Positions 1-64,000 of a stretch of DNA of 64,000 nt are shown piece after piece. This DNA is from Oceanibacterium hippocampi (GTDB lineage Bacteria > Pseudomonadota > Alphaproteobacteria > Sneathiellales > Sneathiellaceae). The first letter of the stretch is position 1, and each line of letters begins with the position of its first letter. Where the stretch lies: assembly GCF_900172325.1 (NCBI RefSeq), contig NZ_FWFR01000002.1, positions 744,001 to 808,000 on the forward strand, given 5' to 3'. The notes under the pieces are model-generated. The model was not told the DNA's origin. It saw nothing but the letters and a program-made list of their open reading frames with translations, and made no database searches. A program made the position numbers and the translations under genes.

Positions 1-239
1 GCAAGCGCCTCGAGCAGCAGGCCGTACTGCACGTAGGAGAGACCGGCGCCGCCGGCCTCCTTCGGGATCGTGCTGCCGAGATAGCCCATCGGCGCCAGCG
101 CCTTGTAGACCTTGCGCATTTCCGCGTTCGTGAGGCGCTCGCCCGGCCCCTTCGAGGCCGCGATCGGCGCGACATATCTGGCGATGCGCTCGCGCGCTTC
201 TTCCTGGATGCCGTCTTTCAGGCGATCGAGATCCTGCAT
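1..239 (-). CDS. Acyl-CoA dehydrogenase, N-terminal part (cut by window edge)
   Basis: The reading frame starts with ATG at 239 and runs off the left edge, so only about 79 residues are visible. They include an acidic/basic helix, then the stretch PMGYLGSTIPKEAGGAGL followed by SYVQYGLLLEA. This is the N-terminal helical domain pattern of acyl-CoA dehydrogenases, flavoenzymes that desaturate acyl-CoA thioesters. A TTG two codons upstream (245) is an alternative start and sits about 7 nt after an AAGGA-type ribosome binding site. It lies 25 nt behind the crotonase-family gene on the same strand and is probably the last visible gene of the transporter operon. Substrate cannot be judged from this fragment. 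Confidence 0.8.
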   Translation of the reverse strand, partial: MQDLDRLKDGIQEEARERIARYVAPIAASKGPGERLTNAEMRKVYKALAPMGYLGSTIPKEAGGAGLSYVQYGLLLEAL

Positions 240-264
240 GTCCAACGCCGCGTCCTTCCCTTGC

Positions 265-1050
265 TCACTTACCGGTGAATACCGGCTTGCGCTTCTCCAT
301 GAAGGCGCCAAGGCCCTCTTTCGCGTCCTGGGACGCGAAGATCTTCTGGGCCCATGCCTCTTCAAGCAGCGCCGCGCGGTCGAAGCCTTCCCGGCATTGC
401 GCGCGAACCGCTTCCTTGATCGCCCGGATCGGCATCGGCGCGCCGCTGGCCAGCCGCTTGGCGACCCGATCGACCTCGGCCTCGAACGCCGCGTCGGGCA
501 CGACCCGGCTGACGATGCCGAGCTCGAGCGCGCGTTCGGCCGAGATGTCCTCGCCGAGCAACAGGAGGTCCAGCGTGCGGTTGCGGCCGAGATAATTGAC
601 CAGGCGGACCATGCCGACGCTCCACGACGGGATGATGCCGAGATAGACGTCGCCGGCGCGGAACTTCGCGGTATCGGAGGCGATGCGGATATCGCAGGGC
701 CAGGCGATCCCGGTGCCGCCGCCGATGCACCAGCCGCGGATCGCGGCGATGATCACCTTCGGGAACATCTCGATCCGTTCGACCAGCGCCCGGCCGGCGT
801 CACGAAGCCCCCGCCCCTCGCCGGCCGGGCCCTTCTCATGGCCGATATCGGCGCCGGCGCAGAACGCCCGTTCGCCGGCCCCGCGAAGCACGATGGCCCG
901 TGTTTCGTCGCGGCCTTCCAATTCGTCGAAGGCCGCCATCAGGTCGTCGATCAGCCCCGGGGTCGCCAGGTTGAAGGGCGGCCGATTGATGGTGATCGTC
1001 GTGACGCCATCGTCGTGAGTCACAAGTATATTGTCGAAAGACACCGTCAT
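265..1050 (-). CDS. Enoyl-CoA hydratase/isomerase (crotonase) family protein with altered active site
   Basis: This 261-residue protein has normal crotonase length and fold signatures: AFCAGADI near residues 62-69 (first oxyanion-hole strand) and IRGWCIGGGTGIAWPCD near 104-120. Crotonases act on acyl-CoA thioesters in the cytoplasm. Both glutamates that perform hydration in rat enoyl-CoA hydratase seem replaced: the GGGCE position reads GGGTG (Gly114) and the PE position reads GD (Asp134). A plain hydratase is therefore doubtful; isomerase, CoA hydrolase or decarboxylase chemistry is possible. It lies 16 nt behind the ABC permease and ahead of an acyl-CoA dehydrogenase, so an imported acid may be processed as its CoA ester. 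The family call is sure, the reaction is not. Confidence 0.88.
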   Translation of the reverse strand: MTVSFDNILVTHDDGVTTITINRPPFNLATPGLIDDLMAAFDELEGRDETRAIVLRGAGERAFCAGADIGHEKGPAGEGRGLRDAGRALVERIEMFPKVIIAAIRGWCIGGGTGIAWPCDIRIASDTAKFRAGDVYLGIIPSWSVGMVRLVNYLGRNRTLDLLLLGEDISAERALELGIVSRVVPDAAFEAEVDRVAKRLASGAPMPIRAIKEAVRAQCREGFDRAALLEEAWAQKIFASQDAKEGLGAFMEKRKPVFTGK

Positions 1051-1066
1051 CGTCCTTTCGCAGGAG

Positions 1067-1843
1067 TTACTTGGTGAAGGTTTTCAGGCCGCCGATGCGA
1101 TCGAGGACCAGCACCAGGGCCAGGGACATCAGGATCAGCAGGGCGGACACCGCGGCGACGGTGGGGTCGACCTGATCGGACAGGTAGTTGTAGATCCGGA
1201 TCGGCAGGGTCTGGTGCGCCGGTCCGGTCATGAAGATCGTCACCGTCACCTCGTCGAAGGACATGATGAAGGCGAAGATGAAGCCGGCCGCGACGCCGCG
1301 CAGCGACATCGGAAGCGTCACCAGCCACATCGCCCGCAGGCGGCTGGCCCCGAGATTCATGGCTGCCCATTCGAGTTCGCGCGGCACATCGCGAAGCGCC
1401 GCGTCGATTGCCCGGATGGCGAACGGCGTCACCACGATGACATGGGTGAGCACCAGGCTGGTGAAGGAGTTGTAGAGCCCCATCCGGTTCAGGAACTGCA
1501 GCATCGCGATGCCGAACACCACCGCCGGGATGAGCAGCGGCGACATGAAGAAGGCATCGAGGATGCGGCGCCCGGGAAACACGAAGCGAACCAGCGAATA
1601 GGCGGCGAGGAAGCTGAACGCGGTGGCGATCAGCGACGACAGGACCGCCAGCCGGACGCTCAGGAAGAAGGCGTCGACGAACCCCGGATGCTCGAAGATC
1701 TGGCCGTACCAGCGCAGGCTGAACTCGTTGAACGGCAGCTTGAAGAACTCGTCCGGCGTGAACGACATCCAGACGATCAGGACGAGCGGCGCCAGCATGA
1801 AGACCGCGATCGCGTAGGCATATAGGCGAAAGAACAGTTTCAT
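1067..1843 (-). CDS. ABC transporter permease, PotC-like
   Basis: This 258-residue integral membrane protein starts with a hydrophobic segment (residues about 8-28) and the conserved WMSFTPDEFF...FSLRWY region typical of PotC-type permeases of spermidine/putrescine and related ABC systems. Further membrane segments follow, and an EAA-like cytoplasmic loop (AAMNLGASRLRAMWLVTLPM) that would contact the ATPase lies near residues 160-180. Its start overlaps the end of the PotB-like gene by 4 nt, so the two are translationally coupled. It forms the inner-membrane channel with that partner. The imported substrate is unknown; Pot-family systems also carry amino-acid derivatives, opines and phosphonates. 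Confidence 0.92.
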   Translation of the reverse strand: MKLFFRLYAYAIAVFMLAPLVLIVWMSFTPDEFFKLPFNEFSLRWYGQIFEHPGFVDAFFLSVRLAVLSSLIATAFSFLAAYSLVRFVFPGRRILDAFFMSPLLIPAVVFGIAMLQFLNRMGLYNSFTSLVLTHVIVVTPFAIRAIDAALRDVPRELEWAAMNLGASRLRAMWLVTLPMSLRGVAAGFIFAFIMSFDEVTVTIFMTGPAHQTLPIRIYNYLSDQVDPTVAAVSALLILMSLALVLVLDRIGGLKTFTK

Positions 1844-2760
1844 TCGAAAAGCACCTTTCGCTTGCCGCTCGCCGTGACCTTCTGGGACATCTGGACGAGC
1901 CCCATCGTGACCACCAGGAGAAGCACGGCCATGGCGGCGCCGAACGGCCAGTTGAGATCGACCAGATTGATCTCGTAGGCCAGGTAGGACATGACCCTGA
2001 CCCGCGATCCGCCGAGCAGCGCCGGGGTCGCGAAGGCCGCCATGTTCATCGTGAAATTGATGATCATCCCGGCAAGCAAGGCCGGCAGCACCATCGGCAG
2101 CACGACGCGGGTGAAGACGCTTATCTGTCCGGACCCGAGGTTCTTCGCCGCCCAGATGAGCGAGCGGTCGAGGCCGGCGAGCGCGGCCCAGAGCGGCAGC
2201 AGGATGAACATGAAATGGCCATGCACCAGGCCGATCAGGATACCGGTTTCGTTGAACATGAGCTGCAACGGGGAATCGATGATGCCGAGCCCGCGCAAGG
2301 TCGTGTTGATGACGCCGGTCGCGCTCAGGATCAGCGTCCAGCCGAAGGCCTTGACCGCGACGTTGATCAGCCAGGGCGTGACGAAGAGCAGCAGCCAGTA
2401 GCCCTGCGCCCGCCCCTTCAGTTCGGCGATATACCAGGCGATCGGGAAGGCCAGCGCCGCGGTCAGCAGGGTTGTCGTCAGGCTGACCCGGATCGTGCGC
2501 CAGAGGATGCCGAGATAGAACGGCTCCATCAGCTTGGTATAGTTGGCGAGCGTCCAGACGCTGGTATCGATCCCGGCCAGGGAGTAGCCGTGGAAGCTGT
2601 TGACGATGCTCTCCAGCAGTGGCCAGACGAAGAACAGCAGCATCAGGATGACGAGCGGCGCGGTGAAGGTCACCGGCAGCCAGCGTCCGGTCAGGCGAGC
2701 CATCAGGCTTTCCCTCCCGGTTCCGGGCATTGCCCCGGCTTCACTGCTGGACGAAGACAT
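1840..2760 (-). CDS. ABC transporter permease, PotB-like
   Basis: This 306-residue permease has a cytoplasmic N-terminus of about 28 residues, a first membrane segment near 33-55, and the long periplasmic region between the first two membrane segments seen in PotB-type permeases. The EAA-type loop AAKNLGSGQISVFTRVVLPM lies near residues 203-222. It is encoded between the ATPase gene (20 nt overlap upstream) and the PotC-like gene (4 nt overlap downstream), the classic order for this transporter family. The operon order binding protein, ATPase, PotB, PotC, crotonase, acyl-CoA dehydrogenase suggests uptake of a carbon source that is broken down through CoA esters. Confidence 0.92.
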   Translation of the reverse strand: MSSSSSEAGAMPGTGRESLMARLTGRWLPVTFTAPLVILMLLFFVWPLLESIVNSFHGYSLAGIDTSVWTLANYTKLMEPFYLGILWRTIRVSLTTTLLTAALAFPIAWYIAELKGRAQGYWLLLFVTPWLINVAVKAFGWTLILSATGVINTTLRGLGIIDSPLQLMFNETGILIGLVHGHFMFILLPLWAALAGLDRSLIWAAKNLGSGQISVFTRVVLPMVLPALLAGMIINFTMNMAAFATPALLGGSRVRVMSYLAYEINLVDLNWPFGAAMAVLLLVVTMGLVQMSQKVTASGKRKVLFE

Positions 2761-3805
2761 CGTCGTCGTTCCATTCGATGAAGACCCGCTCGCCCGTGCC
2801 GTAGCCGGCTTCGCCTCGGTTCGCCGCCTGGACGAGGAACTCGGTCTCCGAGACGCGCACCTTGTAGAGGATCGTGCTGCCGAGATACGTCCTGGTCTCG
2901 ACGGTTGCCTCGAAGCAGTTCGTGAAGCCGGCCTTGTCGGTTCCCACCCGCACCCGTTCCGGGCGCAGCATGAGACGAACCGCGGCGCCGACCTCGGCCG
3001 AGCCGTTGAGCTGGCTCAGGCGGACGGTCAGGCCTCCCGCGGTCTCGGCCACGGCGACTTCGCCCTCGACCGCCCGGATCTGCCCGTCGAGGCGGTTGAC
3101 CTGGCCGGAGAACTCCGCCGTGAAGGCGGTCTTCGGACTGGCGTAGATCTCGACCGGCGTGCCGATCTGTTCGATCCGGCCGTCCTTCATGACGGCGATC
3201 CGGTCCGACATCGCGAAGGCTTCGTGAATATCGTGGGTGACGAGGATCGTGGTGATCCCGACGCTCTGCTGGATCTCGCGCACCTCGTGCCGCATGGTCT
3301 CGCGAAGCTTGGCGTCGAGATTGCTGAGCGGCTCGTCGAGAAGCAGGAGTTCAGGCTCGACGACAAGCGCCCGGGCGAGCGCCACGCGCTGCTGTTGGCC
3401 GCCGGACAACTGCCCCGGGTAGCGGGCCTCGAAGCCGCCGAGATGGACCAGCCCGAGGACGTTATCCACCCGCTGGCGGATCTCCGCCTTGCTGCGGCGC
3501 CGCATCTTCAGCCCGAAGGCGATATTGTCGAAAACGGTGAGATGCGGGAACAGCGCGTAATTCTGGAACACCAGCGCGGTGTTGCGTGCGCTCATCGGCA
3601 GTGAGCCGATGTTCCGGCCGTTGAGCAATATCTCGCCCGCGTCCGGTTCATAGATTCCCGCGATCGAGCGCAGGAGTGTTGTCTTTCCGCATCCGGACGG
3701 ACCCAGAAGGGAGAAGAACTCCCCTTCGACGACGGTCAGATCGATGTCGTTTACTGCAACTACCGAGCCGAATGTCTTACGCAAACCATGGATCTCAAGC
3801 GACAT
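2741..3805 (-). CDS. ABC transporter ATP-binding protein, PotA-like
   Basis: This 354-residue ATPase has Walker A GPSGCGKT at residues 35-42, the signature LSGGQ at 133-137, Walker B LLLLDE at 153-158 and the H-loop THD shortly after. The C-terminal 120 residues form a TOBE-type regulatory domain (MLRPERVRVG), as in PotA/FbpC-type subunits. It energises the two permeases encoded immediately downstream. A GA-rich ribosome binding site (GAGGGGG) lies 7 nt before the ATG. The gene is separated from the binding-protein gene by a 129 nt spacer that contains a strong stem-loop with a T-run, so its expression is probably lower than that of the binding protein. Confidence 0.93.
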   Translation of the reverse strand: MSLEIHGLRKTFGSVVAVNDIDLTVVEGEFFSLLGPSGCGKTTLLRSIAGIYEPDAGEILLNGRNIGSLPMSARNTALVFQNYALFPHLTVFDNIAFGLKMRRRSKAEIRQRVDNVLGLVHLGGFEARYPGQLSGGQQQRVALARALVVEPELLLLDEPLSNLDAKLRETMRHEVREIQQSVGITTILVTHDIHEAFAMSDRIAVMKDGRIEQIGTPVEIYASPKTAFTAEFSGQVNRLDGQIRAVEGEVAVAETAGGLTVRLSQLNGSAEVGAAVRLMLRPERVRVGTDKAGFTNCFEATVETRTYLGSTILYKVRVSETEFLVQAANRGEAGYGTGERVFIEWNDDDVFVQQ

Positions 3806-3859
3806 CCAACTGCCCCCTCAAGCGGCCAGAGAAATTTCACGCTGAATTGGACCTGGCGG

Positions 3860-3919
3860 AAAAACGCAACGCAGATGGTACGCTTTCAAAAGCTACGCGA
3901 AACACCCATCTGCGTTGCG
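3860..3919 (-). terminator. Intercistronic stem-loop with T-run after binding-protein gene
   Basis: A perfect 14 bp inverted repeat (CGCAACGCAGATGG at 3865-3878 and its complement at 3906-3919) encloses a 27 nt loop that contains a smaller GCTTT/AAAGC hairpin. Read on the minus strand, the stem is followed at once by TTTTT (3864-3860), the form of an intrinsic terminator. It lies 16 nt after the stop of the substrate-binding protein gene and before the ATPase gene. I infer partial termination or 3' protection that gives excess binding protein over membrane components. Confidence 0.75.
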
Positions 3920-3934
3920 AACCGACCCCGCCGT

Positions 3935-5023
3935 TCAGCGGATCGGGGCAATTTCCTTTTCGAAGCGCTCGTTCCACTCGGCACGATTCTGCGTGACGAC
4001 TTCGTAATCGACCGTCGTCAGCCGCGCCATCTGCTCGGGCGTGAGCAGGTACTTCTTCGCCTCGTCGGACACCGTGATCGACTTGTTCATCGCGTTGCTG
4101 CCGAAGCGTTCCGCGCGGAAGGACTGGAACTCGGCACCAAGGATGAAGTTCATCAGCGCCCGCGCCCCTTCGGGATTCGGGGCATCCTTCATGACGCCGA
4201 CCGCGGTCGGGCTGAGATAGTCGGGATCCGGGATGACGACACCGGCCGGGATGCCGCGCTTCTGGATCTCAAAGCCGGAGTTGGCGCCGAAAACCGAGAT
4301 CGCGACAAGCTCGCTTTGCAGATAGCCGCCGAGCTTGGCAAAGGTGGTCGTCCAGTCGACGACACCCGGGGCGATCTTCGCCAGGGTCTCGAAGCCGGGG
4401 TCGATGTTGTTCTCGCCGCCGCCGTTGGCACGGGCGAAATGAATCAGGGTGTAGAGACCGTAGGTGTTGCTGACCGGCGGAATGGAGATCTTGCCCTTGA
4501 ATTCCGGCCGCAGCAGGTCGTCCCAGCCGGTCGGTTCCGCCCAGCCGTTCTTCTTGAACATGTCCGGCTGATAGATGATGCCGAGCGTGTCGGTATAGGT
4601 ATAGGAGCCCAGGATGGCGTCGCCGACCCGGATCGGCGCATAGTCGTAGAGGCCATTCAGGTTGGGAACGCTGGCCGTGTCGACCTCGTCGAAGATGTCC
4701 TGATGCCGACCCTGCAGCCAGGCGGCATAGTCGCACAGAACCACGTCGATCTGCGGCTTGTCCTTCTGGGCGATCGCGGTTGCGATGATCTCGGACGACG
4801 TCGCCTTCGGCACGAGAACCATCTCGTAGCCGGTTGCTTCCTTGAACTTCTCGGCCCAGCCTTCCTTCTCGAAGGAAGTCTGGATCGTGCCGCCCCAACT
4901 CAGAAGATAGACGGTCTTGTCGTCCGCGCTGGCATCGGCACTCATGCCCGTGCCGGCCACGGTGGCCGCGAATGCCGCAAGCGCGACCTTTCGCAACGTT
5001 TTCTCGATCCCTGTCCGCACCAT
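3935..5023 (-). CDS. Extracellular substrate-binding protein, PotD-like
   Basis: I place the start at the ATG at 5023 (protein begins MVRTGIEKTLRKVALAAF), preceded by GGGAGA, which gives 362 residues. Longer in-frame extensions lack a signal peptide. A Sec signal peptide covers about residues 1-33 (hydrophobic core, ASA|DD). The mature part opens with VYLLSWGGTIQTSFEKEGW, a pattern shared by PotD/PotF-like periplasmic binding proteins of polyamine-type ABC systems. It would bind the solute in the periplasm and deliver it to the permeases encoded downstream. It is the first gene of the 1-5023 operon. Ligand cannot be deduced; acidic pocket residues typical for polyamines are not assignable by eye. 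Confidence 0.9.
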   Translation of the reverse strand: MVRTGIEKTLRKVALAAFAATVAGTGMSADASADDKTVYLLSWGGTIQTSFEKEGWAEKFKEATGYEMVLVPKATSSEIIATAIAQKDKPQIDVVLCDYAAWLQGRHQDIFDEVDTASVPNLNGLYDYAPIRVGDAILGSYTYTDTLGIIYQPDMFKKNGWAEPTGWDDLLRPEFKGKISIPPVSNTYGLYTLIHFARANGGGENNIDPGFETLAKIAPGVVDWTTTFAKLGGYLQSELVAISVFGANSGFEIQKRGIPAGVVIPDPDYLSPTAVGVMKDAPNPEGARALMNFILGAEFQSFRAERFGSNAMNKSITVSDEAKKYLLTPEQMARLTTVDYEVVTQNRAEWNERFEKEIAPIR

Positions 5024-5250
5024 TATTCTCCCTGCTCGCCTTAAAGAACCCCAGGTCATTGTCGCACTACCCGAACTGTCCGGGCTCGTTATTTCAGACC
5101 TTGTGACTCCCGCTTTCTCGCGGAAATCCGCGCGACCGACCATTTGAAAACTATAGCCGTGCCCGAATGCATCGGAACAATACGAAATAGCAATGCGGGG
5201 CATCAGTTTTTTCGATGCAGGGGGCATGATCGCGCCGCTGTCGCGGGCCG
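5024..5250 (-). promoter_or_regulatory. Upstream region of the left Pot-like ABC operon
   Basis: This 227 nt spacer lies between the pirin gene end and the binding-protein start, both on the minus strand. It is less GC-rich than its flanks. A TATAGT hexamer on the minus strand (5155-5150) could be a -10 box, with a weak -35-like element about 16 nt upstream. A short GCATC/GATGC stem with an A-rich loop lies near 5198-5216, just after the pirin gene. No clear operator was found. Confidence 0.3.
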
Positions 5251-6168
5251 TCAGGCGTCCGGCAGCGGGTTGAACTCGGTTTCGCCGGGCACCGACGGAA
5301 AGCGGCCCGCCTTCCAGTCCTCCTTGGCCTGTTCGATCCGTTCCTTTCGGGACGAAACGAAGTTCCACCAGATATGTCGCGGCCCCTCGAGCGCGGCACC
5401 GCCGAGGAACATCATGCGGGTCGGGCGCAGGGCCTTGACGGTGATCCGGTCGCCGGGACGGAAGATCAGCAGGCGCGGCCCCTCGAACGCCTCGCCGGCA
5501 ATCTCGATCCCGCCGTCAACGAGATAGATGGCCCGCTCCTCGTGATCGGGGTCGAGCGGAATGCTGCCGCCGGCGGCGGCCGTGACCTCGACATAGAACC
5601 AGTCGGAGAGTTGCCCGACCGGCGAGGTCTTGCCGAAAGCCGAGCCGGCGATGACACGGGCGGCGACGCCCGCGGACTCGACCACCGGCAGGTCGCCGGC
5701 CGGGAAATGCTCGAAGGCAGGCGTCGTCTCCTCATGCCGCTCCGGCAGGGCGATCCAGCTTTGCAGGCCGAACATCGACGGCCCGTCCGGGCGGGCGGAA
5801 TCCGGCGTCCGCTCAGAATGGACGATGCCGCGACCGGCGGTCATCAGGTTCATCGCCCCCGGCGTGATCTCCTGTACATGGCCGGCGCTGTCCCGATGCA
5901 TGACCTGGCCGCCGAACAGGTAGGTGACCGTGGCCAGTCCGATATGCGGATGCGGGCGAACGTCCATGCCCCGACCGGGCGCCAGCCGAACCGGCCCCAT
6001 CTGGTCGAGGAACACGAACGGTCCGACCATCCGGCGCCTGGCGTAAGGCAAGGCGCGCCGGACATCGAAATCGCCGATGCTGCGCGCCCGGGGCACGACG
6101 ATCATCTCGAGCGCGTCGCAACTTCGCCTGTCGCCCGGGACGGGATCCTGATCGGGTAGCCAGCTCAT
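5251..6168 (-). CDS. Pirin family protein
   Basis: This 305-residue bicupin has the full pirin N-terminal signature: RPHPHIGLATVTYLF (residues 71-85) with metal ligands His73 and His75, and GRGIVHSER (112-120) with His117 and Glu119. Pirins are iron-binding cupins; some bacterial members act as quercetin 2,3-dioxygenases, others regulate metabolic enzymes. The C-terminal cupin ends with WWNFVSSRKERIEQAKEDW, a conserved pirin element. An ideal ribosome binding site (AGGAGGT) sits 5 nt before the ATG at 6168. It is divergent from the DUF2889 gene and stands alone, so its exact role is not visible from context. Confidence 0.93.
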   Translation of the reverse strand: MSWLPDQDPVPGDRRSCDALEMIVVPRARSIGDFDVRRALPYARRRMVGPFVFLDQMGPVRLAPGRGMDVRPHPHIGLATVTYLFGGQVMHRDSAGHVQEITPGAMNLMTAGRGIVHSERTPDSARPDGPSMFGLQSWIALPERHEETTPAFEHFPAGDLPVVESAGVAARVIAGSAFGKTSPVGQLSDWFYVEVTAAAGGSIPLDPDHEERAIYLVDGGIEIAGEAFEGPRLLIFRPGDRITVKALRPTRMMFLGGAALEGPRHIWWNFVSSRKERIEQAKEDWKAGRFPSVPGETEFNPLPDA

Positions 6169-6400
6169 GCCGCACCTCCTTCAACGCTCTGCCCTTGCGA
6201 GACATATCCGAGCGCCCTGGCAACGACAAGACGCGGGCAACGCCGTGCGGAAGCGCCCGTCGCCAGGCGCGGGATCAGCGTGTATGGTGGCCCGGCTTGG
6301 CGCGCGGCCGGTGCCGTGTCACGTTTCGGCGCAAGCAGTCGGCGACGTCCCGCCATGGCGAGCGGGAAAGCCCGCGCATCCACCATCCCGAGGAACGACC
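6169..6400. promoter_or_regulatory. Divergent intergenic region, pirin / DUF2889
   Basis: These 232 nt separate the divergently transcribed pirin and DUF2889 genes and must hold promoters for both. Codon-like GC richness continues through it, and longer reading frames on both strands pass through, but none has family support. I see no convincing -10/-35 pair or dyad beyond the two ribosome binding sites. Confidence 0.3.
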
Positions 6401-6979
6401 ATGTCATTATCCGAGCCGGTTTCCCGGCGCCCCAGCCACCAGCGCACCATCGTCTACCGGAGTTTCGAGCGCGAGGACGGGCTCTGGGATATCGAGGGAG
6501 AACTGCGCGACGAGAAGGCATCACCCTTTCAGGATCGGGAGCGCGGACTGATGGCGCCCGGCGAGCCGGTGCACAATATGCTTGCGCGGGTCACCATCGA
6601 CAAGGAGATGAAGATCCACGAAGTCGAGATCGGCATGGATGCCGTTCCCTTCGCGTTCTGCGGGGCGGCCGGCGCCGGTGCGCAGGGCCTGATCGGCGCC
6701 CGCCTCGGCCGTGACTGGCGCCGGACGCTGCAGCTCAACCTCGGCGGGACACGGGGCTGCACGCATCTGAAGGAGATGCTGTTCGGGATCGCGACGGTGG
6801 CTTTCCAGACCTTTCCCGTCCAGTGGGATGCGCCGCAGACCGGTGACGGCGAACCGGCGCCGAAGAAACCGTTCTTTCTCGACGGCTGTCATTCCTGGGC
6901 GCTGGACAGCCCCGTCGTGAAGCGCCATTTCCCGCAATATTACACCGGAGACGACGACCGGCCGGAAGACGCGGGCTAA
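6401..6979 (+). CDS. DUF2889 domain-containing protein
   Basis: The chosen ATG at 6401 follows AGGA by 7 nt and gives 192 residues; a longer in-frame extension from 6167 is not supported. The protein opens with a basic segment then RTIVYRSFEREDGLWDIEGE, the diagnostic start of DUF2889 proteins, followed by DEKASPF and a GCTHLKEMLFG motif with a conserved Cys-His pair near the C-terminal third. Function of the family is unknown; proteobacterial members are often near aromatic or fatty-acid catabolic genes. No signal peptide or membrane segment is apparent, so it is probably cytoplasmic. Its stop codon nearly touches the following reading frame. Confidence 0.85.
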   Translation: MSLSEPVSRRPSHQRTIVYRSFEREDGLWDIEGELRDEKASPFQDRERGLMAPGEPVHNMLARVTIDKEMKIHEVEIGMDAVPFAFCGAAGAGAQGLIGARLGRDWRRTLQLNLGGTRGCTHLKEMLFGIATVAFQTFPVQWDAPQTGDGEPAPKKPFFLDGCHSWALDSPVVKRHFPQYYTGDDDRPEDAG

Positions 6980-7053
6980 TGCTCTCCCTGGCGCGTCCGG
7001 CGGCAACATTTGTCGCATGGACAGCCACGAGACAGGTGCCCTACCATCACCGG

Positions 7054-7395
7054 ATGTCCGGACGCTTCCGCATCCTCCTGCTCGCCCTGCTGGCCGTTCT
7101 CGCCACCGGGATGATCACGCATGCGGCCGACGCCACGGCGATGTCGATCAGGATGGCCCTTGCCGGCGGCGGCATGGACATGGCCGATTGCACCGATTGC
7201 GGGCCGGGGCATATGGACGACGACGCCGACGCGGCTTGCGACGCCGCCTGTGCCTCGTCGCCGTTCGCCGGCGTGATCGACGACGACCCCTTCGGCGTCC
7301 CGACATTCTCGCTCACGCGCGCCACCCGAAATGGCGATCGCGCGAGCGGACGACATTGTCGGCCGGATCTTGCCCCGCCCAGACCACTGGCCTGA
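7054..7395 (+). CDS. Small exported Cys/Met-rich protein, probable copper-associated
   Basis: I choose the ATG at 7054 (MSGRFRILLLALLAVL), giving 113 residues with a signal peptide ending near ITHAADA. The mature part is rich in metal-type residues: MDMADCTDCGPGHMDDD and then CDAACAS, with four Cys, one His and several Met within about 35 residues. The C-terminus is basic and proline-rich (PDLAPPRPLA), as in small proteins found beside copper-resistance genes. It is followed by a DUF411 gene and a Met-rich membrane miniprotein. I infer a periplasmic metal-handling role, most likely copper; no experimentally defined family was recognised. Confidence 0.6.
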   Translation: MSGRFRILLLALLAVLATGMITHAADATAMSIRMALAGGGMDMADCTDCGPGHMDDDADAACDAACASSPFAGVIDDDPFGVPTFSLTRATRNGDRASGRHCRPDLAPPRPLA

Positions 7396-7518
7396 TCCGC
7401 CGCCTGCCCGACCGGCATCGCCTCGGCAGTCTGCGGCCCACCCGCTTTTCCCGAATCCGGGACCGCGACGTCGATCCCGACGATCGATGCGGTCCGACAC
7501 GCCAACAGGAACTGGAAC

Positions 7519-7962
7519 ATGCACAAGACAATCATGGCCATCGTCGCCATTGCCCTGGCCGGCACGGCCTACCTGACAATCGGCCGCCCGGCCCTCGCCG
7601 AGGACGTCACGCTCTACAAGACCCCGCAATGCGGCTGCTGCGAGGATTACGCCGACTACCTGCGTGAGAACGGCTTCACGGTCACCGTCAAGCCGACCGA
7701 GAACCTGACCGCCATGAGCCGGGCGGCGGGCATTCCCGATGCCTTTCAGGGCTGCCACCTGGCCCTTGTCGATGGCTATGCGGTCAGTGGCCACGTGCCG
7801 GTCGAGACGGTCAACCGGCTCCTCGAAGAGCGTCCCGACATCAAGGGCGTGACCCTGCCCGGCATGCCCATGGGGTCGCCCGGCATGAGCGGCACCAAGA
7901 CCGAGCCGTTCACGATCTATGCGATCGGCGACGGCCGGCCGCAGCTCTATTCGGTCGAATAG
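7519..7962 (+). CDS. DUF411 periplasmic metal-binding protein
   Basis: This 147-residue protein has a signal peptide (residues 1-27, ending PALA|ED) and a compact thioredoxin-like DUF411 domain. The domain opens with VTLYKTPQCGCCEDYADYL, holding Cys38, Cys40 and Cys41, and later has FQGCHLALVDGYAVSGHVP with a conserved Cys-His pair. A Met-rich segment (PGMPMGSPGMSGTK) follows, typical for copper-binding members. DUF411 proteins are often encoded with copper efflux or copper oxidase genes. It is the middle gene of a three-gene plus-strand cluster. The copper link is from family knowledge and composition; the binding metal is not proven. Confidence 0.88.
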   Translation: MHKTIMAIVAIALAGTAYLTIGRPALAEDVTLYKTPQCGCCEDYADYLRENGFTVTVKPTENLTAMSRAAGIPDAFQGCHLALVDGYAVSGHVPVETVNRLLEERPDIKGVTLPGMPMGSPGMSGTKTEPFTIYAIGDGRPQLYSVE

Positions 7963-8010
7963 AAAGGGTCGAGACGATGAACAAGGCACCCGGAAACAGG
8001 AGCGGATCCG

Positions 8011-8160
8011 ATGGGCGGCGCTGACATGATGGACTCGATGGGCGGCGCCATGATGTGGGGCATGGGGATCCTGTGGCTGCTCGTCCTGCTGCTGCTCGTC
8101 CTCGGCATCGCCGCACTGCTCAAGTATCTGTTCGGAAGGCAACCGCCACGCGCCGACTGA
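8011..8160 (+). CDS. Met-rich single-pass membrane miniprotein (49 aa)
   Basis: A short reading frame from the ATG at 8011 to the TGA at 8158 encodes 49 residues. The N-terminal 18 residues are Met/Gly-rich (MGGADMMDSMGGAMMWGMG); one transmembrane helix (ILWLLVLLLLVLGIAALL) and a short basic tail follow. AGGAG lies 8 nt before the ATG, a good ribosome binding site. Small SHOCT-like and copper-related miniproteins with a Met-rich head and one membrane helix are common after DUF411 genes, which supports it as real. An upstream ATG at 7977 opens only a 15-codon frame in another phase. Function is inferred as copper-related at low certainty. Confidence 0.6.
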   Translation: MGGADMMDSMGGAMMWGMGILWLLVLLLLVLGIAALLKYLFGRQPPRAD

Positions 8161-8167
8161 CTGTCGA

Positions 8168-8193
8168 TGCCGGCGTCCACAAGGGCGCCGGCA
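8168..8193. terminator. Hairpin between convergent genes
   Basis: TGCCGGCG (8168-8175) and CGCCGGCA (8186-8193) form an 8 bp stem with a 10 nt loop, just after the miniprotein stop and before the convergent GntR gene. A short T-stretch (8213-8216) lies farther downstream. It could end transcription from the copper-type cluster. Confidence 0.45.
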
Positions 8194-8285
8194 CGGTCAG
8201 CCGGACAGGCCCTTTTGGCGACGATGGCCTTCGGGCGAACCAACGAGGCGGCGTGATACGGGCGACGATGTCAGCAGGGGCGGCG

Positions 8286-8984
8286 CTAGCCGGTCCGGCC
8301 CGCCCGACCCAGCTGGTCCACCGCGGCCACGCCGTCGTCGTCCTGCATCTGGTCGACGAATTCCTGCATGAACCGCATCATGGTCTCCGAGGCGGCGACC
8401 GCCGCCTCCTCGTCGAGGGCGGCGACGGCGCGCAGAATGCCGGAATGGCTCGCCGCGAAGCGCTGCATGTCGCCCTCGCCGGCCATCAGGTGGGTATAGG
8501 CAAATTGTCTCGACAGCGTGTAGAGGCTGTGCATGAAGCGTGACAGGAACTCGTTCCGTGCCGCCTCGCACAGGATGTTGTGAATGTCGCGGCTGATCCG
8601 CAGGTAAAGCTCGATATCGCCGATCGCCCCGGCGTCCTCGACGGCGCGCGCAAGCAGCAGCATCTTCGTCCGCTGATCGACATCGGCGCGCCGGCAGGCA
8701 TAGCGGACGGTCTGCTCCTGGATCGCCCCGCGGGCCTCGAGAAGCTGCCGCTTCCGCTCGATCGTCATGTCGAGGATGACACTGGCAGAGCGCGGGCGGA
8801 TCTCGACGACGCCGTCGCGGGCAAGCAGTTGCAGTGCCTCGCGGATCGGTGTGCGGCCGATGCCGATCCGCTTCGAAAGCTGCTCCTCGGTGACCTTCGA
8901 GCCGGGCTCCAGCTTCCGGGAGACGATCAGATCCTCTAGGATCGCATAGGCCTTGTCACATAGCGTCTGCTTCGATGCGTTCAT
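8286..8984 (-). CDS. GntR family transcriptional regulator (FadR/FCD type)
   Basis: This 232-residue regulator has an N-terminal winged helix (residues about 5-72) with the GntR signature LEPGSKVTEEQLSKRIGIGR and TPIREALQLLARDGVVEIRP. The all-helical FCD ligand-binding domain (about 80-215) includes acidic and His residues (RDIHNILCEA, ASHSGIL) that often coordinate a metal and carboxylate ligands. It is the fourth gene of the TRAP operon, 66 nt after the large permease, so it is likely autoregulated from the promoter between the TRAP binding protein and the dipeptidase gene. Palindromes there are candidate operators. The effector is probably the carboxylate imported by the TRAP system. Confidence 0.92.
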   Translation of the reverse strand: MNASKQTLCDKAYAILEDLIVSRKLEPGSKVTEEQLSKRIGIGRTPIREALQLLARDGVVEIRPRSASVILDMTIERKRQLLEARGAIQEQTVRYACRRADVDQRTKMLLLARAVEDAGAIGDIELYLRISRDIHNILCEAARNEFLSRFMHSLYTLSRQFAYTHLMAGEGDMQRFAASHSGILRAVAALDEEAAVAASETMMRFMQEFVDQMQDDDGVAAVDQLGRAGRTG

Positions 8985-9050
8985 CTACCACTCGAATATC
9001 ACAGGAATTACAGCACGATAAGGAATGAAGCGAACCTTCGGTATGATCGC

Positions 9051-10343
9051 TTACGGGAAAAAGACATTGGGCAGGAATGTAACGATTTCCGGAACGAAGA
9101 GAATAAAAAGCATGAAGGCGATCATCGCGCCGACATAAGGCAGAAGCTCGACCGCATAGCGGCGCATCGAGACGCCGGCGATATCGGACGCGATGAGGCC
9201 GCAGATCCCGATCGGCGGGGTGATCACCGCGATCATCATATTCAGCGTGAAGACGACGCCGAAATGAACCGGATCGACCCCGGTCTGCTGGACCAGCGGC
9301 CACAGGATCGGCGACAGCAGGATGATCATCGAGGTGGCCTCGATGAACATGCCGAGGACGAGCAGCAGAAGGGTCACAAGGAGCAGCGTCACCATCGGCC
9401 CCTGCCCGGTCGCCGTCACGAAATCCATGATCATGTCGGACAGCCCGGCCTGGGTGATCAGCCAGCCGAAAATGTTCGCGGCCGCGACCATCAGCATGAT
9501 GACGCCGACGATCTCGGCGGATTCGCAAAACATCGCAAAGAGTTGCCGGAGATTGATCGAGCGATAGATGAACCCTGTCACGAAGATCGCGTAGACCACG
9601 GCGACGCCCGCGGCTTCGGTCGGCGTGAAGTAGCCCGTGACGATGCCGCCGACCAGGATGAAGGGCGTCAGCAGCGCCCAGAAACTGTCCCGCACCGCGC
9701 GCAATATCTGCCGGATCGGCGGCCGCCGGTCGGACATGCCGGTTGTCGCGATCCGGCCGCTCCGGGCGAGGATCGCGACCACGACCATCAGGCAGATCCC
9801 GAGCAGAAGCCCGGGTATCACGCCCCCCAGGAAGAGCTTGCCGACCGACGTGCTGGTCAGGGCGCCGTAGAGGATGAAAGGCACGCTGGGCGGAATGATC
9901 GGCCCGATCGTGGCCGAGACGGCGGTCACGACGGCGGCGGTCTCCGGCCTGTATCCCGACTTGACCATCATCGGGATTTCCATCCGGCCGAGGCCGGCGA
10001 CATCGGATGTCGTCGACCCGGACATGCCGGAGAAGATCATGCTGGCAACGATGTTGACCTGCGCGATACCGCCCCGGAGATGGCCGACGAGGACAACGGC
10101 GACCTCCATCAGGCGGTGGGTGATGCCGCCCGAATTCATGATGACGCCGACCAGGACGAACAGCGGTATCGAGATGAGGATGAAGGAATCGAGGCCCTGC
10201 ACGAAGATCGCCGGCATCGCGCCCATGTTCACGAACGGATCGTTGGCGATCAGGATCACGCAGACCAGCAGGATCATGAAACCGATCGGCAGGCCGATCG
10301 CGAGCGTGAAGACCGCCGCGGCGATGATCAGTATGGCTTCCAT
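9051..10343 (-). CDS. dctM: TRAP transporter large permease, DctM subunit
   Basis: This 430-residue protein of about 12 membrane segments has DctM hallmarks: GLPIGFMILLVC at the N-terminus, FSGMSGSTTSDVAGLGRMEIP near residues 107-127 and IGPIIPPSVPFILYG near 147-161. It carries solute/sodium symport in tripartite periplasmic transporters. It lies 25 nt behind the DctQ gene and upstream of the GntR gene on the same strand. Spacing indicates a single transcript dctP-dctQ-dctM-gntR. TRAP systems of this type usually import C4-dicarboxylates, 2-oxo acids or other carboxylates; here the actual substrate is unknown. Confidence 0.95.
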   Translation of the reverse strand: MEAILIIAAAVFTLAIGLPIGFMILLVCVILIANDPFVNMGAMPAIFVQGLDSFILISIPLFVLVGVIMNSGGITHRLMEVAVVLVGHLRGGIAQVNIVASMIFSGMSGSTTSDVAGLGRMEIPMMVKSGYRPETAAVVTAVSATIGPIIPPSVPFILYGALTSTSVGKLFLGGVIPGLLLGICLMVVVAILARSGRIATTGMSDRRPPIRQILRAVRDSFWALLTPFILVGGIVTGYFTPTEAAGVAVVYAIFVTGFIYRSINLRQLFAMFCESAEIVGVIMLMVAAANIFGWLITQAGLSDMIMDFVTATGQGPMVTLLLVTLLLLVLGMFIEATSMIILLSPILWPLVQQTGVDPVHFGVVFTLNMMIAVITPPIGICGLIASDIAGVSMRRYAVELLPYVGAMIAFMLFILFVPEIVTFLPNVFFP

Positions 10344-10368
10344 CGTGGGATCCCCTGCCCGCGCCCGT

Positions 10369-10839
10369 TCAGGCCCGACGCCAGACGAGAACGGCCTTGG
10401 CCGTTATGAAGAACAGCGAAAGAAGCGCGAAACAGGTCACCGCCGAATGGAACCAGGCGTTGCTGACGTCGAGCGCCGGCAGCATCGACAGGCTGGCGAC
10501 CGGGATCGACTTCGTCGTCGACCAGGCAAGAATGGCGCATAGCGCGAACATGATCAGCAGCGACAGGGTCTCGAGCAGCCGCCGCCGCGTCTCGTTCCGG
10601 ACAGTCGCAATCTGGAACACGACGAAATGCAGCCCGCGATGAAGGCCGGAGGTTGCTCCCAGGCAGGCACACCAGACAAAGGTGATGCGAGCAACCTCAT
10701 CGGCCCAGGCCGTGGCAAACCCGACGTAACGTCCGGCGATCACGACGATCATCGAGGTCGCCACGACAACCAGCAGAATCCCGGCAATCGTGCGAACGAG
10801 ATCGGCCATCCGGTCCGAGAGCGCCTGGAGTGCATTCAT
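10369..10839 (-). CDS. dctQ: TRAP transporter small permease, DctQ subunit
   Basis: The 156-residue protein has four predicted membrane helices and the DctQ-type motif DEVARITFVWCACLGATSGLHRG-like stretch near residues 63-85 (ADEVARITFVW, then GATSG and the conserved H). It bridges the binding protein and the large permease in the inner membrane. It follows the binding-protein gene by 52 nt and precedes dctM by 25 nt. The short spacer after dctP contains only a weak GCGGT/ACCGC dyad, unlike other transporter operons in this window. The call rests on size, topology and position. Confidence 0.9.
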   Translation of the reverse strand: MNALQALSDRMADLVRTIAGILLVVVATSMIVVIAGRYVGFATAWADEVARITFVWCACLGATSGLHRGLHFVVFQIATVRNETRRRLLETLSLLIMFALCAILAWSTTKSIPVASLSMLPALDVSNAWFHSAVTCFALLSLFFITAKAVLVWRRA

Positions 10840-10891
10840 TTCGCCTATCCTGCCTGGTCGACAGTACGAAAGCGGTTATCCCGGAACGGCC

Positions 10892-11875
10892 TTACTTGAC
10901 CGCCTGGATCCGCGCGAGCATCGGCTTGAGCTCGTCGGCCACCGAGGCCTGGACATCCTTCAGCCGCGCGGCGAACTTCTCGCGGTCGGGCACGATCACC
11001 GTGACGCCCTTGGCCGCGAACTCGTCGTAGACGCCCTTTTCCTGTTCCAGGCGCAGCCCGCGATTGTACATCGCGGCTTCCTGTGCCGCGGTGAAGACAG
11101 CCTTCTGCACGGCCTCCGGCCAGGACTTCCAGGACTGCTCGGAAATCACCCAGATGTGGAAATAGATCAGGTGATCGGTCCGTATCAGGTTTTTCGCGAC
11201 CTCGTAGTGCTTCTGGTCGAAGGACGGGCCCGGCGCCGTCTCGATGGCATCGACCACACCCTGCGAGAGGGCAAGATAGGTCTCGGGCCAGCCGACCGTC
11301 GTCGGGATCGCCCCCCAGGCCTTGGCAATGTTCGCATAGGTCGGGTTGTTGGGAACCCGGAGCTTCATCCCGGCCACGTCGTCGGGGCTGCTGACTGCCT
11401 TGTCCCGGGTCATCATGCAGCGGCTGCCGGCATAGGCCCAGCCGGCGAGCCTCAGGCCCTTGGACTGCACGCTCTCCGCGAGGGACTTGCCGATATCGCC
11501 GTCAAGGACGCGCCAGGCATGCTCGGGGCTCGACAGGCCATAGGGGACGTCGAGAACCGCGAGTTCGGGTACGACGCCGCGCAGGACCGAGTTGCTGACG
11601 ATATCGACATCGATGTTGCCGGCCATCGTCGCCTCGAGCGCGACATTCTCGTTACCCAGCACACTGCGCGAGAAGACCCGGACCTGGACCGCGTCGCCGG
11701 CCAGTTCCTTCACCCGCTCGGCGAATTTCGCGGCGGCGATACCGATCGGATCGTCGTCCGCGGCCGGGTTCGCGACCCGGATCGGGACAGGATCGGCGGC
11801 ATGGACGGGCACGGCCGCCAGGGTCGACAGGATTAAGGCGCTCTGGAGTAATCGCAGGCCCAGCTTGGCAATCAT
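10892..11875 (-). CDS. dctP: TRAP transporter substrate-binding protein, DctP
   Basis: The 327-residue periplasmic binding protein has a signal peptide (residues 1-26, cleavage after VPVHA) and the DctP fold markers FAERVKELAGDAVQVRVFSR near 51-70 and GMKLRVPNNPTYANIAKAWG, which contains the arginine (LRVP) that pairs with substrate carboxylate in this family, followed by LALSQGVVDAIE. It delivers a carboxylate to the DctQM permease. It is the first gene of the minus-strand operon that ends with the GntR regulator and is divergent from the VanX-like dipeptidase gene, which suggests a shared regulatory region and perhaps a related substrate. Confidence 0.94.
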   Translation of the reverse strand: MIAKLGLRLLQSALILSTLAAVPVHAADPVPIRVANPAADDDPIGIAAAKFAERVKELAGDAVQVRVFSRSVLGNENVALEATMAGNIDVDIVSNSVLRGVVPELAVLDVPYGLSSPEHAWRVLDGDIGKSLAESVQSKGLRLAGWAYAGSRCMMTRDKAVSSPDDVAGMKLRVPNNPTYANIAKAWGAIPTTVGWPETYLALSQGVVDAIETAPGPSFDQKHYEVAKNLIRTDHLIYFHIWVISEQSWKSWPEAVQKAVFTAAQEAAMYNRGLRLEQEKGVYDEFAAKGVTVIVPDREKFAARLKDVQASVADELKPMLARIQAVK

Positions 11876-12109
11876 CGTGGTCTCCTCGAAAGCACGGCAA
11901 GCGCGCGTTGTTAGGCAGCAACCGCCCAGCTAAGCGATTGCTTTTCCACCAATTCCGCAAGCAAGCGTGTCAGTTGAAGTTTGACATGTCAATCTACTTC
12001 CTGCATTTCTGAATAGAACTGATATATCTGTTAATTCCACAGGATCGCACGCACGCGGTACCGGCAGGCGCCTGCCGCGCATCGACCCGATTGTCTGGAG
12101 ACGGCTGAG
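11876..12109. promoter_or_regulatory. Divergent promoter region with two palindromes (candidate GntR operators)
   Basis: This 234 nt spacer between dctP and the dipeptidase gene is AT-rich around 11970-12035. It contains the perfect 12 bp palindrome TTGACATGTCAA (11981-11992), flanked by GAAGT and ACTTC arms, and a second dyad AACTGATATATCTGTT (12017-12032) with one mismatched pair. The first includes a TTGACA -35-like hexamer on both strands. GntR/FadR regulators bind short palindromes of this kind, and a GntR gene ends the adjacent operon. Confidence 0.55.
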
Positions 12110-12970
12110 ATGAGTGAGACGAATGCCCGCGAGAAGGACTACTGGACCTCGGCAATGGAAGACGCCGCCGTCTTCATGTCGAGAGCCAGCGACGTCACCA
12201 TTTCCGACCACCTGGAACCGTTCGGGGGCCTGAGGGAATCGGCCGACGAGGCGGGTGTCGAGGTGCTGTTCAGCGACAAGCCGATCGCCACGGACATGGA
12301 ACGGCAATTCTACCTGCGTCGTGGACTCATCCCCGCGTTCATCGGGGCGGCGCGCGAGATGAACGATCGCGGCTGGGTCCTGAAGGTCGAGGATGCCTAT
12401 CGGACGCCGCTGATCCAGAAGAAGCTCCAGGCGACGCCCGAGCTGTTCGACGCGGCCCTCGAAATCGTCCTCTGGGAAACCGACGGCGTCATGCCGGACT
12501 CGGCGTTCATTTTCCGCCGGTTGCTGGCACTGATTGCCTACTGCCCGATGGCAGGCACCCATATCAGCGGCACCGCGATGGACATATCTGTCGTCCACCG
12601 CGACAGCGGCGAGGAAGTCGACCGCGGCGCGCCCTACCTGGAGTTCAGCGTCAAGACGCCGATGCGTTCGCCCTTCGTCAGCGACGCGGCGAAAGCCAAT
12701 CGTCAGGAGATCACGGCGCTCATGAAGCGCCATGGCTTCGTCGATTATCCGTGGGAGTTCTGGCACTACAACCAGGGAGACTCCTACGAGGTCGTGCTCA
12801 GCGGCGACCCGTCACGGGGACGCTACGGCCCGGTCGAGTGGGATCCGGTGACCGGTACCGCGACGGCGGTCCCCAATCCCCGGGAACGCCTGAACAGCGA
12901 CGCGGAGATCCGTTCCTACCTGGACGCCGCAATCGCGCGACGAACGGCATCGGACGCGGCCAACCGCTGA
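12110..12970 (+). CDS. VanX-like D-alanyl-D-alanine dipeptidase family protein (M15)
   Basis: This 286-residue protein carries the zinc-peptidase M15D pattern: HISGTAMDIS with His151 and Asp158 as metal ligands, and WEFWHYNQG with catalytic Glu216 and ligand His219. The conserved DAYRTP segment (96-101) holds the arginine that stabilises the transition state. M15D enzymes such as VanX and DdpX hydrolyse D-Ala-D-Ala dipeptides from peptidoglycan. It is longer than VanX (about 200 residues) because of about 70 extra N-terminal residues. No signal peptide is visible, so it acts in the cytoplasm. It is divergent from a TRAP operon and shares its palindromic control region, so it may process the imported compound. 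Confidence 0.85.
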   Translation: MSETNAREKDYWTSAMEDAAVFMSRASDVTISDHLEPFGGLRESADEAGVEVLFSDKPIATDMERQFYLRRGLIPAFIGAAREMNDRGWVLKVEDAYRTPLIQKKLQATPELFDAALEIVLWETDGVMPDSAFIFRRLLALIAYCPMAGTHISGTAMDISVVHRDSGEEVDRGAPYLEFSVKTPMRSPFVSDAAKANRQEITALMKRHGFVDYPWEFWHYNQGDSYEVVLSGDPSRGRYGPVEWDPVTGTATAVPNPRERLNSDAEIRSYLDAAIARRTASDAANR

Positions 12971-13010
12971 ACCGGGTCGCTCCGGGCGGGCTTGCAGCGG
13001 CGAAACGGAA

Positions 13011-13039
13011 ACGGGCGGCGAGGATGCCCCACCGCCCGT
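13011..13039. terminator. Hairpin between convergent genes
   Basis: ACGGGCGG (13011-13018) and CCGCCCGT (13032-13039) form an 8 bp GC-rich stem between the convergent dipeptidase and aldehyde dehydrogenase genes. There is no clear T-run, so it may be a bidirectional or Rho-assisted terminator. Confidence 0.45.
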
Positions 13040-13073
13040 GCCCACCGTGACCGGTGACAGATCCCTGCCCGGT

Positions 13074-14582
13074 TCAGTCTCCGAGGTCGAACTTGATGCC
13101 CTGCGCCAGCGGCAGTTCGCGGGAATAGTTGATCGTGTTGGTGGCCCGGCGCATGTAGGCCTTCCAGGAATCGGAGCCGGACTCGCGCCCGCCGCCGGTT
13201 TCCTTCTCGCCGCCGAACGCGCCACCGATTTCCGCGCCGCTCGGTCCGATATTCACGTTGACGATGCCGGTATCGCTGCCGGCCGCCGACATGAATGCCT
13301 CGGCCTCGCGCAGGTCGGTGGTGAAGATGCAGGACGACAGGCCCTGCGGCACGTCGTTGTGCCGCGCGACCGCGTCATCCAGCTCGCGATACTTCATCAG
13401 GTAGAGGATCGGCGCGAAGGTCTCGGTGCGGACGATCTCGGTTTGCGACGGCATCTCGACCAGCGCCGGCGACACGTACCAGGCGTTCGGGAAGCGATCC
13501 TGCAACGCCCGTTCGCCGCCGGTGACCTTGCCGCCGTCGGCGCGGGCCTGGTCGAGGGCGGCCTGCATGGACTCGAATGCCCGCCCGTCGATCAGCGGGC
13601 CGACCAGCGTGCCGGCCTCCAGCGGGCTGCCGATCCGCACGCTGCCGTAGGCCTTCTTCAGACGCGGCACGAGCTGGTCGTAGACATCCTCGTGAATGAA
13701 GGCGCGACGGAGCGAGGTGCAGCGCTGGCCGGCCGTGCCGACCGCCGAGAACACCGTGCCGGGCACCACCAGATCGAGGTCGGCCGAGGGCGCGACGATC
13801 ATGCCGTTGTTGCCGCCGAGTTCGAGCAGGCTGCGGCCCAGCCTGGCCGCGACGCGGGGCGCCACGGCGCGGCCCATGCGGCAGCTGCCGGTCGCGCTGA
13901 CCAGAGGAACCCGCGGGTCGTCGACCAGCGCCTCGCCCACGTCGGCCTTACCGACCACCACCTGGACGAGGTTCGCCGGTACATCGCCGAGCTTCTTGAC
14001 CGCCTGCTCGAACAGCTTCGCACAGGCGAAGGCGGTCAGCGGCGTCTTCTCCGACGGCTTCCAGATCACCGGGTCGCCGCAGACGATGGCGAGCGCGGTA
14101 TTCCACGACCAGACCGCGACCGGGAAATTGAAGGCGCTGATCACCGCGACCGGACCGATCGGATGCCAGGTTTCCATCATCCGGTGACCGGGCCGCTCGG
14201 AGGCGATGGTCAGCCCGTAAAGCTGGCGCGACAGGCCCACGGCGAAGTCGCAGATGTCGATCATCTCCTGGACTTCGCCCTTGCCCTCCTCGAATATCTT
14301 GCCCGCCTCGAACGTCACGAGCCGGCCGAGATCGTCCTTGTGGCGACGCAGTTCCTCGCCGAACAGGCGGATCAGCTCGCCGCGGCGCGGCGCCGGAACG
14401 GTCCGCCAGGCCTCGAACGCCGTCTGCGCCCGAGCGACGACATTGCCGACCTCGCCGACCGGGGTGGCGGGAACCCGGGCAATGACGCTGCCGTCGACGG
14501 GCGTGACAATCTCCAGCTCGCCCTTCTGCAGCGTCGATGCATCCAGTCCCAGCGCCTTCAAAGTCGTCTTGATATCCGTCAT
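13074..14582 (-). CDS. Aldehyde dehydrogenase, ALDH7 (aminoadipate semialdehyde) type
   Basis: This 502-residue NAD(P)-dependent dehydrogenase shows the catalytic glutamate in LELGGNNGM (Glu254) and the nucleophilic cysteine in GTAGQRCTSLRR (Cys288). The NAD-binding landmarks ISAFNFPVAVWSWN and WKPSEKTPLT are also present. The GNNG and RCTSLRR details and AEIGGAFGGEKETGGGRESGSD-type ending region (ETGGGRESGSDSWK) match the ALDH7A1/AmaB subfamily, which oxidises 2-aminoadipate 6-semialdehyde / piperideine-6-carboxylate in lysine and pipecolate catabolism. It stands alone on the minus strand, divergent from a VOC gene. Substrate assignment is by subfamily resemblance; related semialdehydes from diamines or diamino acids are possible. 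Confidence 0.9.
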   Translation of the reverse strand: MTDIKTTLKALGLDASTLQKGELEIVTPVDGSVIARVPATPVGEVGNVVARAQTAFEAWRTVPAPRRGELIRLFGEELRRHKDDLGRLVTFEAGKIFEEGKGEVQEMIDICDFAVGLSRQLYGLTIASERPGHRMMETWHPIGPVAVISAFNFPVAVWSWNTALAIVCGDPVIWKPSEKTPLTAFACAKLFEQAVKKLGDVPANLVQVVVGKADVGEALVDDPRVPLVSATGSCRMGRAVAPRVAARLGRSLLELGGNNGMIVAPSADLDLVVPGTVFSAVGTAGQRCTSLRRAFIHEDVYDQLVPRLKKAYGSVRIGSPLEAGTLVGPLIDGRAFESMQAALDQARADGGKVTGGERALQDRFPNAWYVSPALVEMPSQTEIVRTETFAPILYLMKYRELDDAVARHNDVPQGLSSCIFTTDLREAEAFMSAAGSDTGIVNVNIGPSGAEIGGAFGGEKETGGGRESGSDSWKAYMRRATNTINYSRELPLAQGIKFDLGD

Positions 14583-14713
14583 AGCGGAACTCCTCTAACC
14601 GTCCAGTCTGTCGCCCCGTAGACCATGCCCGTGCGGAGCGATGTCGTATCGGATGTAGCCACTGCGTGATAGATTGCCGATCCGTCGCCGCAGCCGGAAC
14701 CACGGATCGAAAC

Positions 14714-15136
14714 ATGTCGCTTCGCCTTCATCATGTCGGGCTCGTTGTACCCGATCTCGCCGCCGCCCTGACAGCCTATCGTTCGATCCCGGGCGCACAA
14801 ATCTCCGAACCGTTTCACGTGCCTGTCCGGAACTACCGGATGGCCTACGTGACGCTGGACAACAGCCTGATCGAGCTGACCCAGCCGCTCGACGACAAGA
14901 GCTATGCCGCCCGCTTCCTCGCGCTGAACCCGACCGGTGGGCTCAACCACCTCGCCTTCGAGGTCGAGAATCTCGAGGAAGCACGCGACAGCCTGCTGCA
15001 ACAGGGCGCCCGGCCGTTCGGCTCGACCGAGCCGGCGCCCGATCGCGACGGCACGCGGATCGTCGTTCTCGACGCCGCCGCGACGCATGGCACGCTGGTC
15101 GAACTGCGGGAGGCGCGCCCGACCGCCGGCGACTGA
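14714..15136 (+). CDS. VOC superfamily protein, methylmalonyl-CoA epimerase-like
   Basis: The ATG at 14714 gives 140 residues beginning MSLRLHHVGLVVPDL, the first beta-alpha module of the vicinal oxygen chelate fold with a metal-ligand histidine. The second module shows GGLNHLAFEVENLEEARDSL, and the C-terminus supplies GTLVEL with a glutamate ligand. The spacing and TQPL motif resemble methylmalonyl-CoA epimerases and small glyoxalase-like proteins. It converges with the first AstE/AspA gene with a 10 nt gap and is divergent from the aldehyde dehydrogenase gene. Reaction cannot be fixed from sequence alone; an epimerase or lyase on a carboxylic acid derivative is plausible. Confidence 0.8.
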   Translation: MSLRLHHVGLVVPDLAAALTAYRSIPGAQISEPFHVPVRNYRMAYVTLDNSLIELTQPLDDKSYAARFLALNPTGGLNHLAFEVENLEEARDSLLQQGARPFGSTEPAPDRDGTRIVVLDAAATHGTLVELREARPTAGD

Positions 15137-15146
15137 CAGGCTTGCC

Positions 15147-16142
15147 TCAATCCTCCAGTACGGCGATCACCTCGGCGATCTGGTCGCCCGAATAGACCGG
15201 CATGTAGCGTTTCCGGATCGAACCGATCCAGCCGCGTCCGATCGGCGATGTCACGGTCTCGATGACGTCGCCGTAGGGATTGAGAAGTCGCCCGAGTGCC
15301 TGGCCCTCGTCGACCACCTCGCCGGCCTCGACCGCGGGCTCGAAGAATCCGCCGAGCTTGCTGTAAACCAGCAGCGCATTGTCCATGACCCGGTAGCTGC
15401 CCTGGCGCGGCGCCTTGCCCGGCAGGATGCCGAGCGCCGTCGCAATGCCGGTGATCGCCGTCTCGAAGCTCTTCACATGGGCTTCGGGCAGGCCGCCGCC
15501 ACCGCCGCATTCGATGATCAGCGAAGGGATGCCGCGCGCCGTCATGTTGGTGAACATGGCGCCCTTCAGCCAGCCATCGGTCGACGCCCAGATGTCCGGC
15601 GTGCCGGCCGCCTCGGCCAGCTCATGGGACTTGCGGGCCGCTGCCGAACCGTCGTTCCGGTACAGCGCGTAGAACGGCACCAGCGACCGGTCCCCGCCGG
15701 AATGCAGGTCCAGCATGGCATCGGCAACCGCGCTCGCCGCCTCGAAGAGGTAATGCGCGGTCTGCTGGCTGTGCGGACCGGCCGGCGCGCCGGGGAAGAT
15801 GCGGTTCAGATTCTCGCCGTCCAGCGGCGTGTTCCGGGAATATTCCCGGAAGCCGTTCGGGTTCGCCAGCATGACGGCGACGATGGTGCCGCTCATCGTC
15901 GTCAGGTCGATCCCGTTAAGGACCCGCTGCAGGGCCACCGGCCCACCGATTTCCGGCCCGTGGATGCAGCCCTGTGCCCACAGCACCGGCCCGGGCTTCG
16001 CCCCGCAAGCGATCATGACCGGCGAGGTGATGGGGGAATCCGGGAAATGGCCGAGAAGCAGTTCGCCGCGGGTGATCTTGCCGGGCTCTGCCTTTGCGGT
16101 TCCGACAGCGATCGTGCCGTGGCGCTGTTCCATGATTGTCAT
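15147..16142 (-). CDS. Succinylglutamate desuccinylase/aspartoacylase (AstE/AspA) family deacylase, copy 1
   Basis: The ATG at 16142, 8 nt after GGAGG, gives 331 residues (a GTG 6 nt upstream is possible). Zinc ligands are visible in CIHGPEIGG (His61, Glu64) and LDLHSGGD (His147); the catalytic glutamate is in SLIIECGGGGG. The family removes acyl groups from amino acids, as in succinylglutamate, N-acetylaspartate or N-acetyl-diaminobutyrate (DoeB/EutE). The last about 80 residues resemble a biotinyl/lipoyl-like beta domain found in this subfamily. It ends an operon with three paralogues, an amidohydrolase and a Pot-like ABC transporter. It pairs with copy 2 by shared GTAKAE, HSGGD and ECGGGG motifs. 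All key residues are kept. Confidence 0.9.
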   Translation of the reverse strand: MTIMEQRHGTIAVGTAKAEPGKITRGELLLGHFPDSPITSPVMIACGAKPGPVLWAQGCIHGPEIGGPVALQRVLNGIDLTTMSGTIVAVMLANPNGFREYSRNTPLDGENLNRIFPGAPAGPHSQQTAHYLFEAASAVADAMLDLHSGGDRSLVPFYALYRNDGSAAARKSHELAEAAGTPDIWASTDGWLKGAMFTNMTARGIPSLIIECGGGGGLPEAHVKSFETAITGIATALGILPGKAPRQGSYRVMDNALLVYSKLGGFFEPAVEAGEVVDEGQALGRLLNPYGDVIETVTSPIGRGWIGSIRKRYMPVYSGDQIAEVIAVLED

Positions 16143-16184
16143 TGTCACGTCCTCCGTGTGCGGCCCTTGCAGGCGGTCCGCCGG

Positions 16185-17168
16185 TTATCGGGAAACCACC
16201 AGGTTGCATTCCGCGCACATCGATCCGGAATAGACCGGGTAATAGGGCCGGATCAGGGCCGCCAGATAGGCCGGTCCGTTCGGGGATCGGATCTCCTCGA
16301 CGATATTGCCGTAGACATCCATGATCTCGGCGATGACAGTACCCTTCTCGACGATGTCGCCGACCTCCGCCTTCGGCAGGAAATAGCCGCCCTGGCGGTT
16401 GAAGACGAGTTCGCACTCCGTGACTTCCGTGTATTTCGGAAAGGTCGGCGCCTCGCCGGGCAGGATCCCCAGCGTCTGCGCGACGCCCTTCACGGCGCCC
16501 CGGAAATTGTCGATATGCTCTTCCGGCATGGCGCCGCCGCCGCCGCATTCGACGATTACCGCCGGCTTGCCCCGCAGCGTCACGTTGACGAACATTGCCC
16601 CCTTCAGCCAGTCGTCGCCGGACCGCCAGACGACCGGCGAGCCGACCGCGCGCGCAAGCTTGGCCGACGTCTTCGAGGCCGGCGAGCCGTCGTCCCAGTA
16701 GAGGCCGTAGAACGGCACGACCGCCCCGTCACCGCCGGAATGGGTGTCGATCACCGCGTCGGCGACCTCCATCGCGGTCTGGAACAGCACGTTCGCCGAC
16801 TGCCGGGAATGGGGACCGTCCGGATCGCCCGGGAACAGCCGGTTCATGTTCTCGCCGTCCAGCGGGGTGTTTCGGGTATAGCCCCGGAAGGCGCCCGGAT
16901 TGGCCGCCATGATGCCGACGATGGCGCCACTCATCTGGCTCAGGTCGAGCTCCTTGAAGAGCTTGAGGATACCCAGCGCGCCGCCGATCTCGGTACCGTG
17001 GATCGCCGACTGCACCCACAGCACCGGGCCGGGTTTCCCGCCGCAGGCGATGTTCACCGGCGTGGTGATCGGACCATCCGGAAAATGTCCGAGCGTCAAC
17101 GTGCCGGTCGTCCACTTGCCGGCCTCGGCCTTTGCCGTACCCACTGAAAAATTCTGGCTGTCCGTCAT
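16185..17168 (-). CDS. AstE/AspA family deacylase, copy 2
   Basis: I use the ATG at 17168 (MTDSQNFSVGTAKAEAGKW), 8 nt after GGGAG, giving 327 residues; a longer in-frame extension runs into the amidohydrolase gene and is unsupported. Zinc ligands are in AIHGTEIGG (His57, Glu60) and IDTHSGGD (His143), with the catalytic Glu in VIVECGGGGA. It is the closest sister of copy 1 (same GTAKAE start, NTPLDGEN-NR-FPG, HSGGD, ECGGGG). It hydrolyses an N-acyl bond in family terms. It lies 42 nt upstream of copy 1 and 23 nt downstream of the amidohydrolase gene. Two closely related copies in a row suggest a recent tandem duplication with divergence in substrate or a heteromeric enzyme. Confidence 0.9.
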   Translation of the reverse strand: MTDSQNFSVGTAKAEAGKWTTGTLTLGHFPDGPITTPVNIACGGKPGPVLWVQSAIHGTEIGGALGILKLFKELDLSQMSGAIVGIMAANPGAFRGYTRNTPLDGENMNRLFPGDPDGPHSRQSANVLFQTAMEVADAVIDTHSGGDGAVVPFYGLYWDDGSPASKTSAKLARAVGSPVVWRSGDDWLKGAMFVNVTLRGKPAVIVECGGGGAMPEEHIDNFRGAVKGVAQTLGILPGEAPTFPKYTEVTECELVFNRQGGYFLPKAEVGDIVEKGTVIAEIMDVYGNIVEEIRSPNGPAYLAALIRPYYPVYSGSMCAECNLVVSR

Positions 17169-17191
17169 AATCGATACTCCCTGCGGGTTTC

Positions 17192-18442
17192 TCAGTGGCG
17201 GAAGGCGCGGCCGCCGGCGGCGACTTCCTGTCCGGCGATCAGCACATGTCGCATGTTGCCCGGCACCTCGAGGACGCGGACATTGGAGACCACGTCGCCC
17301 TCGACGACGATCACGTCGCCGAGCATGCCCTCCTCGACCGTGCCGACATCGGTGGCCTTCAACAGCTTGGCGGTGTTCCGGGTCGAGACCTCGATCGCCT
17401 GAACCGGGTCGAGGCCGCATTTCACGAACTGCACGACCTCGCGGCCGGCCGAGCCGTGCGGCGTCAGCAGCGACCCGGCATCCGTCCCGCAGGCGATATT
17501 GGCGCCGATGTCATAGGCATACTTCACGTATTCATGATGCTTCGTGGTCCGCTCGCGGACGTTGGCGATCATAAAGTCGGCGATTCCGGCCTGGGCGCCG
17601 TGCACCATGATGCGGTCCATCACGGTCAGCGTCGGCACCAGGAAGGTGCCATGCTCGCGGGCCGCCTCGGCGCACTCCTCGTCGAAATGCATGCCGTGTT
17701 CGATCGAGCGGCATCCGGCGCGGATGCTGCGCAGGATCGCCGTCTTGTTATGCGCATGCACGGCGACCGGCAGCCCCATGGTGGTCGCCGTCGAGACCGC
17801 CGTGTCGAACTCGTCGGGCATGAATTCCTCGGCCTCGATCCTGCCATGCGGATCGACCACACCGCCGGTCTGGAACAGCTTGATCCAGGTGGCGCCGGTC
17901 TTTGCCTGGACGCGGATCGCCTTGCGGATCGCGTCGGGCCCGTCGACCATCTCGGAAATGTCGCCATGCGACTGGCAGAGCCAACAGGGCATGATGTCGC
18001 CGTGCCCGCCGGTCGTCGTCAGGCCCTTGCCGCAGGGATGGATGCGCGGGCCGACGATCTTGCCCTGCGCGATCGCGTTGCGGGCGGCGATGTCGAGGTG
18101 GGCAAGGTCGCTGACGGTGCGGATGGTCGTCACCCCGCCGGCAACGGTGTCGGCCAGGTTGTTGGCAACCTCGAAGGCCGCCTCGCCCACCGGGCGCGCG
18201 GTCATTTCCTTCAGCAGGTCGGACGGCGCGCTGAGCGAGATATGCACATGCACGTCCATCAGGCCGGGCATGACGCTGGCCCCGTTGGCCTCGATCACCC
18301 GGTCGGCGCGCGGCATCGCCTTGCCGTTCTTCTTGCCGGCGAAGGTGATGCGGCCGTCCTCGATGACGACGACGCTGTCGGGCACGGGGTCGGCACCGGT
18401 GCCGTCAACCAGCAGACCGCCGATGATTGCCGTTGTCGTCAT
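17192..18442 (-). CDS. Amidohydrolase superfamily metal-dependent hydrolase (imidazolonepropionase/prolidase-like)
   Basis: This 416-residue protein begins with a small beta domain (GGLLVDGTGADP) and then PGLMDVHVHISL, where His65 and His67 are the HxH metal ligands on strand 1 of the TIM barrel. Further ligands appear in VAVHAHNK and IEHGMHF, and the catalytic aspartate in CGTDAGSLLTPHG. The pattern fits the cluster of amidohydrolases that includes imidazolonepropionase, Xaa-Pro/Xaa-Arg dipeptidases and carboxypeptidase-like enzymes, which cut C-N bonds of cyclic or linear amides. It sits between the two AstE/AspA pairs, 1 nt from copy 3 and 23 nt from copy 2. I infer one hydrolytic step in the same pathway. 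Confidence 0.88.
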   Translation of the reverse strand: MTTTAIIGGLLVDGTGADPVPDSVVVIEDGRITFAGKKNGKAMPRADRVIEANGASVMPGLMDVHVHISLSAPSDLLKEMTARPVGEAAFEVANNLADTVAGGVTTIRTVSDLAHLDIAARNAIAQGKIVGPRIHPCGKGLTTTGGHGDIMPCWLCQSHGDISEMVDGPDAIRKAIRVQAKTGATWIKLFQTGGVVDPHGRIEAEEFMPDEFDTAVSTATTMGLPVAVHAHNKTAILRSIRAGCRSIEHGMHFDEECAEAAREHGTFLVPTLTVMDRIMVHGAQAGIADFMIANVRERTTKHHEYVKYAYDIGANIACGTDAGSLLTPHGSAGREVVQFVKCGLDPVQAIEVSTRNTAKLLKATDVGTVEEGMLGDVIVVEGDVVSNVRVLEVPGNMRHVLIAGQEVAAGGRAFRH

Positions 18443-18443
18443 G

Positions 18444-19424
18444 TCATGATTCCCGGGGGTTGAGGCCGATATGAACCAGGGTCGCCCCGTTGTTCATGAT
18501 CGGGCCTGGATGAATGGCGAGCACGGTGCCCTTGTGCGGGCTCTCGGCAACGCCGTCGGGCTCGCCGTAGATGTTGTAGAAATGCCCGAGCACGGTGCCG
18601 ACCTCGAGGGCATCGCCGCAGTTGACGGCGCGGATGAACAGGCCGCCGCGCGGCGCCGTTACCCAGGCGAAATCGGCGAAGTCCGCGATTCCGCCGTAAT
18701 CGACGACCTTGCCTTCGAGCATGCCGAGGTGACGCATGACATTGGCGAAGCGTTCGGCCCCGTCGGCGACGCCTTCCTTGGTGAAGGAGAAGCCCTTGCC
18801 GCCCGATTCAACGATGAAGCCCGGGATGCCGTCCTTCGCCGCCGTCATCATGGCCGAGCCGGCCAGCAGGTGCGGCGGCGTCGCCAGCGTCGAGTGGAAG
18901 CCCCAGGCAAGGGCCACGCCGCGACCGGTTTCCGAGACCTTGCCACCCATGTCGGCATAAAGCGCCCAGCGCACGTCCGAGGTCATCGCCGTGTGGAAAT
19001 CGAGGAACACGTCGGCGTGCTTCTTCAGGTTGCTGTAGACGTGATGGGCCATCTGCATGGTCAGCGAGCCGTTCGGATCGCCGGGAAAGCAGCGGTTCAT
19101 GTCACCGCCGCCATAGCCCTCGAACGGGCTCATCCGCTGGTCGCGGTGGAACGCGGTGATGTTGAGCGCCGGCAGCGCGATGACCGTGCCCGACATCGCT
19201 GCCGGGTCGAGGGCGCGCAACGCCTTCAGGATGATGAAGGTGCCGCAATACTCGTTGCCGTGTACGCAGCCATGCACCCAGAGCGTCTTGCCGGGCTTCG
19301 CGCCACGAACGATGACCACCGGGGTCTCCATCGGTCGTCCGTCCGGATAATCCGCGAATTTCAGTTTGCCGGTAGCAATCCCGGGCGCGGTGGATACCGC
19401 GCTGCCCAAGCGAATTTCGTCCAT
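18444..19424 (-). CDS. AstE/AspA family deacylase, copy 3
   Basis: The ATG at 19424 lies 6 nt after GGGGGAGG and gives 326 residues (MDEIRLGSAV); the ATG at 19430 abuts that site too closely. Zinc ligands are in CVHGNEYCG (His55, Glu58) and LDFHTAM (His144); the catalytic Glu is in FIVESGGKG. It shares YCGTFII, QRMSP, GGGDMNRCFPG and FHTA with copy 4 and so forms subfamily B, distinct from copies 1 and 2. The C-terminus ends HIGLNPRE, parallel to HIGLDPRK of copy 4. All catalytic residues are retained. Role: zinc-dependent removal of an acyl group in the cytoplasm; no signal peptide is visible. Confidence 0.9.
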   Translation of the reverse strand: MDEIRLGSAVSTAPGIATGKLKFADYPDGRPMETPVVIVRGAKPGKTLWVHGCVHGNEYCGTFIILKALRALDPAAMSGTVIALPALNITAFHRDQRMSPFEGYGGGDMNRCFPGDPNGSLTMQMAHHVYSNLKKHADVFLDFHTAMTSDVRWALYADMGGKVSETGRGVALAWGFHSTLATPPHLLAGSAMMTAAKDGIPGFIVESGGKGFSFTKEGVADGAERFANVMRHLGMLEGKVVDYGGIADFADFAWVTAPRGGLFIRAVNCGDALEVGTVLGHFYNIYGEPDGVAESPHKGTVLAIHPGPIMNNGATLVHIGLNPRES

Positions 19425-19482
19425 TGTCATCCTCCCCCTCGACGGGCGGCCCCTCGAGGCCGCACCGCCGGAATAGCCTGCG

Positions 19483-20469
19483 TCAGACCTTGCGCGGATC
19501 CAGACCGATATGAATGAGGGTCGCTCCCTGCGGCATGGTCGGCCCCGGATGGATGGCCAGCGCCACGCCACCGTGCGTTGCCTTGGCCTCGCCGATCTTC
19601 TCTCCGAAGGTGTTGAAGTAGGTGCCGAGCACCTGCCCCTTCTCGATCCGGTCGCCGCACTTGACGAGTGGCTCGTAGAGCCCGCCACCGGTCGTCGAGA
19701 CCCAGGCGAAGTTCGAGAAATAGGTAAGCGGCCCGTAATCGGTCACCGCGCCGTCCATCAGGCCGAGTGCCCGCATCACGTTGCGCAGGCGTTCGGCGCC
19801 GTCCTCCAGCGTGGCGCGATCGAAACCGGCGCCCATGCCGCCGGATTCGACGATGAGGCAGGGAATGCCGTCGTTCGCCGCGACCTGCATGGCCGCGCCC
19901 TGGAGGATGTCGGCCGGCGCCGGCAGGGTGGAATCGAAGCCGAAGGCGCGCGCCATCTTCTCGGCCATCTCGCCAACCTTGCCGTCGCGCTTCGAGAACA
20001 GCTGCCAGCGGGTGTCGGGCGTGAAGGCGGTGTGGAAGTCGATCAGGTAGTCGGCATATTCCTTCAGCGGCGTGTAGATCGCGTAGGCCATCTGTTCGGT
20101 GACCGAGCCGTCGACCTTGCCGGGGAAGCAGCGGTTCAGGTCGCCGCCGCCGAACGCCTCGTAGGGGCTCATCCGCTGGTTCTTCAGGAACGCCGTCAGG
20201 TTGAGGATCGGCAGGGCGACGACCGTGCCCTTGATCTTCTTCGGGTCGAGGCTCCGCATCAGTTCGTGGATGATGAAGGTGCCGCAGTATTCGTCGCCAT
20301 GGACGCAACCGTGCATCCAGAGCACCGGCCCGTCGGTCTCACCCCGGGCGATGATCACCGGGATCTCGACCGGATCGCCGTCCGGATGACTGCCGACCCG
20401 CAGGGTTCCCTTGACGATGCCCGGCCCGGTGGATTTCGCGGTGCCGACGCTTATGGTTTTCATGTTCAT
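19483..20469 (-). CDS. AstE/AspA family deacylase, copy 4
   Basis: This 328-residue zinc hydrolase has ligands in CVHGDEYCG (His57, Glu60) and IDFHTAF (His146) and the catalytic Glu in LIVESGGMG. The ATG at 20463 (MKTISVGTAK) is an equally good start. It is the first enzyme gene after the Pot-like transporter and is separated from the permease gene by a 66 nt spacer with a small GC hairpin. With copy 3 it forms a closely related pair. N-acetyl-diaminobutyrate deacetylases of ectoine catabolism (DoeB/EutE) belong to this family, as do succinylglutamate and aspartoacylase enzymes; which of these activities applies cannot be read directly. Confidence 0.9.
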   Translation of the reverse strand: MNMKTISVGTAKSTGPGIVKGTLRVGSHPDGDPVEIPVIIARGETDGPVLWMHGCVHGDEYCGTFIIHELMRSLDPKKIKGTVVALPILNLTAFLKNQRMSPYEAFGGGDLNRCFPGKVDGSVTEQMAYAIYTPLKEYADYLIDFHTAFTPDTRWQLFSKRDGKVGEMAEKMARAFGFDSTLPAPADILQGAAMQVAANDGIPCLIVESGGMGAGFDRATLEDGAERLRNVMRALGLMDGAVTDYGPLTYFSNFAWVSTTGGGLYEPLVKCGDRIEKGQVLGTYFNTFGEKIGEAKATHGGVALAIHPGPTMPQGATLIHIGLDPRKV

Positions 20470-20500
20470 GTCCCAATCGCTACGTGTTGGATTTCAAGAC

Positions 20501-20517
20501 CGCCGGCGGGGCCGGCG
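20501..20517 (-). promoter_or_regulatory. Small GC hairpin between permease and deacylase genes
   Basis: CGCCGGC (20501-20507) and GCCGGCG (20511-20517) enclose a GGG loop in the spacer between the transporter genes and the first deacylase gene. It has no T-run. It may protect or separate segments of the long operon transcript. Confidence 0.35.
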
Positions 20518-20535
20518 TGATTCGGAAGGCCGGAG

Positions 20536-21408
20536 TCAGACGCGCATGATCTTGCGCAGCCCGACCAGCCGCTCGATCACCAGGCCGAGCACGACAATCA
20601 TCAGGATTTGCAAGGTCGTGATCGCGGCGATCACCGGGGTACTTTCCCACTGCATGTACGAGAAGATCTCGATCGGCAGCGTCGTCATGCCGGGGCCCGA
20701 CAGGAACAGCGCGATATAGACGTCGCCGAAGGAAATGATGAAGGCGAAGATCAGCGCCGACAGCATGCCGGGCGCGATCAGCGGAATGACGATTTCGACG
20801 AGAACGCGGAAGCGCGAGGCGCCGAGGGTGAGGGCCGCGAGTTCGAGTTGCTTGTCGACGCCCTCGAGGCTTGCCGTGATGCCGGCGATCGTGAACGGCA
20901 GGCAGATGATGGTGTGGCCGACGATCAGCGCCGTCATTTCGGGGATCGGCAGGACGGTCAGCAGAAGCAGCAGCGAGATGCTGATCAGGATATGCGGGAT
21001 CATGACCGGCAGCATCGCCAGTGATTGGCCAAGCTCGCGCTTCTTCGTCAGGAACCGGGTGATTCCGTAGGCGGTGAAGAAGCCGATCACCGTTGCCGCG
21101 ACGGCGGCGATCAGGCCGAGCCAGAGGCTGAACTGGAAGGCCGAGGTGAAACCCGAACTTTCGAAGAATGCGCCGTACCAGCGCAACGAGAACCCGCTCG
21201 GCGGAAAGGTGTTCGCGGTCGTCGGATTGAAGGAGGTGAAGACGACGATGATGATCGGCGACAGCAGGAAGACGTAGATCGCGGTCACCAGGATACCCAT
21301 CGATACCCGGCGCAAGTATCCGAACTCCATCGTCGGCTGGGAGATCGTGCCCTTCGTGTAGCCACGGCGGTCGTCGCCGGGCATCGTTTCGCTGGCGTTA
21401 CTGCGCAC
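20536..21408 (-). CDS. ABC transporter permease, PotC-like
   Basis: The frame opens with GTG at 21408 and gives 290 residues; about 35 residues precede the first membrane helix (SMGILVTAIYVFLLSPIIIVVF). The PotC-type FTSFNP...GFSLRWYGAFF motif and an EAA-like loop (ELAALTLGASRFRVLVEIVIPL) are visible. It overlaps the end of the upstream PotB-like gene by 11 nt. It would form the membrane channel for the solute later processed by the AstE/AspA, amidohydrolase and other hydrolases of this locus. Length is slightly above the family mean because of the N-terminal extension; a downstream ATG near MEFGYLRR (residue 27) could be the true start. Confidence 0.9.
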   Translation of the reverse strand: MRSNASETMPGDDRRGYTKGTISQPTMEFGYLRRVSMGILVTAIYVFLLSPIIIVVFTSFNPTTANTFPPSGFSLRWYGAFFESSGFTSAFQFSLWLGLIAAVAATVIGFFTAYGITRFLTKKRELGQSLAMLPVMIPHILISISLLLLLTVLPIPEMTALIVGHTIICLPFTIAGITASLEGVDKQLELAALTLGASRFRVLVEIVIPLIAPGMLSALIFAFIISFGDVYIALFLSGPGMTTLPIEIFSYMQWESTPVIAAITTLQILMIVVLGLVIERLVGLRKIMRV

Positions 21409-22249
21409 GGCTGCGTCCTCCGCGGAAATACAGGAAGATGATCGAGAACTGGCAGAACACGAGAACGAACGCGGTCGCAGAAGCGAGCGGCCAGTTGAGC
21501 GTCGAGGTGACGAGTTCGTAGATCTGCTGACCGATCATCTGGACGTCCTTGCCGCCCAGCAGCGCCGGCGTCACCACCGAGCCCGCGGTCAGCGTGAAGA
21601 CCAGGGCGGCGCCCATGATGATCCCCGACCGGCTCATCGGCAGGGTCACCTCGATGAAGGTCCGCACCCGGCCCGCGCCAAGCGTGCTCGCGGCGCGCTC
21701 GACATCCGGGTCCTGCGAGGCCAGGGATGAGAACAACGGGAAGACCATGTAGGGCATCAGGATGTGGACGAGTGCCAGCAGCACCGCCAGTTCGGTCCCG
21801 AGAATGGTGGCCGGCTCTGACAGGAAGCCGAGCGTCATCAGCACCTTGTTGACGGCACCTTCGCGGCCGAGCAGGACGATCCAGCCGTAGGTCCGGACGA
21901 TCACGCCGGTCATCAGCGGCGCGATCACCAGGAACATCAGCACGCCCCGCCAGGCGGATTTCGTGCGGGCCAGAAAATAAGCCAGCGGATAACCGAGCAC
22001 GAGGCTGAAAAACGCGGTCAGGAAGGCGATCTTCAGGGTCCGCAGGATGATCGTCTGGTAGTAGCCGTCGAACAGCAGGCGGGCGAAATTCTCGCCCGTG
22101 ACGACCGGCGCATACATGTTGAAGGCGTCGTACTTGAACAGGCTCATCAGCAGGAAGAAGCTGATCGGCGCCAGCAGGAACAGGACATAGAGGATCGTGA
22201 TCGGTCCCAGCATGATGCGGGAAAAGGCTTTCTCGCCGCCGGTCCGCAT
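21398..22249 (-). CDS. ABC transporter permease, PotB-like
   Basis: This 283-residue permease has six membrane segments, the first at about residues 14-36 (ITILYVLFLLAPISFFLLMSL), then FNMYAPVVTGENFARLLFDG as the periplasmic loop. The EAA-like motif ERAASTLGAGRVRTFIEVTLPMS lies near residues 182-204 (here read as ERAASTLGAGRVRTF plus EVTLPM). The start codon is 1 nt from the stop of the ATPase gene, so both are co-translated. It is the second gene of the permease pair in the Pot-like transporter of the central catabolic locus. Confidence 0.9.
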   Translation of the reverse strand: MRTGGEKAFSRIMLGPITILYVLFLLAPISFFLLMSLFKYDAFNMYAPVVTGENFARLLFDGYYQTIILRTLKIAFLTAFFSLVLGYPLAYFLARTKSAWRGVLMFLVIAPLMTGVIVRTYGWIVLLGREGAVNKVLMTLGFLSEPATILGTELAVLLALVHILMPYMVFPLFSSLASQDPDVERAASTLGAGRVRTFIEVTLPMSRSGIIMGAALVFTLTAGSVVTPALLGGKDVQMIGQQIYELVTSTLNWPLASATAFVLVFCQFSIIFLYFRGGRSRAQ

Positions 22250-22250
22250 G

Positions 22251-23348
22251 TCAGTTGTCCCTCGGCAGGACGCGGCAGTCCTCGGGCACCACCCAGACGT
22301 CGTCGCCCGGCCCGAGATGCCGGAAGCGTTCGACGCTCGGCTTCGTTGAAACGAATTCGATCCCGTCCCTGGTGGTCAGGGTGAAGGTGATCAGGTCGCC
22401 GGAGAAAACCCGCTTGGCGACGCTGGCCGCCATGCCCGTCTCGCCCTCGACCTTGTCGCGGATATCGACCCGTTCCGGCCGCACCATGAGGAAGACGTCG
22501 TCGCCGACACCGAAATCGCGGTTGCCCTTGCGGGCGTCCATGCGGATGCCGCCGGGAATCTCGATATTGACGAGCGAGCCGTTGGCGCTGACCACCCGGC
22601 CCTCGATCAGGTTCGTCTCGCCGATGAACTCCGCCGCGAAACGGGTATCGGGCAGATCGTACATTTCCTCGGGCGGGCCGAGTTGCTCGATCCGGCCCCG
22701 GTTCATCAGCACGACGCGGTCCGACATCTCGAACGCCTCGTCCTGGTCGTGGGTCACGAAGATCGTCGTGATGCCGAGCTTCTGCTGGATATCGCGCAGT
22801 TCCAGGCGCATGCGCTTGCGCAGCACGGCGTCAAGGTTCGACAGCGGCTCGTCGAGAAGCAGCACGGTCGGTTCGATGACCACGGCACGCGCCAGGGCGA
22901 CCCGCTGCCGCTGCCCGCCGCTCAACTGGCTCGGCAGCCGCTCCTCGACCCCGGGAAGGCCGACGACATCGAGAACGCGCATTACCCGTTCCCGGATCTC
23001 GGCTTTCGGCACCTTTCGCATCCGGAGTCCGAAGGCAACATTGTCGTAAATCGTCTTGTGCGGGAACAGGGCATAGTTCTGGAACACCAGCCCCATGTCC
23101 CGGTACGGGGGGTCGACCTTGGTGATATCGCGGCCTTCCATCAGCACCGTTCCCTCGGTCGGGAACAACAGTCCGGCGATGATGTGCAACGTGGTCGTCT
23201 TGCCACAGCCGCTCGGGCCGAGAAGGGTGAGAAACTCACCCTTCTCGACGTCGAATTCGACGGGGCCTACGCCGAGCGTATTGCCGTACTTCTTGGTAAT
23301 ATTCTTCAACTGAAGAACTGCATTCGCCACCGGTCGACCCCCCGCCAT
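22251..23348 (-). CDS. ABC transporter ATP-binding protein, PotA-like
   Basis: This 365-residue ATPase has Walker A GPSGCGKT at residues 44-51, the signature LSGGQRQRVALARA, Walker B LLLLDEPLSNLD and the H-loop VTHDQDEAFEMSD. A TOBE-type C-terminal domain follows (FLMVRPERVDI). The ATG at 23348 has a poor ribosome binding site; a GTG six codons later (V7) is preceded by a G-rich run and may be the real start. It powers the permeases encoded directly downstream. A 36 nt spacer with a short dyad separates it from the binding-protein gene. Confidence 0.92.
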   Translation of the reverse strand: MAGGRPVANAVLQLKNITKKYGNTLGVGPVEFDVEKGEFLTLLGPSGCGKTTTLHIIAGLLFPTEGTVLMEGRDITKVDPPYRDMGLVFQNYALFPHKTIYDNVAFGLRMRKVPKAEIRERVMRVLDVVGLPGVEERLPSQLSGGQRQRVALARAVVIEPTVLLLDEPLSNLDAVLRKRMRLELRDIQQKLGITTIFVTHDQDEAFEMSDRVVLMNRGRIEQLGPPEEMYDLPDTRFAAEFIGETNLIEGRVVSANGSLVNIEIPGGIRMDARKGNRDFGVGDDVFLMVRPERVDIRDKVEGETGMAASVAKRVFSGDLITFTLTTRDGIEFVSTKPSVERFRHLGPGDDVWVVPEDCRVLPRDN

Positions 23349-23384
23349 GGAGATTACTTAACAGTAGTGGGGAATGTTCGGCTG

Positions 23385-24473
23385 CTAGCTGCCGAGCACT
23401 TCCTTGTTCCAGCGATCCTTGATCTCGTCGCGATAGGCAAACATCGCCATGTAGTCGAATTCGCGCTGGATCTTGCCGAGACCCTCGACCTGCTCGTCGG
23501 TCAGCTCGAGACGCTTCAGGTCGGGCGGCAGGTTCTTCATCGCCTGGATATTGGTCGGCGGATAGCCGGTCAGTCGCGAGAAGGCGATCTGCCGTTCCGG
23601 ATCAAGCGAGTAGTTGACGAGTTTCGCCGCCAGCTCCGTGCTTTCCTTCGGACGGCCGTTGATGATCGCGGTGTTCCAGATGAAGCTGAGGCCGCCCTCT
23701 TCCGGCACCACGAACTCGACCGGTGCGCCGGCCGCCGCGGCCTGCTCGGTACGGGCTCCGAAATACGGCGCGACCCAGACCTCTTCCTCGACGAGAAGCT
23801 GCTTCGTATGCTCCACGTTCTCGATCGTGAGCGCCGCGTTATCGGTGTAGAGCGCCTTCAGCTTGGCGATGCCAGGATCGACATTGTCCGGCGAGCCGCC
23901 CTCGAGCTGGTTGATGGCGTGGAAGACTTCCTGCCCCATCCAGTTCCAGGCCGGGAAGGCAACCTTGCCCTTCAGTTCCGGATTCCACAGGTCGGCCCAT
24001 TTCGTGATCGGCGACTTCACCCGCTTGGTATTGACCACGAGGCCGTAAGGCGTGTGGATCTTGCCCGCGAGGTAGGGATAGCGGAAGGACGGGTGGATGT
24101 CCTTCAGGTTCGGGATCATGTCCTCGGTCCATTCGATAACCGCGTCCATGGCGCCGAGCTGGCTGGAGGTGTTCTGGTTCTGGTGGATGAGATCCCACTG
24201 CGGGCGTCGGCGCTGGGCAATCACCAGCGGCTCGAACGACAGGCCCGTCTTCCAGACGATGTTTGCACCCTCGGCCTTCGCGAAATCGTCGACGAAGGTC
24301 TCCGTGAACCACTTCTGCCAGGTCCCGCCGGCGAACAGGATATGCAACTCGCCTCCCGCCGCGCGGGCGGCGCTGGAGCCGAAGCCGGCCAGCGCCGCGG
24401 CGCCCGCCCCGGTCATGGCGGTGCTTTCGAGAAAGCGCCGACGATCCATCAAGGTCTTCAGATAGTTGCTCAT
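23385..24473 (-). CDS. Extracellular substrate-binding protein, PotD-like, Tat signal
   Basis: This 362-residue binding protein has a twin-arginine signal: MDRRRFLESTAMTGAGAAAL, cleaved near ARA|AGGELH, so it is probably exported folded by the Tat system. The mature protein follows the PotD-like pattern (LHILFAGGTWQKWFTETFVDDF), and a later AWNWMGQEVFHAINQLEGGSPDN-like region is seen in polyamine-type binding proteins (GQEVFHAINQ). It lies 38 nt upstream of the ATPase gene and 63 nt downstream of the IclR gene. It would capture the substrate of the central locus in the periplasm. The ligand is unknown; Pot-type systems feeding hydrolases commonly import amide or amine compounds. Confidence 0.9.
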   Translation of the reverse strand: MSNYLKTLMDRRRFLESTAMTGAGAAALAGFGSSAARAAGGELHILFAGGTWQKWFTETFVDDFAKAEGANIVWKTGLSFEPLVIAQRRRPQWDLIHQNQNTSSQLGAMDAVIEWTEDMIPNLKDIHPSFRYPYLAGKIHTPYGLVVNTKRVKSPITKWADLWNPELKGKVAFPAWNWMGQEVFHAINQLEGGSPDNVDPGIAKLKALYTDNAALTIENVEHTKQLLVEEEVWVAPYFGARTEQAAAAGAPVEFVVPEEGGLSFIWNTAIINGRPKESTELAAKLVNYSLDPERQIAFSRLTGYPPTNIQAMKNLPPDLKRLELTDEQVEGLGKIQREFDYMAMFAYRDEIKDRWNKEVLGS

Positions 24474-24514
24474 TACTTGTGGCCTCCCGTTGTTGCCTGG
24501 TGTTGAGCTTAAAC

Positions 24515-24542
24515 CCCTGAATCACTCACCCCGAATTCAGGG
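24515..24542 (-). terminator. Hairpin at the end of the IclR gene
   Basis: CCCTGAAT (24515-24522) and ATTCAGGG (24535-24542) form an 8 bp stem with a 12 nt loop that spans the IclR stop codon. On the minus strand it is followed by GTTTAAG, a weak T-stretch. It may attenuate readthrough from the regulator gene into the transporter operon. Confidence 0.45.
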
Positions 24543-25373
24543 AATCGAACCTATTCGCCCGGTATATCTTGTGCCGTCTACAGCGACGATTTTTGAGTCG
24601 AACTCCGGAACACTTCTGAATTCCTGCCAATATTTGTCTTTTACACGACGTCCGATCTCGCAAGCCTCGACAAGCATGCTCTTCTTCATTCTCTTGATTA
24701 TCTCGTCATCGGCGGCCGATGTCGGAAAGGAGAGCGAGAAGGCCACGGCTTGCGGCTCGTCCGCACTTTCGACAGCACAGCCGATGGCACAGAAGCCGGA
24801 AAAGTTCGTGTTGAATGTCGCGGCCACGCCGTCCCGGCGAATGTTCGCGAGGTCCGACAACAGGCTGTCGATATCGGTCTCGTATTCCGCCTCGGGGTGG
24901 CTGAGCGGATCGGGGTGAAGCGCGCGCACTTCCGCATCCGGCAGGCGGGCCATCAGGACCCGGCCAATCGTCGTCGCGAAGGCCTGGCCACGATATCCCG
25001 GCTCGAGGACCAAGCGCACGGGATAGGAGCCCTGCCGCACCCGGATCAGAACGATGTCGGCGCCGTTCAGCACTCCGATATAGCCCGTCGCATGATACTC
25101 GTCGACCAGCCGGCTCAGCGCCTCATCGACGAGATCGAGAAGCTTCAGCCGCTTCTGGAAGTAGTTGCCGAGTTCGAAGGCGAGAATGCCCGGCCCGTAA
25201 CCGCGCCGCTTCGGATCGGGTTCGATCAGGCCGGATTCGGCCAGGGTCTTCATGAGCCGCGAGACCGTGCTCTTGGGTAGTCCCAGGTGCTCGGCCACTT
25301 CCGACACGCGCAGTTCCGACCGCTCCGCCGAGAAGCATTGAAGAATGCGAATGCCGTTTTCGAGTGAGCTCAT
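24537..25373 (-). CDS. IclR family transcriptional regulator
   Basis: This 278-residue regulator has an IclR N-terminal winged helix: GIRILQCFSAERSELRVSEV, then AEHLGLPKSTVSRLMKTLAE as the helix-turn-helix (about residues 24-46). The GAF-like ligand domain covers residues about 80-250 and includes LEPGYRGQAFATTIGRVLMA and FSGFCAIGCAVES, characteristic positions of the effector pocket. It lies at the head of the minus-strand transporter/deacylase unit and divergent from the M20-HyuA-HyuB unit. A tandem 12 bp direct repeat in the shared spacer is the likely binding site. It therefore probably coordinates both arms of the central catabolic locus. Confidence 0.93.
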   Translation of the reverse strand: MSSLENGIRILQCFSAERSELRVSEVAEHLGLPKSTVSRLMKTLAESGLIEPDPKRRGYGPGILAFELGNYFQKRLKLLDLVDEALSRLVDEYHATGYIGVLNGADIVLIRVRQGSYPVRLVLEPGYRGQAFATTIGRVLMARLPDAEVRALHPDPLSHPEAEYETDIDSLLSDLANIRRDGVAATFNTNFSGFCAIGCAVESADEPQAVAFSLSFPTSAADDEIIKRMKKSMLVEACEIGRRVKDKYWQEFRSVPEFDSKIVAVDGTRYTGRIGSIP

Positions 25374-25429
25374 GACTCCGGTCGACTGCCTGCCCTGTTT
25401 ATCGCCCCGTCCGGTGCTGTTTTATTTTT

Positions 25430-25461
25430 TGTTCCATATACAGCAACCATGTTCCATATAC
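25430..25461. promoter_or_regulatory. Tandem direct repeat TGTTCCATATAC, candidate IclR operator
   Basis: TGTTCCATATAC occurs at 25430-25441 and again at 25450-25461, a 20 bp period (two DNA turns), in the 205 nt spacer between the divergent IclR and M20 genes. GTTCC-type half-sites are common in IclR-family operators. The repeats lie in the most AT-rich part of the spacer. A weak minus-strand promoter (TTGCTG, 16 nt, TAAAAC) overlaps them, so binding could repress the IclR/transporter unit and affect the divergent unit. Confidence 0.6.
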
Positions 25462-25578
25462 GGTACGATCGCTTGCACGGCCTGTCAATAACCCCGTATC
25501 CTCGCATCACGCGGGGACACCCCGGACGGCCCATCGACCATTCGGAAGGGCAGCCGGGACCATGAACTGGGGGGTTTT

Positions 25579-26802
25579 ATGGTGGACAGCACCGGGTCAT
25601 CGATACCGATCGCCGAGCGCAAGGAGGCACTCGACTTCCTCGCCGGCATGATCCGCCACAAGAGCTACTCCGGTACGCCGGGCGAGGAAGCCCTGGCCCG
25701 GCACATGGTCGAGCGGATGCGGTCGCTCGGCATGGCGGCGGAGTTGCAGCCTGTCGAAGGCGGACGGTTCAACGCGATCGGCCGGCTGAAAGGCGAAGGT
25801 GGCGGCGCCAGCCTGCTCTTCAATGGCCACCTGGACACCAATCCGGCGACCGACGACTGGACCGTCGACCCCTGGGGCGGGCTACAGGACGACGATTTCA
25901 TCTACGGCATCGGCGTTTCCAACATGAAGGCCGGCGACGCGGCCGCCTTCATGGCGGTCAAGACCCTGCTCGACAGCGGCGTGCGGCTGAAGGGCGACAT
26001 CGTCCTGGAATATGTCGTCGGCGAATTGCAGGGCGGCATCGGCACCGTCGCCGCGATCGAGCAGGGCGTGCGCGCCGACTATTTCATCAACATGGAACCG
26101 ACCGACCTGAACGGCCTGACACTCCATGCCGGCGCCTTCAACTTCGCGATCGAGCTGCGCGGCATCACCCGCCATATCTCGAAGCGCGAGGAAGCCGTCG
26201 ACGCGATACTCGCCGCCTGCGACCTGGCACCGCGAATCGCCGCGATCACCTTTTCCGGCGCGGCGAACGACGAGCACCGGACGGTCAACCGGGCCAATGT
26301 CGGCGTGCTCCGCGGCTCCCTCACCCCCGATTTCCACGACTGGCGGCCACCGCAGGTCGCGGACTTCGCCCGGCTCGTCGGGACCGCCCGCTATGCGCCA
26401 AGCCAGAACGAGGACGGCGTGCTCGCCGACCTGCGTTCGCTGCTCGACGATCTGCAGCGGCGCTTCCCCGGGCTCCGCGCCGAGGTAAGGAAGGAATTCG
26501 GCAGTCACCGGATCAGCATGCTGCCGTTCGAGGTCGCGAAGGATGCCCGGATCGTCCGAACGGTCGATGCCGCCCACCGCGCCGTTCGCGGCAGCGCCCT
26601 GCCGACCGGCCCGATCCGGCCCTACTGCTATTACGGCACGGACGCGGCGCATCTGCTGCACCGCGCCGGCATGGAGGGCATCGTCTGCGGGCCGGGCGGC
26701 AAGTACAACACCATGCCGGACGAACGCGTCGACATACCGGACTATCTCGACATGATCGAGATCTACACCCGCTCGATCCTCGATATCTGCGAGAGAGCCT
26801 GA
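25579..26802 (+). CDS. M20 family zinc hydrolase (ArgE/DapE/carboxypeptidase-like)
   Basis: This 407-residue protein has the M20 metal-site layout: LFNGHLDTNPATDDW (first His ligand and the following Asp), the bridging region IYGIGVSNMKAGDAAA (usually GRGxxDMKGG), and VVGELQGGIGTVAAIE where the catalytic and ligand glutamates normally lie in the pattern EE; here a single Glu in GELQ is visible. The C-terminal CYYGTDAAHLL and CGPGGKYNTMPDERVD supply the last His/Glu region, although the usual His in GPG..xxAH reads GGKYNTMPDE. M20 enzymes cleave N-acyl or N-carbamoyl amino acids and peptides. It starts the divergent unit with HyuA and HyuB. Several metal-ligand positions look altered, so activity may be unusual. 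Confidence 0.85.
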   Translation: MVDSTGSSIPIAERKEALDFLAGMIRHKSYSGTPGEEALARHMVERMRSLGMAAELQPVEGGRFNAIGRLKGEGGGASLLFNGHLDTNPATDDWTVDPWGGLQDDDFIYGIGVSNMKAGDAAAFMAVKTLLDSGVRLKGDIVLEYVVGELQGGIGTVAAIEQGVRADYFINMEPTDLNGLTLHAGAFNFAIELRGITRHISKREEAVDAILAACDLAPRIAAITFSGAANDEHRTVNRANVGVLRGSLTPDFHDWRPPQVADFARLVGTARYAPSQNEDGVLADLRSLLDDLQRRFPGLRAEVRKEFGSHRISMLPFEVAKDARIVRTVDAAHRAVRGSALPTGPIRPYCYYGTDAAHLLHRAGMEGIVCGPGGKYNTMPDERVDIPDYLDMIEIYTRSILDICERA

Positions 26803-26877
26803 CGTCCCCACCCTTCGGACAATCCACTTATTCTTCCAGGCTTCGGGTCGACCGGGCCCGAACATCAGGTGAGTAGC

Positions 26878-28941
26878 ATGCCCAGGAATGAAACGCGTAT
26901 CGGCATCGACATCGGCGGAACCTTCACCGATTTCGCCATCTGGCAGGGCGATGCCGCCGGCTATGTCAGCATCGCCACGCACAAGGTTCCGTCGACCCCG
27001 CCGGAGTTCGCGCAGGCGGTCATCAACGGCCTGGAAGACATCATCGCCCGCCACGGGATCGCACCGGACGACCCGGTGACGATCGTCCATGGCACCACGG
27101 TCAGCACGAACGCGGTGATCGAACGCCGCGGCCCGAGCATGGCCTTCCTGACGACGCGGGGTTTTCGCGACCTGCTCGGCCTCGGCCGGCTCAGGCTCGA
27201 CCGCCCGGTCGACATCTTCAACCAGCGCCCCCTGCCGCTGGTGCCGCGCAGGCATGTCTTCGAGATCGACGAGCGTATCCTGGCCGACGGTTCGATCGAC
27301 CGCGCGCTCCAGGCCGACGAGGTGGCGCGCGCCGTGAAGACGGCCGTGGCCCAGGGGGTCGAGGCGATCGGCATCTGCTTCCTGCATGCCTTTCGGAACC
27401 CGGCGCACGAACAGGCAGCCCTCGCCGCTGCCCGGGCGGCGGCCCCCGATGTCGAGATCATCGCCTCGCACGAGGTCTGGCCCCAGGAAGGCGAGTATGA
27501 ACGCGCCATCGTGACCCTGCTGAACGCCTTCGTTCGCCGGGTCATGGACGGCTATATCGGCGAAATCGAGACTTACCTGGAGAAGCGCCTCGGCAACGCC
27601 CGGCTGTTCATCACCAAGTCGAACGGCGGCGTGATGGCGGCGGGCGACGCACGCCGCTTCCCGGTCCATACCCTGCTTTCCGGCCCGGCTGCCGGCGTCA
27701 GCGCGGCGCGCTATCTCGGAAGCGCGCTCGACAGCGGCGACGTGCTGACGATGGACATGGGCGGGACCAGCACCGACATGTCCCTGATCCGCGACGGCCA
27801 GGCCATGACGTCCACCGAATCGCGGGTTGGCGATTTCCCGCTGATGATGCCGGTCACGGCGATCGAGGCGCTCGGCGCCGGCGGCGGCTCGCTCGTCCGC
27901 ATGGACGGACCCGTGCTCAAGGTCGGCCCGGGCAGCGCCGGCGCAACCCCCGGTCCGGCCTGCTACGGCCTCGGCGGCACCGAACCGACGCTGTCGGACG
28001 CCTATCTGCTGTCCGGCTATCTGAACCCGGATTCGCTGCTGGGCGGGCGTATGCCGATGCGCGCCGACCTGGCGGAGCAGGCCTTCGGACCGATCGCGGC
28101 CACCCTCGGCATGTCCGTCGCCGACACCGCCGAGGCCTGCATCAAGGTCGCCACCTCGAACATGCTGGCAAGCGTCCTGCCCTTCCTCGCCCGGCTCGGC
28201 GTCAACCCGACCGATCTCAGCCTGATGATCTTCGGTGGCGCCGGTGGCATTCACGGCCCGCTGCTGGCCGAGGAAGTCGGCATCCGCCGGATCATCGTGC
28301 CACGCACGCCGTCGGTCTTCTGCGCCCTTGGCTGCCTAGTCTCGGAACTGCGGCACGATCTGGTGCAGAGCGTGCATGGCGCAACCCCCGACGAATCCGG
28401 GGTGCGGACGATCTTCGCGGCCCTGAAAGGCGAAGCAGACCGCTGGCTCGAGACGCAGACGCATGGCCATGCGACCGAGTCGGTCGCCTACATGCCGCAG
28501 GCGGACATGCGCTACCTGGGCCAGTCCTTCCAGGTCACCGCGCCCTTGCCGCAGAATGCGCTCGACCAGCCGGACATGGCGACGATCGCCGAGGCGTTCC
28601 ACGCGGAACACCAGCGCCTGTTCGGCCATTCCGATCCGACCGCGCCCGTCGAATTCACCGATTTGCGGCTGACGCTGGTGGCGACAATGGCACGGCCCGA
28701 GGCGACCGCGACGCTCGCCGCCGGGACCGCGCCGCCGGCGCCGAAGCGGACCCGCGCGGTCCGTTTCCGCACCGGGCCGGTTGCCGAAACGCCGGTCTTC
28801 GCGCGCGAAGATCTCGCCGCCGGCGACCGCCTGCAGGGCCCGGCAATCATCGAGCAGGCCGACGCCACCATCGTGGTGCCGCCGGGATACGACGCCGAAG
28901 TGGGACGCTTCGGCGATTTGATGCTGACGATGGAGCGCTGA
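26878..28941 (+). CDS. hyuA: Hydantoinase/oxoprolinase subunit A (HyuA)
   Basis: The ATG at 26878, 4-5 nt after AGGTGAG, gives 687 residues; a GTG three codons earlier is less likely. The N-terminal ATPase-like fold opens RIGIDIGGTFTDFAIWQ, followed by VHGTTVSTNAVIERRG (about 60-75) and the second phosphate loop LTMDMGGTSTDMSLI near 290. HyuA works with HyuB to hydrolyse cyclic amides such as N-methylhydantoin or 5-oxoproline, with ATP cleavage. The next gene, hyuB, begins 1 nt after its stop. With the upstream M20 gene it forms an operon divergent from the IclR gene. A ring-opening step in the central catabolic route is the natural inference. Confidence 0.93.
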   Translation: MPRNETRIGIDIGGTFTDFAIWQGDAAGYVSIATHKVPSTPPEFAQAVINGLEDIIARHGIAPDDPVTIVHGTTVSTNAVIERRGPSMAFLTTRGFRDLLGLGRLRLDRPVDIFNQRPLPLVPRRHVFEIDERILADGSIDRALQADEVARAVKTAVAQGVEAIGICFLHAFRNPAHEQAALAAARAAAPDVEIIASHEVWPQEGEYERAIVTLLNAFVRRVMDGYIGEIETYLEKRLGNARLFITKSNGGVMAAGDARRFPVHTLLSGPAAGVSAARYLGSALDSGDVLTMDMGGTSTDMSLIRDGQAMTSTESRVGDFPLMMPVTAIEALGAGGGSLVRMDGPVLKVGPGSAGATPGPACYGLGGTEPTLSDAYLLSGYLNPDSLLGGRMPMRADLAEQAFGPIAATLGMSVADTAEACIKVATSNMLASVLPFLARLGVNPTDLSLMIFGGAGGIHGPLLAEEVGIRRIIVPRTPSVFCALGCLVSELRHDLVQSVHGATPDESGVRTIFAALKGEADRWLETQTHGHATESVAYMPQADMRYLGQSFQVTAPLPQNALDQPDMATIAEAFHAEHQRLFGHSDPTAPVEFTDLRLTLVATMARPEATATLAAGTAPPAPKRTRAVRFRTGPVAETPVFAREDLAAGDRLQGPAIIEQADATIVVPPGYDAEVGRFGDLMLTMER

Positions 28942-28942
28942 C

Positions 28943-30928
28943 ATGGACCCCGTACGCACCGAGATCATGAAGAACCGCTTCGCTGCGATCGCCGAGGAAG
29001 CGGCCTCCATCGCCTATCGCACGGCGCACACGACCTACGTCAAGCAGACACAGGATTTCCAGTGCGCGCTGGCGACACGAGACGGCCATTTCTTCGCCTT
29101 TCCGAGACTGAGCGGGGTGACCACCAGCGTCGGGCAGAACATCCGCACGACGGTCGACCTGATCGGCGAGGACAACCTGGCGCCCGGCGACGTGATCATC
29201 ACCAACGACCCCTTCGGCACTCAGGGCCTCTGCACGCATACGATGGACGTGCATCTGATCCGCCCGATCTTCCGCGACGGCCGGCTGCTCTGCCATGCGT
29301 GGTCGTTCATCCATGCCTCCGACATCGGCGGCGCGGTGCCGGGAAGCATTTCACCGGTCAATTCCGAGGTCTACCAGGAAGGCATCCGGCTTCGTGCGGT
29401 GAAGCTCTACGACCGGAGCGTCCTGAACAGCGACGTGCTCAACGTCTTTCTCGACAATTCCCGGATTCCCGACCTGATCTGGGGCGACATCAAGGCCATG
29501 CTGGCCGGCATGAAGACGCTCGATCGTCGGGTCAACGAGCTCTGCGACCGCTATGGCGAGGATGAATTCCAGACCGGGATCGAGGAAGTGCTCGACTTCG
29601 CGGAACTGAAGGCGCGCGGCGTCATCGCCGAGATCCCGGACGGCGAATATGCCTTCAGCGATTATCTGGAGGGCTATTCACCGGGCGAGTTCATCTTCCT
29701 CCACGCCGCCCTGAAGATCGCCGGCGACCAGGCCTCGATCGACTTCGCCGGCAGCGATCCGCAGGTCCAGTACGCCCTCAATTTCACTAGCAGCAGCGGC
29801 GTGCATCCGTTCCTCTGCCTGGCGCTCACCAACTATATCCATACCCGAGTCCCGGACATCCCGATGAACGGCGGGATCATGCGGCCGATCCGCACCAGTT
29901 CGCCCAAGGGCACGATCATGAACGCGGAATTCCCGGCGGCGATGGGCAACCGCTGGGTCACCGCGATGCGGATGTATGACGTGATCCTCGGTTGCCTGGC
30001 GCAGGCCGTGCCGGGCGGCCTTGCCGCTGCCGGTGCCGGGCAGGCCGGCATCATCTCCGTCTCGGGACGCGATCACACGACCGGCCTGCGCCGGGTCAGC
30101 GTCGTCGAACCGATCGTCGGCGGCTCCGGCGCCCGCGCCGGGCTGGACGGTATCGACGGCACCGACATACCGATCGCCTTCCTCAGAAGCGCGCCGTTCG
30201 AATATGTCGAGATCGAAACGCCGCTGATCATGCGCCGCTACAGCCTCGGAACCGATCTGCATGGCAAGGGCCGGACGCGGGGCGGCGGCGGCGTCGTCAC
30301 CGACATGGAGAACGGCGACGTCGAGGCGGTGATCACCGTCCGCGGTCTGGACAGGACCGTCTTCGCGCCCTGGGGATTCGAAGGCGGCACGGCCGGCACC
30401 TCCGGCACCGCGATCTTCAACCCGGACGGCGATGCCCCGGAAGAACTCGGCAAGGTCAAGGTTCTCGACCTCAGGCAGGGCGACGTGCTGCGCCTCATCA
30501 CCCCGTCCGGCGGCGGCTTCGGCGACCCGCTGGAGCGGGATCCGGCGCGGGTCCTGGAGGATGTGCGGGACGGATTCGTGAGCCTCGAAAGCGCCGCGCG
30601 CGACTACGGCGTAACCATCGTCGATGACGCGGTCGATGACGCGGCAACCGACGCCCTGCGGGCGCGGATACGCGACGGGCGCAAGGCACGGGCCGGCGCC
30701 TTCGATCTCGGCGACGGCCGCCGGACCTTCGAAAAGGTCTGGCCCGAGCAGGCAAGCGTCGCCCTGGCGCTCGCGGTTTTCGACGTCGAGCCCGGCCTGC
30801 GTCCGCATGTCCTGCGGGCTGTCCGGGCCCGCTTCAGCGAGGCGGAGCCGGCCACGCCCGAGGCCGCCCGCGCCGCCGTCGGCGACTGGGTCGCCCGGCT
30901 CGGTCGCGCACGGGCGGCGGTCGCCTGA
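28943..30928 (+). CDS. hyuB: Hydantoinase/oxoprolinase subunit B (HyuB)
   Basis: This 661-residue protein has HyuB markers: DPVRTEIMKNRFAAIAEEA at the N-terminus, DVIITNDPFGTQGLCTHTMD near 87-106, the region WSFIHASDIGG and the C-terminal glycine-rich TPSGGGFGDPLERDPARVLED. HyuB is the second subunit of ATP-dependent hydantoinases, 5-oxoprolinases and acetone carboxylase-like enzymes. It is a little longer than usual (about 550-600) because of a 60-70 residue C-terminal tail rich in Ala and Arg that resembles decayed or species-specific sequence. It converges with the M24 gene pair. Subunit pairing with the adjacent HyuA is clear. Confidence 0.93.
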   Translation: MDPVRTEIMKNRFAAIAEEAASIAYRTAHTTYVKQTQDFQCALATRDGHFFAFPRLSGVTTSVGQNIRTTVDLIGEDNLAPGDVIITNDPFGTQGLCTHTMDVHLIRPIFRDGRLLCHAWSFIHASDIGGAVPGSISPVNSEVYQEGIRLRAVKLYDRSVLNSDVLNVFLDNSRIPDLIWGDIKAMLAGMKTLDRRVNELCDRYGEDEFQTGIEEVLDFAELKARGVIAEIPDGEYAFSDYLEGYSPGEFIFLHAALKIAGDQASIDFAGSDPQVQYALNFTSSSGVHPFLCLALTNYIHTRVPDIPMNGGIMRPIRTSSPKGTIMNAEFPAAMGNRWVTAMRMYDVILGCLAQAVPGGLAAAGAGQAGIISVSGRDHTTGLRRVSVVEPIVGGSGARAGLDGIDGTDIPIAFLRSAPFEYVEIETPLIMRRYSLGTDLHGKGRTRGGGGVVTDMENGDVEAVITVRGLDRTVFAPWGFEGGTAGTSGTAIFNPDGDAPEELGKVKVLDLRQGDVLRLITPSGGGFGDPLERDPARVLEDVRDGFVSLESAARDYGVTIVDDAVDDAATDALRARIRDGRKARAGAFDLGDGRRTFEKVWPEQASVALALAVFDVEPGLRPHVLRAVRARFSEAEPATPEAARAAVGDWVARLGRARAAVA

Positions 30929-30938
30929 TCCACGGCCG

Positions 30939-30956
30939 GGGCGGCACCGGCCGCCC
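30939..30956. terminator. Compact GC hairpin between convergent genes
   Basis: GGGCGGC (30939-30945), loop ACCG, and GCCGCCC (30950-30956) form a 7 bp stem in the 43 nt between hyuB and the convergent M24 gene. It lacks a T-run but its place suggests bidirectional termination. Confidence 0.45.
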
Positions 30957-30971
30957 GGACCGGTTCGCTTG

Positions 30972-32105
30972 CTACCCGTCGATCTCGGGCGCTTGCGACG
31001 CCCGGGTCAGACGCTCGGCCCCGGCCTCGCCGACCAGAAAGCTGTCGCCCAGCACCATGACGCGATTGCCCGCGAGATCGCGGATCGCCGCCTCCAGGTA
31101 GACGCAGGCGCCTGCCGGCAGGCAGGCGTCTTCGCCGGGCCGAAGATAGGGCCAGTCGGCCTCGCTCGGCGCATAGATCGCGCCCAGCCCGTGCCCGGAT
31201 ACGCGGACGCCGTCGCCAGCGTCGACGGCCGCGACATCGCCGGCCACGACCCCCGGCCGCAACAGGCCGGCGGCCGTTTCCTGGGCCGCGCGGACCCGTT
31301 CGAACAGTTCCCGCCCCGCGCGGTCCCGCGGCGCCAGGACCAGTGTCCGCGCGATCCCCGCATGATAGCGGAGCGACGATCCGGCAAGGCCGAGGAACAG
31401 CGGATCTCCCTCCGCCAGCACCCGTCGCCCCGAATGACCGTTCGGCGCGGCCGCCTCGGGGCCGGAGCCGATCACCGGTTCCCACGCCGCCGGCATCCCG
31501 CCCGCGCGCAGCATGTCCGCCTGCATGCGGCCGACGATCAGGGCCTCCTCCACATCCGGCCGGGCGAGACTTCGGGCCGTCGCGATCGCCTGGTCGGCGC
31601 GGGCGGCGGCGGCACGGGTCAGGGCAATCTCGGCCGGGGTCTTGGCAGCCCGCAAGCCATCGACCAGCCGGGAGGCGTCAACCAGGTCGCAGAACCCGCC
31701 GCAGGCCTCGGCCAGCTGTCGCCAGACGAAGGCCGTCATGCCGAAACAGTCCCGTTCCACGCCGAGCCGCTTCTCGGCGAGCCCCTTCTCGGCCAGCAGA
31801 TCGCGGAGCATCTCGCCCGGCCCCTGTCCCTGCCCGTCCAGCCAGACCCGGATGTCGGGAATGTCCGACGTGATGCGCGCCTGGCGCAGGTCCGGCAAGC
31901 GCGACAGCAGCGCCAGGTCCCCGTCCCCTGTCAGCAGCAGGCACTGGAAATAGGTATGCGCCCCGGAATCGTAACCGGTCAGGTAATAGCGGCTATCCTG
32001 CTTGAACAGCACGAGGGCATCAAGCCCCTCCTCTGCCATCGCCGCGACCGCCCGCGCCTGCCGGGCGGCGAATTCCGCCGGCGGGAAATGTGCGATATCC
32101 GCCAT
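30972..32105 (-). CDS. M24 (pita-bread) family protein with degenerate metal site, copy 1
   Basis: The 377-residue protein has an N-terminal creatinase/prolidase domain (residues 1-150, with VLFKQDSRYYLTGYDSGAH) and a C-terminal pita-bread domain. In Xaa-Pro peptidases five ligands (D, D, H, E, E) hold two metals. Here the first Asp reads Gly (FLGLAG), the second reads Gly (HAGIART), His305 in GHGLG and Glu338 (VYLEAAI) remain, and the final Glu reads Gly (VLGDSF). Loss of metal ligands is typical of creatinase- and ectoine-hydrolase-like members, which cleave C-N bonds without a metal. It is 3 nt downstream of a second M24 gene and convergent with hyuB. Confidence 0.85.
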   Translation of the reverse strand: MADIAHFPPAEFAARQARAVAAMAEEGLDALVLFKQDSRYYLTGYDSGAHTYFQCLLLTGDGDLALLSRLPDLRQARITSDIPDIRVWLDGQGQGPGEMLRDLLAEKGLAEKRLGVERDCFGMTAFVWRQLAEACGGFCDLVDASRLVDGLRAAKTPAEIALTRAAAARADQAIATARSLARPDVEEALIVGRMQADMLRAGGMPAAWEPVIGSGPEAAAPNGHSGRRVLAEGDPLFLGLAGSSLRYHAGIARTLVLAPRDRAGRELFERVRAAQETAAGLLRPGVVAGDVAAVDAGDGVRVSGHGLGAIYAPSEADWPYLRPGEDACLPAGACVYLEAAIRDLAGNRVMVLGDSFLVGEAGAERLTRASQAPEIDG

Positions 32106-32108
32106 CCT

Positions 32109-33257
32109 CTAGGCCTCCACCAGTTCGCGCGGCATGCGGGTCAACGTCTCGCAGCCCCGTTCCGTGACCAGCGCGGTCTCGCCCAGCGACATTGCGAGCC
32201 CGCGGTCGTGGTCGACCAGGATCATGTGCATGAAGAAGACCATGCCCGGCAGGACCGGCGCGTCGTTGCCGGAATAGAGCATCGGATAGTCCATCCATGT
32301 CGCCCCGTAGGTCGCCCCGAGGCTGTAGCCGCAGGCTTTCAGGCGATAGGCCTCGTAGCCGGCGGCGTCGAAGACACGGGCATGGGCGTCGAAGATATCG
32401 CCGGCCGTGGCGCCCGGCCGGCAGGCGTCCTGGCAGGCCGCGATCGCCTCCGCGCAGGCGTCGAACATCGCCCGTTGGCGCGCCCCGGCGCGGCCGGTGA
32501 GAAGCACCCGCATCAGGCAGGCATGATAGCGCCGATAGGCGGCGCCGAACTCGAGCTGCAACTGATCGTTCGCGTCCAGCGTTCGGTATCCCGCATGGCC
32601 GCGCACCAGCAGCGCCGAACGACCGGACCCCATGACGAAGCCGTTGGCGAGATCGCCGCCGCCGGCCAGCACCGCACCGCTCATCGCCGCGGCGATGGCG
32701 CCCTCGTCGGCACCGGCACGGGTTTCGGCGATCGCCGCCGCCAGCGAATCGTCGGCAAGCGCCGCCGCCTGCCGTACACAGGCAATCTCGGCCGCGCTCT
32801 TCACCACGCGCAACCGGTCGATCAGGCGCGACGCGTCGGAAAGACGACAAAGCTCTCCGCATGTCCGCTCGATCGCTGCCCAGAGCGCCGCGTTGATGCC
32901 CCAGGCGTCGAGTTCGATGCCGACGCGCTTTCCGCCGAGCCCCTTCTCCCGCAGGACGTCGGCGAGCGCGCCCGCCGGATCGGCCGTGGCCGTCCAGGGC
33001 AGGCAGCGGATATCATCGATTCCGGATGTCAGGCGTGCCTGCGGCAGATCGATCTCGTATAGAAGAAGTGCGAGGTCGCCGTTATCCTGCAACAAGAGCA
33101 CCTGGAAGCGGCAATAGGCAGAGCCATCGCAACCGGTCAGATAGTAAAGGCTCTCCTGCCGGAACATGAGTAGCGCTTCGAGACCTTCATGCCCCATTTC
33201 TTCTATTGCGCGGGTCTTTCGGGACGCGAATTCTGCCGATTCGAAATGCAGGGGCAC
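32109..33257 (-). CDS. M24 (pita-bread) family protein with degenerate metal site, copy 2
   Basis: This 382-residue protein starts with GTG at 33257, 6 nt after GGAGAG. The N-terminal domain carries MFRQESLYYLTGCDGSAY, parallel to copy 1. In the pita-bread domain the metal positions are mostly changed: Glu236 (LEFGA) and a hydrophobic residue in place of the two Asp, Tyr311 in CGYSLGATY instead of the usual His, His344 for the first Glu, and only Glu360 (LGETALV) kept. Both copies share RYHA near the normal second Asp. The CGYSLGATY...PGMVFF pattern is close to what I recall for ectoine-hydrolase-type (DoeA/EutD) M24 proteins. It is divergent from an aldo/keto reductase gene by 51 nt. Confidence 0.85.
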   Translation of the reverse strand: MPLHFESAEFASRKTRAIEEMGHEGLEALLMFRQESLYYLTGCDGSAYCRFQVLLLQDNGDLALLLYEIDLPQARLTSGIDDIRCLPWTATADPAGALADVLREKGLGGKRVGIELDAWGINAALWAAIERTCGELCRLSDASRLIDRLRVVKSAAEIACVRQAAALADDSLAAAIAETRAGADEGAIAAAMSGAVLAGGGDLANGFVMGSGRSALLVRGHAGYRTLDANDQLQLEFGAAYRRYHACLMRVLLTGRAGARQRAMFDACAEAIAACQDACRPGATAGDIFDAHARVFDAAGYEAYRLKACGYSLGATYGATWMDYPMLYSGNDAPVLPGMVFFMHMILVDHDRGLAMSLGETALVTERGCETLTRMPRELVEA

Positions 33258-33308
33258 AGCGTACTCTCCACCTTGATACTCGCCCGTTACCTATAAGGAT
33301 CATATCGC

Positions 33309-34145
33309 ATGCAGACCATTTCCGTGCAGGGGATCTCGATCCCGGCGCTCGGTTTCGGCACCTGGCGCCTGGCCGGAAAGGAGGCCACGCACTTGGTGCG
33401 GAGCGCCCTCGAGATCGGCTATCGCCATATCGACACGGCGCAGATGTATGGCAACGAGGCCGAGGTGGGCCGCGGCATCGCGGAAAGCGGTATTGCCCGG
33501 GACGATATCTGGCTGACGACCAAGATCTGGCCCGACAATTTCGCCGACGGTGTCTTTCAGAAAGCGGCCGCCGAACGGCTGGCGCTGCTGAAGCAGCCCT
33601 ATGTCGACCTGCTTTTGCTGCACTGGCCGAACGCCGAAATCCCGCTCGCGCAGACGATCCGCGCCCTGAACGAGGTCCTTGCCAGCGGGCTCGCCCGGCA
33701 TGTCGGGATCAGCAATTTCACGACCCGGCTGATCGACGAGGCGGCCGCGCTATCGGATGCGCCGCTCGTGATGAACCAGGTCGAATACCATCCCTATCTG
33801 GACCAGTCCGCGGTACTCGGCACGCTGGCACGCCACGACATGGCGCTGACCGCCTATTGCCCGATCGCCCAGGGCAAGATATTCGCCGACCCGGTGCTCG
33901 CCGAGATCGGCGAGAAGCACGGCAAGAACGCCGGTCAGATCGCCCTCCGCTGGCTGCTTCAGCAGGACCGCGTCGCGGCGATCCCGCGGACCGCCAGCGA
34001 AGACCATGCGCGGTCGAATTTCGATATCTTCGACTTCCGACTGAGCGACCCGGACATGCGCCGGATCCACGCACTGGCCCGCCCGGACGGGCGGCTGGTC
34101 AAGCCCGATTTCGGTCCGGACTGGGATCCGGCGCCGGATCGTTGA
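33309..34145 (+). CDS. Aldo/keto reductase (2,5-diketo-D-gluconate reductase-like)
   Basis: This 278-residue TIM-barrel NADPH-dependent reductase has the catalytic tetrad in context: YRHIDTAQMYGNE (Asp42 and Tyr47), LTTKIWPDN (Lys) and LLLHWPNAE (His). The signature VGISNFTTRLIDEA and MNQVEYHPYL for substrate and cofactor loops are present, and the C-terminal IPRTASEDHARSNFDIFDF binds the adenosine phosphate. It resembles DkgA/DkgB-type enzymes that reduce aldehydes, 2-oxo acids and keto sugars. It is divergent from the M24 pair and converges with the kappa-GST-like gene (14 nt gap), so it is a single-gene unit. Substrate unknown. Confidence 0.92.
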   Translation: MQTISVQGISIPALGFGTWRLAGKEATHLVRSALEIGYRHIDTAQMYGNEAEVGRGIAESGIARDDIWLTTKIWPDNFADGVFQKAAAERLALLKQPYVDLLLLHWPNAEIPLAQTIRALNEVLASGLARHVGISNFTTRLIDEAAALSDAPLVMNQVEYHPYLDQSAVLGTLARHDMALTAYCPIAQGKIFADPVLAEIGEKHGKNAGQIALRWLLQQDRVAAIPRTASEDHARSNFDIFDFRLSDPDMRRIHALARPDGRLVKPDFGPDWDPAPDR

Positions 34146-34159
34146 TCCGGTCCGCGGCG

Positions 34160-34840
34160 CTAGTCGAGCTGGCTGGCGAGCACAAGCGGCTCGGTCTTGC
34201 CGGCAACAAGATCGCGCAGGAAATCGAGCCGATCCTGGCCGAAGAACAGTTCGCCCCGGTAGAAATAGCTCGGTGAGCCGAAGACGCCCTTCTCGGCCGC
34301 AAGCCGGGTATTCGCGGCGAGTTCGGCCTGGATGTCGGCGGTCATGGCCTCGGTGCAGATTTCCTCACCCCCGACCCCGATCGACAGGCCATCGACAAGT
34401 TCGGCGATGACCGCCCGGTCGGCTATGTCGCGGTCATCCCGCCACAGGGCCTCGAGAATGGCATGACTGATCGCGCCGGCGTCGAGGCCGCGCCGCTGCA
34501 CCGCGATCACGGCGCCCGACGCCAGTTCGCGGGGGCCGTAGTGATGGGCCGGATCAACGTTGATCGGGATCCCGAGCCTGCGGCTCCAGCGCCGGTACTC
34601 GGCGCGCGTATAGGCTTCCCGGACGGGGCTCTTCTCCAGCACCCGGGCCCCGGCATAGTGCCGGTCGGCCGGGCGGGCGTCATCGACCGAATTCAGGCGA
34701 TCGACGAGTTCCCGCAGGTCGACCGGTCGATGCACGACGCTGAGCCCGAATTCCGCTGCAAGCGCATTGAGCCGCGCCGCGCCCAGATAGGTGAACGACG
34801 AACGCACGGAATAGAAATACTCGATGGGCTCGGAGGTCAT
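34160..34840 (-). CDS. 2-Hydroxychromene-2-carboxylate isomerase/kappa-GST family protein
   Basis: This 226-residue DsbA-like thioredoxin-fold protein begins IEYFYSVRSSFTYLGAARLNAL, with the conserved serine-containing SS(F/Y) segment replacing the CxxC of DsbA, and ends GVFGSPSYFYRGELFFGQDRLD, the cis-Pro loop typical of HCCA isomerases and kappa-class glutathione transferases. HCCA isomerase acts in naphthalene-type aromatic degradation with glutathione as cofactor. It is the last gene of the amino-acid-type ABC operon, separated from the binding-protein gene by a strong hairpin. Here it may isomerise or conjugate a product of the PhyH dioxygenase from the same operon. Confidence 0.88.
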   Translation of the reverse strand: MTSEPIEYFYSVRSSFTYLGAARLNALAAEFGLSVVHRPVDLRELVDRLNSVDDARPADRHYAGARVLEKSPVREAYTRAEYRRWSRRLGIPINVDPAHHYGPRELASGAVIAVQRRGLDAGAISHAILEALWRDDRDIADRAVIAELVDGLSIGVGGEEICTEAMTADIQAELAANTRLAAEKGVFGSPSYFYRGELFFGQDRLDFLRDLVAGKTEPLVLASQLD

Positions 34841-34880
34841 GATCGGGTCCTGGATGGAAAAGCGGGAAAATCTCGCGGAA

Positions 34881-34910
34881 ACGGCCGGGACGCGGTCGCG
34901 CCCCGGCCGT
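34881..34910 (-). terminator. Long GC stem-loop after binding-protein gene
   Basis: The 30 nt segment 34881-34910 folds into ACGGCCGGG / CCCGGCCGT (9 bp) extended by a wobble and an inner CGCG/CGCG stem with almost no loop. On the minus strand it follows the polar-amino-acid binding-protein gene by 12 nt and is followed by TTTCCGCG and a later ATTTT. It may stabilise the binding-protein message or cut readthrough into the isomerase gene. Confidence 0.65.
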
Positions 34911-34922
34911 CCGTGGTAGCGA

Positions 34923-35723
34923 TCAGAAGGAGGGAAGATCCTTCTGCAGGTCTTCGTCGAGCCATTTGCGATGCAGTTTCTGCAGTTCGCCGTTGATCTT
35001 GTTGTAATAGACGAAGGTCTCCAGCCACCGCATCCAGTCCGGATCGCCCTGCCTGAGGCCGATCGAGGCCGGCGCCCGCCGCATGACGAACTTGAGCTCC
35101 ATCTTCCGGTCAGCGTTCTTCTTGTTGGCGTTGATCACATGCATGTTGACCGCCGCCCACATGTCTGCCTGGCCGGTAAACACGGCCGCCATGGTCGTCG
35201 CCTCGTCCTCGTAGCGAACGATATTGTCGTCCGGCACCATTTCGGAGAGCGTCAGATCCATCGTCGTGCCGCGACCGACGGCGATGCGGTAGTCACCGAC
35301 CTCTTCCGGCGAGGTGACCTTGACGTCCGCCGGGCCGTAAACGCCGATGATCAGGCCCGAATAGGGTGACGTGAAGGCGACCTGCTTGGCCCGTTCCGGC
35401 GTCGCGCCGAAAAGATTGACCTGCACGTCGACCTTGTTGGTGAGCAGGTAGGGAATCCGGTTGATCGAGGTCATCGGCACCATCTCGAGTTCCACGCCAA
35501 GCTGCTTGGCGAGAAGCTTCGTGAGATCGATGTCGAAGCCGGCCGGCTCGCCATTCTCGTCGATGAAGCCGAACGGCGGGGAGTCGACCGGCACGCCGAC
35601 AATGACCTTGCCCCGGTCGATGACCTCATGAAGGGTCGACTTGGCAACCGCGGCCTGTCCTCCAACGGCCAATGACACGACCGCGGCGGCAATGGCGCCG
35701 AACTTACTCAGACTGTACTTCAC
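34923..35723 (-). CDS. Amino-acid-type ABC transporter substrate-binding protein (family 3)
   Basis: The start is GTG at 35723, 6 nt after AGGAG, giving 266 residues with a signal peptide ending near AAVA|KS. The SBP family 3 signature follows: VIVGVPVDSPPFGFIDENGE, then PAGFDIDLTKLLAKQLGVEL. A ligand-type Arg/Asp pair (NRIPYLL..., TPERAKQVAFTSPY) occurs as in glutamine/polar amino acid binding proteins. It would bind a polar or zwitterionic solute in the periplasm. It is the fifth gene of the minus-strand PhyH-permease-permease-ATPase-SBP unit, an order in which the binding protein follows the ATPase. Ligand unknown; ectoine-type systems (Ehu) belong to the same family. Confidence 0.93.
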   Translation of the reverse strand: MKYSLSKFGAIAAAVVSLAVGGQAAVAKSTLHEVIDRGKVIVGVPVDSPPFGFIDENGEPAGFDIDLTKLLAKQLGVELEMVPMTSINRIPYLLTNKVDVQVNLFGATPERAKQVAFTSPYSGLIIGVYGPADVKVTSPEEVGDYRIAVGRGTTMDLTLSEMVPDDNIVRYEDEATTMAAVFTGQADMWAAVNMHVINANKKNADRKMELKFVMRRAPASIGLRQGDPDWMRWLETFVYYNKINGELQKLHRKWLDEDLQKDLPSF

Positions 35724-35783
35724 GCGTAGCTCCTCTCTGCTAGTTGGGGTGGGTACGTTCCCTGCCCACTGTTCTGACGCCTT

Positions 35784-36512
35784 TCAGAGAACCGACTGGA
35801 TGAAGGTGGCCAGTTCAGGCGTTTCAGGTTTGGTGAAAATCCGGTCCGGCGGGCCCGATTCCCAGACCCGCCCTTCGTGCATGAACACGACCTGGCTGGA
35901 GACCCGCCGGGCGAAACCCATCTCGTGCGTCACCAGGACCATGGTCATGCCCTGCCGGGCGAGATCCTCGAGCACCTTGAGAACATCGCCGATCAGCTCC
36001 GGGTCGAGCGCCGAGGTGATCTCGTCGAGCAGCATCACCTTCGGCGCCATGGCGAGCGAGCGCGCGATCGCAACGCGCTGCTGCTGGCCGCCGGAAAGTT
36101 GGATCGGATAGGCGTCGATCTTGCTTTCGAGGCCGACCTGCCGCAGCACGTCCACGGCGACCTGGCGAACGTCTGCCGCGGCACGCTTCTGGACGACCTG
36201 CGGCGCCAGCGTGATGTTGCGCTCCACGGTCAGATGCGGAAACAGGTTGTAGCTCTGGAAGACGATTCCGAGCCGCTGCCGCAGCAGGCGCAGGTTGGTC
36301 GCAGGATCGTTCACCTGGACGCCGTCGGCCCAGATCTCGCCGGACTGGACCTTCTCCAGGCCATTGATGCAGCGTAACAGCGTGCTCTTGCCGGATCCGC
36401 TGCGCCCGATGATGGTAACGATCTCGCCTTCCTCGATATCCAGCGAGACCCCGTTGAGGACCGCCAGATCCCCGAAACTCTTGTGAACGTTCTCAATGCG
36501 AATGAGCGACAT
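35784..36512 (-). CDS. Amino-acid-type ABC transporter ATP-binding protein (GlnQ/HisP-like)
   Basis: The ATG at 36512 lies 5 nt after AAAGGAA and gives 242 residues (MSLIRIENVHKSFGD). Walker A is GRSGSGKS at residues 36-43, the signature is LSGGQQQRVAIARSLA, Walker B is VMLLDEITSALDPE, and the H-loop is VTHEMGFAR, the form seen in polar amino acid transporters. No TOBE domain is present, as expected for GlnQ-type subunits. The start overlaps the end of the upstream permease gene by 20 nt. It powers the two permeases encoded just upstream. Confidence 0.94.
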   Translation of the reverse strand: MSLIRIENVHKSFGDLAVLNGVSLDIEEGEIVTIIGRSGSGKSTLLRCINGLEKVQSGEIWADGVQVNDPATNLRLLRQRLGIVFQSYNLFPHLTVERNITLAPQVVQKRAAADVRQVAVDVLRQVGLESKIDAYPIQLSGGQQQRVAIARSLAMAPKVMLLDEITSALDPELIGDVLKVLEDLARQGMTMVLVTHEMGFARRVSSQVVFMHEGRVWESGPPDRIFTKPETPELATFIQSVL

Positions 36513-37149
36513 TGAGCTTCCTTTCAAGGTGACGGCTCCACAGCGAGAGCGGATAGCAGAGCGCGAAGTAGATCAGCGCGACCGCGAGATAGACGGTGAA
36601 GGGCTTGAAGGTCGCCGCGGTGACCATCTGGCCGGCGCGCAGCAGCTCGACGAAGCCGACGACCGCGGCCAGGGAGGTGTTCTTGATGATCTGGACGAAG
36701 AAGCCGACCGTCGGCGGAATGGCAATGCGCAGCGCCTGCGGCAGGATCACGTAGCGCATCTGCTGGAAGAACCCGAGGCCGAGACAGGAAGAGGCTTCCC
36801 ATTGGGTCTGCGGAATGGCCTGGATGCAGCCGCGCCAGATGTCGCCCAGGAAGGCGCCCGAGAACAGGATCAGCGACACCGACACCGCGACCCAGGCCGA
36901 AACCTCCAGGCCCATGATGCTGAAGCCGAAGAAGAACAGGAACATCTGGCCAAGCAGCGGCGTGCCCTGGACAGCCTGGATGTAGCCTGTGGCCAGCGCG
37001 TTCAGCGAACGCGGCCCGACGACGCGGACGGCGGCGACGACGAGCCCGACAATGCTGCCGCCGATGAAGGCGATGAACGAGAGAAGCACCGTCCACTGCG
37101 CGCCCTTGAGCAGCAGGCCAACCTCGTCCACTCCGAAATCACGAAACAT
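36493..37149 (-). CDS. Amino-acid ABC transporter permease (HisM/GlnP-like), subunit 1
   Basis: This 218-residue permease has about five membrane helices and the His/Glu/Gln/Arg permease signature: GAQWTVLLSFIAFIGGSIVG near the N-terminus and the EAA-like loop WEASSCLGLGFFQQMRYVILPQALR at about 135-159 (read as EASSCLGLGFFQQM then ILPQAL). IPPTVGFFVQIIKNTSL follows, the conserved IK-TSL motif of the family. It lies 18 nt downstream of its partner permease gene and overlaps the ATPase gene. Together they form the heterodimeric channel of the polar-amino-acid-type importer. Confidence 0.92.
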   Translation of the reverse strand: MFRDFGVDEVGLLLKGAQWTVLLSFIAFIGGSIVGLVVAAVRVVGPRSLNALATGYIQAVQGTPLLGQMFLFFFGFSIMGLEVSAWVAVSVSLILFSGAFLGDIWRGCIQAIPQTQWEASSCLGLGFFQQMRYVILPQALRIAIPPTVGFFVQIIKNTSLAAVVGFVELLRAGQMVTAATFKPFTVYLAVALIYFALCYPLSLWSRHLERKLNVAHSH

Positions 37150-37167
37150 GACGATCCGGGTCCCCGT

Positions 37168-37830
37168 TCAGGTTTTTGCAAAGGCGAAGTGACCGACGAC
37201 CCGGAACAGGACCCGGAAACCGAGGGACATGGCGAGATACATCAGCGAGACGACCAGGTAGATCTCGAACGGCAGGAAGGTCCGCGAGTCGAGATAGGCC
37301 GCGACATGGAAGAGTTCCTTGGCCGAGATCAGCGAGACCAGGCTCGACCCGAGCATCAGCAGCACGAACTGGCTGGTGAGCGCGGGATAGACCGTCTTCA
37401 GCGCGGGAAAGACGATCACGTAGCGGAAGACCTGCCAGTGCGACATCCCGAGGCAGCGGCCGGCCTCGATCTGGCTCTTCGGGATCGCGGTGATCCCCGC
37501 CCGCACGATCTCGGTCGCATAGGCGCCCATGTAGATCGTCAGGCCGATGACCGCCGCCGTCTCGGCCGAAATTCGCACGCCAAGGCTGGGCAGGCCGAAG
37601 TAGACGATGAAGAGCTGCGCCAGCAGCGGCGTGTTGCGGATGAAATCGACGTAGCCGGTTGCGATCCAGCGCCCCGGCCGGGGGCCCCACAGCTTCAGCG
37701 AGGCCCCGACGAGTCCGACCAGAAGGCCGAACACCATCGTGGTCGCCGATAGCTGCAATGTGACCAACGCGCCCTGGAGCAACAGGTCGAAGTTGTTCCA
37801 AATCGGCGTGAAATTGAAGTTGTAGCTCAC
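37168..37830 (-). CDS. Amino-acid ABC transporter permease (HisQ/GlnP-like), subunit 2
   Basis: This 220-residue permease has the same family layout: LLLQGALVTLQLSATTMVFG, RNTPLLAQLFIVYFGLPSLG and the EAA-like stretch EAGRCLGMSHWQVFRYVIVFPAL, ending FVLLMLGSSLVSLIS, the conserved membrane anchor region. It is the second gene of the operon, 71 nt downstream of the PhyH dioxygenase gene. It pairs with subunit 1 encoded 18 nt downstream. The RNTPLL motif in the first cytoplasmic loop is characteristic of polar amino acid importers of Proteobacteria. Confidence 0.92.
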   Translation of the reverse strand: MSYNFNFTPIWNNFDLLLQGALVTLQLSATTMVFGLLVGLVGASLKLWGPRPGRWIATGYVDFIRNTPLLAQLFIVYFGLPSLGVRISAETAAVIGLTIYMGAYATEIVRAGITAIPKSQIEAGRCLGMSHWQVFRYVIVFPALKTVYPALTSQFVLLMLGSSLVSLISAKELFHVAAYLDSRTFLPFEIYLVVSLMYLAMSLGFRVLFRVVGHFAFAKT

Positions 37831-37901
37831 GCTGTCTCCCCCGAAGGCGGCGTCGGTCGCACCGGATCACTGGTTGGGTATCGTTCCCGAAGAAGTACCG
37901 C

Positions 37902-38708
37902 CTAGCCGCGCATGACGGGGAAGAGGTCGCAATCGAGCGGGCCACCCGGCGCGATCCCGGGATCTTCCAGCATCGGCTGCAGGTTGGGACGCGGATAGTA
38001 ATAGGCGTCGTCGCCGGTCCAGCGGATGACATAGGCCCGCCGGGCGCGGTCGCTCCGCTTGTTGCCGGGAGCGCCGTGCACGGTCAGGCCGTGGTGCAGG
38101 GTGCAATCGCCGGGCTCCATCTCGTACTGGGCGAAGCTCAGCGTGTCGCGCATCGCCTCGATGTCCGGCACCGGCGGCAGGTCCTCCTTGTAGAGATCCT
38201 TGTCGATGAAGGCCTCTGCCTTGTAGCGCTGGCCCCAGCGGTGCGAGCCCTTCACATACTCGACCGCGCCGCTGTCCCTGGTGACCGGGTCGAGCGCGAT
38301 CCAGATGGTGCAGACCTGATCGCCGTTGACCGGCCAGTAGGGCATGTCGTGATGCCAGACGGTCGGCGTCGACGTTCCCGGCTCCTTGACCAGGAACTGG
38401 TCGAACAGCAGGTTGGTCTTTTCCGCCTTCATCAGGGCACGGGCGAGATCGGCGGCGGCGCTTGTGCGCAGGAAACCCTCGAGTTCGGGGATATGCTTCC
38501 AGACGAAGGTGTCGCTGAAGAACCGGCCGCTGCCGTCCCGTGTCGCCTCGCGCCCCATCCGGCTCGGCGCCGCCATGTCGCGCGTCACGACATCGCGCAG
38601 AAAGTCGACCTCTTCTGCGGAGAAGGCCTGGCGCACGCAGACGATGCCGTCCTCCTGGTAGGCGCGCACCTGCTCTTCACCGATCAAACCGCCTCGATTG
38701 CCTGTCAT
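37902..38708 (-). CDS. Phytanoyl-CoA dioxygenase (PhyH) family Fe(II)/2-oxoglutarate oxygenase
   Basis: This 268-residue protein has the double-stranded beta-helix iron site: TVWHHDMPYWPV with the HxD motif (one of the two His and Asp) and CTLHHGLTVHGAPGNKRSD with the distal His and the arginine for 2-oxoglutarate near RRAYVIRW. PhyH-type enzymes hydroxylate diverse small molecules, including ectoine (EctD), phytanate and secondary metabolites. It lacks the EctD-specific FHWHSDFETWH segment, so it is not a standard ectoine hydroxylase. It is the first gene of the amino-acid-type ABC operon, which suggests hydroxylation or oxidative cleavage of the imported compound. Confidence 0.9.
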   Translation of the reverse strand: MTGNRGGLIGEEQVRAYQEDGIVCVRQAFSAEEVDFLRDVVTRDMAAPSRMGREATRDGSGRFFSDTFVWKHIPELEGFLRTSAAADLARALMKAEKTNLLFDQFLVKEPGTSTPTVWHHDMPYWPVNGDQVCTIWIALDPVTRDSGAVEYVKGSHRWGQRYKAEAFIDKDLYKEDLPPVPDIEAMRDTLSFAQYEMEPGDCTLHHGLTVHGAPGNKRSDRARRAYVIRWTGDDAYYYPRPNLQPMLEDPGIAPGGPLDCDLFPVMRG

Positions 38709-38774
38709 CTGCTTTCCACTCCTATACGCACAGCCTCACCGGCCGCTCCAAGATCAACGCTCCTCGAGCTTGGC

Positions 38775-38800
38775 AAAAAAAATCCGCCTCTATCGGACGG
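38775..38800 (-). terminator. Intrinsic terminator at IclR gene end
   Basis: On the minus strand CCGTC (38800-38796) pairs with GGCGG (38788-38784, one G-U pair) across a 7 nt loop, followed by ATTTTTTTT (38783-38775). This is a compact Rho-independent terminator that overlaps the IclR stop codon, so the PhyH operon downstream likely has its own promoter or depends on readthrough. Confidence 0.65.
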
Positions 38801-39587
38801 TTCCAGATTCGCTACCCAGTTCCAGCCCGGCCCTGCCGAGGACGGAACGGACATTCCGCGCAGCCACCATCAGGCCGTCGACGATCGTCTTCGTATCGCG
38901 ATTCTTCATTCGCTCCGCCGGGCCGACGACAGCAAGGCTGTAGATCACGCCGAGCGGCCGGGTCTCGACCGGTACGGCGATGCTGTAGACTCCGAGATCA
39001 ATCTCCTGGTCGCACACCGAGTAGCCGTTGGTCCGGACTTCGGCCAACTCGCTCAACAGCGCTTCCCGGGATGTCGTGGTGGAATCGGTGTAACGGTACA
39101 GATCGCCGGCGAGGCAGCGCTCGACGACATCGACCGCCTGGAATGCCAGGATCGACTTGGCCGTCGAGCAGGCGTGGTTCGGCGTCGGCCCGAGCTGCAC
39201 CTGTACGAAACTGGTCCGTGACTCTTTCGGCGCCCGCAGAACCGCGATCTCGATACTCTCGCTGCCGCGGAACCGGGAAAGAATGGTCGCCTCGCCCATT
39301 TCATCCGCCAGCCGCTGCAAGGGCGCGTCGATCAGCTGGCCGATGACGTCGTTCTCGCAACCGAGATGCAGCAGGCGGAGAAGGCGCGCACCCAGATGGT
39401 AGTGCCTGGCGTCCAGCCCCGGCTCCAGGAACCCGATATCGACAAGCGCATTGATGGTGCGGTGGGCGGTGCTTTTCGGAAGCCCCTTCATCGCCATCAC
39501 ATCGGTCAGCGTCGCGCCTTGCGGCATGCCGCTCACGGCCTCGAGGACCGCCGCAACCCGACCTAAGAATCCATGCGTCTCTGTCAA
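38790..39587 (-). CDS. IclR family transcriptional regulator
   Basis: The only upstream-compatible start is TTG at 39587 (MTETHGFLGRVAAVLEAV), giving 265 residues. The winged helix has ATLTDVMAMKGLPKSTAHRT as helix-turn-helix at about residues 26-45. The GAF-like effector domain includes LHLGCENDVIGQLIDAPLQR and the PNHACSTAKSILAFQ segment, and a VCDQEIDLGVYSIAVPV region common to IclR sensors. It lies upstream of the PhyH/ABC operon on the same strand and divergent from a VOC gene. It likely controls one or both. Inverted GTTCC/GGAAC elements lie right before its start codon. Confidence 0.92.
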   Translation of the reverse strand: MTETHGFLGRVAAVLEAVSGMPQGATLTDVMAMKGLPKSTAHRTINALVDIGFLEPGLDARHYHLGARLLRLLHLGCENDVIGQLIDAPLQRLADEMGEATILSRFRGSESIEIAVLRAPKESRTSFVQVQLGPTPNHACSTAKSILAFQAVDVVERCLAGDLYRYTDSTTTSREALLSELAEVRTNGYSVCDQEIDLGVYSIAVPVETRPLGVIYSLAVVGPAERMKNRDTKTIVDGLMVAARNVRSVLGRAGLELGSESGTVR

Positions 39588-39793
39588 CGATTTCGTTCCA
39601 TTTCACGGGACGTCATCCAGTTAAACGGAACTTTTATGAATCGGCAATCACTTTCGGCGGAGTTCGCAAAAACGTGAGCCAGCCGGCTGGAATGATCGTT
39701 TCAGGCGAACCATGAAGCGAGAGTGGTGTTTCCGTGCTGAGCTGAGGCAACGTTGCACGACGAAGCACGAGGGAGAACGACGAGGACAGCGCC
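39588..39793. promoter_or_regulatory. Divergent region IclR / VOC with GTTCC half-sites
   Basis: This 206 nt spacer contains GTTCC at 39595-39599, GGGAC at 39607-39611 and GGAAC at 39627-39631, arranged as inverted half-sites upstream of the IclR start. The same pentamer forms the core of the direct repeat before the other IclR gene. These are candidate operators for autoregulation and control of the VOC gene. No clear promoter hexamers were identified. Confidence 0.4.
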
Positions 39794-40213
39794 ATGACCA
39801 TCCATCTCGACCATACGATCGTCCCGGCACGGGATCGCGACGGTTCCGCCCGGTTCCTGAGCGAGATCCTCGGCCTGCCGTCACCGCAAACCGTGGGACC
39901 GTTCGCCATCGTGCGGATTGGCGATACCTCGCTGGATTTCGTCGCGGCGGAGGATGATATCCATCCGCAGCACTATGCTTTCCTGGTGAGCGAGGCGGAG
40001 TTCGACGCGATCTTCCGCCGTATCCGCGACCGCGGCCTGCCCTACTGGGCGGACCCGGGTCGCCGCGACGAAGACCGGATCAACCGCTGGGACGGTGGCC
40101 GCGGGGTCTATTGGGATGACCCGAACGGTCATCTCCTGGAGATCATCACGCGGCCTTACGGCAGCGGCGGAACGACGACCGACACTCCCCATCCCCTGGT
40201 GGCGGACGACTGA
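39794..40213 (+). CDS. VOC superfamily (glyoxalase/bleomycin resistance-type) protein
   Basis: This 139-residue protein has two beta-alpha-beta modules: HLDHTIVPARDRDGSARFLS with a ligand His6 and later HPQHYAFLV with His60, and near the C-terminus DDPNGHLLEIITRPYG with the conserved Glu ligand. The three metal positions are all kept, so it is probably an active metalloprotein such as a glyoxalase, dioxygenase or fosfomycin-type enzyme. The YWDDPNGHLLEI element is common in small VOC proteins of unknown substrate. It is divergent from the IclR gene and thus a possible regulon member. Confidence 0.88.
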   Translation: MTIHLDHTIVPARDRDGSARFLSEILGLPSPQTVGPFAIVRIGDTSLDFVAAEDDIHPQHYAFLVSEAEFDAIFRRIRDRGLPYWADPGRRDEDRINRWDGGRGVYWDDPNGHLLEIITRPYGSGGTTTDTPHPLVADD

Positions 40214-40326
40214 CCGCGGTTGACCCGCCGGCGACACGGCGCGGAAGGTCGCAAGGAGCCGGGCTGGCTACCGTTCCGGTTCCAACAACTCTACAGGATC
40301 AGCGCGAGCGCCCCATCCGCCCCAGC

Positions 40327-40623
40327 CTAGGGCTTCGGCCAGGCCCGCTCATAGGTCTTGACGCTCTTCCGGGCAACCCAGCCGTCGACGGTTTCGGCGA
40401 ACGCCTTGTAATGGGTGCTTTCGAGATGCCTCCGGAATGCCGCCTCGTCCGCGTAGACCTCGTAGAGGAAGCAGGATTCAGGCTCGGCCGGATCATGACA
40501 GACGTCGAACTGCAGACAGCCCGGCTCCTGGCCGAGCGACGTCTCGGCCTGCCGGGCCATCGCCGCGCGAAAGCGCTTGCGATGCTCCGGCGCAACGACA
40601 AACAGGACGGTGACGACGTACAT
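40327..40623 (-). CDS. Antibiotic biosynthesis monooxygenase (ABM)-fold protein, quinol monooxygenase-like
   Basis: This 98-residue protein has the ferredoxin-like ABM fold: MYVVTVLFVVAPEHRKRFR at the start, EPGCLQFDVCHDPAEP in the middle and FLYEVYADEAAFRRHLESTHYKAF near the end. The last matches YgiN/LsrG-type proteins (quinol monooxygenase, or autoinducer-2 phosphate isomerase). It forms homodimers without cofactors in known members. It lies 11 nt downstream of the tartrate/isopropylmalate-type dehydrogenase gene and is probably co-transcribed, so it may act on the keto-acid product. Confidence 0.88.
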   Translation of the reverse strand: MYVVTVLFVVAPEHRKRFRAAMARQAETSLGQEPGCLQFDVCHDPAEPESCFLYEVYADEAAFRRHLESTHYKAFAETVDGWVARKSVKTYERAWPKP

Positions 40624-40634
40624 GACTGCCCCTT

Positions 40635-41759
40635 TCAGCCCCGGGCCGCGGCGCGCGGGCCGGCCTCGATCCTCTCGATGAGCCGCCGCGTCACGTCCCG
40701 CGTCCCCATGTTGCCGCCGAATTCCATCGGCCGGAGCTCGTTGGCGGTGAACCCGTCGAGGATCGCCCCGTCGATGACCGCCGCCGCCGCCGCAAGCGAG
40801 CGGTTTCCCGATTTCTCCCCGAGATAATCGAGCATGAGGGCGGCACTCAGAATTGCCGCCATCGGATTAGCCATGTCACGCCCGGCGATGTCCGGCGCCG
40901 AACCATGTGCCGGCTGGAACAGTCCGTGCGCCTCGCCGATCTCGCCACAGGCGGCCATGCCCATGCCGCCGACCAGTCCCCCGGCGAGATCCGAGAGAAT
41001 GTCGCCGAACATGTTCTCCGTGACCATCACATCGAATTCCCACGGCCGGCGGACCAGGTCGAGCGCCTGGGCATCGACGTAATTGTAGGACACCTCGATA
41101 TCGGGGAAGTCCGCCCGGCGCTCGTCGAAGATCCGGCGAAAGAAGGCCATGGAATTGAACACATTCGCCTTGTCCACGCAGGTGACCCGGCCGACACCGC
41201 CGCGCGCCTTTCGCTTCCGCGCCAGGCCGAAGGCGAAATCGTGAAGCTTCTCGGTCGTCGGCCGAGTGATCCGCAGCACGTCCTGAACCTCGTCGTCGGT
41301 CACGACGGGACTGCGGCCATGAACGGCGGCGGAATAGAAAAGCCCCTCGGTGGACTCCCGCACGATGACCAGATCGATATTGGCGGCGCGCGGATCGGCA
41401 AGCCGGCGCGGGGCGTTCGGATAGGCCCTGACCGGCCGGACCCCGGCATAAAGCTGGAACCGTTCGCGCAGGCGAAGATGCGGCGCGATCTCGGTCCCGT
41501 CAGGATGGCGGATCTCCGGCCACCCGATGGCGCCCAGAAAGATGGCGTCCGCCTCGCCCGCCGCCTCTTCCCCGCCCGGCTCCACGTCGCGACCCGTTTC
41601 GGCGAAATACCGCGCACCGGCACGGATCGGTCGAAGATCGAGCGCGAATCCCCCGACCCGGCGCTGCGCCGCCTCGGCGACAGCGAGGGCGGATTCGGCG
41701 ACATCGACGCCGATGCCGTCTCCCTTGATTACAGAAACGCGGTAGTGCGGGACGCTCAT
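40635..41759 (-). CDS. Tartrate/isopropylmalate-type beta-decarboxylating dehydrogenase
   Basis: The ATG at 41759 lies 8 nt after AAGGA and gives 374 residues (MSVPHYRVSVIKGDGIG); a longer start at 41783 has a poor ribosome binding site. The family motifs are clear: IKGDGIGVDV, LRLRERFQLYAGVRPVR with substrate arginines, VIVRESTEGLFYS, CVDKANVFNSM, NYVDAQALDLV and ENMFGDILSDLAGGLVGGMG. The tail LFQPAHGSAPDIAGR binds NAD. Members include tartrate dehydrogenase, D-malate dehydrogenase and isopropylmalate dehydrogenase; the VRESTEG and absence of leucine genes favour the tartrate/malate type. It is divergent from the TRAP operon with a strong promoter in between. Confidence 0.9.
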   Translation of the reverse strand: MSVPHYRVSVIKGDGIGVDVAESALAVAEAAQRRVGGFALDLRPIRAGARYFAETGRDVEPGGEEAAGEADAIFLGAIGWPEIRHPDGTEIAPHLRLRERFQLYAGVRPVRAYPNAPRRLADPRAANIDLVIVRESTEGLFYSAAVHGRSPVVTDDEVQDVLRITRPTTEKLHDFAFGLARKRKARGGVGRVTCVDKANVFNSMAFFRRIFDERRADFPDIEVSYNYVDAQALDLVRRPWEFDVMVTENMFGDILSDLAGGLVGGMGMAACGEIGEAHGLFQPAHGSAPDIAGRDMANPMAAILSAALMLDYLGEKSGNRSLAAAAAVIDGAILDGFTANELRPMEFGGNMGTRDVTRRLIERIEAGPRAAARG

Positions 41760-41852
41760 CGCGGCGGTCCTTCTGTCAGTCATCCTGGATCGGTCCGAAC
41801 CTCTCGGTCCGGGCGCGCGGCGCCTGTCGCTCCGCCCGTGTCGGGAACTTTA

Positions 41853-41889
41853 ATGCATACGTTGACAGATGCGCAATTGCATTTATTAT
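41853..41889 (+). promoter_or_regulatory. Sigma-70-like promoter with overlapping candidate GntR operator
   Basis: A near-consensus promoter TTGACA (41862-41867), 16 nt spacer, TATTAT (41884-41889) precedes the second TRAP operon (dctP at 41991). The decamer ATGCATACGT (41853-41862) overlaps its -35 box and recurs with one change (ATGTATACGT) at 46889-46898 before the MBL/OtnK/OtnC genes. GntR regulators commonly bind such GTATAC-type sequences, and a GntR gene lies at 45007. Confidence 0.65.
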
Positions 41890-41990
41890 CTGGTTCCGCG
41901 GCCCATACCACAGTTCGACCATCAACCAAATAAGAGGGCGGCGTTCGCACGGCAGCGCTCCGCCGCGAAGAAATAACAAGGGAGAGAACG

Positions 41991-43016
41991 ATGTCTTTGG
42001 AACAAAACTTGAGAAAGGCCCGCAGCGCGGCGATCGCGGCGTCAGTATTCTGCGCAGCCCTGTCGGCGTACTCGGTTGCGGATGCCGCGACCGTTCTCAA
42101 ATTCAGCCATACCGACAATCCCGGCGGCTCGCGACAGGCCGCCGCCGAGGTATTCGCGGAAAAGGTCAAGACCTACACTGACGGCCGGTACGAGATCAGG
42201 ATCTTCCCGGCGGGACAGCTCGCCAACGACCCGAAGGCGATCGAGCAGCTTCAGCTCGGTGGCATCGACTTCACAGTGACGGCGACCGGCAGCTATGCGA
42301 CCCACCTGCCGGCGCTCAACCTGACGGCCATGCCGTTCCTGGTCGACACCTACGAGCAGGGCTGGGACTTCTACGACAACTCCCCATGGCTGCAGGCGCG
42401 CTTTGACGAACTTCCATCGAAGGGTTTCCGCGTCCTCTCGACGTGGGAAGCCGGGTTCCGCAGCTTCACCACCACGATGCCGCTGACTTCGCCGGCCGAC
42501 GCGGCGGGCAAGAAGATGCGGGTATTCCCCAACGACATGATCCGCTGGACGATGGAAGCGATCGGCTTCCAGACCGTCGTCATGCCGATCACGGACGTCT
42601 ACCTGGCCATTCAGCAGGGAACGGTCAACGGCCAGGAGAACCCGGTCGACACGATCCGTTCCCTGCGCTTCTACGAAGTGGCGCCGAACATCACCCTGAC
42701 CCGGCACGTCTATAGCCCGCTTCCGCTGACAGTGGCGGAAAAGACCTGGCAGAAGTTCTCCGATGCCGACAAGGAAGCGGTCCGCAAGGCAGCGATGGAA
42801 GCCGCCGCTTTCAGCCGCAATCTGGTGCGCCAGTCGGTCGACTCGCAGCTCGACGAGATGAAGGCCGCCGGCGCGACAGTGACGAAGCCCGAGATCGGGC
42901 CCTTCCGCGATGCGGTCGCCCCGGTCTACGACAAGGCCCGAGGCGTCTATGGCGACGCGGTCGACGAAGTCCTTGCCGAGGCGGCTGAAGTTCGCAAGAA
43001 ATTCCCGGCGAACTGA
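41991..43016 (+). CDS. dctP: TRAP transporter substrate-binding protein, DctP
   Basis: This 341-residue binding protein has a signal peptide (to about residue 32, SVADA|AT) and the DctP pattern: VLKFSHTDNPGGSRQAAAEV, FAEKVKTYTDGRYEIRIFPAGQL and KKMRVFPNDMIRWTMEAIG, holding the conserved substrate Arg. GTVNGQENPVDTI is the second family hallmark. A GGGAGAG ribosome binding site lies 5 nt before the ATG. It is the first gene of the plus-strand TRAP operon; an excellent promoter lies 100 nt upstream. The substrate is likely an organic or sugar acid, given neighbouring OtnK/OtnC and the tartrate-type dehydrogenase. Confidence 0.95.
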   Translation: MSLEQNLRKARSAAIAASVFCAALSAYSVADAATVLKFSHTDNPGGSRQAAAEVFAEKVKTYTDGRYEIRIFPAGQLANDPKAIEQLQLGGIDFTVTATGSYATHLPALNLTAMPFLVDTYEQGWDFYDNSPWLQARFDELPSKGFRVLSTWEAGFRSFTTTMPLTSPADAAGKKMRVFPNDMIRWTMEAIGFQTVVMPITDVYLAIQQGTVNGQENPVDTIRSLRFYEVAPNITLTRHVYSPLPLTVAEKTWQKFSDADKEAVRKAAMEAAAFSRNLVRQSVDSQLDEMKAAGATVTKPEIGPFRDAVAPVYDKARGVYGDAVDEVLAEAAEVRKKFPAN

Positions 43017-43025
43017 GTGTGACGA

Positions 43026-43067
43026 AGGGGTTGCGTCCATCGGCGGCATAGTCGCGGCGCAACCCCT
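43026..43067 (+). terminator. Stem-loop after dctP (intercistronic)
   Basis: AGGGGTTGCG (43026-43035) and CGCAACCCCT (43058-43067) form a perfect 10 bp stem with a 22 nt loop, starting 10 nt after the dctP stop and 54 nt before dctQ. There is no T-run. I infer an mRNA-stabilising or attenuating element that raises the binding protein above the permease, as at other transporter genes in this window. Confidence 0.65.
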
Positions 43068-43120
43068 CGACCGCATCGACATCCATTCCCGCGTCGCTTC
43101 TCCGGAGAGTATGCAAGGCT

Positions 43121-43666
43121 ATGGACTATCGAGGCCGCTATCCGGCTCCCCTCAGGCAGCTATCCATGGTCATCGACGGCATGCTGGCGATCGGCGGGCT
43201 TGCCATCGTTATCATCGTCTTCGTCAACGCCGTACTCCGTGGCGCGGCCGGTTTCGACCTCTCCTGGTCGCTGGAAGTCGTCCAGTTCCTTCTGTTGTGG
43301 CTGACTTTTCTGGGTTGCGCGGCCGCCTCGGCCCGCGGCGCCCACATGCGCGTCACGGAGGTCGTCTCGAACCTTGTTCCAGCGCCCTTGCACTGGCCGC
43401 TCACGGTGGCCATCGACGTGCTCATCGCGGTTCTCTTGTGCAGCATGATCGTCAACGGGGTGAATATCTCGGCGCATACCTGGGCGCAGCTCACGACGGT
43501 GCTCTACTGGCCGGTCGGCCTGCACTATGCCTCCCTTCCGGTCGGCATGAGCGTCACCCTGCTGTTCCACGTCGTGAATTTCCTCATCGATCTGCGGGCC
43601 CGGAAATCCGGCGTCTTCGCCGGCTCCGCCGGGCCGGATGCGAATGACTGGGAAGACTTCGAATGA
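43121..43666 (+). CDS. dctQ: TRAP transporter small permease, DctQ
   Basis: This 181-residue protein has four membrane helices (about 17-37, 50-70, 90-110, 130-155), the DctQ pattern. Helix 2 holds SWSLEVVQFLLLWLTFLGCA followed by RGAHMRVT, the conserved loop that contacts the large permease. Its stop overlaps the dctM start (ATGA), so both are translationally coupled. The ribosome binding site is modest (AAGG close to the ATG, GGAGAG farther upstream). It bridges the binding protein and the large permease. Confidence 0.9.
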   Translation: MDYRGRYPAPLRQLSMVIDGMLAIGGLAIVIIVFVNAVLRGAAGFDLSWSLEVVQFLLLWLTFLGCAAASARGAHMRVTEVVSNLVPAPLHWPLTVAIDVLIAVLLCSMIVNGVNISAHTWAQLTTVLYWPVGLHYASLPVGMSVTLLFHVVNFLIDLRARKSGVFAGSAGPDANDWEDFE

Positions 43667-44946
43667 TCCTCCTGTTCGTATGCGCGCTCTTCCTGGTCAG
43701 CGTCTTCCTCGGGATCCCGCTGGTCTGGGCAATCCTCATCACGGCGGTCGTCCCGATCTTCGTCTTCGACCTCGGCTATCCGCTGCAGGCCGTCTATCTC
43801 AACTTCATCGGCGGCGTTGAACCGATCCATTTCATCGCCATCCCCCTGTTCATAGTCGCCGGCGAGATGATGAGCCGCGGCGGCGTGGGACAACGCATCA
43901 TCGACTTCGCTCGGGCCGCTTTCGGATTCCTGCCGGGCGGGCTTGGCTTCGTCGTTGTCGGCGCCTCCATGCTGTTCGGCGGCATATCGGGCTCGGCCAT
44001 CGCCGATTCCGCGGCCATCGGGTCGGTGATGATCCCGAACATGGCAAAACAGGGCTACAAGCGGTCGTTCGCCGGCGGCCTGGTCGCCGCCGCCGGCACG
44101 GTCGGGATCATCATTCCGCCATCGATCCCGATGTTGATCTACGGCTTCGTCGCCAATGTCTCGGTTGCCGACCTCTTCATCGGCGGCATCATTCCGGGCC
44201 TGATCTTCGGCCTGTTCTTCATGGCCGTCTGCTATTACGTCGGCAAGAAGACCGGGTGCGATCCGGGCGGCCGCATGGTATCCAAGCGGGAACTGTGGCG
44301 CACCTTCATCGCTTCGGCACCCGCGCTGTTCATGCCGATCCTCATTCTCGGCGGGATCTTCAGCGGCTTCATGACGCCGACCGAGGCGGCCGCCTTCGCG
44401 GTGGTCTACGGATTCGTTGTCACCGTGGTCATCTACCGCGACTTCTCGCTGCGGGACCTGCCGAAGCTAATCATCGATTCCTTCGTCACCAGCGCGATCG
44501 TGATGGTCGTGATCGGCGCGACCAGCGTGCTTGGCTGGCTAATCACCCTGGAGCAGATGCCCCAGATACTGGTCCGCTTCGTCGAGGCGGTGTCGTCCGA
44601 TCAGATCACCTTCCTGCTGCTGGTGAATGTCGTTCTGCTGATCCTCGGACTGGTGCTGGACCCGGTTCCAGCGATCCTGCTGACGGCACCGCTGTTCGTT
44701 CCCACCGCGATCAGCTTCGGCGTCGACCCGGTCCATCTCGGCGTCATCATGACCTGCAACGTCGCGGTCGGTCTCTTCACGCCACCGGTCGGCGCGACCC
44801 TCTACGTCGCTTCGCGGATTTCCGGTGTGGGGGTTCTCTCGATCGCCCGGTCGATGATGCCGCTCTACCTCGTCGCGATCTGCGCGCTGATGCTCGTGAC
44901 CTACGTCCCGGCGACGACGATGACCCTGGTCGAGTATTTCAGGTAG
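43663..44946 (+). CDS. dctM: TRAP transporter large permease, DctM
   Basis: This 427-residue protein shows DctM motifs: LFLVSVFLGIPLVWAILITA at the N-terminus, FGGISGSAIADSAAIGSVMIP near 104-124 and GIIIPPSIPMLIYG near 148-161. TPPVGATLYVASRISGV near the C-terminus completes the sodium/solute path seen in other DctM proteins. The gene starts 4 nt inside dctQ. It converges with the GntR gene, with 60 nt and a small hairpin between. With the neighbouring kinase and aldolase genes it supports an acid-sugar or organic-acid uptake role. Confidence 0.95.
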   Translation: MILLFVCALFLVSVFLGIPLVWAILITAVVPIFVFDLGYPLQAVYLNFIGGVEPIHFIAIPLFIVAGEMMSRGGVGQRIIDFARAAFGFLPGGLGFVVVGASMLFGGISGSAIADSAAIGSVMIPNMAKQGYKRSFAGGLVAAAGTVGIIIPPSIPMLIYGFVANVSVADLFIGGIIPGLIFGLFFMAVCYYVGKKTGCDPGGRMVSKRELWRTFIASAPALFMPILILGGIFSGFMTPTEAAAFAVVYGFVVTVVIYRDFSLRDLPKLIIDSFVTSAIVMVVIGATSVLGWLITLEQMPQILVRFVEAVSSDQITFLLLVNVVLLILGLVLDPVPAILLTAPLFVPTAISFGVDPVHLGVIMTCNVAVGLFTPPVGATLYVASRISGVGVLSIARSMMPLYLVAICALMLVTYVPATTMTLVEYFR

Positions 44947-44958
44947 GCGATCGCGGAA

Positions 44959-44978
44959 GCCCGGGCGCCGATCCGGGC
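44959..44978. terminator. Small hairpin between convergent dctM and GntR
   Basis: GCCCGG (44959-44964) and CCGGGC (44973-44978) form a 6 bp stem with an 8 nt loop in the 60 nt between the convergent genes. No T-run; weak support as a terminator. Confidence 0.3.
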
Positions 44979-45006
44979 CGGGCGCGGCGCGGCAGCCACT
45001 GGCCCG

Positions 45007-45723
45007 CTACACCTGATGGAAGCCGTGCTTCTGCAGCAGGTCGATGATGAGATGCATGGCTTCCTTGCGATGGGCCGTGTGCAGGGCCCGGGCCCGCTTC
45101 TGATCACCCGCCACGATGGCCTCGAACAGGGCCTTGTGATCACTGTTCGATCGGGTCGGCGACGGCCTCAGGTGAACCGTCAGCATGCGCGCCCGGTGAA
45201 CCTGATCGTTGTATGATTCCACCAGGGCCTGCAGGCGGCGATTGCCCGACATGGCGACAAGCAGGTCGTGGAACCGCTTGTCGGCCGCCGCCCAGCGATC
45301 CCGATCGTCGGTCGCGAGCGCGGCATCCATTTCGTTCAGGGCCCCCTCGACGTTCGCGATTTCCTTCTTCGATAGCTTGCGCGCAGCGGCCTGTTGCGCC
45401 GCCAGCCCCTCCAGTTCCGTCAGGATCTCGTAGATCTCGGTCATGTCCTGCGTCGACAGCGGCAGAATGCGCACGCCGCGCCGCGGGCGGATCTCCACCA
45501 GGCCCTGCGCCTCGAGCATGACGGCGGCCTCCCGTACCGGGGTCCGGGACATGTCGAGCATCTCGGCGAGCTCGGACTCGAGATAGCTCGATCCCGGCGG
45601 CAGGCGGTTGCTGACGATCATCTCCCTGAGAGCGACAAGTGCGCGCTGTGTCTGCGAAGGAGATTGGGCCGCGCCGACAGGGGCGCGCCCGGCCCCGGCG
45701 CGGGATGCTTCGCTCTGTCTCAT
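45007..45723 (-). CDS. GntR family transcriptional regulator (FCD type)
   Basis: The ATG at 45723 overlaps the stop of the upstream oxidoreductase gene (ATGA), giving 238 residues; longer in-frame starts lie inside that gene. After about 25 low-complexity residues the winged helix appears: LPPGSSYLESELAEMLDMSR and TPVREAAVMLEAQGLVEIRP. The FCD domain (about 90-225) includes DKRFHDLLVAMSGN and SDHKALFEAI with the metal-type Asp/His residues. It is co-transcribed with the Gfo/Idh gene. It probably controls the TRAP and MBL-OtnK-OtnC units, whose promoters share the ATGYATACGT decamer. An acid-sugar effector is likely. Confidence 0.92.
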   Translation of the reverse strand: MRQSEASRAGAGRAPVGAAQSPSQTQRALVALREMIVSNRLPPGSSYLESELAEMLDMSRTPVREAAVMLEAQGLVEIRPRRGVRILPLSTQDMTEIYEILTELEGLAAQQAAARKLSKKEIANVEGALNEMDAALATDDRDRWAAADKRFHDLLVAMSGNRRLQALVESYNDQVHRARMLTVHLRPSPTRSNSDHKALFEAIVAGDQKRARALHTAHRKEAMHLIIDLLQKHGFHQV

Positions 45724-46781
45724 GAATTCAGCTCGATCCTCCGGCCACGTTCCGCTGATTCGTACAGCGCCGACTCTATCCGCATGTTCCGCAAATAGGG
45801 AGCCGCCTGGTTCTCCAGGGTCTCCCCGTGGAGAAGGCCGGCCACGACGTGGCGTTGCAGGGCGGCGACGCAGTCCCCGCCGAAGGCCTTGCTTTCCGGA
45901 GGTTCCGCCAGGGGCCGCCACGCAGCGGCGCCATGCTCCCGGACGGCAAGCCCGCCGTCGCCGAGCAGACGGATCTCGCCGCCTGTGCCCTCGACGTAGC
46001 ACTCGCCCATGGTCAAACGCCGGTCGGCGGCGGCATGGTCGAGCAGGCGATTTCCGTCGAACAGCGCTCTGGCGCCATTGTCGTAGCCGAAGACGAAATA
46101 GCCCGCGTCCTCGCCCCTGACAGCCGGGTTGAGGCGGCGCAGATCCGCGTAAACGCTGGACGGCTCGCCGAGCAGGAAACGGAAGGTGTCGATCCAGTGG
46201 ACACCGGTCTCGTGCAGCAGGAAACGCGGCATGTGCCGGAAATAGGGTTGCCGGTCGAGATAGGCATCCTGCCCCTGCCCGTCGCCCGGACGGAGCCGGA
46301 AGGTCACCTGCAGGACCTCGCCGAGGCGGCCGGAAGCGATCTCCTCGCGGATGCGCCGATACCAGGGCTGGAAGCGGAAATTCTCGTGCACGATCAGCGG
46401 CACCGCGGCGGTCTCGGCCAGCGCGACCGCGCGTCCGGCTGTCTCCAGGTCCCCGCAGAAGGGCTTCTGGCAGATGATCGCCTTGGCACCGGCCTCGATC
46501 GCCAGGGCGATCATGTCGAAATGGGTTTCGGGAGGAGAGACGATGTCGACGACGTCCGGCTGCAGTTCGCGCAGCATCCGGGCGGGATCGTCATAGGCTC
46601 CCACCCCCACGGCGCGGGCTCGTGAGAGGTCGACGTCGGCGACCGCGATCAGCCGGCAGTGCTCGATGCGCTGCCACGCGTCATAATGGAAGCGGCTGAA
46701 ATATCCGGCACCGATGCCGGCAACGACGAGATCCGGTACATCCCTCTGCCGGTTGCCCGTACGCTGCGATCCGCCTGTCAT
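45720..46781 (-). CDS. Gfo/Idh/MocA family oxidoreductase
   Basis: I choose the ATG at 46781 (MTGGSQRTGNRQRDVPD), 353 residues, since the longer TTG frame at 46877 has no support. The N-terminal Rossmann fold shows VAGIGAGYFSRFHYDAW and LIAVADVDLSRARAVG; the family EKP motif reads ICQKPF, keeping the lysine. The C-terminal half shows HETGVHWIDTFRFLLGEP, with the catalytic-type His/Asp. Such NAD(P)-dependent enzymes oxidise sugars, sugar acids or inositols. It is the first gene of the minus-strand pair with GntR and is divergent from the MBL gene. It may supply the oxidation step lacking in the OtnK/OtnC pathway here. Confidence 0.88.
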   Translation of the reverse strand: MTGGSQRTGNRQRDVPDLVVAGIGAGYFSRFHYDAWQRIEHCRLIAVADVDLSRARAVGVGAYDDPARMLRELQPDVVDIVSPPETHFDMIALAIEAGAKAIICQKPFCGDLETAGRAVALAETAAVPLIVHENFRFQPWYRRIREEIASGRLGEVLQVTFRLRPGDGQGQDAYLDRQPYFRHMPRFLLHETGVHWIDTFRFLLGEPSSVYADLRRLNPAVRGEDAGYFVFGYDNGARALFDGNRLLDHAAADRRLTMGECYVEGTGGEIRLLGDGGLAVREHGAAAWRPLAEPPESKAFGGDCVAALQRHVVAGLLHGETLENQAAPYLRNMRIESALYESAERGRRIELNS

Positions 46782-46870
46782 GCTCGATTGCGCTCTGCCT
46801 TCTTGAACTTCCACTCCCTCGGGATGGTCCGTGGGCCGAACCGATCCTTGTATATGCGGGCGCGGGAGAA

Positions 46871-46898
46871 TTGACAATGAATTTTATTATGTATACGT
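46871..46898 (+). promoter_or_regulatory. Candidate promoter and GntR operator before MBL-otnK-otnC
   Basis: TTGACA (46871-46876), 15 nt, TATACG (46892-46897) can serve as a promoter for the MBL-OtnK-OtnC unit. ATGTATACGT (46889-46898) overlaps the -10 element and matches the decamer at 41853-41862 in 9 of 10 positions. The surrounding 40 nt are clearly AT-rich against the GC-rich flanks. Confidence 0.55.
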
Positions 46899-46998
46899 CA
46901 TTGGCTGAACAGCCATGTGGCGCCGCCCGCCGGGCTTGCCTGACAAGGGCGAAGGGGGCACGCCGGAAATGGCGCGGGATCTCGCGGGAGGGGCTGCA

Positions 46999-47814
46999 AT
47001 GGACGTCGTCTGGCAGGTATTCGCGGTCAAATACGCCGAACGCAACGGGCGCACACGTCAGGACTCCTTCATTCTCGATGACGACCACGCGACGCCCCAC
47101 GCCATGGACTATTTCATCTGGATCCTGAAGTCGTCGGCCGGTGTCATCGTCGTCGATACCGGCTATGACCGGAGCGAGGGCGAGCGCCGCGGCCGCCCCA
47201 TCCTGCGCGACCCGGGCGACGCGATTGCCGCCGTCGGCATCGACCCGATGGCCGTCGAAAACCTGATCATCACACACATGCATTATGACCATGCTGGCGC
47301 GCTCGACCGCTTTCCCCGGGCGACGGTCCATATCCAGGAAACGGAGATGGCCTTCGTCACCGGACCCTGCATGTGCCATGAGCACCTGCGGAAGCCGTTC
47401 ACCGCGGAACATGCCTGCCAGATGGTCCGGCGGCTGTTCGAGGGCCGGGTCCAGTTCCACAACGGCGACGGCATCGTCGCGCCGGGGGTGAGCATCCACC
47501 GCATCGGCGGACATACCCGGGGATTGCAGGTCGTGCGTGTCCGGACCGAGGCCGGATGGCTTTGCCTTGCCTCCGACGCCTCGCATTACTACGAGAATTT
47601 CCTTCGCGCGAAACCGTTCCCCATCGTCGTCGATCTCGCCGCCATGCTGGATGGCTTCCGCCGCATTCAATCGCTTGCGGACAAGCCGTCGCTGGTCATC
47701 CCCGGACACGACCCGCTGGTCTTCAGCTATTTCGATCCTCCGGCCGGCGGCCCTGACTTCGTGCTGCGGCTCGATCAGGGTCCGGCCCGGCCGGTCGCCG
47801 GAACGGGGCGCTGA
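46999..47814 (+). CDS. MBL-fold metallohydrolase (lactonase-like)
   Basis: The ATG at 46999 follows GGGAGG by about 7 nt and gives 271 residues. The metallo-beta-lactamase motif is THMHYDHAG (His93, His95, Asp97, His98), followed by GGHTRGLQ and ASDASHYYENF, with further ligand His and Asp. The HMHYDHAG, KPF and HYYENF pattern matches the N-acyl-homoserine-lactonase-like branch of the MBL family. It is the first gene of the unit with otnK and otnC. In this context opening of a sugar-acid lactone is more likely than quorum quenching, but the latter cannot be excluded. Confidence 0.88.
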   Translation: MDVVWQVFAVKYAERNGRTRQDSFILDDDHATPHAMDYFIWILKSSAGVIVVDTGYDRSEGERRGRPILRDPGDAIAAVGIDPMAVENLIITHMHYDHAGALDRFPRATVHIQETEMAFVTGPCMCHEHLRKPFTAEHACQMVRRLFEGRVQFHNGDGIVAPGVSIHRIGGHTRGLQVVRVRTEAGWLCLASDASHYYENFLRAKPFPIVVDLAAMLDGFRRIQSLADKPSLVIPGHDPLVFSYFDPPAGGPDFVLRLDQGPARPVAGTGR

Positions 47815-47816
47815 CC

Positions 47817-49079
47817 GTGCTGCTCGGCTGTATCGCGGACGATCTGACCGGGGCCACCGACCTGGCGCTGATGCTGGCACGCGAAGGCATGCGCACGGTG
47901 CAGGTGAACGGCCTGCCCGAGGCATGCGCCCCGGCACCGGAGGCGGACGCCATCGTGGTCGCCCTGAAATCGCGCACGGTCGAGGCGGCGGAGGCCGTTT
48001 CCTGGTCTCTGGCAGCCCTCGACTGGTTGCGGGCGGCGGGCGCCCGGCGGTTCTTCTTCAAGTATTGCTCGACCTTCGATTCCAGCGACCGCGGCAATAT
48101 CGGCCCGGTCGCCGAGGCTCTGCTCGAGTCGCTCGGCGCGCCACTGGCGATCGCCTGCCCCGCCTTCCCGGCCAACGGGCGAAGCGTCTATCGCGGGCAT
48201 CTCTTCATCGGCGACCGGCTGCTCTCCGACTCGCCCATGCGCGACCATCCGTTGACGCCGATGCTCGACAGCAACCTCGTGGCCGTGCTCCAGCGACAGA
48301 GCCGGGGGCCGGTCGGGCTGGTTTCCTGCGAGACGGTCGAGGCCGGCGCCGAAGCCGTCGCCGACGCGCTGCGCGCGGCCGCCGATGCCGGCAGGCGCCT
48401 GATGATCGTTGACGCCATCAGCGACGGTCACCTTCGGGTTATCGGCGCCGCGGTGGCCGACAGCCTGCTGGTCACCGGCGGCTCGGGCGTCGCCCTCGGC
48501 CTGCCGGCGGCATGGCGCGCCCGGGGTCTGCTGCAGGGCCCGGCCCGGGAGGCCGCGATCGAGGCGCCTGCGGGCCCCGCGATCGTCGTGGCGGGGAGCT
48601 GTTCGGCGGCGACCCGAGCCCAGGTCGAAGCGGCACGAGCGGTCATGCCGCACCTGCAGATCGATGCCAGACGCCTGCACGAGGATCCGGCGGAGATCGA
48701 CCGCGCCTGCGCCTGGGTGCGGGATCATCTCGGATCGCGTCCCCTGCTCGTCTATTCCTCCGCCACGCCGGATCTGGTCGAACTCCTGCAGCGGAAGCTC
48801 GGCCGGGAACGCGCCGGCAGCCTGGTGGAATCCGCCCTCGCCCGGCTCGCCGAAACCGCTGTCGGCGCCGGCGCCCGGCGGATCGTCGTGGCTGGCGGCG
48901 AGACCTCCGGCGCCGTCATGGCCGCGCTCGGGGTCCGGCAATTGACGATAGGCCAGGAGATCGACCCCGGCGTTCCCTGGACCCGTTCCGTCGACGGCCC
49001 CGATCTTGCGCTGGCGCTGAAGTCGGGGAACTTCGGGTCGGAGGATTTCTTCGCGAAGGCTCTCGGGATGCTGGCGTGA
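47817..49079 (+). CDS. otnK: Four-carbon acid sugar kinase OtnK (DUF1537 family)
   Basis: The frame starts with GTG 2 nt after the MBL stop and gives 420 residues. The N-terminal domain opens LLGCIADDLTGATDLALMLA, then VVALKSRTVEAAEAV, FFFKYCSTFDSSDRGNIGPV and IACPAFPANGRSVYRGHLFIG, all hallmarks of OtnK-type kinases. The C-terminal nucleotide-binding half shows VVAGGETSGAVMAAL and GPDLALALKSGNFG. OtnK phosphorylates 3-oxo-tetronates at the 4-hydroxyl in L-threonate, D-threonate or D-erythronate catabolism. The otnC aldolase gene follows with a 4 nt overlap, confirming the pathway type. Confidence 0.95.
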   Translation: MLLGCIADDLTGATDLALMLAREGMRTVQVNGLPEACAPAPEADAIVVALKSRTVEAAEAVSWSLAALDWLRAAGARRFFFKYCSTFDSSDRGNIGPVAEALLESLGAPLAIACPAFPANGRSVYRGHLFIGDRLLSDSPMRDHPLTPMLDSNLVAVLQRQSRGPVGLVSCETVEAGAEAVADALRAAADAGRRLMIVDAISDGHLRVIGAAVADSLLVTGGSGVALGLPAAWRARGLLQGPAREAAIEAPAGPAIVVAGSCSAATRAQVEAARAVMPHLQIDARRLHEDPAEIDRACAWVRDHLGSRPLLVYSSATPDLVELLQRKLGRERAGSLVESALARLAETAVGAGARRIVVAGGETSGAVMAALGVRQLTIGQEIDPGVPWTRSVDGPDLALALKSGNFGSEDFFAKALGMLA

Positions 49080-49729
49080 GCGAGGAGGCCCGCCTCCGCG
49101 AGGAGATCTGCCGTCATGGCCGCTCGCTGTTCGAGCGTGGCCTGACCGGGGGGGCGTCCGGCAACATCTCGGCCCGCTGTCCGGACGGTGGCCTGCTGGT
49201 CACGCCGACCGGCGCGAGCCTCGGGCGCCTCGACCCCGACCGGCTGAGCCGCTTCGATGCCGCGGGCCGCCTGGTCGCGGGCGACGCGCCGACGAAGGAA
49301 ATGCCGCTGCACGGCGCCTTCTACGGGACCCGCGGCGAACGGACCGGCGCCGTGGTGCACCTGCATGCAACCCATTCGGTCGCGCTGTCGCTCCTGCCCG
49401 GCGGGGATCCCGACAACCTGTTGCCGCCGCTGACCGCCTATTCCGTGATGCGCCTCGGCAAGGTCAAGCTGCTCCCCTATTTCCGTCCCGGCGACCCGGC
49501 CATGGGCGACGCGGTCCGGAGCCTTGGCGGCCGGCGCTCCGCCGTGCTCCTCGCGAACCACGGACCGGTCGTCGCCGGAAAGGATCTCGAGGCCGCGGTC
49601 TGCGCCATCGAGGAACTGGAGGAGACGGCCAGGCTCGCCCTGCTCACTCGCGGCGCCAACCCGATCGGGCTGACCGACACGCAAGTAAGGGATCTCGTCA
49701 GTACGTTCGGGATCGAGTGGGACGACTGA
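49076..49729 (+). CDS. otnC: 3-oxo-tetronate 4-phosphate decarboxylase OtnC (class II aldolase family)
   Basis: GTG at 49076 overlaps the otnK stop (GTGA) and gives 217 residues. Class II aldolase signatures are visible: FERGLTGGASGNISARCPDG, LLVTPTGASLGRLDPD, KEMPLHGAFY, and the zinc ligands in VVHLHATHS plus HGPVVAGKDL. OtnC cleaves 3-oxo-tetronate 4-phosphate to dihydroxyacetone phosphate and CO2, which enters glycolysis. No isomerase (OtnI) or threonate dehydrogenase is adjacent. The last gene of the unit, it converges with the yghU-type gene, separated by a hairpin terminator. Confidence 0.94.
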   Translation: MSEEARLREEICRHGRSLFERGLTGGASGNISARCPDGGLLVTPTGASLGRLDPDRLSRFDAAGRLVAGDAPTKEMPLHGAFYGTRGERTGAVVHLHATHSVALSLLPGGDPDNLLPPLTAYSVMRLGKVKLLPYFRPGDPAMGDAVRSLGGRRSAVLLANHGPVVAGKDLEAAVCAIEELEETARLALLTRGANPIGLTDTQVRDLVSTFGIEWDD

Positions 49730-49833
49730 TTCCGGCTTGCTGCGGTTGCCACATCACGTTCCCCTGGATGCACCCGCGATAAGCAACAGCGCGTCGCTCC
49801 CGCCCGGGAAGGCTCACTGGACAGGCGCGCGAA

Positions 49834-49860
49834 GGCCCGGCCTCGACGAGAGACCGGGCC
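49834..49860. terminator. Hairpin between convergent otnC and yghU genes
   Basis: GGCCCGG (49834-49840) and CCGGGCC (49854-49860) form a 7 bp stem with a 13 nt loop, followed by GTCTTGATCG. It lies in the 147 nt between convergent genes and probably ends transcription from one or both sides. Confidence 0.5.
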
Positions 49861-49876
49861 GTCTTGATCGGTCGTT

Positions 49877-50752
49877 TCAGGCGGCGTTTTCAGGCGCCAG
49901 CTTGTCCTGGGTCTTCAGATCGAAGTCCGACGCGTCGTGGCGCTCGTGGAGTTGTCCGGCCGGGTCGCCCCAGGTGCGGTTCACCATCCGCCCGCGCCGG
50001 ACGGCCGGACGCGCGAGGATCTCGTCGGCCCAGCGGCGAACATTCTTGTAGCTTTCGACCTGCAGGAACTCGCCCGCGCCATAAGCCTGGCCCAGCACCA
50101 GATTGCCATACCAGGGAAACGTGACCATGTCGGCGATGGTGTAATCGTCGCCACTGAGGTACCGGCGAGCGGAGAGTTCCCGGTCCAGCACGTCCAGCTG
50201 GCGCTTCACCTCCATGGTGAAGCGGTTGATCGGATATTCGAACTTCTCGGGCGCATAAGCGTAGAAATGCCCGAACCCGCCGCCGAGATAGGGGGCCGAA
50301 CCCTGCAGCCAGAACAGCCAGTTCAGTGCCTCGGTACGGGCGGCCGGGTCCTTCGGCAGGAAGTGGCCGAACTTCTCGGCGAGGTAGAGCAGAATGGCGC
50401 CGGATTCAAAGACGCGGCTGCCGGTCCCGGTGTCGAGCAGCACCGGGATCTTCGAGTTCGGGTTGAGCTCTACGAAGCCGGAGGAGAACTGCTCGCCATC
50501 GGCAATCCGGATCAGGTGGGCGTCATATTCCGCGCCGGTCTCGCCCAGGGCCAGCAGCTCCTCGAGCATGATGGTGACCTTCTGGCCGTTCGGCGTCCCG
50601 AGCGAATAGAGCTGCAACGGATGCTCGCCGCGGGGCAGCTTGGCCTCGTGCGTGGCCCCCGCGATCGGGCGGTTAATCTTGGACCAGTTCCCGCCGTTCT
50701 CGGCGTCCCAGACCCAGACCTTGGGCGGCTCGTAAGAAGCTGTATCAGACAT
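49877..50752 (-). CDS. yghU: Glutathione S-transferase family protein, YghU-type
   Basis: This 291-residue protein follows E. coli YghU closely: KVWVWDAENGGNWSKINRPI, HPLQLYSLGTPNGQKVTIML, EELLALGETGAEYDAHLIRI, NPNSKIPVLLD and RVFESGAILLYLAEKFGHFL are all in place, with ERHDASDF at the C-terminus. YghU binds glutathione disulfide-type ligands and has disulfide-bond reductase and peroxidase activity. The N-terminal thioredoxin fold lacks a catalytic cysteine, as in YghU. It lies downstream of a TetR gene on the same strand with 105 nt between. With FrnE- and AhpD-like genes it forms a thiol/redox group. Confidence 0.95.
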   Translation of the reverse strand: MSDTASYEPPKVWVWDAENGGNWSKINRPIAGATHEAKLPRGEHPLQLYSLGTPNGQKVTIMLEELLALGETGAEYDAHLIRIADGEQFSSGFVELNPNSKIPVLLDTGTGSRVFESGAILLYLAEKFGHFLPKDPAARTEALNWLFWLQGSAPYLGGGFGHFYAYAPEKFEYPINRFTMEVKRQLDVLDRELSARRYLSGDDYTIADMVTFPWYGNLVLGQAYGAGEFLQVESYKNVRRWADEILARPAVRRGRMVNRTWGDPAGQLHERHDASDFDLKTQDKLAPENAA

Positions 50753-50857
50753 GATCCTGTTCTCTTCCCTTCTTCATGTTGGCGGCAGCGCCGAACGACG
50801 CGACCTGCCGGATTTCGGACGATCCTTCGGAATGGGCGTGGCCTGAAACCACCTCAT

Positions 50858-51493
50858 TCACGGGCATGCGTGCCCATCCTGCTTCGGCATGCCGGCGGGG
50901 TTCGCCCGCAGGCATCGGACCTCTCGCGCCATGTCGTCGGCCAGCGCGGCGACATCAGCCTGGTTCGTGCCAAGATGCATTTCGAAGCGCAGCGCGGCGA
51001 TGTTCGCCTGGAACCTGCGGGCGAGCCGGTCGACATCCGCGTCGGGGTGCAGCTCGCCGGCTGTCCTGGCCCGCGCGAAAACCGCTGCGAACTCCTGCCG
51101 CATGCCTGCCAGGTAGGCGCGTGTCCGCTCGGCAATGACCGGTTCGGTCGCACAGCTGTCGACCAGCGACCTCGTCAACATGCAGGCCTGCCGCGCGGCA
51201 TCGTCCGGCGAAAGCCGCGCGTAAGCGCGGATGTGCTCGGCGAGGCCCTCGAGCGGCGAGGACGCCTTTGCCATCTGTTCACGGAACCGCGCACGGGCTG
51301 CCTCGAAATATCGCTCCAGTGCCAGCAGATACAGGTTCTCCTTGCTGGAGAAGGCCGCATAGATGCTGCCCGGCTTCATCTTAAGCGTCGTTTCCAGGTC
51401 CTTGAGCGAGGTTGCGTGGTAGCCCCTGTCCCAGAAAAGGGACATCGCCGCGTCCAGCGCGGTGTCTCGGTCGTATGGGGCGGCACGTTTCAT
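50858..51493 (-). CDS. TetR family transcriptional regulator
   Basis: The ATG at 51493 gives 211 residues. The helix-turn-helix lies in the N-terminal 50 residues: DTALDAAMSLFWDRGYHATS, then LKDLETTLKMKPGSIYAAFS, and SKENLYLLALERYF, the standard TetR_N layout. The C-terminal domain (about 80-190) has helices around RQACMLTRSLVDSC and a Cys residue that could sense thiol stress; this is inference. It lies 62 nt downstream of the FrnE-type gene and before yghU, so probably in one operon. Two operator-like palindromes in front of the AhpD-like gene, TTGAGTGATTGCTCAA and TTGAGCGATCACTCAA, are good TetR-type targets. Confidence 0.9.
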   Translation of the reverse strand: MKRAAPYDRDTALDAAMSLFWDRGYHATSLKDLETTLKMKPGSIYAAFSSKENLYLLALERYFEAARARFREQMAKASSPLEGLAEHIRAYARLSPDDAARQACMLTRSLVDSCATEPVIAERTRAYLAGMRQEFAAVFARARTAGELHPDADVDRLARRFQANIAALRFEMHLGTNQADVAALADDMAREVRCLRANPAGMPKQDGHACP

Positions 51494-51555
51494 GATCCAA
51501 AGTCCCCCCGTGGCCGGCCGCTGCGCCATCGTCCGCAACGCCGTTTCACAGGATT

Positions 51556-52221
51556 TCAACCGGTTGCCTGGTCCTGCATCCCGGCCAGCTGTTCCAGGAT
51601 GCGCGTATAGTTCTCGACGCCCTGCGCGCCGGTGACAAGGTGGCGGCGGTTGAAGATCATCGCCGGGACACCCCGAATACCCTGGCTCACCCAGAAGTTC
51701 TCGACATTGCGCACCTCGGCGGCATACCGCTGGTCGGCAAGAACGGCCAGGGCCTCGGACCGGTCCAGTCCGACATCGGCGGCGACGTCCGCCAGCACGT
51801 TGTCGTCGGACAGATCCCGTCGATCGGTGAAATGGGCCGCGAACAGCGCCTGCTTCAACGCATGCTTCCGGCCCTGCTGGTCGGACCAGTGGAGAAGCTG
51901 ATGCGTGTTGAAGGTGTTGTGCATGCGCATGTCGTCGGCAAACCGGAAGACGAAACCTAGATCCGTGCCGAGTTCCGTCATCCTTACCCGGCTCGCTTCG
52001 GACTGCTCCGGAGTCGAGCCGTATTTCTCGACGATATGCTCGCGCAGGTTCTGCCCCTCCGGGGGCATGTCGGGGTTCAGCTCGAACGGATGCCAGTGGA
52101 TCTCATGCGCCGTGCCGGTCGCATCGAGAGCCCGGGCAAGCTGCCTGTAGCCGATGATGCACCAGGGGCACACGACGTCCGAAACGATATCGATCCGGAG
52201 CGGTTCTGACTGGGTCGTCAT
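51556..52221 (-). CDS. FrnE-type DsbA family oxidoreductase
   Basis: This 221-residue protein has a thioredoxin-like fold with CPWC (Cys18-Cys21) in IDIVSDVVCPWCIIGYRQL, and further FrnE markers WHPFELNPDMPPEGQNLREH and HALKQALFAAHFTDRRDLSD. The cis-Pro loop is GVPAMIFNRRHLVTGAQ. No signal peptide is present, so it is a cytoplasmic FrnE-like disulfide oxidoreductase, a group linked to oxidative stress resistance. It starts the unit with TetR and yghU. A 12 bp stem-loop separates it from the upstream AhpD-like gene. Confidence 0.93.
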   Translation of the reverse strand: MTTQSEPLRIDIVSDVVCPWCIIGYRQLARALDATGTAHEIHWHPFELNPDMPPEGQNLREHIVEKYGSTPEQSEASRVRMTELGTDLGFVFRFADDMRMHNTFNTHQLLHWSDQQGRKHALKQALFAAHFTDRRDLSDDNVLADVAADVGLDRSEALAVLADQRYAAEVRNVENFWVSQGIRGVPAMIFNRRHLVTGAQGVENYTRILEQLAGMQDQATG

Positions 52222-52281
52222 GATATCTCCTTCAAACCCGATTCTCGCGCCTCGACACCGCCGCTCGCAACCGGGACCGGT

Positions 52282-52309
52282 GCCGGCCCGGTTCGGAAAC
52301 CGGGCCGGC
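52282..52309 (-). terminator. Strong 12 bp hairpin after AhpD-like gene
   Basis: GCCGGCCCGGTT (52282-52293), a CGGA tetraloop and AACCGGGCCGGC (52298-52309) form a perfect 12 bp stem in the 96 nt between the AhpD-like and FrnE-type genes. No long T-run follows, but its strength and place suggest a terminator that makes AhpD a separate unit. Confidence 0.65.
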
Positions 52310-52317
52310 CTGATCGC

Positions 52318-52872
52318 TCAGGCGGCTTCGTGCCACTCGAACTTCTGGAATGCCCGGTCAACAGGGGTATTGGCAAGGTGGTTGGTGTAATTCGACATCA
52401 CCTTCTGGGAATAGCCGAGAATGACCTCGAGGATATTCCGCTTGGTGAACCCCGCATCCAGGAAGGCCTGCACCGATGCATCATCGACGTTGCCGCGATC
52501 GCGAACCAGCTTCAGGGTGAAGTCGCGCAGCGCCTCGAGCCGGGCGTTCGGCAGCGGCGTCTTGTTACGGAGCGCTTCGGTGATGGCGTCGTCCACGCCC
52601 ATGTTCTTGGCGATCCCGGTATGGGCCGGCACGCAATAATGGCAGGCATTCTCGACATTCACGGTCTGCCAGACCACCGTCAGTTCGTCCTTGTCGAAGC
52701 TCGAGTTCACGAACAGCTCGTGGACACGCTGGTAGGCTTCCAGAAGGCCCGGGGCCTCGGCCATGACGGCGTGCAGGCCGGGGATCCTGCCGAAGGCATT
52801 CTTCGATTTGGTGAGCAGTGCCTTGCTGCCCTCGGGCGCGGTCGCTTCGTCGTGCAAGGTGAAGGTGGTCAT
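52318..52872 (-). CDS. Carboxymuconolactone decarboxylase/AhpD-like peroxidase family protein
   Basis: The ATG at 52872 lies 6 nt after AGGAG and gives 184 residues; an upstream in-frame extension runs through the operator region and is unlikely. The AhpD-type motif is ENACHYCVPAH (Cys77, Cys80, His84), with Glu63 in KDELTVVW as the proton-relay residue. AhpD-like proteins reduce peroxides or regenerate peroxiredoxins through the CxxC pair. It is preceded by two palindromes that are likely bound by the TetR protein encoded 1.4 kb downstream. Divergent from the histidine kinase gene. Confidence 0.9.
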   Translation of the reverse strand: MTTFTLHDEATAPEGSKALLTKSKNAFGRIPGLHAVMAEAPGLLEAYQRVHELFVNSSFDKDELTVVWQTVNVENACHYCVPAHTGIAKNMGVDDAITEALRNKTPLPNARLEALRDFTLKLVRDRGNVDDASVQAFLDAGFTKRNILEVILGYSQKVMSNYTNHLANTPVDRAFQKFEWHEAA

Positions 52873-52967
52873 CGGTAACTCCTGGTTTGGTCGCCGGCCC
52901 TCTGCCCGTGGCGGGCTTTCCGGTCCGGTCGATGGTTCGTCATCGGTGTTCGCAAGAGATGGGGGCA

Positions 52968-53007
52968 TTGAGTGATTGCTCAATGCTGTTTTTGAGCGAT
53001 CACTCAA
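52968..53007. promoter_or_regulatory. Twin TetR-type operators
   Basis: Two related 16 bp palindromes lie 24 bp apart centre to centre: TTGAGTGATTGCTCAA (52968-52983, extended by GCA/TGC to 52965-52986) and TTGAGCGATCACTCAA (52992-53007). Consensus TTGAGYGATYRCTCAA. They stand 96-135 nt before the AhpD-like start. The spacing fits cooperative binding of two TetR dimers on nearby DNA faces. Confidence 0.7.
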
Positions 53008-53170
53008 ACGTGAAGGCTGTCGCGGGGATCACCGGGCGACTGCGACCACCGCCGAATTTCAATGGACATCGAATTTGAGTTATTGGGTCGGCGCTTCCGT
53101 TCCGCCATAATGAAGCCGGAAATCAGCGGACATGTGAACTTGTTCCGGAACGCTGTACTGCGTCTATTCA

Positions 53171-54712
53171 ATGCAAACGCAAGTAATCTGTCGCATGCGC
53201 ATGAAAGCAATTACGGGATTAGTTGACGATCCATGCGAATGGCAGTGGAAAACCGATGCGTTTCTGCGTTTGACCATTGCCGGCGCCGGCAAGCGTCCCG
53301 GCGCGAACCTGTTTCTTCCCCTGGGTTGGGAGGGAGTTTCCCTGGACGAACTCGCGCAGGGTTCCTTCCCGGCCGGCGCGGCGAACCTGATCCGCGAACG
53401 GAAACCGTTCTTCGACTGGGTTGTCCCCTATTCCGACGATTCCCAAACCGAACAAATGGTGCTTCTCAATGGCGAGCCCGTGTTCGATGGCGGGCTCGAT
53501 TTCCGCGGCTATGTGGGGACCGGCCGCGCGGTCAATGGCAACAGCGACACCGCAACGCGGAACGCCCAGGCGCACGAGTTGCTTGTCGGCGCGATGGAGA
53601 GCATTTCCGAAGGCTTCGCGCTCTATGACGCCGACGACCGCCTGGTCATCTTCAACAGCAACTACAATTTCTTCAAGGACCGGGATCTGCGCGTCATGCG
53701 CAAGGGATCGCGGTTCGAGGAGATCGTCAGGGCTGCGGCCGACCACGGTTATTACCCGGCCGCGAAAGAGCAGAAGGCGCCCTGGATCGACGAGCGGATC
53801 CGGTATCACAACGACCCCAAGGGGCTTTTCGAGGTCCAGCTCTGCGACGGCCGGTGGCTGCAGATCGTCGAGCGGAAAACCTCGAGCGGCGGCACCGTTA
53901 CCGTCAACACCGACATCACGGCGAAGAAGCACCACGACGAGGCCCAGCGTCAGGCGCAGAAACTGCAGGCGCTCGGACAACTGACCAGCGGGGTCGCGCA
54001 CGATTTCAGCAATGTCCTGCTGGCACTCGAGTGCAATTTCGAGCAGCTGAAACTGGCCGTGCGGACGGGAAAATCACCGTGGACGCACCTCAACGCGTGC
54101 GGCGCCGCGGTCGAGATCGCCCAGGGCCTGACCCAGCGACTCCTGGCCTTCGCGCGCCGCCAGCCGCTGCAGCCGAGCGTTGTCGATGTCAACGAGATCC
54201 TGCGCGAACTGCACAGCATCCTGCGTTCTACGTTCGATGAGACCATTGCGATCGAGATCGTGCCCGCAGCGTCGTCTTGCCCGGTTCTCGTCGACCCGAC
54301 CCAACTGCAGAGCGCGCTGCTCAATCTCTCGCTGAATGCCCGCGACGCCATGCCCGACGGCGGGATTCTGCGAATTGATTGCCGTTCAGGTTTTCTGGGG
54401 CAGGACTGGGCATCGCGGCATCTCGACATGAAGCCGGGGTCGTATGTCACGATTTCCGTCGCGGACAATGGCCATGGCATGACCCGCGAGGTCGCCGAGC
54501 GCGCGGTCGAACCGTTCTTCACGACTAAGGAACCCGGCAAGGGAAGCGGCCTCGGCCTCAGCATGTGTTACGGCTTCATCAAGCAGTCCGGCGGTGATAT
54601 CGAGATTGAAAGCGAACTTGGCCGCCGTACCGTCATCCGCATCGTCCTGCCGAAGGTGGAGACCGGGACCGATGAGCGACCCGGGCGCCCGCGAGGCGAT
54701 CCGGGGTCCTGA
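53171..54712 (+). CDS. PAS-domain sensor histidine kinase (orphan, soluble)
   Basis: This 513-residue protein has a PAS-like region at residues 15-120 (CEWQWKTDAFLRLT), a second PAS domain at about 138-255 (AMESISEGFALYDADDRLVI) and a kinase core. The dimerisation/H-box has the phospho-acceptor His277 in LTSGVAHDFSN; the ATPase part has the N-box NLSLNARDAMPDGG, G1 DNGHGM (432-437), F-box PFFTTK and G2 GKGSGLGLS. No transmembrane helix or signal peptide is visible, so it senses a cytoplasmic cue. No receiver domain or response regulator gene is adjacent, so it is an orphan; its partner must lie outside the window. A 16-codon frame starting at 54671 does not resemble a receiver. Confidence 0.92.
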   Translation: MQTQVICRMRMKAITGLVDDPCEWQWKTDAFLRLTIAGAGKRPGANLFLPLGWEGVSLDELAQGSFPAGAANLIRERKPFFDWVVPYSDDSQTEQMVLLNGEPVFDGGLDFRGYVGTGRAVNGNSDTATRNAQAHELLVGAMESISEGFALYDADDRLVIFNSNYNFFKDRDLRVMRKGSRFEEIVRAAADHGYYPAAKEQKAPWIDERIRYHNDPKGLFEVQLCDGRWLQIVERKTSSGGTVTVNTDITAKKHHDEAQRQAQKLQALGQLTSGVAHDFSNVLLALECNFEQLKLAVRTGKSPWTHLNACGAAVEIAQGLTQRLLAFARRQPLQPSVVDVNEILRELHSILRSTFDETIAIEIVPAASSCPVLVDPTQLQSALLNLSLNARDAMPDGGILRIDCRSGFLGQDWASRHLDMKPGSYVTISVADNGHGMTREVAERAVEPFFTTKEPGKGSGLGLSMCYGFIKQSGGDIEIESELGRRTVIRIVLPKVETGTDERPGRPRGDPGS

Positions 54713-55059
54713 CCGGGAGTGATCCCCGCGACCGGAGCCGGCCGGGCGCGCGGCGGTCAGCCGGATTGCGGTCCGAGGCGATTTCAAACACTCTTCAGTA
54801 GAAGAGATCACCCACCCGTCCCTGGCGCCCTGCATCATTCGGCGAACAACGATTACCCGAATGAACACCCCGGCAGTTCATCGGAGCAATCATGGCGAAT
54901 ACCCTTGAGCCGGCGTTTTGCAGTCCATCACTATGTACTCGACTTATCCAATTAATCTCAACGCTATGTCAGTTCGACTGCCATCAAGACGTTACGATTT
55001 GGTCGACGGGAGAGCCTGATTGAGAACCGTAGCTTCATGACAGGGAAGGAGTACATAAA
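54713..55059 (+). other. Intergenic region between histidine kinase and binding-protein genes
   Basis: This 347 nt stretch has no gene I can support. The first 70 nt are GC-rich with imperfect dyads that may end the kinase transcript. From about 54900 to 55010 it is AT-richer (for example CGACTTATCCAATTAATCTC) and probably holds the promoter and control site of the downstream transporter operon. A 78-codon frame at 54719-54955 lacks a ribosome binding site and family resemblance. A good AAGGAG site lies 8 nt before the GTG at 55060. Confidence 0.5.
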
Positions 55060-56130
55060 GTGACTTCAGGACGAAACATCGGCAGCTTGCTGCTCGTGGC
55101 GTCGGTTGCAGCTCTCGGGCTCACTCTGGGAGGACCGGCAACGGCAGCAGACAAGTATGTCACGTTTGCCGGATGGGGCGGCGTCACACAGGAAGCCGAG
55201 CGGAAGGCCTATTTCGAAAGCGCCGAGAAGGAACTCGGCCTCACCGTGCGGGAGGACCGGCATGGCGGATACGGCGGTCTGAAGGCGCATGTGCAGGCCG
55301 GAAACGTATCCTGGGACATCGTCGGCACCGGTTTCGCGATCTGCGAACGCGCCGTCAAAAACGGCCTCGCCGAGGAACTCGACTACAGCAAGATCGATAC
55401 GAGCAACCTGCCCCCTGAGTTCGTCAGGCCGCATTACGTCGGTCTCTGGACGTTTTCCTACGGGATCGCCTACCGGGCCGACAAGTATGGCGACAACCCG
55501 CCGCAGGGATGGGCCGATTTCTGGGACGTGAAGAAGTTCCCGGGTCGCCGCTCGCTCTGGGCCAGCGGGCGATATGTGCTTGAAGCCGCCCTGATGGCGG
55601 ACGGCGTCGCCCCGGGCGAGGTCTACAATGGCCTCATGGGCGACGGCGGCGTCGATCGCGCCTTCAAGAAGCTCGAGGAGATCAAGCCTGACGTCGCCGT
55701 CTGGTGGACCTCGCAGGGCCAGGCCATGCAATTGATCCGGGACGGCGAGGTCGACATGATCCTGCTGGCCAACGGACGCGCAGGCGCATTGGCCGACGAC
55801 GGCGCAGCAGTCGGTTTCCAGTTCAATCAGGCGCTTCTGGATGTCGAAGGGTTCATGATTCCGAAGGGTGCCCCGCACCCGGAACTGGCCTACGAGGTCA
55901 TCAATCACAGCTTGAAGGCAATGCCTCAAGCCATGTTCACGAAGCACATCCAGTACGGCCCGACGAACCCCAAGGCATACGACACCGGAGAGATCTCGCC
56001 GGAACAGGCGGCGAAGCTTCCGACGTCCCCGGAAAACATGCCGAAACAGGGGATCGTTTCCGCGGAGTGGTACGCGTCGCAGGCGGGAGAAGACTCTCTC
56101 GCGCGTTTCGCGACGTTTCTTCAGCAGTAG
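55060..56130 (+). CDS. Extracellular substrate-binding protein, PotD-like
   Basis: GTG at 55060 follows AAGGAG by 8 nt and gives 356 residues. A signal peptide spans about 1-31 (GNIGSLL-type hydrophobic core, cleavage ATA|AD). The mature protein begins KYVTFAGWGGVTQEAERKAY, a PotD-like pattern, with VQAGNVSWDIVGTGFAICERA and the later AVWWTSQGQAMQLIRDGEVDM that line the ligand cleft in this family. It is followed by a strong stem-loop and then the ATPase gene. It would bind the substrate of the second Pot-like/HyuAB locus. The ligand is unknown. Confidence 0.92.
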   Translation: MTSGRNIGSLLLVASVAALGLTLGGPATAADKYVTFAGWGGVTQEAERKAYFESAEKELGLTVREDRHGGYGGLKAHVQAGNVSWDIVGTGFAICERAVKNGLAEELDYSKIDTSNLPPEFVRPHYVGLWTFSYGIAYRADKYGDNPPQGWADFWDVKKFPGRRSLWASGRYVLEAALMADGVAPGEVYNGLMGDGGVDRAFKKLEEIKPDVAVWWTSQGQAMQLIRDGEVDMILLANGRAGALADDGAAVGFQFNQALLDVEGFMIPKGAPHPELAYEVINHSLKAMPQAMFTKHIQYGPTNPKAYDTGEISPEQAAKLPTSPENMPKQGIVSAEWYASQAGEDSLARFATFLQQ

Positions 56131-56137
56131 CGGCACC

Positions 56138-56166
56138 GGGGCCGGCCCCCTACGGGAGCCGGCCCC
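56138..56166 (+). terminator. Strong stem-loop directly after binding-protein gene
   Basis: GGGGCCGGC (56138-56146) and GCCGGCCCC (56158-56166) form a 9 bp stem, extendable by an inner CCC/GGG, with a small loop; it starts 8 nt after the binding-protein stop and 78 nt before the ATPase gene. No T-run. It probably protects or attenuates the transcript so that binding protein exceeds ATPase. Confidence 0.65.
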
Positions 56167-56243
56167 ATCCGCCTTGACATGATCGGCAGGGCCAGAACGC
56201 CCTGTCTGTCGACGTTCCAGACCCGAGACAGTGGAATACGCCC

Positions 56244-57317
56244 GTGAACGCCTCTTCGCTCCCGATCCGTCTGAATGACATCAGCAAGCATTATGGATCT
56301 GTAGCGGCGCTGTCCTCCGTATCGCTCGATATCGAGGCCGGCGAGTTCGTCACGCTTCTCGGCCCGTCCGGTTCCGGCAAGACGACCCTTCTGAATATCA
56401 TCGCTGGCTTCATCCGGCTCGATTCCGGCGCCGTCCATTTTGGCGACACCGATGTCTCGTTCCTGCCGCCGCACAAGCGCGACCTGGGCATGGTCTTTCA
56501 GAACTACGCCCTGTTTCCGCACATGAGCGTCGCCGGCAATGTCGGGTTTCCCTTGCGCCCGCGAAAATACGCGAAGGCCGATATCGCTCGACGGGTCGAA
56601 CGGGCGCTCGAACTGGTCCGCCTGGGCGGCTATGGCGAACGGCGCGTCAGCGAGCTTTCGGGCGGCCAGCGCCAGCGCGTGGCCCTGGCCCGGGCCGTCG
56701 TGTTCGAGCCCAAGATCATCCTGATGGACGAGCCCCTCTCCGCGCTGGACAAGCAGCTCCGCGAAGAGATGCAGATCGAGCTCCGTCACCTGCATTCCAC
56801 GCTCGGCGCAACGACGGTCTACGTCACCCATGACCAGCGCGAAGCGCTCACGATGAGTGACCGCATCGCCATCCTCAGCGATGGAAAACTGGATCAGGTC
56901 GACACGCCGCAGGAACTCTACGATGCCCCGAAATCGCGTTTCGTCGCGGAGTTCGTGGGTGAATCGACGCTCATTCCGGTTTCACGGATCGACGACAGGC
57001 GGGTCAGGTTCGGCGTCAGCGAACTGCGGACGGAACGCGCCCTGCCCTCCGGCGAGCAGCTTCTCCTCGCGATCCGTTCGGAGAAACTGAGATTCTCCGG
57101 GGAGGCCGGCGACGACGTGAACTCCCTGCCCGGCTCCGTGGAGGAAATCATCTACCAGGGCGACAGTATCCTGGTCTTCCTGACGCTCGAAGGCGGCGGT
57201 CGTATCTCGATGCGGCGTCCGGCACGGCACGACAGCAACGTCGCCATTCCCGCCGTCGGGGAACGCATCGGACTTGGATTGCACCCGTCCCACACGGTCG
57301 TCGTCCCGGCGGACTGA
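56244..57317 (+). CDS. ABC transporter ATP-binding protein, PotA-like
   Basis: This 357-residue ATPase has Walker A GPSGSGKT at residues 40-47, the signature LSGGQRQRVALARAVV, Walker B IILMDEPLSALDKQLR and H-loop VTHDQREALTMSD. A TOBE-like domain makes up the C-terminal 110 residues. It follows the binding-protein gene on the plus strand but the two matching permease genes are on the opposite strand, converging with it: their coding regions end 12 nt apart. So this transporter is assembled from two separate transcripts, which is unusual for the family. Confidence 0.93.
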   Translation: MNASSLPIRLNDISKHYGSVAALSSVSLDIEAGEFVTLLGPSGSGKTTLLNIIAGFIRLDSGAVHFGDTDVSFLPPHKRDLGMVFQNYALFPHMSVAGNVGFPLRPRKYAKADIARRVERALELVRLGGYGERRVSELSGGQRQRVALARAVVFEPKIILMDEPLSALDKQLREEMQIELRHLHSTLGATTVYVTHDQREALTMSDRIAILSDGKLDQVDTPQELYDAPKSRFVAEFVGESTLIPVSRIDDRRVRFGVSELRTERALPSGEQLLLAIRSEKLRFSGEAGDDVNSLPGSVEEIIYQGDSILVFLTLEGGGRISMRRPARHDSNVAIPAVGERIGLGLHPSHTVVVPAD

Positions 57318-57329
57318 CCGTACCATCGC

Positions 57330-58139
57330 CTATTGGCGACGATCCCTGTTCACGAACGACGCGGCGAAGCCGACCACCAGACTGGTCACGATCAGGATCG
57401 AACTGATCGCCGCGATCGTCGGGTCGATCTCGTCGCGAAGAGCGGTGAACATGATCTTGGTCAAGGTCGTGTTCAGACCGCCCGAGATGAACAGCGCGAC
57501 GATCACTTCATCGACCGCAATGATGAAGGCGAACAACATGCCGGAGACGACGCTCCCCTTGATCTGCGGAAGCGTGACGAGAATGAACGCCCAGAACCGG
57601 TTGTAGCCGAGACTGCGCGCCACCTTCTCCTGGTTCATGTCGAAATTGCGCAGGCCCGCCAGGGTCGTCACGAGCACGAACGGGAGCGTCAGCATCGTGT
57701 TTGCCACGATCAGCCCGGTCAGCGTGTTGATCAGGTGGAGATTGGCCAGCACGAAGAACAGCCCGATCGCGATGATGATGTGGGGCACCATCAGCGGCAG
57801 GAGCAGCAACACCTGGATGCGCTTCATCAGCGGCCAGCCGCTGACATGGATCCCGTAGGCGGCCGCAACGCCCAGCGGCGTCGACAGCAGGCAGGCGAAG
57901 AACGAGACCTGGAGAGTGACGAACGTGGCGTCGATCCACTCCGGTGTCGTCAGGTACTGGCGATACCAGCGAAGCGACCAGCTGTCGGGAGGAAAATCGA
58001 GAAACCGCGAGTCCGAGAACGACATCGGGATGACGATCAGGATCGGCAATATCAGAAAGAAAAGCGCTGCCACGACAAACAGATAGAGCCAGATCCTGCG
58101 ATAGTGGCTGACCAGGCCCGAGGTCGTATCATTATCCAT
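57330..58139 (-). CDS. ABC transporter permease, PotC-like
   Basis: This 269-residue permease has an N-terminal membrane helix (WLYLFVVAALFFLILPILIVI), the PotC-type MSFSDSRFLDFPPDSWSLRW and RQYLTTPEWIDATFVTLQVS segment, and an EAA-like loop KVARSLGYNRFWAFILVTLP. It ends 12 nt from the convergent ATPase gene. It is 1 nt downstream of the PotB-like gene. Both permeases belong functionally with the plus-strand binding protein and ATPase. The minus-strand pair has its own promoter in the 59050-59320 region. Confidence 0.92.
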   Translation of the reverse strand: MDNDTTSGLVSHYRRIWLYLFVVAALFFLILPILIVIPMSFSDSRFLDFPPDSWSLRWYRQYLTTPEWIDATFVTLQVSFFACLLSTPLGVAAAYGIHVSGWPLMKRIQVLLLLPLMVPHIIIAIGLFFVLANLHLINTLTGLIVANTMLTLPFVLVTTLAGLRNFDMNQEKVARSLGYNRFWAFILVTLPQIKGSVVSGMLFAFIIAVDEVIVALFISGGLNTTLTKIMFTALRDEIDPTIAAISSILIVTSLVVGFAASFVNRDRRQ

Positions 58140-58140
58140 T

Positions 58141-59049
58141 CTATTCGCCCATCAAGCGTTCGACCGCGAGGAACCGGTTGAGGATCCAGAAGATTCCCAG
58201 AACGACGGCAAGGAAGACGATCGCGACCGAACTGGCCGCCCCCCATTCGAAGAAGAGGTTCACGTTTCTCTCGATCAGCATCGAAATCATGATGGTGCGG
58301 CCGCCGCCGAGAATTGCGGGGGTGATATAGAACCCGACGCTCAGAACGAAGACGAGCAGAGCCCCGGCCAGGAAGCCCGGCAACGACAACGGAAAATAGA
58401 CGGTCCAGAAGGCGAAGGTCGGACTGGCCCCCAGGCTGTGCGCGGCCTTCACCAGGCTCAGGTCGATCCGCTTCATGTTGGCGTAGAGGGGCAGGATGAG
58501 AAACGGCAGCATGATGTGCGACATGCCGATGATCGTGCCGGTCACATTGTGGACCAGGTAAAGCGGTTCATCGATGATCCCGATGGACATCAGCGCATCG
58601 TTCACCACCCCTTTCCGCTGCAGCAGGATGAGCCAGGCGTAGGTTCGGACAAGCAGGCTCGTCCAGAATGGGATGACGACGAACGTGAGGCCGATTGCCG
58701 CCCACCGCCTCGGCAACTGGCTGAGGACGTAGCTCACGGGATAGCCGACGATCATCGCGAAGGCGGTGACCGCGACGCTGATCTGGACCGTCAGCCAAAG
58801 GCTTCTGGAATAGGAGGAATCCTCCAGCATTCGTGTGAAATGCCGCGCGGTGAATTGCCCGTCTTCATAGAAGGAGAGACCGAAGAGCCAGGCAACCGGC
58901 ACGCCCAGGAAAAGCGTCACCATGACCAGCGCGGGCACCGTCAAACCGAACATCTTCAGGCGTTCGCGCCGGATTTCCCGAGTGGCCTCCACACGCCGAC
59001 CGGTCTGAGGAGTGAACTGGCTGTCGGTGCCTATGGCTTGGGGCGCCAT
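58141..59049 (-). CDS. ABC transporter permease, PotB-like
   Basis: This 302-residue permease has about 35 cytoplasmic residues and then MFGLTVPALVMVTLFLGVPVAWLFG as first helix, with SFYEDGQFTARHFTRMLED as the PotB-type loop. The EAA-like motif KAAHSLGASPTFAFWTVYFPLSLPG follows near residues 195-219 (read as AAHSLGASPTFAFW then FPLSLPG). It is the first gene of the minus-strand permease pair. The divergent neighbour is the Rid-family gene of the HyuAB operon, so both arms may share control elements in the 271 nt spacer. Confidence 0.92.
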   Translation of the reverse strand: MAPQAIGTDSQFTPQTGRRVEATREIRRERLKMFGLTVPALVMVTLFLGVPVAWLFGLSFYEDGQFTARHFTRMLEDSSYSRSLWLTVQISVAVTAFAMIVGYPVSYVLSQLPRRWAAIGLTFVVIPFWTSLLVRTYAWLILLQRKGVVNDALMSIGIIDEPLYLVHNVTGTIIGMSHIMLPFLILPLYANMKRIDLSLVKAAHSLGASPTFAFWTVYFPLSLPGFLAGALLVFVLSVGFYITPAILGGGRTIMISMLIERNVNLFFEWGAASSVAIVFLAVVLGIFWILNRFLAVERLMGE

Positions 59050-59320
59050 TTCGTCTCCTGAACGTCTGCCGAGGTCAAAATTCGCCGATCTGCCGCCGAT
59101 GAGGCGCGCTTATGGTTGTCACCCGAACGCCATATTAATCGAACGCCGCGCCGATACGACACAATCCATTTGCGACCGGAAAGATGATCATCGGTAGACC
59201 GAAAATGGTCAAACGACGATCACTTCCGGGTAGTCGTACAGCCGCGTCTAATTACGTTGAATACTACGATTCCGGTATGCAGGATCGCTGTCAGTAGAAC
59301 TCAATTCTGGGGAGCGTCCC
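59050..59320. promoter_or_regulatory. Divergent promoter region permease / Rid-HyuAB
   Basis: These 271 nt separate the minus-strand permease pair and the plus-strand Rid-HyuA-HyuB unit. They contain the perfect 10 bp palindrome GATGATCATC (59183-59192), flanked by two related segments GACCGGAAA (59175-59183) and GACCGAAAA (59197-59205). The region is AT-richer than the genes. No regulator gene is adjacent, so control comes from elsewhere. Confidence 0.4.
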
Positions 59321-59719
59321 GTGGATCGGCTACTCATCGATTCAGGATCGAAAATGGAGAAGGTCGGCGCCTATTCTCGAGCTGTCGTCGATGGCGACTG
59401 GGTTTTCGTCTCCGGATGCGGTGGCCATGACTACGTCACCGGCGCCATAAGCGAAGACGTGGCCGAGCAGGCGGCACAGGCCTTTCGGAACATCGCGTCG
59501 GCGCTCGACAAGGCGGGCGCGGAACTCGCCGACGTCGTCCGGATCAGCCTGATCCTCTCCGACGCCGCCGACTATCCGAAGGTCGCGCCTGTCCTTCGGG
59601 ACAACCTCGACAAGGTGCGGCCTGCTTGCACGGCATGGGTCGCGCCGCTGATGGATCCCCGCATGAAGATCGAGATCGAGGTTACAGCCCGCCACGACCG
59701 GCAAGCCTCCCGATCCTGA
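59321..59719 (+). CDS. Rid family (YjgF/YER057c/UK114) protein lacking the key arginine
   Basis: GTG at 59321 follows GGGGAG by 6 nt and gives 132 residues. The Rid fold is recognisable: YSRAVVDGDWVFVSGCGG, AAQAFRNIASALDKAGAEL and VVRISLILSDAADYPKVAPV. RidA enzymes hydrolyse enamine/imine intermediates using an arginine in a PARS motif; here the matching stretch reads VRPACTAWVAP, so Cys103 replaces it, while the following KIEIEVTA is conserved. It probably belongs to a Rid subfamily without imine deaminase activity or with other chemistry. It is the first gene of the HyuAB operon, 54 nt before hyuA. Confidence 0.88.
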   Translation: MDRLLIDSGSKMEKVGAYSRAVVDGDWVFVSGCGGHDYVTGAISEDVAEQAAQAFRNIASALDKAGAELADVVRISLILSDAADYPKVAPVLRDNLDKVRPACTAWVAPLMDPRMKIEIEVTARHDRQASRS

Positions 59720-59773
59720 TCGCGCGACCGGGATCAAGCCTCTCCGTATATTCGAACGAACGGGTCGGATGAC

Positions 59774-61810
59774 ATGACTTCACGAGTTGTTGGCGTAGAC
59801 GTCGGCGGTACTTTCACCGACCTCATCCTGATCGACGAGCAGACAAACAGCGTGTGGCTGGAGAAGGTGCCGTCGACACCCCAGAATCAAGCCTTCGGCG
59901 TGATCTCGGCAATCGAGAAGACAAAGCAGGACCTGGGCGGCATTCGCGAGATCGTTCATGGCACGACGGTCACGACCAACGCCCTTCTGGAACGCAAGAT
60001 CGCGCGGTGCGGCCTGATCACCACCAGGGGTTTCCGGGACACGCTCGAGCTTGGCCGGCGAACGAGGCCGGCGCCCTACGGCCTGATCGCCCAGTTCACG
60101 CCCTTGATCCCGCGCAACCTGCGCGTCGAGGTCGACGAGCGAATGGATGCCGAAGGAAATGTCGTCGTTCCGCTCGACGAAGGACAGGTCGCCGAAGCGG
60201 TCGAACGCCTGCGCGAACTCGGCGTCGAGGCGATCGTCGTTCATTTCCTGCACAGCTACATCAATCCGGCGCACGAACGACGCGCCGCCGAGATCGCCCG
60301 CGGCATCTGGCCGACGAACTATGTCACCGCGGGCAGCGACATCATCTCGGAGTTTCGCGAGTTCGAGCGTGGCGTCACCGCCACCGTACACGCGGCCGTG
60401 CAACCGGTCCTCGACCGCTATCTGTCCCGCTTGCAGAGCGAGCTCGCCAACAAGGGCTATGCCCGCGATCTTCTGGTCATGCAGGGGAACGGCGGGCTCG
60501 TCTCCTCGCGCATTGCCGCCGACGACGCCGTGCAGACGGTGATGTCCGGCCCTGCATCCGGCGTTTCCGCAGCCGCCTACTACGCGACGGCCGCCGGGTT
60601 CGGTCATCTGGTGACCTGCGACATGGGCGGCACCAGTTGCGATATCGGCGTCGTGAAGGGCGGCGTGCCGGAAATAACCACCGAGAAGCAGCTCGAGTTC
60701 GGACTGCCCATTCATGTTCCGATGGTCGACGTCCACACGATCGGCGCCGGCGGCGGAAGCATCGCCTATATCGACGACGGTGGCATGTTGCAGGTTGGTC
60801 CGGAATCGGCGGGCGCCTCGCCCGGCCCGATCTGCTATGGCCGCGGCGGCGAACGGGTGACGCTGACCGATGCCAACCTCCTTCTCGGGCGACTGGACAA
60901 GGACAACCTCCTTTCGGTCGACAATCCGGTCTCGATCGACGCCGTCGAATCCGCGATGACGACGCAGATCGGCGAGACGCTGGGCCTCGGCCCGGCGGAG
61001 AGCGCCGCCGCCGTCATCCGGATCGGCAACAACAAGATGGCCGGCGCCATTCGCATGGTCACGCTCTCTCGCGGCCTCGACCCTCGCGATTACACGCTGT
61101 TCGCTTTCGGCGGCGCCGGCCCGCTCCATGCCGTCGCGATCGCCAGGGAACTGGGTATCCCCCGCGTCCTGGTCCCGCTCCGGCCCGGACTGATCAATGC
61201 GTTCGGATGCATCGTGGCCGACGTCCGGCATGACTATGTGAATGTCATCAACAGGCGGCTGGAAGACACTGATATCGCTGAGGTTCATCGCGTCCTCAGA
61301 GACCAGGTCAAGACCGCCAGGGAGACCGTCGAAAGCGAGAATGTCGAGATCGACGACCTGTCGTTCACGCATCACGCGCACATGAAGTTCGACGGCCAGA
61401 CCCACGTGCTCCGTATCAAGCTCGATGATGTCGATGTCGAACTGGCGGAGCTGCGAGCCCTGTTCGATGAAGCATACTGGAACCGCTTCGCGGTCCGGCT
61501 TCCGGAAATGCGCCCGGTACTGGTCGATCTCCACACGACGGTCTTTGGCCGCCGGCACAGCCTGCCGCTTGAAACGCTCCTCGCCCGGGAAGCGGCCGAC
61601 GATATCGGCGACGCCGTAGTCGGCGAGCGCAGCGTCTGGTTCGAGGAGGGCGGCTGGCAGGCGACGCCGATCTACCGCCGGGAGCGGATCCCACCCGAAA
61701 CGAGGTTCTCCGGTCCCGCCATCGTGGAACAGCTCGATACGACGGTCATCGTCGAGCCGGGCGTCGATGTGGAAGTCGACAGTTTCGGCAATCTTGTTTT
61801 GGTCGTGTGA
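59774..61810 (+). CDS. hyuA: Hydantoinase/oxoprolinase subunit A (HyuA), second copy
   Basis: This 678-residue protein begins VVGVDVGGTFTDLILID, has VHGTTVTTNALLERKIARCG near 62-81 and the second nucleotide loop CDMGGTSCDIGVVKGG near 288-303. ATP-dependent cyclic amide hydrolases (N-methylhydantoinase A, 5-oxoprolinase) share these features. It is close in length to the first copy at 26878 but clearly divergent in sequence, so the two are not a recent duplication. hyuB follows within a few nt. It sits downstream of a Pot-like transporter, as does the first copy, which supports import of a cyclic amide or ureide. Confidence 0.94.
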   Translation: MTSRVVGVDVGGTFTDLILIDEQTNSVWLEKVPSTPQNQAFGVISAIEKTKQDLGGIREIVHGTTVTTNALLERKIARCGLITTRGFRDTLELGRRTRPAPYGLIAQFTPLIPRNLRVEVDERMDAEGNVVVPLDEGQVAEAVERLRELGVEAIVVHFLHSYINPAHERRAAEIARGIWPTNYVTAGSDIISEFREFERGVTATVHAAVQPVLDRYLSRLQSELANKGYARDLLVMQGNGGLVSSRIAADDAVQTVMSGPASGVSAAAYYATAAGFGHLVTCDMGGTSCDIGVVKGGVPEITTEKQLEFGLPIHVPMVDVHTIGAGGGSIAYIDDGGMLQVGPESAGASPGPICYGRGGERVTLTDANLLLGRLDKDNLLSVDNPVSIDAVESAMTTQIGETLGLGPAESAAAVIRIGNNKMAGAIRMVTLSRGLDPRDYTLFAFGGAGPLHAVAIARELGIPRVLVPLRPGLINAFGCIVADVRHDYVNVINRRLEDTDIAEVHRVLRDQVKTARETVESENVEIDDLSFTHHAHMKFDGQTHVLRIKLDDVDVELAELRALFDEAYWNRFAVRLPEMRPVLVDLHTTVFGRRHSLPLETLLAREAADDIGDAVVGERSVWFEEGGWQATPIYRRERIPPETRFSGPAIVEQLDTTVIVEPGVDVEVDSFGNLVLVV

Positions 61811-61822
61811 GGATTGATGGCG

Positions 61823-63592
61823 ATGAGCACTATTGATGACGTCACGCTTGCGGTGATCCAGAACGGTCTGCAGCAGGTCTGCAACGAGATGGACCTCGCG
61901 TTTCAGCGCGCCGCATTCAGCCCGACGATTTCCGAGACGATGGATCGTTCCGACGGCATCTACCATCGCGACACTGGCGACCTGATCGCGCAAGGCGAAT
62001 GGGGCATGCCGATTTTCGTCGGCTGCATGCAGTTCTCGACCCAGGCGGCCCTGGCCTATATCCAGGAGCGCGGCATCGAGGTGCGCCCCGGCGACGTGTT
62101 CATGTTCAACGATCCCTACATGGGCGGGACGCATGTCATGGACGTGAAGTTCCTGCGCCCGTTCTTCTACAAGGGGCAGATCTTCGCGTGGTTCAGCAAC
62201 ACCGGGCATTGGCCCGACTGCGGCGGGATGGTGCCATCGGGGTTCTCCTCGACCGCCACCGAGATCGAGCAGGAAGGCCTTCGCCTGCCGCCCGTCAAGA
62301 TCTTCAAGGAAGACGAGATCGACGAGGAGATACTGTCGATCGTCTTGTCGAACGTTCGCGTCTCCGAGGAGCGGATCGGTGACATCAAGGCACAGATCGG
62401 CGCGCTCACGATCGGGGATCGGCGGCTGACCGAACTTCTCGACCGCTACGGCGCCGACACGGTCGATTCAGCGATGGCCGAGTTTCGCACCCGGGCAGCG
62501 CAGCTGATGCGCGCGCGAATTGGCACCATTCCCGACGGGACCTACGAAGGGGAAGCGTTCGTCGATTCGGATGGAATCGACGACAGGCCCTTGCGCATCC
62601 ACGTGACGATGCGCAAGACCGGGACCGAGCTCCACTTCGACCTGTCGCAGTCGAGCCCGCCCTGCGCCGGCCCCATGAACAGCGTGCTGGCGACGACGAA
62701 ATCAGCGATCTACCTGGCCGTGAAGCACATCTTCCCCGACGTGCCGATCAACGCCGGCACGTTCGAACCGATTCACATTGCCGATCCGGACGGGACCTTC
62801 CTCTACGCCGAGTATCCGCGACCGGTTTCCGGCTGTGCCGCCGAGGTCAGCCAGCGCGTGTGCGAGGCCGTCTTCGACGCCCTGGTCAAGGCGGTGCCGG
62901 ATCTTTGCTGGGCCGCACCGGCCGGAACGGTGGGCAACCTTTCGCTCGGCGGCAGGGACCCGCGCCGGGACCGGCACTATGTCATGTACAACCTGAGCGG
63001 CGGCGGATACGGCGGCAGTCTCTACGGCGATGGCATGAGCAACGGCTGTTCGACGACCGGGAACGCGGCAACCGCACCGGTCGAGGTGCTGGAACAATAT
63101 TATCCAATCCTGTTCGAACATTATCGCCTGCACGAGCGATCCGGCGGACCGGGCAAGCGCCGCGGCGGCCTGGGCGTGAACTATCGTGTCAGGCTGCGCG
63201 GCGGGAATGCCAAGCTCTCGTTCATCATGGACCATGGGCGTAGCGGACCGCTTGGCGCGGCGGGCGGCGCCGATGGCGCGGTCAACCGTATCGTCCTGTC
63301 CTACAAGGACGGCCGCCAGTACATCCCCAGGCATCTCAGCAAGGATCAGGGCATCTCGATGACCGAGGGGGATTCCGTCGAGGTCTGGACGCCGGGAGGC
63401 GGCGGCTACGGGAATCCGCTGGAACGCGATCCCGCCTCCGTCACCAGGGACGTCTTTCTCGAGTATTACACGATCGAGGATGCGGCGAAGGATTACGGGG
63501 TCGTGATCGATCCGGAGAGCGGAACAGCCGACCTCGCCGGGACCGCGGCGCTCAGGGCGCAAATGATGAAAGAGCGGGCAGCCTCGGCCTGA
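61823..63592 (+). CDS. hyuB: Hydantoinase/oxoprolinase subunit B (HyuB), second copy
   Basis: I take the ATG at 61823 (MSTIDDVTLAVIQNGLQQ), 9 nt after GAGGA, giving 589 residues; an ATG at 61817 is possible. HyuB motifs are clear: NEMDLAFQRAAFSPTISETM, DVFMFNDPYMGGTHVMD, TGHWPDCGGMVPSGFSS, and the C-terminal TPGGGGYGNPLERDPASVTR. It is the usual HyuB length, without the long tail of the first copy. It completes the Rid-HyuA-HyuB unit. The strong stem-loop at 63607-63638 follows. Confidence 0.94.
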   Translation: MSTIDDVTLAVIQNGLQQVCNEMDLAFQRAAFSPTISETMDRSDGIYHRDTGDLIAQGEWGMPIFVGCMQFSTQAALAYIQERGIEVRPGDVFMFNDPYMGGTHVMDVKFLRPFFYKGQIFAWFSNTGHWPDCGGMVPSGFSSTATEIEQEGLRLPPVKIFKEDEIDEEILSIVLSNVRVSEERIGDIKAQIGALTIGDRRLTELLDRYGADTVDSAMAEFRTRAAQLMRARIGTIPDGTYEGEAFVDSDGIDDRPLRIHVTMRKTGTELHFDLSQSSPPCAGPMNSVLATTKSAIYLAVKHIFPDVPINAGTFEPIHIADPDGTFLYAEYPRPVSGCAAEVSQRVCEAVFDALVKAVPDLCWAAPAGTVGNLSLGGRDPRRDRHYVMYNLSGGGYGGSLYGDGMSNGCSTTGNAATAPVEVLEQYYPILFEHYRLHERSGGPGKRRGGLGVNYRVRLRGGNAKLSFIMDHGRSGPLGAAGGADGAVNRIVLSYKDGRQYIPRHLSKDQGISMTEGDSVEVWTPGGGGYGNPLERDPASVTRDVFLEYYTIEDAAKDYGVVIDPESGTADLAGTAALRAQMMKERAASA

Positions 63593-63606
63593 CGAAACCG
63601 ATCGCC

Positions 63607-63638
63607 GATCTGCCGGGCCATCGCCGACCCGGCAGATC
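63607..63638. terminator. Perfect 11 bp hairpin between convergent genes
   Basis: GATCTGCCGGG (63607-63617), a 10 nt loop and CCCGGCAGATC (63628-63638) form an 11 bp stem starting 14 nt after the hyuB stop and ending 18 nt before the convergent gene. It is a likely bidirectional terminator although no T-run is present. Confidence 0.6.
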
Positions 63639-63656
63639 CGGCCGTATCGTGTGCCC

Positions 63657-64000
63657 TCAGCTCGCCGGCTTGCCGATCAGTTCTCCACGGATGGCATCGA
63701 GTCGTGTGCAGGCGATTTCCAGGTCCTCGAGGCTCGCGACCGGATAGCCCTCCGCGAGATCGAATTTTCGCGACGCCATGGCTTCATGGGCATGGCCTGT
63801 CAACGTGACCCGGCGGGCCGCTTCGTCGAGGACGATGCCCTCCATCTGTTCGAACCCCTTGTTGAACGCGATCGCGTCTTCCCGCGAAATGCCGTCCGGG
63901 AGGTTCAGCGATACCTCGCCGTTGTCGATTCTGACGGGGTACCCGCCCGGCAGCCCGAACGGGCCCGCCGCGTGCCCCACGTAGGTCTGGCCGGTGAGAA
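63657..64000 (-). CDS. Unrecognised protein, C-terminal part (cut by window edge)
   Basis: An open minus-strand frame enters from the right edge and ends at 63657, giving about 114 residues. They read QTYVGHAAGPFGLPGGYPVR, then a strand GEVSLNLPDG, ISREDAIAFNKGFEQMEGI and DLAEGYPVASLEDLEIACTRL, ending in KPAS. The mix of strands and helices looks like a soluble cytoplasmic enzyme. The GTG at 63980 is not needed as a start because the frame stays open to the edge. I do not recognise the family, and no function is assigned. It converges with hyuB. Confidence 0.6.
   Translation of the reverse strand, partial: LTGQTYVGHAAGPFGLPGGYPVRIDNGEVSLNLPDGISREDAIAFNKGFEQMEGIVLDEAARRVTLTGHAHEAMASRKFDLAEGYPVASLEDLEIACTRLDAIRGELIGKPAS

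Follow-up and report, generated by a model that had tools for sequence, protein, structure and literature searches.

Ectoine catabolism, one of the closest described systems, pairs a metal-poor M24 hydrolase (DoeA/EutD) with an AstE/AspA-type deacylase (DoeB/EutE), as does the locus reported here. The opine regions of Ti plasmids offer another comparison. According to PMC6733357, the succinamopine region of pTiEU6 combines HyuAB with a potABCD-like transporter, the same pairing as in our locus, and it is suggested that such HyuAB perhaps open opine lactams. Two further kinds of operon are related by gene content. One, with the order M20a-Opp ABC-M20b-M24(-ddpX), is found in Rhizobium, Pantoea, Sodalis and others, and we found no established name for it. 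The other, on plasmids of Cytobacillus and Pukyongiella, contains two or three AstE-type deacylases with an M20 protein or an amidohydrolase and an ABC importer. A literature search covering few subscription papers found no substrate assigned to the M20b-M24 operons or to the core operon described below, in agreement with the preliminary description of the locus as a candidate undescribed system.

The window analysed is a 64,000-nucleotide stretch of Oceanibacterium hippocampi (GCF_900172325.1, NZ_FWFR01000002.1, positions 744,001-808,000, forward strand). Positions 15147-33257 hold a large cluster that probably imports and cleaves a small nitrogen-containing compound by means of an unusual set of hydrolases (Table 1). 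It encodes four AstE_AspA_cat proteins, an amidohydrolase, a PotABCD-type importer, an IclR regulator, an M20 protein, HyuA, HyuB and two M24 proteins. Profile searches recovered every gene named in the preliminary description on the strand given there, and the reading of the cluster as a catabolic import-plus-hydrolysis locus is supported. Alignments show that some of the hydrolases have altered active sites. A tRNA-Arg called by ARAGORN at 15073-15167 overlaps the end of deacA1, has no Rfam match and was taken as spurious.

Table 1. Features of the cluster, in window coordinates
Feature	Position	Strand	Basis
deacA1, AstE/AspA-type zinc deacylase, lineage A, 333 aa	15147..16148	-	PF24827 1.3e-23; residues; tree
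deacA2, AstE/AspA-type zinc deacylase, lineage A	16185..17168	-	PF24827 4.3e-22
amdH, amidohydrolase akin to Xaa-Pro dipeptidase and Arg carboxypeptidase	17192..18442	-	PF01979 1.5e-38; PDB 9kov, 2qs8, 3mtw
deacB3, AstE/AspA-type zinc deacylase, lineage B	18444..19424	-	PF24827 4.6e-25; residues kept
deacB4, AstE/AspA-type zinc deacylase, lineage B	19483..20469	-	PF24827 1.1e-27; nearest PDB DoeB 6twl
PotC-like ABC permease	20536..21408	-	profile searches
PotB-like ABC permease	21398..22249	-	profile searches
PotA/PhnT-like ABC ATPase	22251..23348	-	profile searches
PotD-like periplasmic binding protein (SBP)	23385..24473	-	profile search; contact-residue alignment
IclR-family regulator	24537..25373	-	profile search
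Operator-like motif GTTCCATATACAG	25431..25443	+	one of 2 exact genome matches
Operator-like motif GTTCCATATACGG	25451..25463	+	one of 2 exact genome matches
M20b, M20-family protein, metal site altered	25579..26802	+	PF01546 3.3e-25; PDB 7uoi, 5k8m; alignments; fold search
HyuA (hydantoinase/oxoprolinase A)	26869..28941	+	profile search; clade
HyuB (hydantoinase/oxoprolinase B)	28943..30928	+	profile search; 54% match adjoins Microvirga core
M24b, both Asp ligands gone, without DoeA-like Glu	30972..32105	-	PF00557/PF01321; alignment
M24a, most metal ligands gone, ectoine-hydrolase-like motif	32109..33257	-	PF00557/PF01321; PDB 6twk; alignment

All four deacylases score above the PF24827 cut-off and have the HxxE, His and catalytic Glu of the AstE/AspA zinc deacylase superfamily. 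A PF04952 search of the genome returned no match, since PF24827 is the profile to which these deacylases correspond. All 27 deacylases in the alignment have intact HxxE, NR, H and E; we take the Asn-Arg motif to bind a carboxylate. The tree resolves two lineages, each a tandem pair, with identities of 53% within A, 55% within B and 31-32% between them. Judged by the tree, the tandem copies are old, and several loci have retained them. The 411-aa (deacA2) and 414-aa (deacB3) ORFs start too early, their N-terminal extensions overlapping the upstream genes; with starts corrected to near 17168 and 19424, all four proteins are about 326-333 aa long. For deacA2 there are 59-63% matches in two other genomes (G295 and G377). 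The HxH, K, H, H and D positions of the amidohydrolase are intact in 5/5 aligned sequences.

M20b departs from the canonical di-metal site, which we take to consist of a bridging Asp, a Glu-Glu pair and a last His: it has N115, E149-L150 and no His in KYNTMPDE. N115, L150 and N377 are invariant in two alignments (6/6 and 7/7). The M20 gene of the divergent unit had already been described; its altered metal site is an addition. The Asp-to-Asn change and the absence of both the second Glu and the last His are shared with 5-nitroanthranilate aminohydrolase, at 23-24% identity, whereas DapE (7uoi) is nearer by sequence E-value. Foldseek was similarly mixed, with the best E-values for 5-nitroanthranilate aminohydrolase and higher TM-scores for some DapE chains; the model (pLDDT 64.8) is poor at residues 110-115, 149-152 and 371-382, so this is a match of overall fold only. 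Orthologues of M20b adjoin importers of the oligopeptide type, and in many cases a metal-poor M24 is present too (7 of 62 plasmid records were read for context). G180 has a weak M20 match (37%).

The preliminary description called both M24 proteins metal-less. Most of what we take to be the M24 metal-ligand positions are indeed gone, though not all. Of the five, four are missing from M24a, which may keep the last Glu in the alignment (rows L028 and L037 left out); M24b has lost both Asp, has Asp for the last Glu, and keeps one His and one Glu. In DoeA/EutD, presumably, the Asp ligands are lost while the motif Glu and His are kept, and this pattern matters. It is seen in M24a, but the Glu common to M24a and ectoine hydrolase is missing from M24b. 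The chemistry of the M20/M24 set is unlikely to follow the textbook di-metal mechanism.

HyuA and HyuB carry the Hydantoinase_A, Hydant_A_N and Hydantoinase_B domains of the HyuAB/oxoprolinase family, and at 481.2 and 254.2 bits fall short of the caprolactamase CapAB cut-offs (NCBIfam, 1000 bits each). In a 30-sequence tree, HyuA groups with those of a Microvirga operon, the Ti plasmid noc region and Salipiger (support 100/100); none of the 30 is biochemically characterised, and the clade denotes kinship, not function. Three plasmid contexts were examined for this clade (3 of 502 records), and two of them are nopaline regions. Compared with Ti opine regions, the window has amide hydrolases and no opine-cleaving oxidase among the genes of 15147-33257, and its SBP resembles agropine permease only distantly (9.5e-11).

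Gene order iclR-sbp-potA-permB-permC-deacB-deacB is conserved in five other alphaproteobacterial genomes, often with the amidohydrolase and A-lineage deacylases as well; in a sixth genome the permB-to-deacA part lies on a 6-kb contig. The core is rare, occurring in 4 of 385 sampled genomes of the class, O. hippocampi included. Microvirga antarctica and Mesorhizobium microcysteis are among its carriers; the Mesorhizobium core lacks adjacent amdH or deacA. M20b, present in 3/7 core genomes, adjoins the core in one other locus only (G377, 73%) and lies on the core's contig in G067. HyuAB likewise adjoins one other core, in Microvirga, in the matching divergent position. The M24 pair was at no other core locus read, and the complete set of parts is in the window only. 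The claim that the two arms form one fixed system is therefore supported in part: co-occurrence across genomes, proposed as its check, holds for the importer-deacylase core and is patchy for the divergent arm, which is modular.

Elsewhere, Rhizobium sp. SSA_523 has a separate operon with M20b and two M24a-type proteins. In the M20a-Opp ABC-M20b-M24(-ddpX) operons M20b is 64-65% identical, often with M24 adjoining; these differ from the window in their Opp-type importer and GntR regulator, and no AstE-type deacylase or HyuAB is annotated in the stretches read. The M20b-M24 link is thus real, recurring with a different importer, and for this reason the parts look like recombining modules. All but one of the Cytobacillus and Pukyongiella deacylases are 35-44% identical to lineage A. 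Their Opp/Dpp-type importers belong to another family, and no HyuAB or M24 is annotated in the stretches read. In the reading we favour, what stays constant is the core operon, with M20b/M24 and HyuAB as exchangeable added modules.

A 13-bp motif pair lies between iclR and M20b, with no other exact copies in the genome, and is common to iclR and the divergent genes. Related sites, equalled by 0-1% of random stretches, occur upstream of iclR in four of five other loci tested; upstream of iclR in G067 no operator-like site is better than chance. Before the M24 pair, the best match (33286-33298) has three mismatches and is explained by chance.

On a slight balance of probability, we predict that the locus, under the control of IclR, takes up a small N-acyl compound and hydrolyses it in steps. 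The compound would be carboxylated, resemble an opine or a peptide conjugate, and have a lactam form. The system would be inducible. The PotD-type SBP and importer, judged by family, would take the compound up. HyuAB would open the lactam with ATP, by way of its kinship with Ti-plasmid HyuAB, for which that role is itself a published guess. The two deacylase lineages and the amidohydrolase, with their residues intact, may cut amide bonds, and M20b with M24a/M24b, given their altered sites, could hydrolyse a C-N bond in some derivative of the compound. The compound had been described as cyclic and N-acylated; hydrolysis is supported, while cyclic would follow from HyuAB and from analogy with opine lactams. 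We count against this reading that the unit contains neither an opine oxidase nor a gene of amino acid catabolism, that M20b is present in only 3/7 core genomes and the M24 pair at none of the other core loci read, that the Mesorhizobium core is reduced and the G067 operator no better than chance, and that nopaline-pyronopaline conversion is drawn as spontaneous, not enzymatic, in PMC4192606.

Ectoine or hydroxyectoine degradation in variant form is most improbable, even with DoeB and DoeA as best PDB matches of deacB4 and M24a and with the DoeA-like Glu of M24a. The deacylases score 90.2, 92.3, 87.3 and 104 bits against the DoeB/EutE cut-off of 402.7 (TIGR02994); M24a (142.5 and 117.9) and M24b (106.8 and 73.3) are far below those for ectoine hydrolase (NF038259, 575; TIGR02993, 613), and on these curated cut-offs an ectoine locus was rejected at the family level. 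The importer and regulator also differ, no EnuR-, Ssd-, Atf- or Ehu/Tea importer-like gene is found in 15147-33257, and the window adds M20b, HyuAB, the amidohydrolase and a set of four deacylases. The separation from ectoine catabolism in the preliminary description is supported. The PotABCD-type importer could instead point to uptake and deacylation of N-acylated polyamines. This is highly unlikely: at 54.6 bits the SBP is below the PotD cut-off (NF007048, 582 bits), and of D168, E171 and D257, which we take to be the acidic polyamine contacts of PotD, it keeps E171 alone, the other two positions being non-acidic in the SBP and five relatives. A plain polyamine was rejected on this poor fit, and the retained Asn-Arg motif of the deacylases also speaks against polyamines. 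An AlphaFold model of the SBP (pLDDT 41.8) was too poor and was left out.

Broad scavenging of peptides or cell-wall fragments, with acylated or D-amino-acid peptides trimmed and no lactam specialisation, would suit an amidohydrolase near dipeptidases and Arg carboxypeptidase, the Opp/Dpp-type importers of related deacylase operons, the ddpX that follows M20b operons in Pantoea and Sodalis and the pgeF beside close M24a paralogues. We consider it unlikely, since HyuAB does not belong among the peptide enzymes, two of the three plasmid contexts examined for the HyuA clade are nopaline regions, and PotD-type importers usually carry small solutes. It is rather unlikely, too, that two or three unrelated units are merely neighbours, in which case the M24 pair, and the divergent arm too perhaps, would have no part in the core's role. 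The scattered distribution of M20b, HyuAB and M24 and the chance-level motif before the M24 pair favour such a view; the independent co-occurrence of M20b with M24, the motif pair shared by iclR and the divergent genes, and the equal divergent position of Microvirga HyuAB oppose it.

If our prediction of a dedicated uptake and hydrolysis system is true, soil bacteria, plant-associated bacteria and others would possess a dedicated nutrient pathway made up of genes annotated as generic peptidases or deacylases, and opine-plasmid HyuAB may be connected with lactam catabolism elsewhere, which is open to test. We tentatively raise the possibility, itself somewhat doubtful, of an undescribed modular operon class in Alphaproteobacteria, Enterobacterales and Bacillota, in which AstE/AspA expansions and altered hydrolases, namely metal-poor M24 pairs and an M20 that probably holds a single metal, recombine with various importers to use one shared class of natural N-acyl or lactam compounds; the M20b-M24 set would then represent a novel kind of pathway for C-N hydrolysis. 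A Bacteroidetes locus (L018) gave a 28% match.

The cluster is real and conserved in part, and it is undescribed within the literature that was searched. It is ordinary in kind, an importer and hydrolases under an IclR regulator; what is out of the ordinary is the combination of genes, the expansion of the deacylases and the altered M20/M24 set. The Oceanibacterium hippocampi genome is alphaproteobacterial and 4.83 Mb in size, and every gene listed in the preliminary description was confirmed by Pfam and NCBIfam scans. From iclR to the last deacylase, the intergenic gaps of the minus-strand unit range from -11 to 66 bp, and 205 bp separate iclR from the start of the divergent unit. Third-position GC in frame is high for all genes (0.73-0.89). 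All four deacylase proteins are about 326-333 aa long; two of the ORFs had been called too long.

Coordinates of the cluster and of features near it or near its Microvirga counterpart
Sequence	Positions	Strand	Feature
Window	12110-12970	+	M15 D-Ala-D-Ala dipeptidase-like protein, close to the cluster
Window	13074-14582		Aldehyde dehydrogenase just beyond the last deacylase
Window	15073-15167		ARAGORN tRNA-Arg(tcg), 95 nt; overlaps the end of deacA1; no Rfam match; probably spurious
Window	15147-33257		Cluster under study
Window	23385-24473	-	PotD-like binding protein (SBP)
Window	34160-39587	-	Second IclR-headed unit: IclR, PhyH-type dioxygenase, polar amino acid ABC importer, DsbA-like protein
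L015	12038-19566		Genes following the Microvirga core: ApbA reductase, SDR, M28 peptidase, second Pot-like importer

When the window proteins were compared with fetched loci by tblastn, the order iclR-sbp-potA-permB-permC-deacB-deacB was common to L014 (a MAG), L015 (Microvirga antarctica), L016 (Mesorhizobium microcysteis), L019/L020 (genome G377) and L022/L023 (genome G067); L021, a 6-kb contig of genome G295, has permB-permC-deacB-deacB-deacA only. Protein identities to the window across the core loci range from 39% (IclR) to 81% (permC). The amidohydrolase gene amdH comes next after the core in G377, G067 and L014, whose sequence stops inside it; tblastn found none in the L015, L016 and 6-kb L021 loci. 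The core is followed by one lineage A deacylase gene (deacA) each in L015, G377 and G295 and by two in G067; L016 has no adjacent deacA, and the L014 stretch is too short to show one. The expectation that both arms are conserved together is only partly borne out: the gene order of the core recurs, M20 and HyuAB are adjacent in one other locus each, and the M24 pair is absent from every other core locus with flanks read.

The operon is rare among the sampled genomes. Matches to deacB4 were found in 4 of 385 genomes of the class, its own included (E <= 1e-50), in its own genome only among 398 of the phylum (1e-70) and 25 of the order (1e-60), and in G377 only among the 11 genomes of that genome's family (1e-70). 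Searchable genomes of the O. hippocampi family numbered 25, from two genera. A scan of genome contigs, which detects close relatives only, returned five loci; the core was present in the four that were read, all but L018 (L017 is a G377 contig). Such patchy occurrence suggests horizontal spread of the operon.

The gap between iclR and the M20 gene holds an operator-like pair, GTTCCATATACAG and GTTCCATATACGG, spaced 20 bp. With at most one mismatch the motif has four matches in the O. hippocampi genome, the only exact two being this pair; a backwards control pattern has six. The motif was derived from the window and then tested on the 150 bp upstream of iclR at five other loci, the chance level being taken from 400 random stretches per locus. 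Best matches had two mismatches in L014, L015 and L016, three in L019 and four in L022, and equally good ones occurred in 0.75%, 1%, 0%, 1% and 7.75% of random stretches, respectively. Four of the five other loci support the motif; L022 does not.

Lineages A and B of the deacylases are separate in a 27-row tree, several other forks of which lack resolution. Within lineage B, L014 groups with G377 for the first copies (support 100/99) and again for the second (96/85), and L015 pairs with L016 for both (100/99 and 100/100). Because first copies group together and second copies likewise, at least some of the tandem copies are old and retained, a pattern that speaks for different roles. All 27 rows retain HxxE, NR, the third His and the catalytic Glu. 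Deacylase relatives occur on 2 of 72,556 plasmid records (E <= 1e-40). A Cytobacillus oceanisediminis plasmid carries three deacylases with an M20 and an oligopeptide-type (Opp) ABC importer; the 16.6-kb Pukyongiella litopenaei p5 (L075), typed mobilizable, carries two with an amidohydrolase and an ABC importer, and this operon adjoins replication and mobilization genes. Genome G253 has a single deacA beside a different Pot-like importer, at a contig end. Since deacylases are found with Opp and other ABC importers, the set is not bound to one importer type.

Of the three acidic polyamine-contact residues of PotD, the SBP and its five relatives retain E171 alone; the positions of D168 and D257 are non-acidic. 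Given these changes and the Asn-Arg motif conserved in the deacylases, the substrate would more likely be a carboxylated N-acyl compound than a polyamine.

Judged from its sequence, M20b departs from the usual M20 pattern. Aligned with DapE 7uoi, it has Asn115 at the bridging Asp, Leu150 at the second Glu of the pair and no His where the final His would stand or close by (KYNTMPDE), and keeps His84, Glu149 and Glu173. N115, L150 and N377 are invariant in 6/6 and 7/7 aligned orthologues, two rows being common to both sets. 5-Nitroanthranilate aminohydrolase, which uses one metal, has the same Asn and likewise is without the second Glu and final His; we infer a single-metal site for M20b. By sequence DapE 7uoi is nearer (E = 1e-21 vs 5.9e-17), whereas the fold search, with a moderate model, gave its best E-values to the aminohydrolase, although some DapE chains exceed it in TM-score (0.59-0.66 vs 0.54-0.59).

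The M20 orthologue of G377 (73%) is divergent from iclR in an arrangement identical to the window's, and that of G067 (70%) lies about 25 kb off on the same contig; G295, G771, G772 and G773 gave no match at E <= 1e-60. Orthologues are also on 62 plasmid records, and seven neighbourhoods were read (Terrarubrum, Pantoea, Rhizobium tumorigenes, Sodalis, Roseomonas, Agrobacterium vitis and Rhizobium sp. SSA_523). An Opp-type importer lies directly upstream of M20b in all seven, a second M20 heads the operon in six (canonical in all four aligned), and an M24 adjoins M20b in five, the exceptions being R. tumorigenes and Roseomonas. Four of these five M24s are distant from the window's (25-33%), and both Asp ligands are missing in 4/4 aligned. 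The SSA_523 operon reads M24-SBP-permease-permease-ATPase-M20b-M24; its M24s are 75% and 65% identical to a Terrarubrum pair whose own identities to M24a are 40% and 43%; this pair flanks an Opp importer with no M20b adjoining. Three genomes of the class (G110, G145, G298) have M20b within the same kind of Opp operon. The M20b-M24 operons elsewhere lend independent support to M20 and an M24 pair working together.

The best M24a homologues (46-54%) sit elsewhere in the O. hippocampi genome, G377, G771, G773 and G067; G295 has two pieces at 42-45%, and G772 reaches only 29%. In O. hippocampi the homologue lies in lgt-methyltransferase-pgeF-M24-prs, an order with an annotated example in Rhizobium leguminosarum; parts of it were seen in G377, G773 and G771, and it was not seen in the G067 and G295 stretches. 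The homologues of O. hippocampi, G377, G771 and G773, all four aligned, share one motif, in which the Asp ligands are missing. This setting and shared motif suggest that the window's M24 pair arose from an ordinary gene of Alphaproteobacteria. At the alphaproteobacterial loci L068 and L104, the M24 of this order is annotated as an Xaa-Pro peptidase, yet is without the Asp ligands.

HyuAB matches in Microvirga (54-55%) are divergent from iclR; other HyuA in the core genomes reach 41% across the whole protein, with two partial matches at 43%. A 30-row HyuA tree places the window, Microvirga-operon, nopaline Ti and Salipiger proteins in one clade (100/100), inside which window and Microvirga group with support 86/59. 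HyuA matches are on 502 plasmid records (E <= 1e-80), 158 of them from Agrobacterium. Among three neighbourhoods read, HyuA adjoins noxB-noxA-arc-ocd genes on both nopaline Ti plasmids, and the Salipiger region, as annotated, is not an opine region. One published study proposes the opening of lactam rings as a possible role of HyuAB encoded near opine genes, and the pTiEU6 region described there also carries a potABCD-like set (PMC6733357); another suggests much the same for rideopine (PMC8554961), and according to a third, two plasmids with that region miss such hydantoinase genes (PMC10410297). The lactam of nopaline, pyronopaline, is shown to be bound and utilized in a study that draws the conversion between the two as spontaneous (PMC4192606). 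That HyuAB opens lactams is thus a conjecture in print and no established result.

The second IclR-headed unit could be a neighbouring catabolic operon; its PhyH-type dioxygenase was rejected as an ectoine hydroxylase (20.1 bits vs a cut-off of 336.5). The aldehyde dehydrogenase scores 822 bits against a curated cut-off of 730 for L-piperidine-6-carboxylate dehydrogenase. On the plasmids, ddpX comes after M20b-M24 in Pantoea and Sodalis, and the two-M24/Opp operon of Terrarubrum flagellatum (L105) adjoins hydantoinase/carbamoylase amidase and atzE/atzF genes.

Follow-up and report, generated by a model that had tools for sequence, protein, structure and literature searches.

The window analysed here is a stretch of 64,000 nucleotides from the genome of Oceanibacterium hippocampi (contig NZ_FWFR01000002.1, positions 744,001 to 808,000), to which all coordinates below refer. 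It contains four AstE/AspA genes on the minus strand, namely copy 1 (15147-16148; 333 aa), copy 2 (16185-17168; 327 aa), copy 3 (18444-19430; 328 aa) and copy 4 (19483-20469; 328 aa), with an amidohydrolase gene (17192-18442) between copies 2 and 3. All four are intact open reading frames, and their products belong to the Pfam family AstE_AspA_cat (PF24827), scoring 84, 80, 90 and 97 bits, respectively, against a profile cut-off of 25 bits. Copies 1 and 2 are 52.8% identical and copies 3 and 4 are 54.7% identical, while identity between the pairs is 31-33%, in agreement with the preliminary description of two diverged pairs around an amidohydrolase. The genome (4.83 Mb) encodes eight members of this family, and the whole-genome search, which recovers copies 1-4, places four of the eight inside 5.3 kb, a clustering that is not due to chance.

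Active sites, fold and phylogeny of the four enzymes

The zinc ligands and the catalytic glutamate are H63/E66/H149/E213 in copy 1, H57/E60/H143/E207 in copy 2, and H57/E60/H146/E208 in both copy 3 and copy 4. As aligned residue by residue, the ligands of the HxxE...H zinc site, the catalytic glutamate and the Asn-Arg (NR) substrate motif are invariant in all four copies and in 22 of the 22 members of clades A and B (defined below) that were examined; the zinc site and glutamate had been reported as kept at first sight, and no copy has lost a zinc-binding residue. The shared motifs reported earlier are likewise present, namely GTAKAE, HSGGD and ECGGGG in copies 1 and 2, and HGxEYCG, FHTA and ESGG in copies 3 and 4. 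Beside the zinc site, clade A contains HSGG..VPFY, whereas clade B contains HTA..(V/T)RW, and clade B also has a 3-residue insertion ahead of the NR motif when compared with clade A. Judged from sequence, the differences beside the zinc site are plausible specificity positions. AlphaFold2 models of copy 4 (pLDDT 89.7) and copy 2 (pLDDT 93.1) predict a carboxypeptidase-like domain with a C-terminal beta domain and match the EutE/DoeB fold with TM scores of 0.80 and 0.83-0.84, respectively; full-length Foldseek matches of the two models are 6TWM, 3CDX and 3NA6 (TM 0.75-0.84).

Maximum-likelihood analysis of 37 proteins places copies 1 and 2 with their relatives in clade A (support 100/99) and copies 3 and 4 in the separate clade B (100/100), and neither clade includes a characterised member. 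The branch splitting the DoeB/3CDX/2QJ8 side from the rest is supported at 100/100, and grouping clade B with DoeB is rejected by the AU test (p 3.9e-6), so the four copies do not share one known single-substrate clade. Within clade A, copy 1 groups with the copies of a related locus (L025) and with L033, apart from copy 2, whose nearest relatives are from loci L012 (63%) and L026. The AU test rejects both copies 1 and 2 as sisters (p 3e-6) and copies 3 and 4 as sisters (p 0.025), which excludes a recent tandem duplication of either pair and makes the duplications older than the O. hippocampi genome. A strict one-to-one correspondence of orthologues at the two clade B positions is also rejected, as neither position forms a single clade in the full-length alignment (AU p 0.005 and 0.003); the half-alignment tests give p values of 0.29 and 0.13 for the N-terminal half and 0.03 and 0.04 for the C-terminal half. 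Such mixing of positions would mean repeated duplication, or exchange between neighbouring genes.

The closest characterised system is DoeB/EutE, the N-acetyl-L-2,4-diaminobutyrate deacetylase (TIGR02994; 6TWL and 6TWM), which shares the fold, zinc ligands, catalytic glutamate and NR motif with the copies and functions alongside an importer and a ring-opening hydrolase, as in the context found here. However, copies 1-4 score 88-104 bits against the TIGR02994 equivalog cut-off of 402.7, whereas the true DoeB of this genome (587 bits) adjoins DoeA (782 bits) elsewhere. Ectoine degradation is thus rejected as the function of the cluster, the true doeA and doeB being at that other place. No doeA or eutD gene was found beside the AstE cluster, where the nearest M24 genes, two tandem genes of ectoine-hydrolase relatives at 30972-33257, score 73-143 bits versus 575-613 and are more than 10 kb away. 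The AstE succinylglutamate desuccinylase and the aspartoacylase ASPA share the PF24827 catalytic domain and the zinc site with the copies, but they are distant from copies 2 and 4 (TM 0.52-0.58; 12-16% identity) and there is no arginine succinyltransferase operon around the copies. Likewise, copies 1-4 give no match to the astE equivalog at E 0.001, and no astA-D genes were seen alongside. The cyanophycin beta-Asp dipeptide hydrolase CphZ (8EIN) has the fold of copies 2 and 4 (TM 0.69-0.73) at 16-17% identity and demonstrates that an AstE-type fold can cut dipeptides. The next closest folds, 3CDX and 2QJ8, are structural-genomics AstE/AspA proteins with no assigned substrate; 3CDX contains the HTA motif of clade B, yet both fall in the part of the tree that contains DoeB, apart from clades A and B.

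Operon structure and neighbouring genes

On the minus strand, transcription passes from the IclR regulator through the genes for the binding protein, the ATPase and the two permeases to copy 4, the first enzyme gene downstream of the permeases, and on through copy 3, the amidohydrolase and copy 2 to copy 1, with which the unit ends. Gaps of 1-66 bases separate the ABC, AstE and amidohydrolase genes, which all lie on one strand. The preliminary description had missed that the AstE cluster is the 3' part of this longer unit, which starts with the IclR regulator and the ABC importer (20536-25373). A scan of the locus for promoters and terminators found no strong internal terminator or promoter, and promoter-like sites were no more frequent than in shuffled sequences. 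An ALDH gene (L-piperidine-6-carboxylate dehydrogenase; 13074-14582) was considered as a member of the unit and rejected, since an opposite-strand gene (14666-15136) intervenes and the ALDH was not seen in related loci.

The amidohydrolase (minus strand; 416 aa; PF01979, 133 bits) contains all the metal-ligand motifs (HVH, WIK, HAH, EHG and GTDAG), and its relatives in the PDB are 2QS8, 3MTW (Cc2672), 3FEQ and ochratoxin amidases. It is clearly related to a group that comprises dipeptidases for Xaa-Pro and Xaa-Arg/Lys as well as N-acyl-amino-acid hydrolases, while its score with the Xaa-Pro dipeptidase equivalog NF051886 (272 bits) is under the cut-off of 500. Cc2672 and Sgx9260c, from the same amidohydrolase group, are named among the aminoacylases and their relatives in a review (PMC11511702).

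The importer is encoded on the minus strand by a PotC-like permease gene (20536-21408), a PotB-like permease gene (21398-22249), a PotA-like ATPase gene (22251-23348) and a gene for a periplasmic binding protein (23385-24473; PF13343 and PF13416), which is PotD/AgaA-like and not a canonical polyamine binder. The binding protein resembles PotD at 55-60 bits, with PDB matches of 57 bits to PotD and 46 bits to the agropine-binding AgaA, and its alignment does not keep the FWMDS motif of PotD, a change that we take to be the loss of the amine-binding aspartate. Polyamine uptake and catabolism is rejected on these two grounds, the low score with PotD and the altered motif, and the importer is of the PotABCD/agropine type and probably not for polyamines. 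The IclR-family regulator (24537-25373, minus strand) is BhcR/PcaR-like.

On the plus strand, a divergent M20 deacylase gene of the ArgE/DapE family (25579-26802; PF01546; TIGR01910, 155 bits) is located beside the operon, and since a 73% identical orthologue is divergent from IclR in L012, it likely belongs to the catabolic module of the operon. The next two plus-strand genes encode a HyuA-type subunit of the hydantoinase/5-oxoprolinase/caprolactamase group (26869-28941; NF050156, 481 bits, under the cut-off; 383 bits with the 5-oxoprolinase 6YRA in the PDB) and a HyuB-type subunit (28943-30928; NF050157, 254 bits, under the cut-off), after which lie the two M24 genes mentioned above. In L010, the HyuA orthologue (55%) adjoins IclR, and a 54% orthologue of HyuB is present. 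Both M20 and HyuAB run divergently from the operon, and each was seen in a single other locus, which counts against the function proposed below.

Related operons and rarity of the arrangement

Five loci came from a scan of public genomes. Four of them are close (58-66% identity), namely L010 from Microvirga antarctica, L011 from Mesorhizobium microcysteis, and L009 and L012 from alphaproteobacterial MAGs; a further genome, G377, is counted with L012, as the coordinates coincide and the two appear to be one locus. Whole-genome searches added L025 (genome G067) and L026 (genome G295), giving a total of six related operons, all in other alphaproteobacteria. Two adjacent clade B genes follow the permease gene in six of six related operons, and in seven of seven when the window is included. 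The order IclR, binding protein, ATPase, permease, permease and two clade B genes is retained in L009, L010, L011 and L012. A PotC-like orthologue (61-81%) lies directly ahead of the clade B pair in these four loci and in L026, orthologues of the PotB-like permease (58-75%) and the ATPase (58-67%) occupy equivalent positions, and IclR orthologues are present in L009-L012. In L025 the callable importer genes are present and no IclR was found, while L026 is a short contig that starts at the permeases, with a matching importer part.

The remaining genes are more variable. The amidohydrolase follows the clade B pair in L009, L012 and L025, is absent between the clades in L010 and L026, and is absent in L011. 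Downstream clade A genes number one each in L010, L012 and L026, two in L025 and none in L011, and the contig of L009 ends before the clade A position. Only L025 repeats the exact layout of two clade B genes, amidohydrolase and two clade A genes. The operon is absent from all 24 sampled members of the family to which O. hippocampi itself belongs, and clade B genes occur in four of 385 sampled alphaproteobacterial genomes, the window genome included. This patchy distribution suggests that the operon may have spread by horizontal transfer.

To assess rarity, 385 alphaproteobacterial genomes were scanned with the family profile, and the family members of 12 gene-rich genomes were then listed in full. 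At least four AstE/AspA members within about 10 kb were found in two of the 385 genomes, the window genome and G067, a count that is sensitive to fragmented assemblies and to the profile cut-off. Some alphaproteobacterial genomes encode 8-16 family copies, mostly as scattered singles, pairs and triplets. A plasmid of Cytobacillus oceanisediminis (L022) carries five AstE genes with an M20 gene and oligopeptide-type ABC genes, and a plasmid of Pukyongiella litopenaei (L023) carries two AstE genes, an amidohydrolase gene and an oligopeptide-type ABC system; most of these plasmid AstE genes fall on the clade A side of the tree. Both clusters thus resemble the operon in combining several AstE genes with an ABC importer and with an M20 or amidohydrolase gene, but they differ from it in the type of importer, in gene order and in having no clade B pair. 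They indicate that multiplication of AstE genes beside importers recurs, so that four paralogues in one operon, which the preliminary description had called unusual, are indeed rare, though not unique.

Proposed function of the operon

The gene cluster is probably an operon, inducible by its substrate, for the import and hydrolysis of a small amide-linked nutrient, with AstE/AspA copies that have diverged in specificity. Close packing, conserved order in related loci, invariant sites and EutE/DoeB-like models argue for this reading, as do the independent multiplication of AstE genes beside peptide importers and the precedent of the ectoine system, in which the importer, the ring hydrolase EutD and the AstE-family deacetylase EutE must work together (PMC8739950). 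The PotABCD/opine-type importer would take up the nutrient, for example an acylated dipeptide, an N-acyl amino acid or a cyclic amide whose ring has been opened. In the cytoplasm, the amidohydrolase would probably carry out a peptidase or acylase step by amide hydrolysis, and the four zinc enzymes would deacylate the N-acyl amino acids so released, each copy perhaps acting on distinct substrates. The clade B enzymes, which accompany the importer in every related locus, would be the core, while the clade A enzymes and the amidohydrolase would be add-on steps widening the range. Against this reading, the amidohydrolase is missing in L010, L026 and L011, the last of which also has no clade A gene, so these steps are not essential, and the promoter scan of the locus gave no excess over shuffles. 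The operon is probably under the control of the IclR regulator, and the products of the M20 deacylase and of the ring-opening HyuAB probably enter the same route.

It is tentatively conceivable that the paired deacylases of two clades, the amidohydrolase and HyuAB together form an undescribed catabolic route for an unrecognised natural amide, in which heteromers or hand-over of intermediates may be possible. A sequential pathway, where each AstE enzyme takes its own step on one multiply acylated or peptide-like compound, is considered unlikely. The conservation of the clade B pair across divergent alphaproteobacteria, and in L025 of the full layout, would fit such a pathway, and so would the rejected sister relationships, which indicate distinct paralogues retained for a long time; yet the variable number of clade A genes and the loci with no amidohydrolase are better accommodated by an adjustable range. 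It is quite unlikely that the adjacent paralogues (3 with 4, and 1 with 2) build hetero-oligomers with composite or regulatory interfaces. The adjacency of the clade B genes in all seven loci points in this direction, duplication or exchange between co-fitting neighbours could give the mixed clade B positions, and the related EutD and EutE act as a bi-module (PMC8739950). However, a stable EutD/EutE complex was not observed (PMC8739950), the half-alignment trees do not settle exchange, and the active site is complete in all four copies, whereas an inactive partner commonly marks hetero-oligomers. Plain gene dosage, by redundant duplicates of one broad-specificity deacylase, is highly improbable, since the tandem layout and the readiness with which the family multiplies in several alphaproteobacterial genomes are outweighed by the low identity between the pairs, the differences next to the zinc site that are fixed between the clades, and the old duplications.

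The import-and-hydrolysis reading involves ordinary chemistry in an arrangement that is unusual and conserved. Nothing relevant to such a cluster was found in open-access papers. Enzymes of this kind are known, but within the reach of these searches neither the two clades nor the conserved operon, nor the constant pairing of the clade B genes, has been described. Few AstE/AspA proteins have been assayed, and their usual annotation is succinylglutamate desuccinylase or aspartoacylase. As two clades occur in a conserved operon that has an importer and a binding protein of its own, the ligand of the binding protein offers a way to the substrate. Knowing the substrate would set right the annotation of entire clades and could bring to light a nutrient of environmental bacteria.

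Genes near the 3' end of the operon

The minus-strand aldehyde dehydrogenase gene (13074–14582), which scores 822 bits against a cut-off of 730 for L-piperidine-6-carboxylate dehydrogenase, lies close to the operon but is not clearly part of it. Between this gene and a TRAP transporter is a plus-strand homologue (12110–12970) of the M15 (VanX/DdpX-like) D-Ala-D-Ala dipeptidases, which scores far under the equivalog cut-offs. The minus-strand tRNA-Arg (tcg) reported by ARAGORN at 15073–15167 spans the 3' ends of two convergent genes, copy 1 (the last deacylase gene) and a VOC gene, and is probably a false call.

M24 pair and ectoine degradation genes

Two tandem minus-strand genes (30972–32105 and 32109–33257), flanked by HyuAB and a polar amino acid ABC importer starting at 34923, encode DoeA-related M24 proteins, which score 73–143 bits against ectoine hydrolase DoeA, far under its cut-offs. 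They constitute a second paralogue pair of predicted amide-bond enzymes within the operon's island. Elsewhere in the genome, the doeA-doeB pair at L028 (contig C6, 556000–570000) exceeds the NCBI cut-offs and is a genuine ectoine degradation pair.

AstE/AspA multiplicity in other genomes

A Cytobacillus oceanisediminis plasmid (L022:12965–28846) carries five AstE/AspA genes interspersed among oligopeptide-type ABC importer genes, together with an M20 hydrolase gene. The alphaproteobacterial genomes G079, G200, G295, G371 and G253 contain 12–16 AstE/AspA genes each, representing large expansions of this family.
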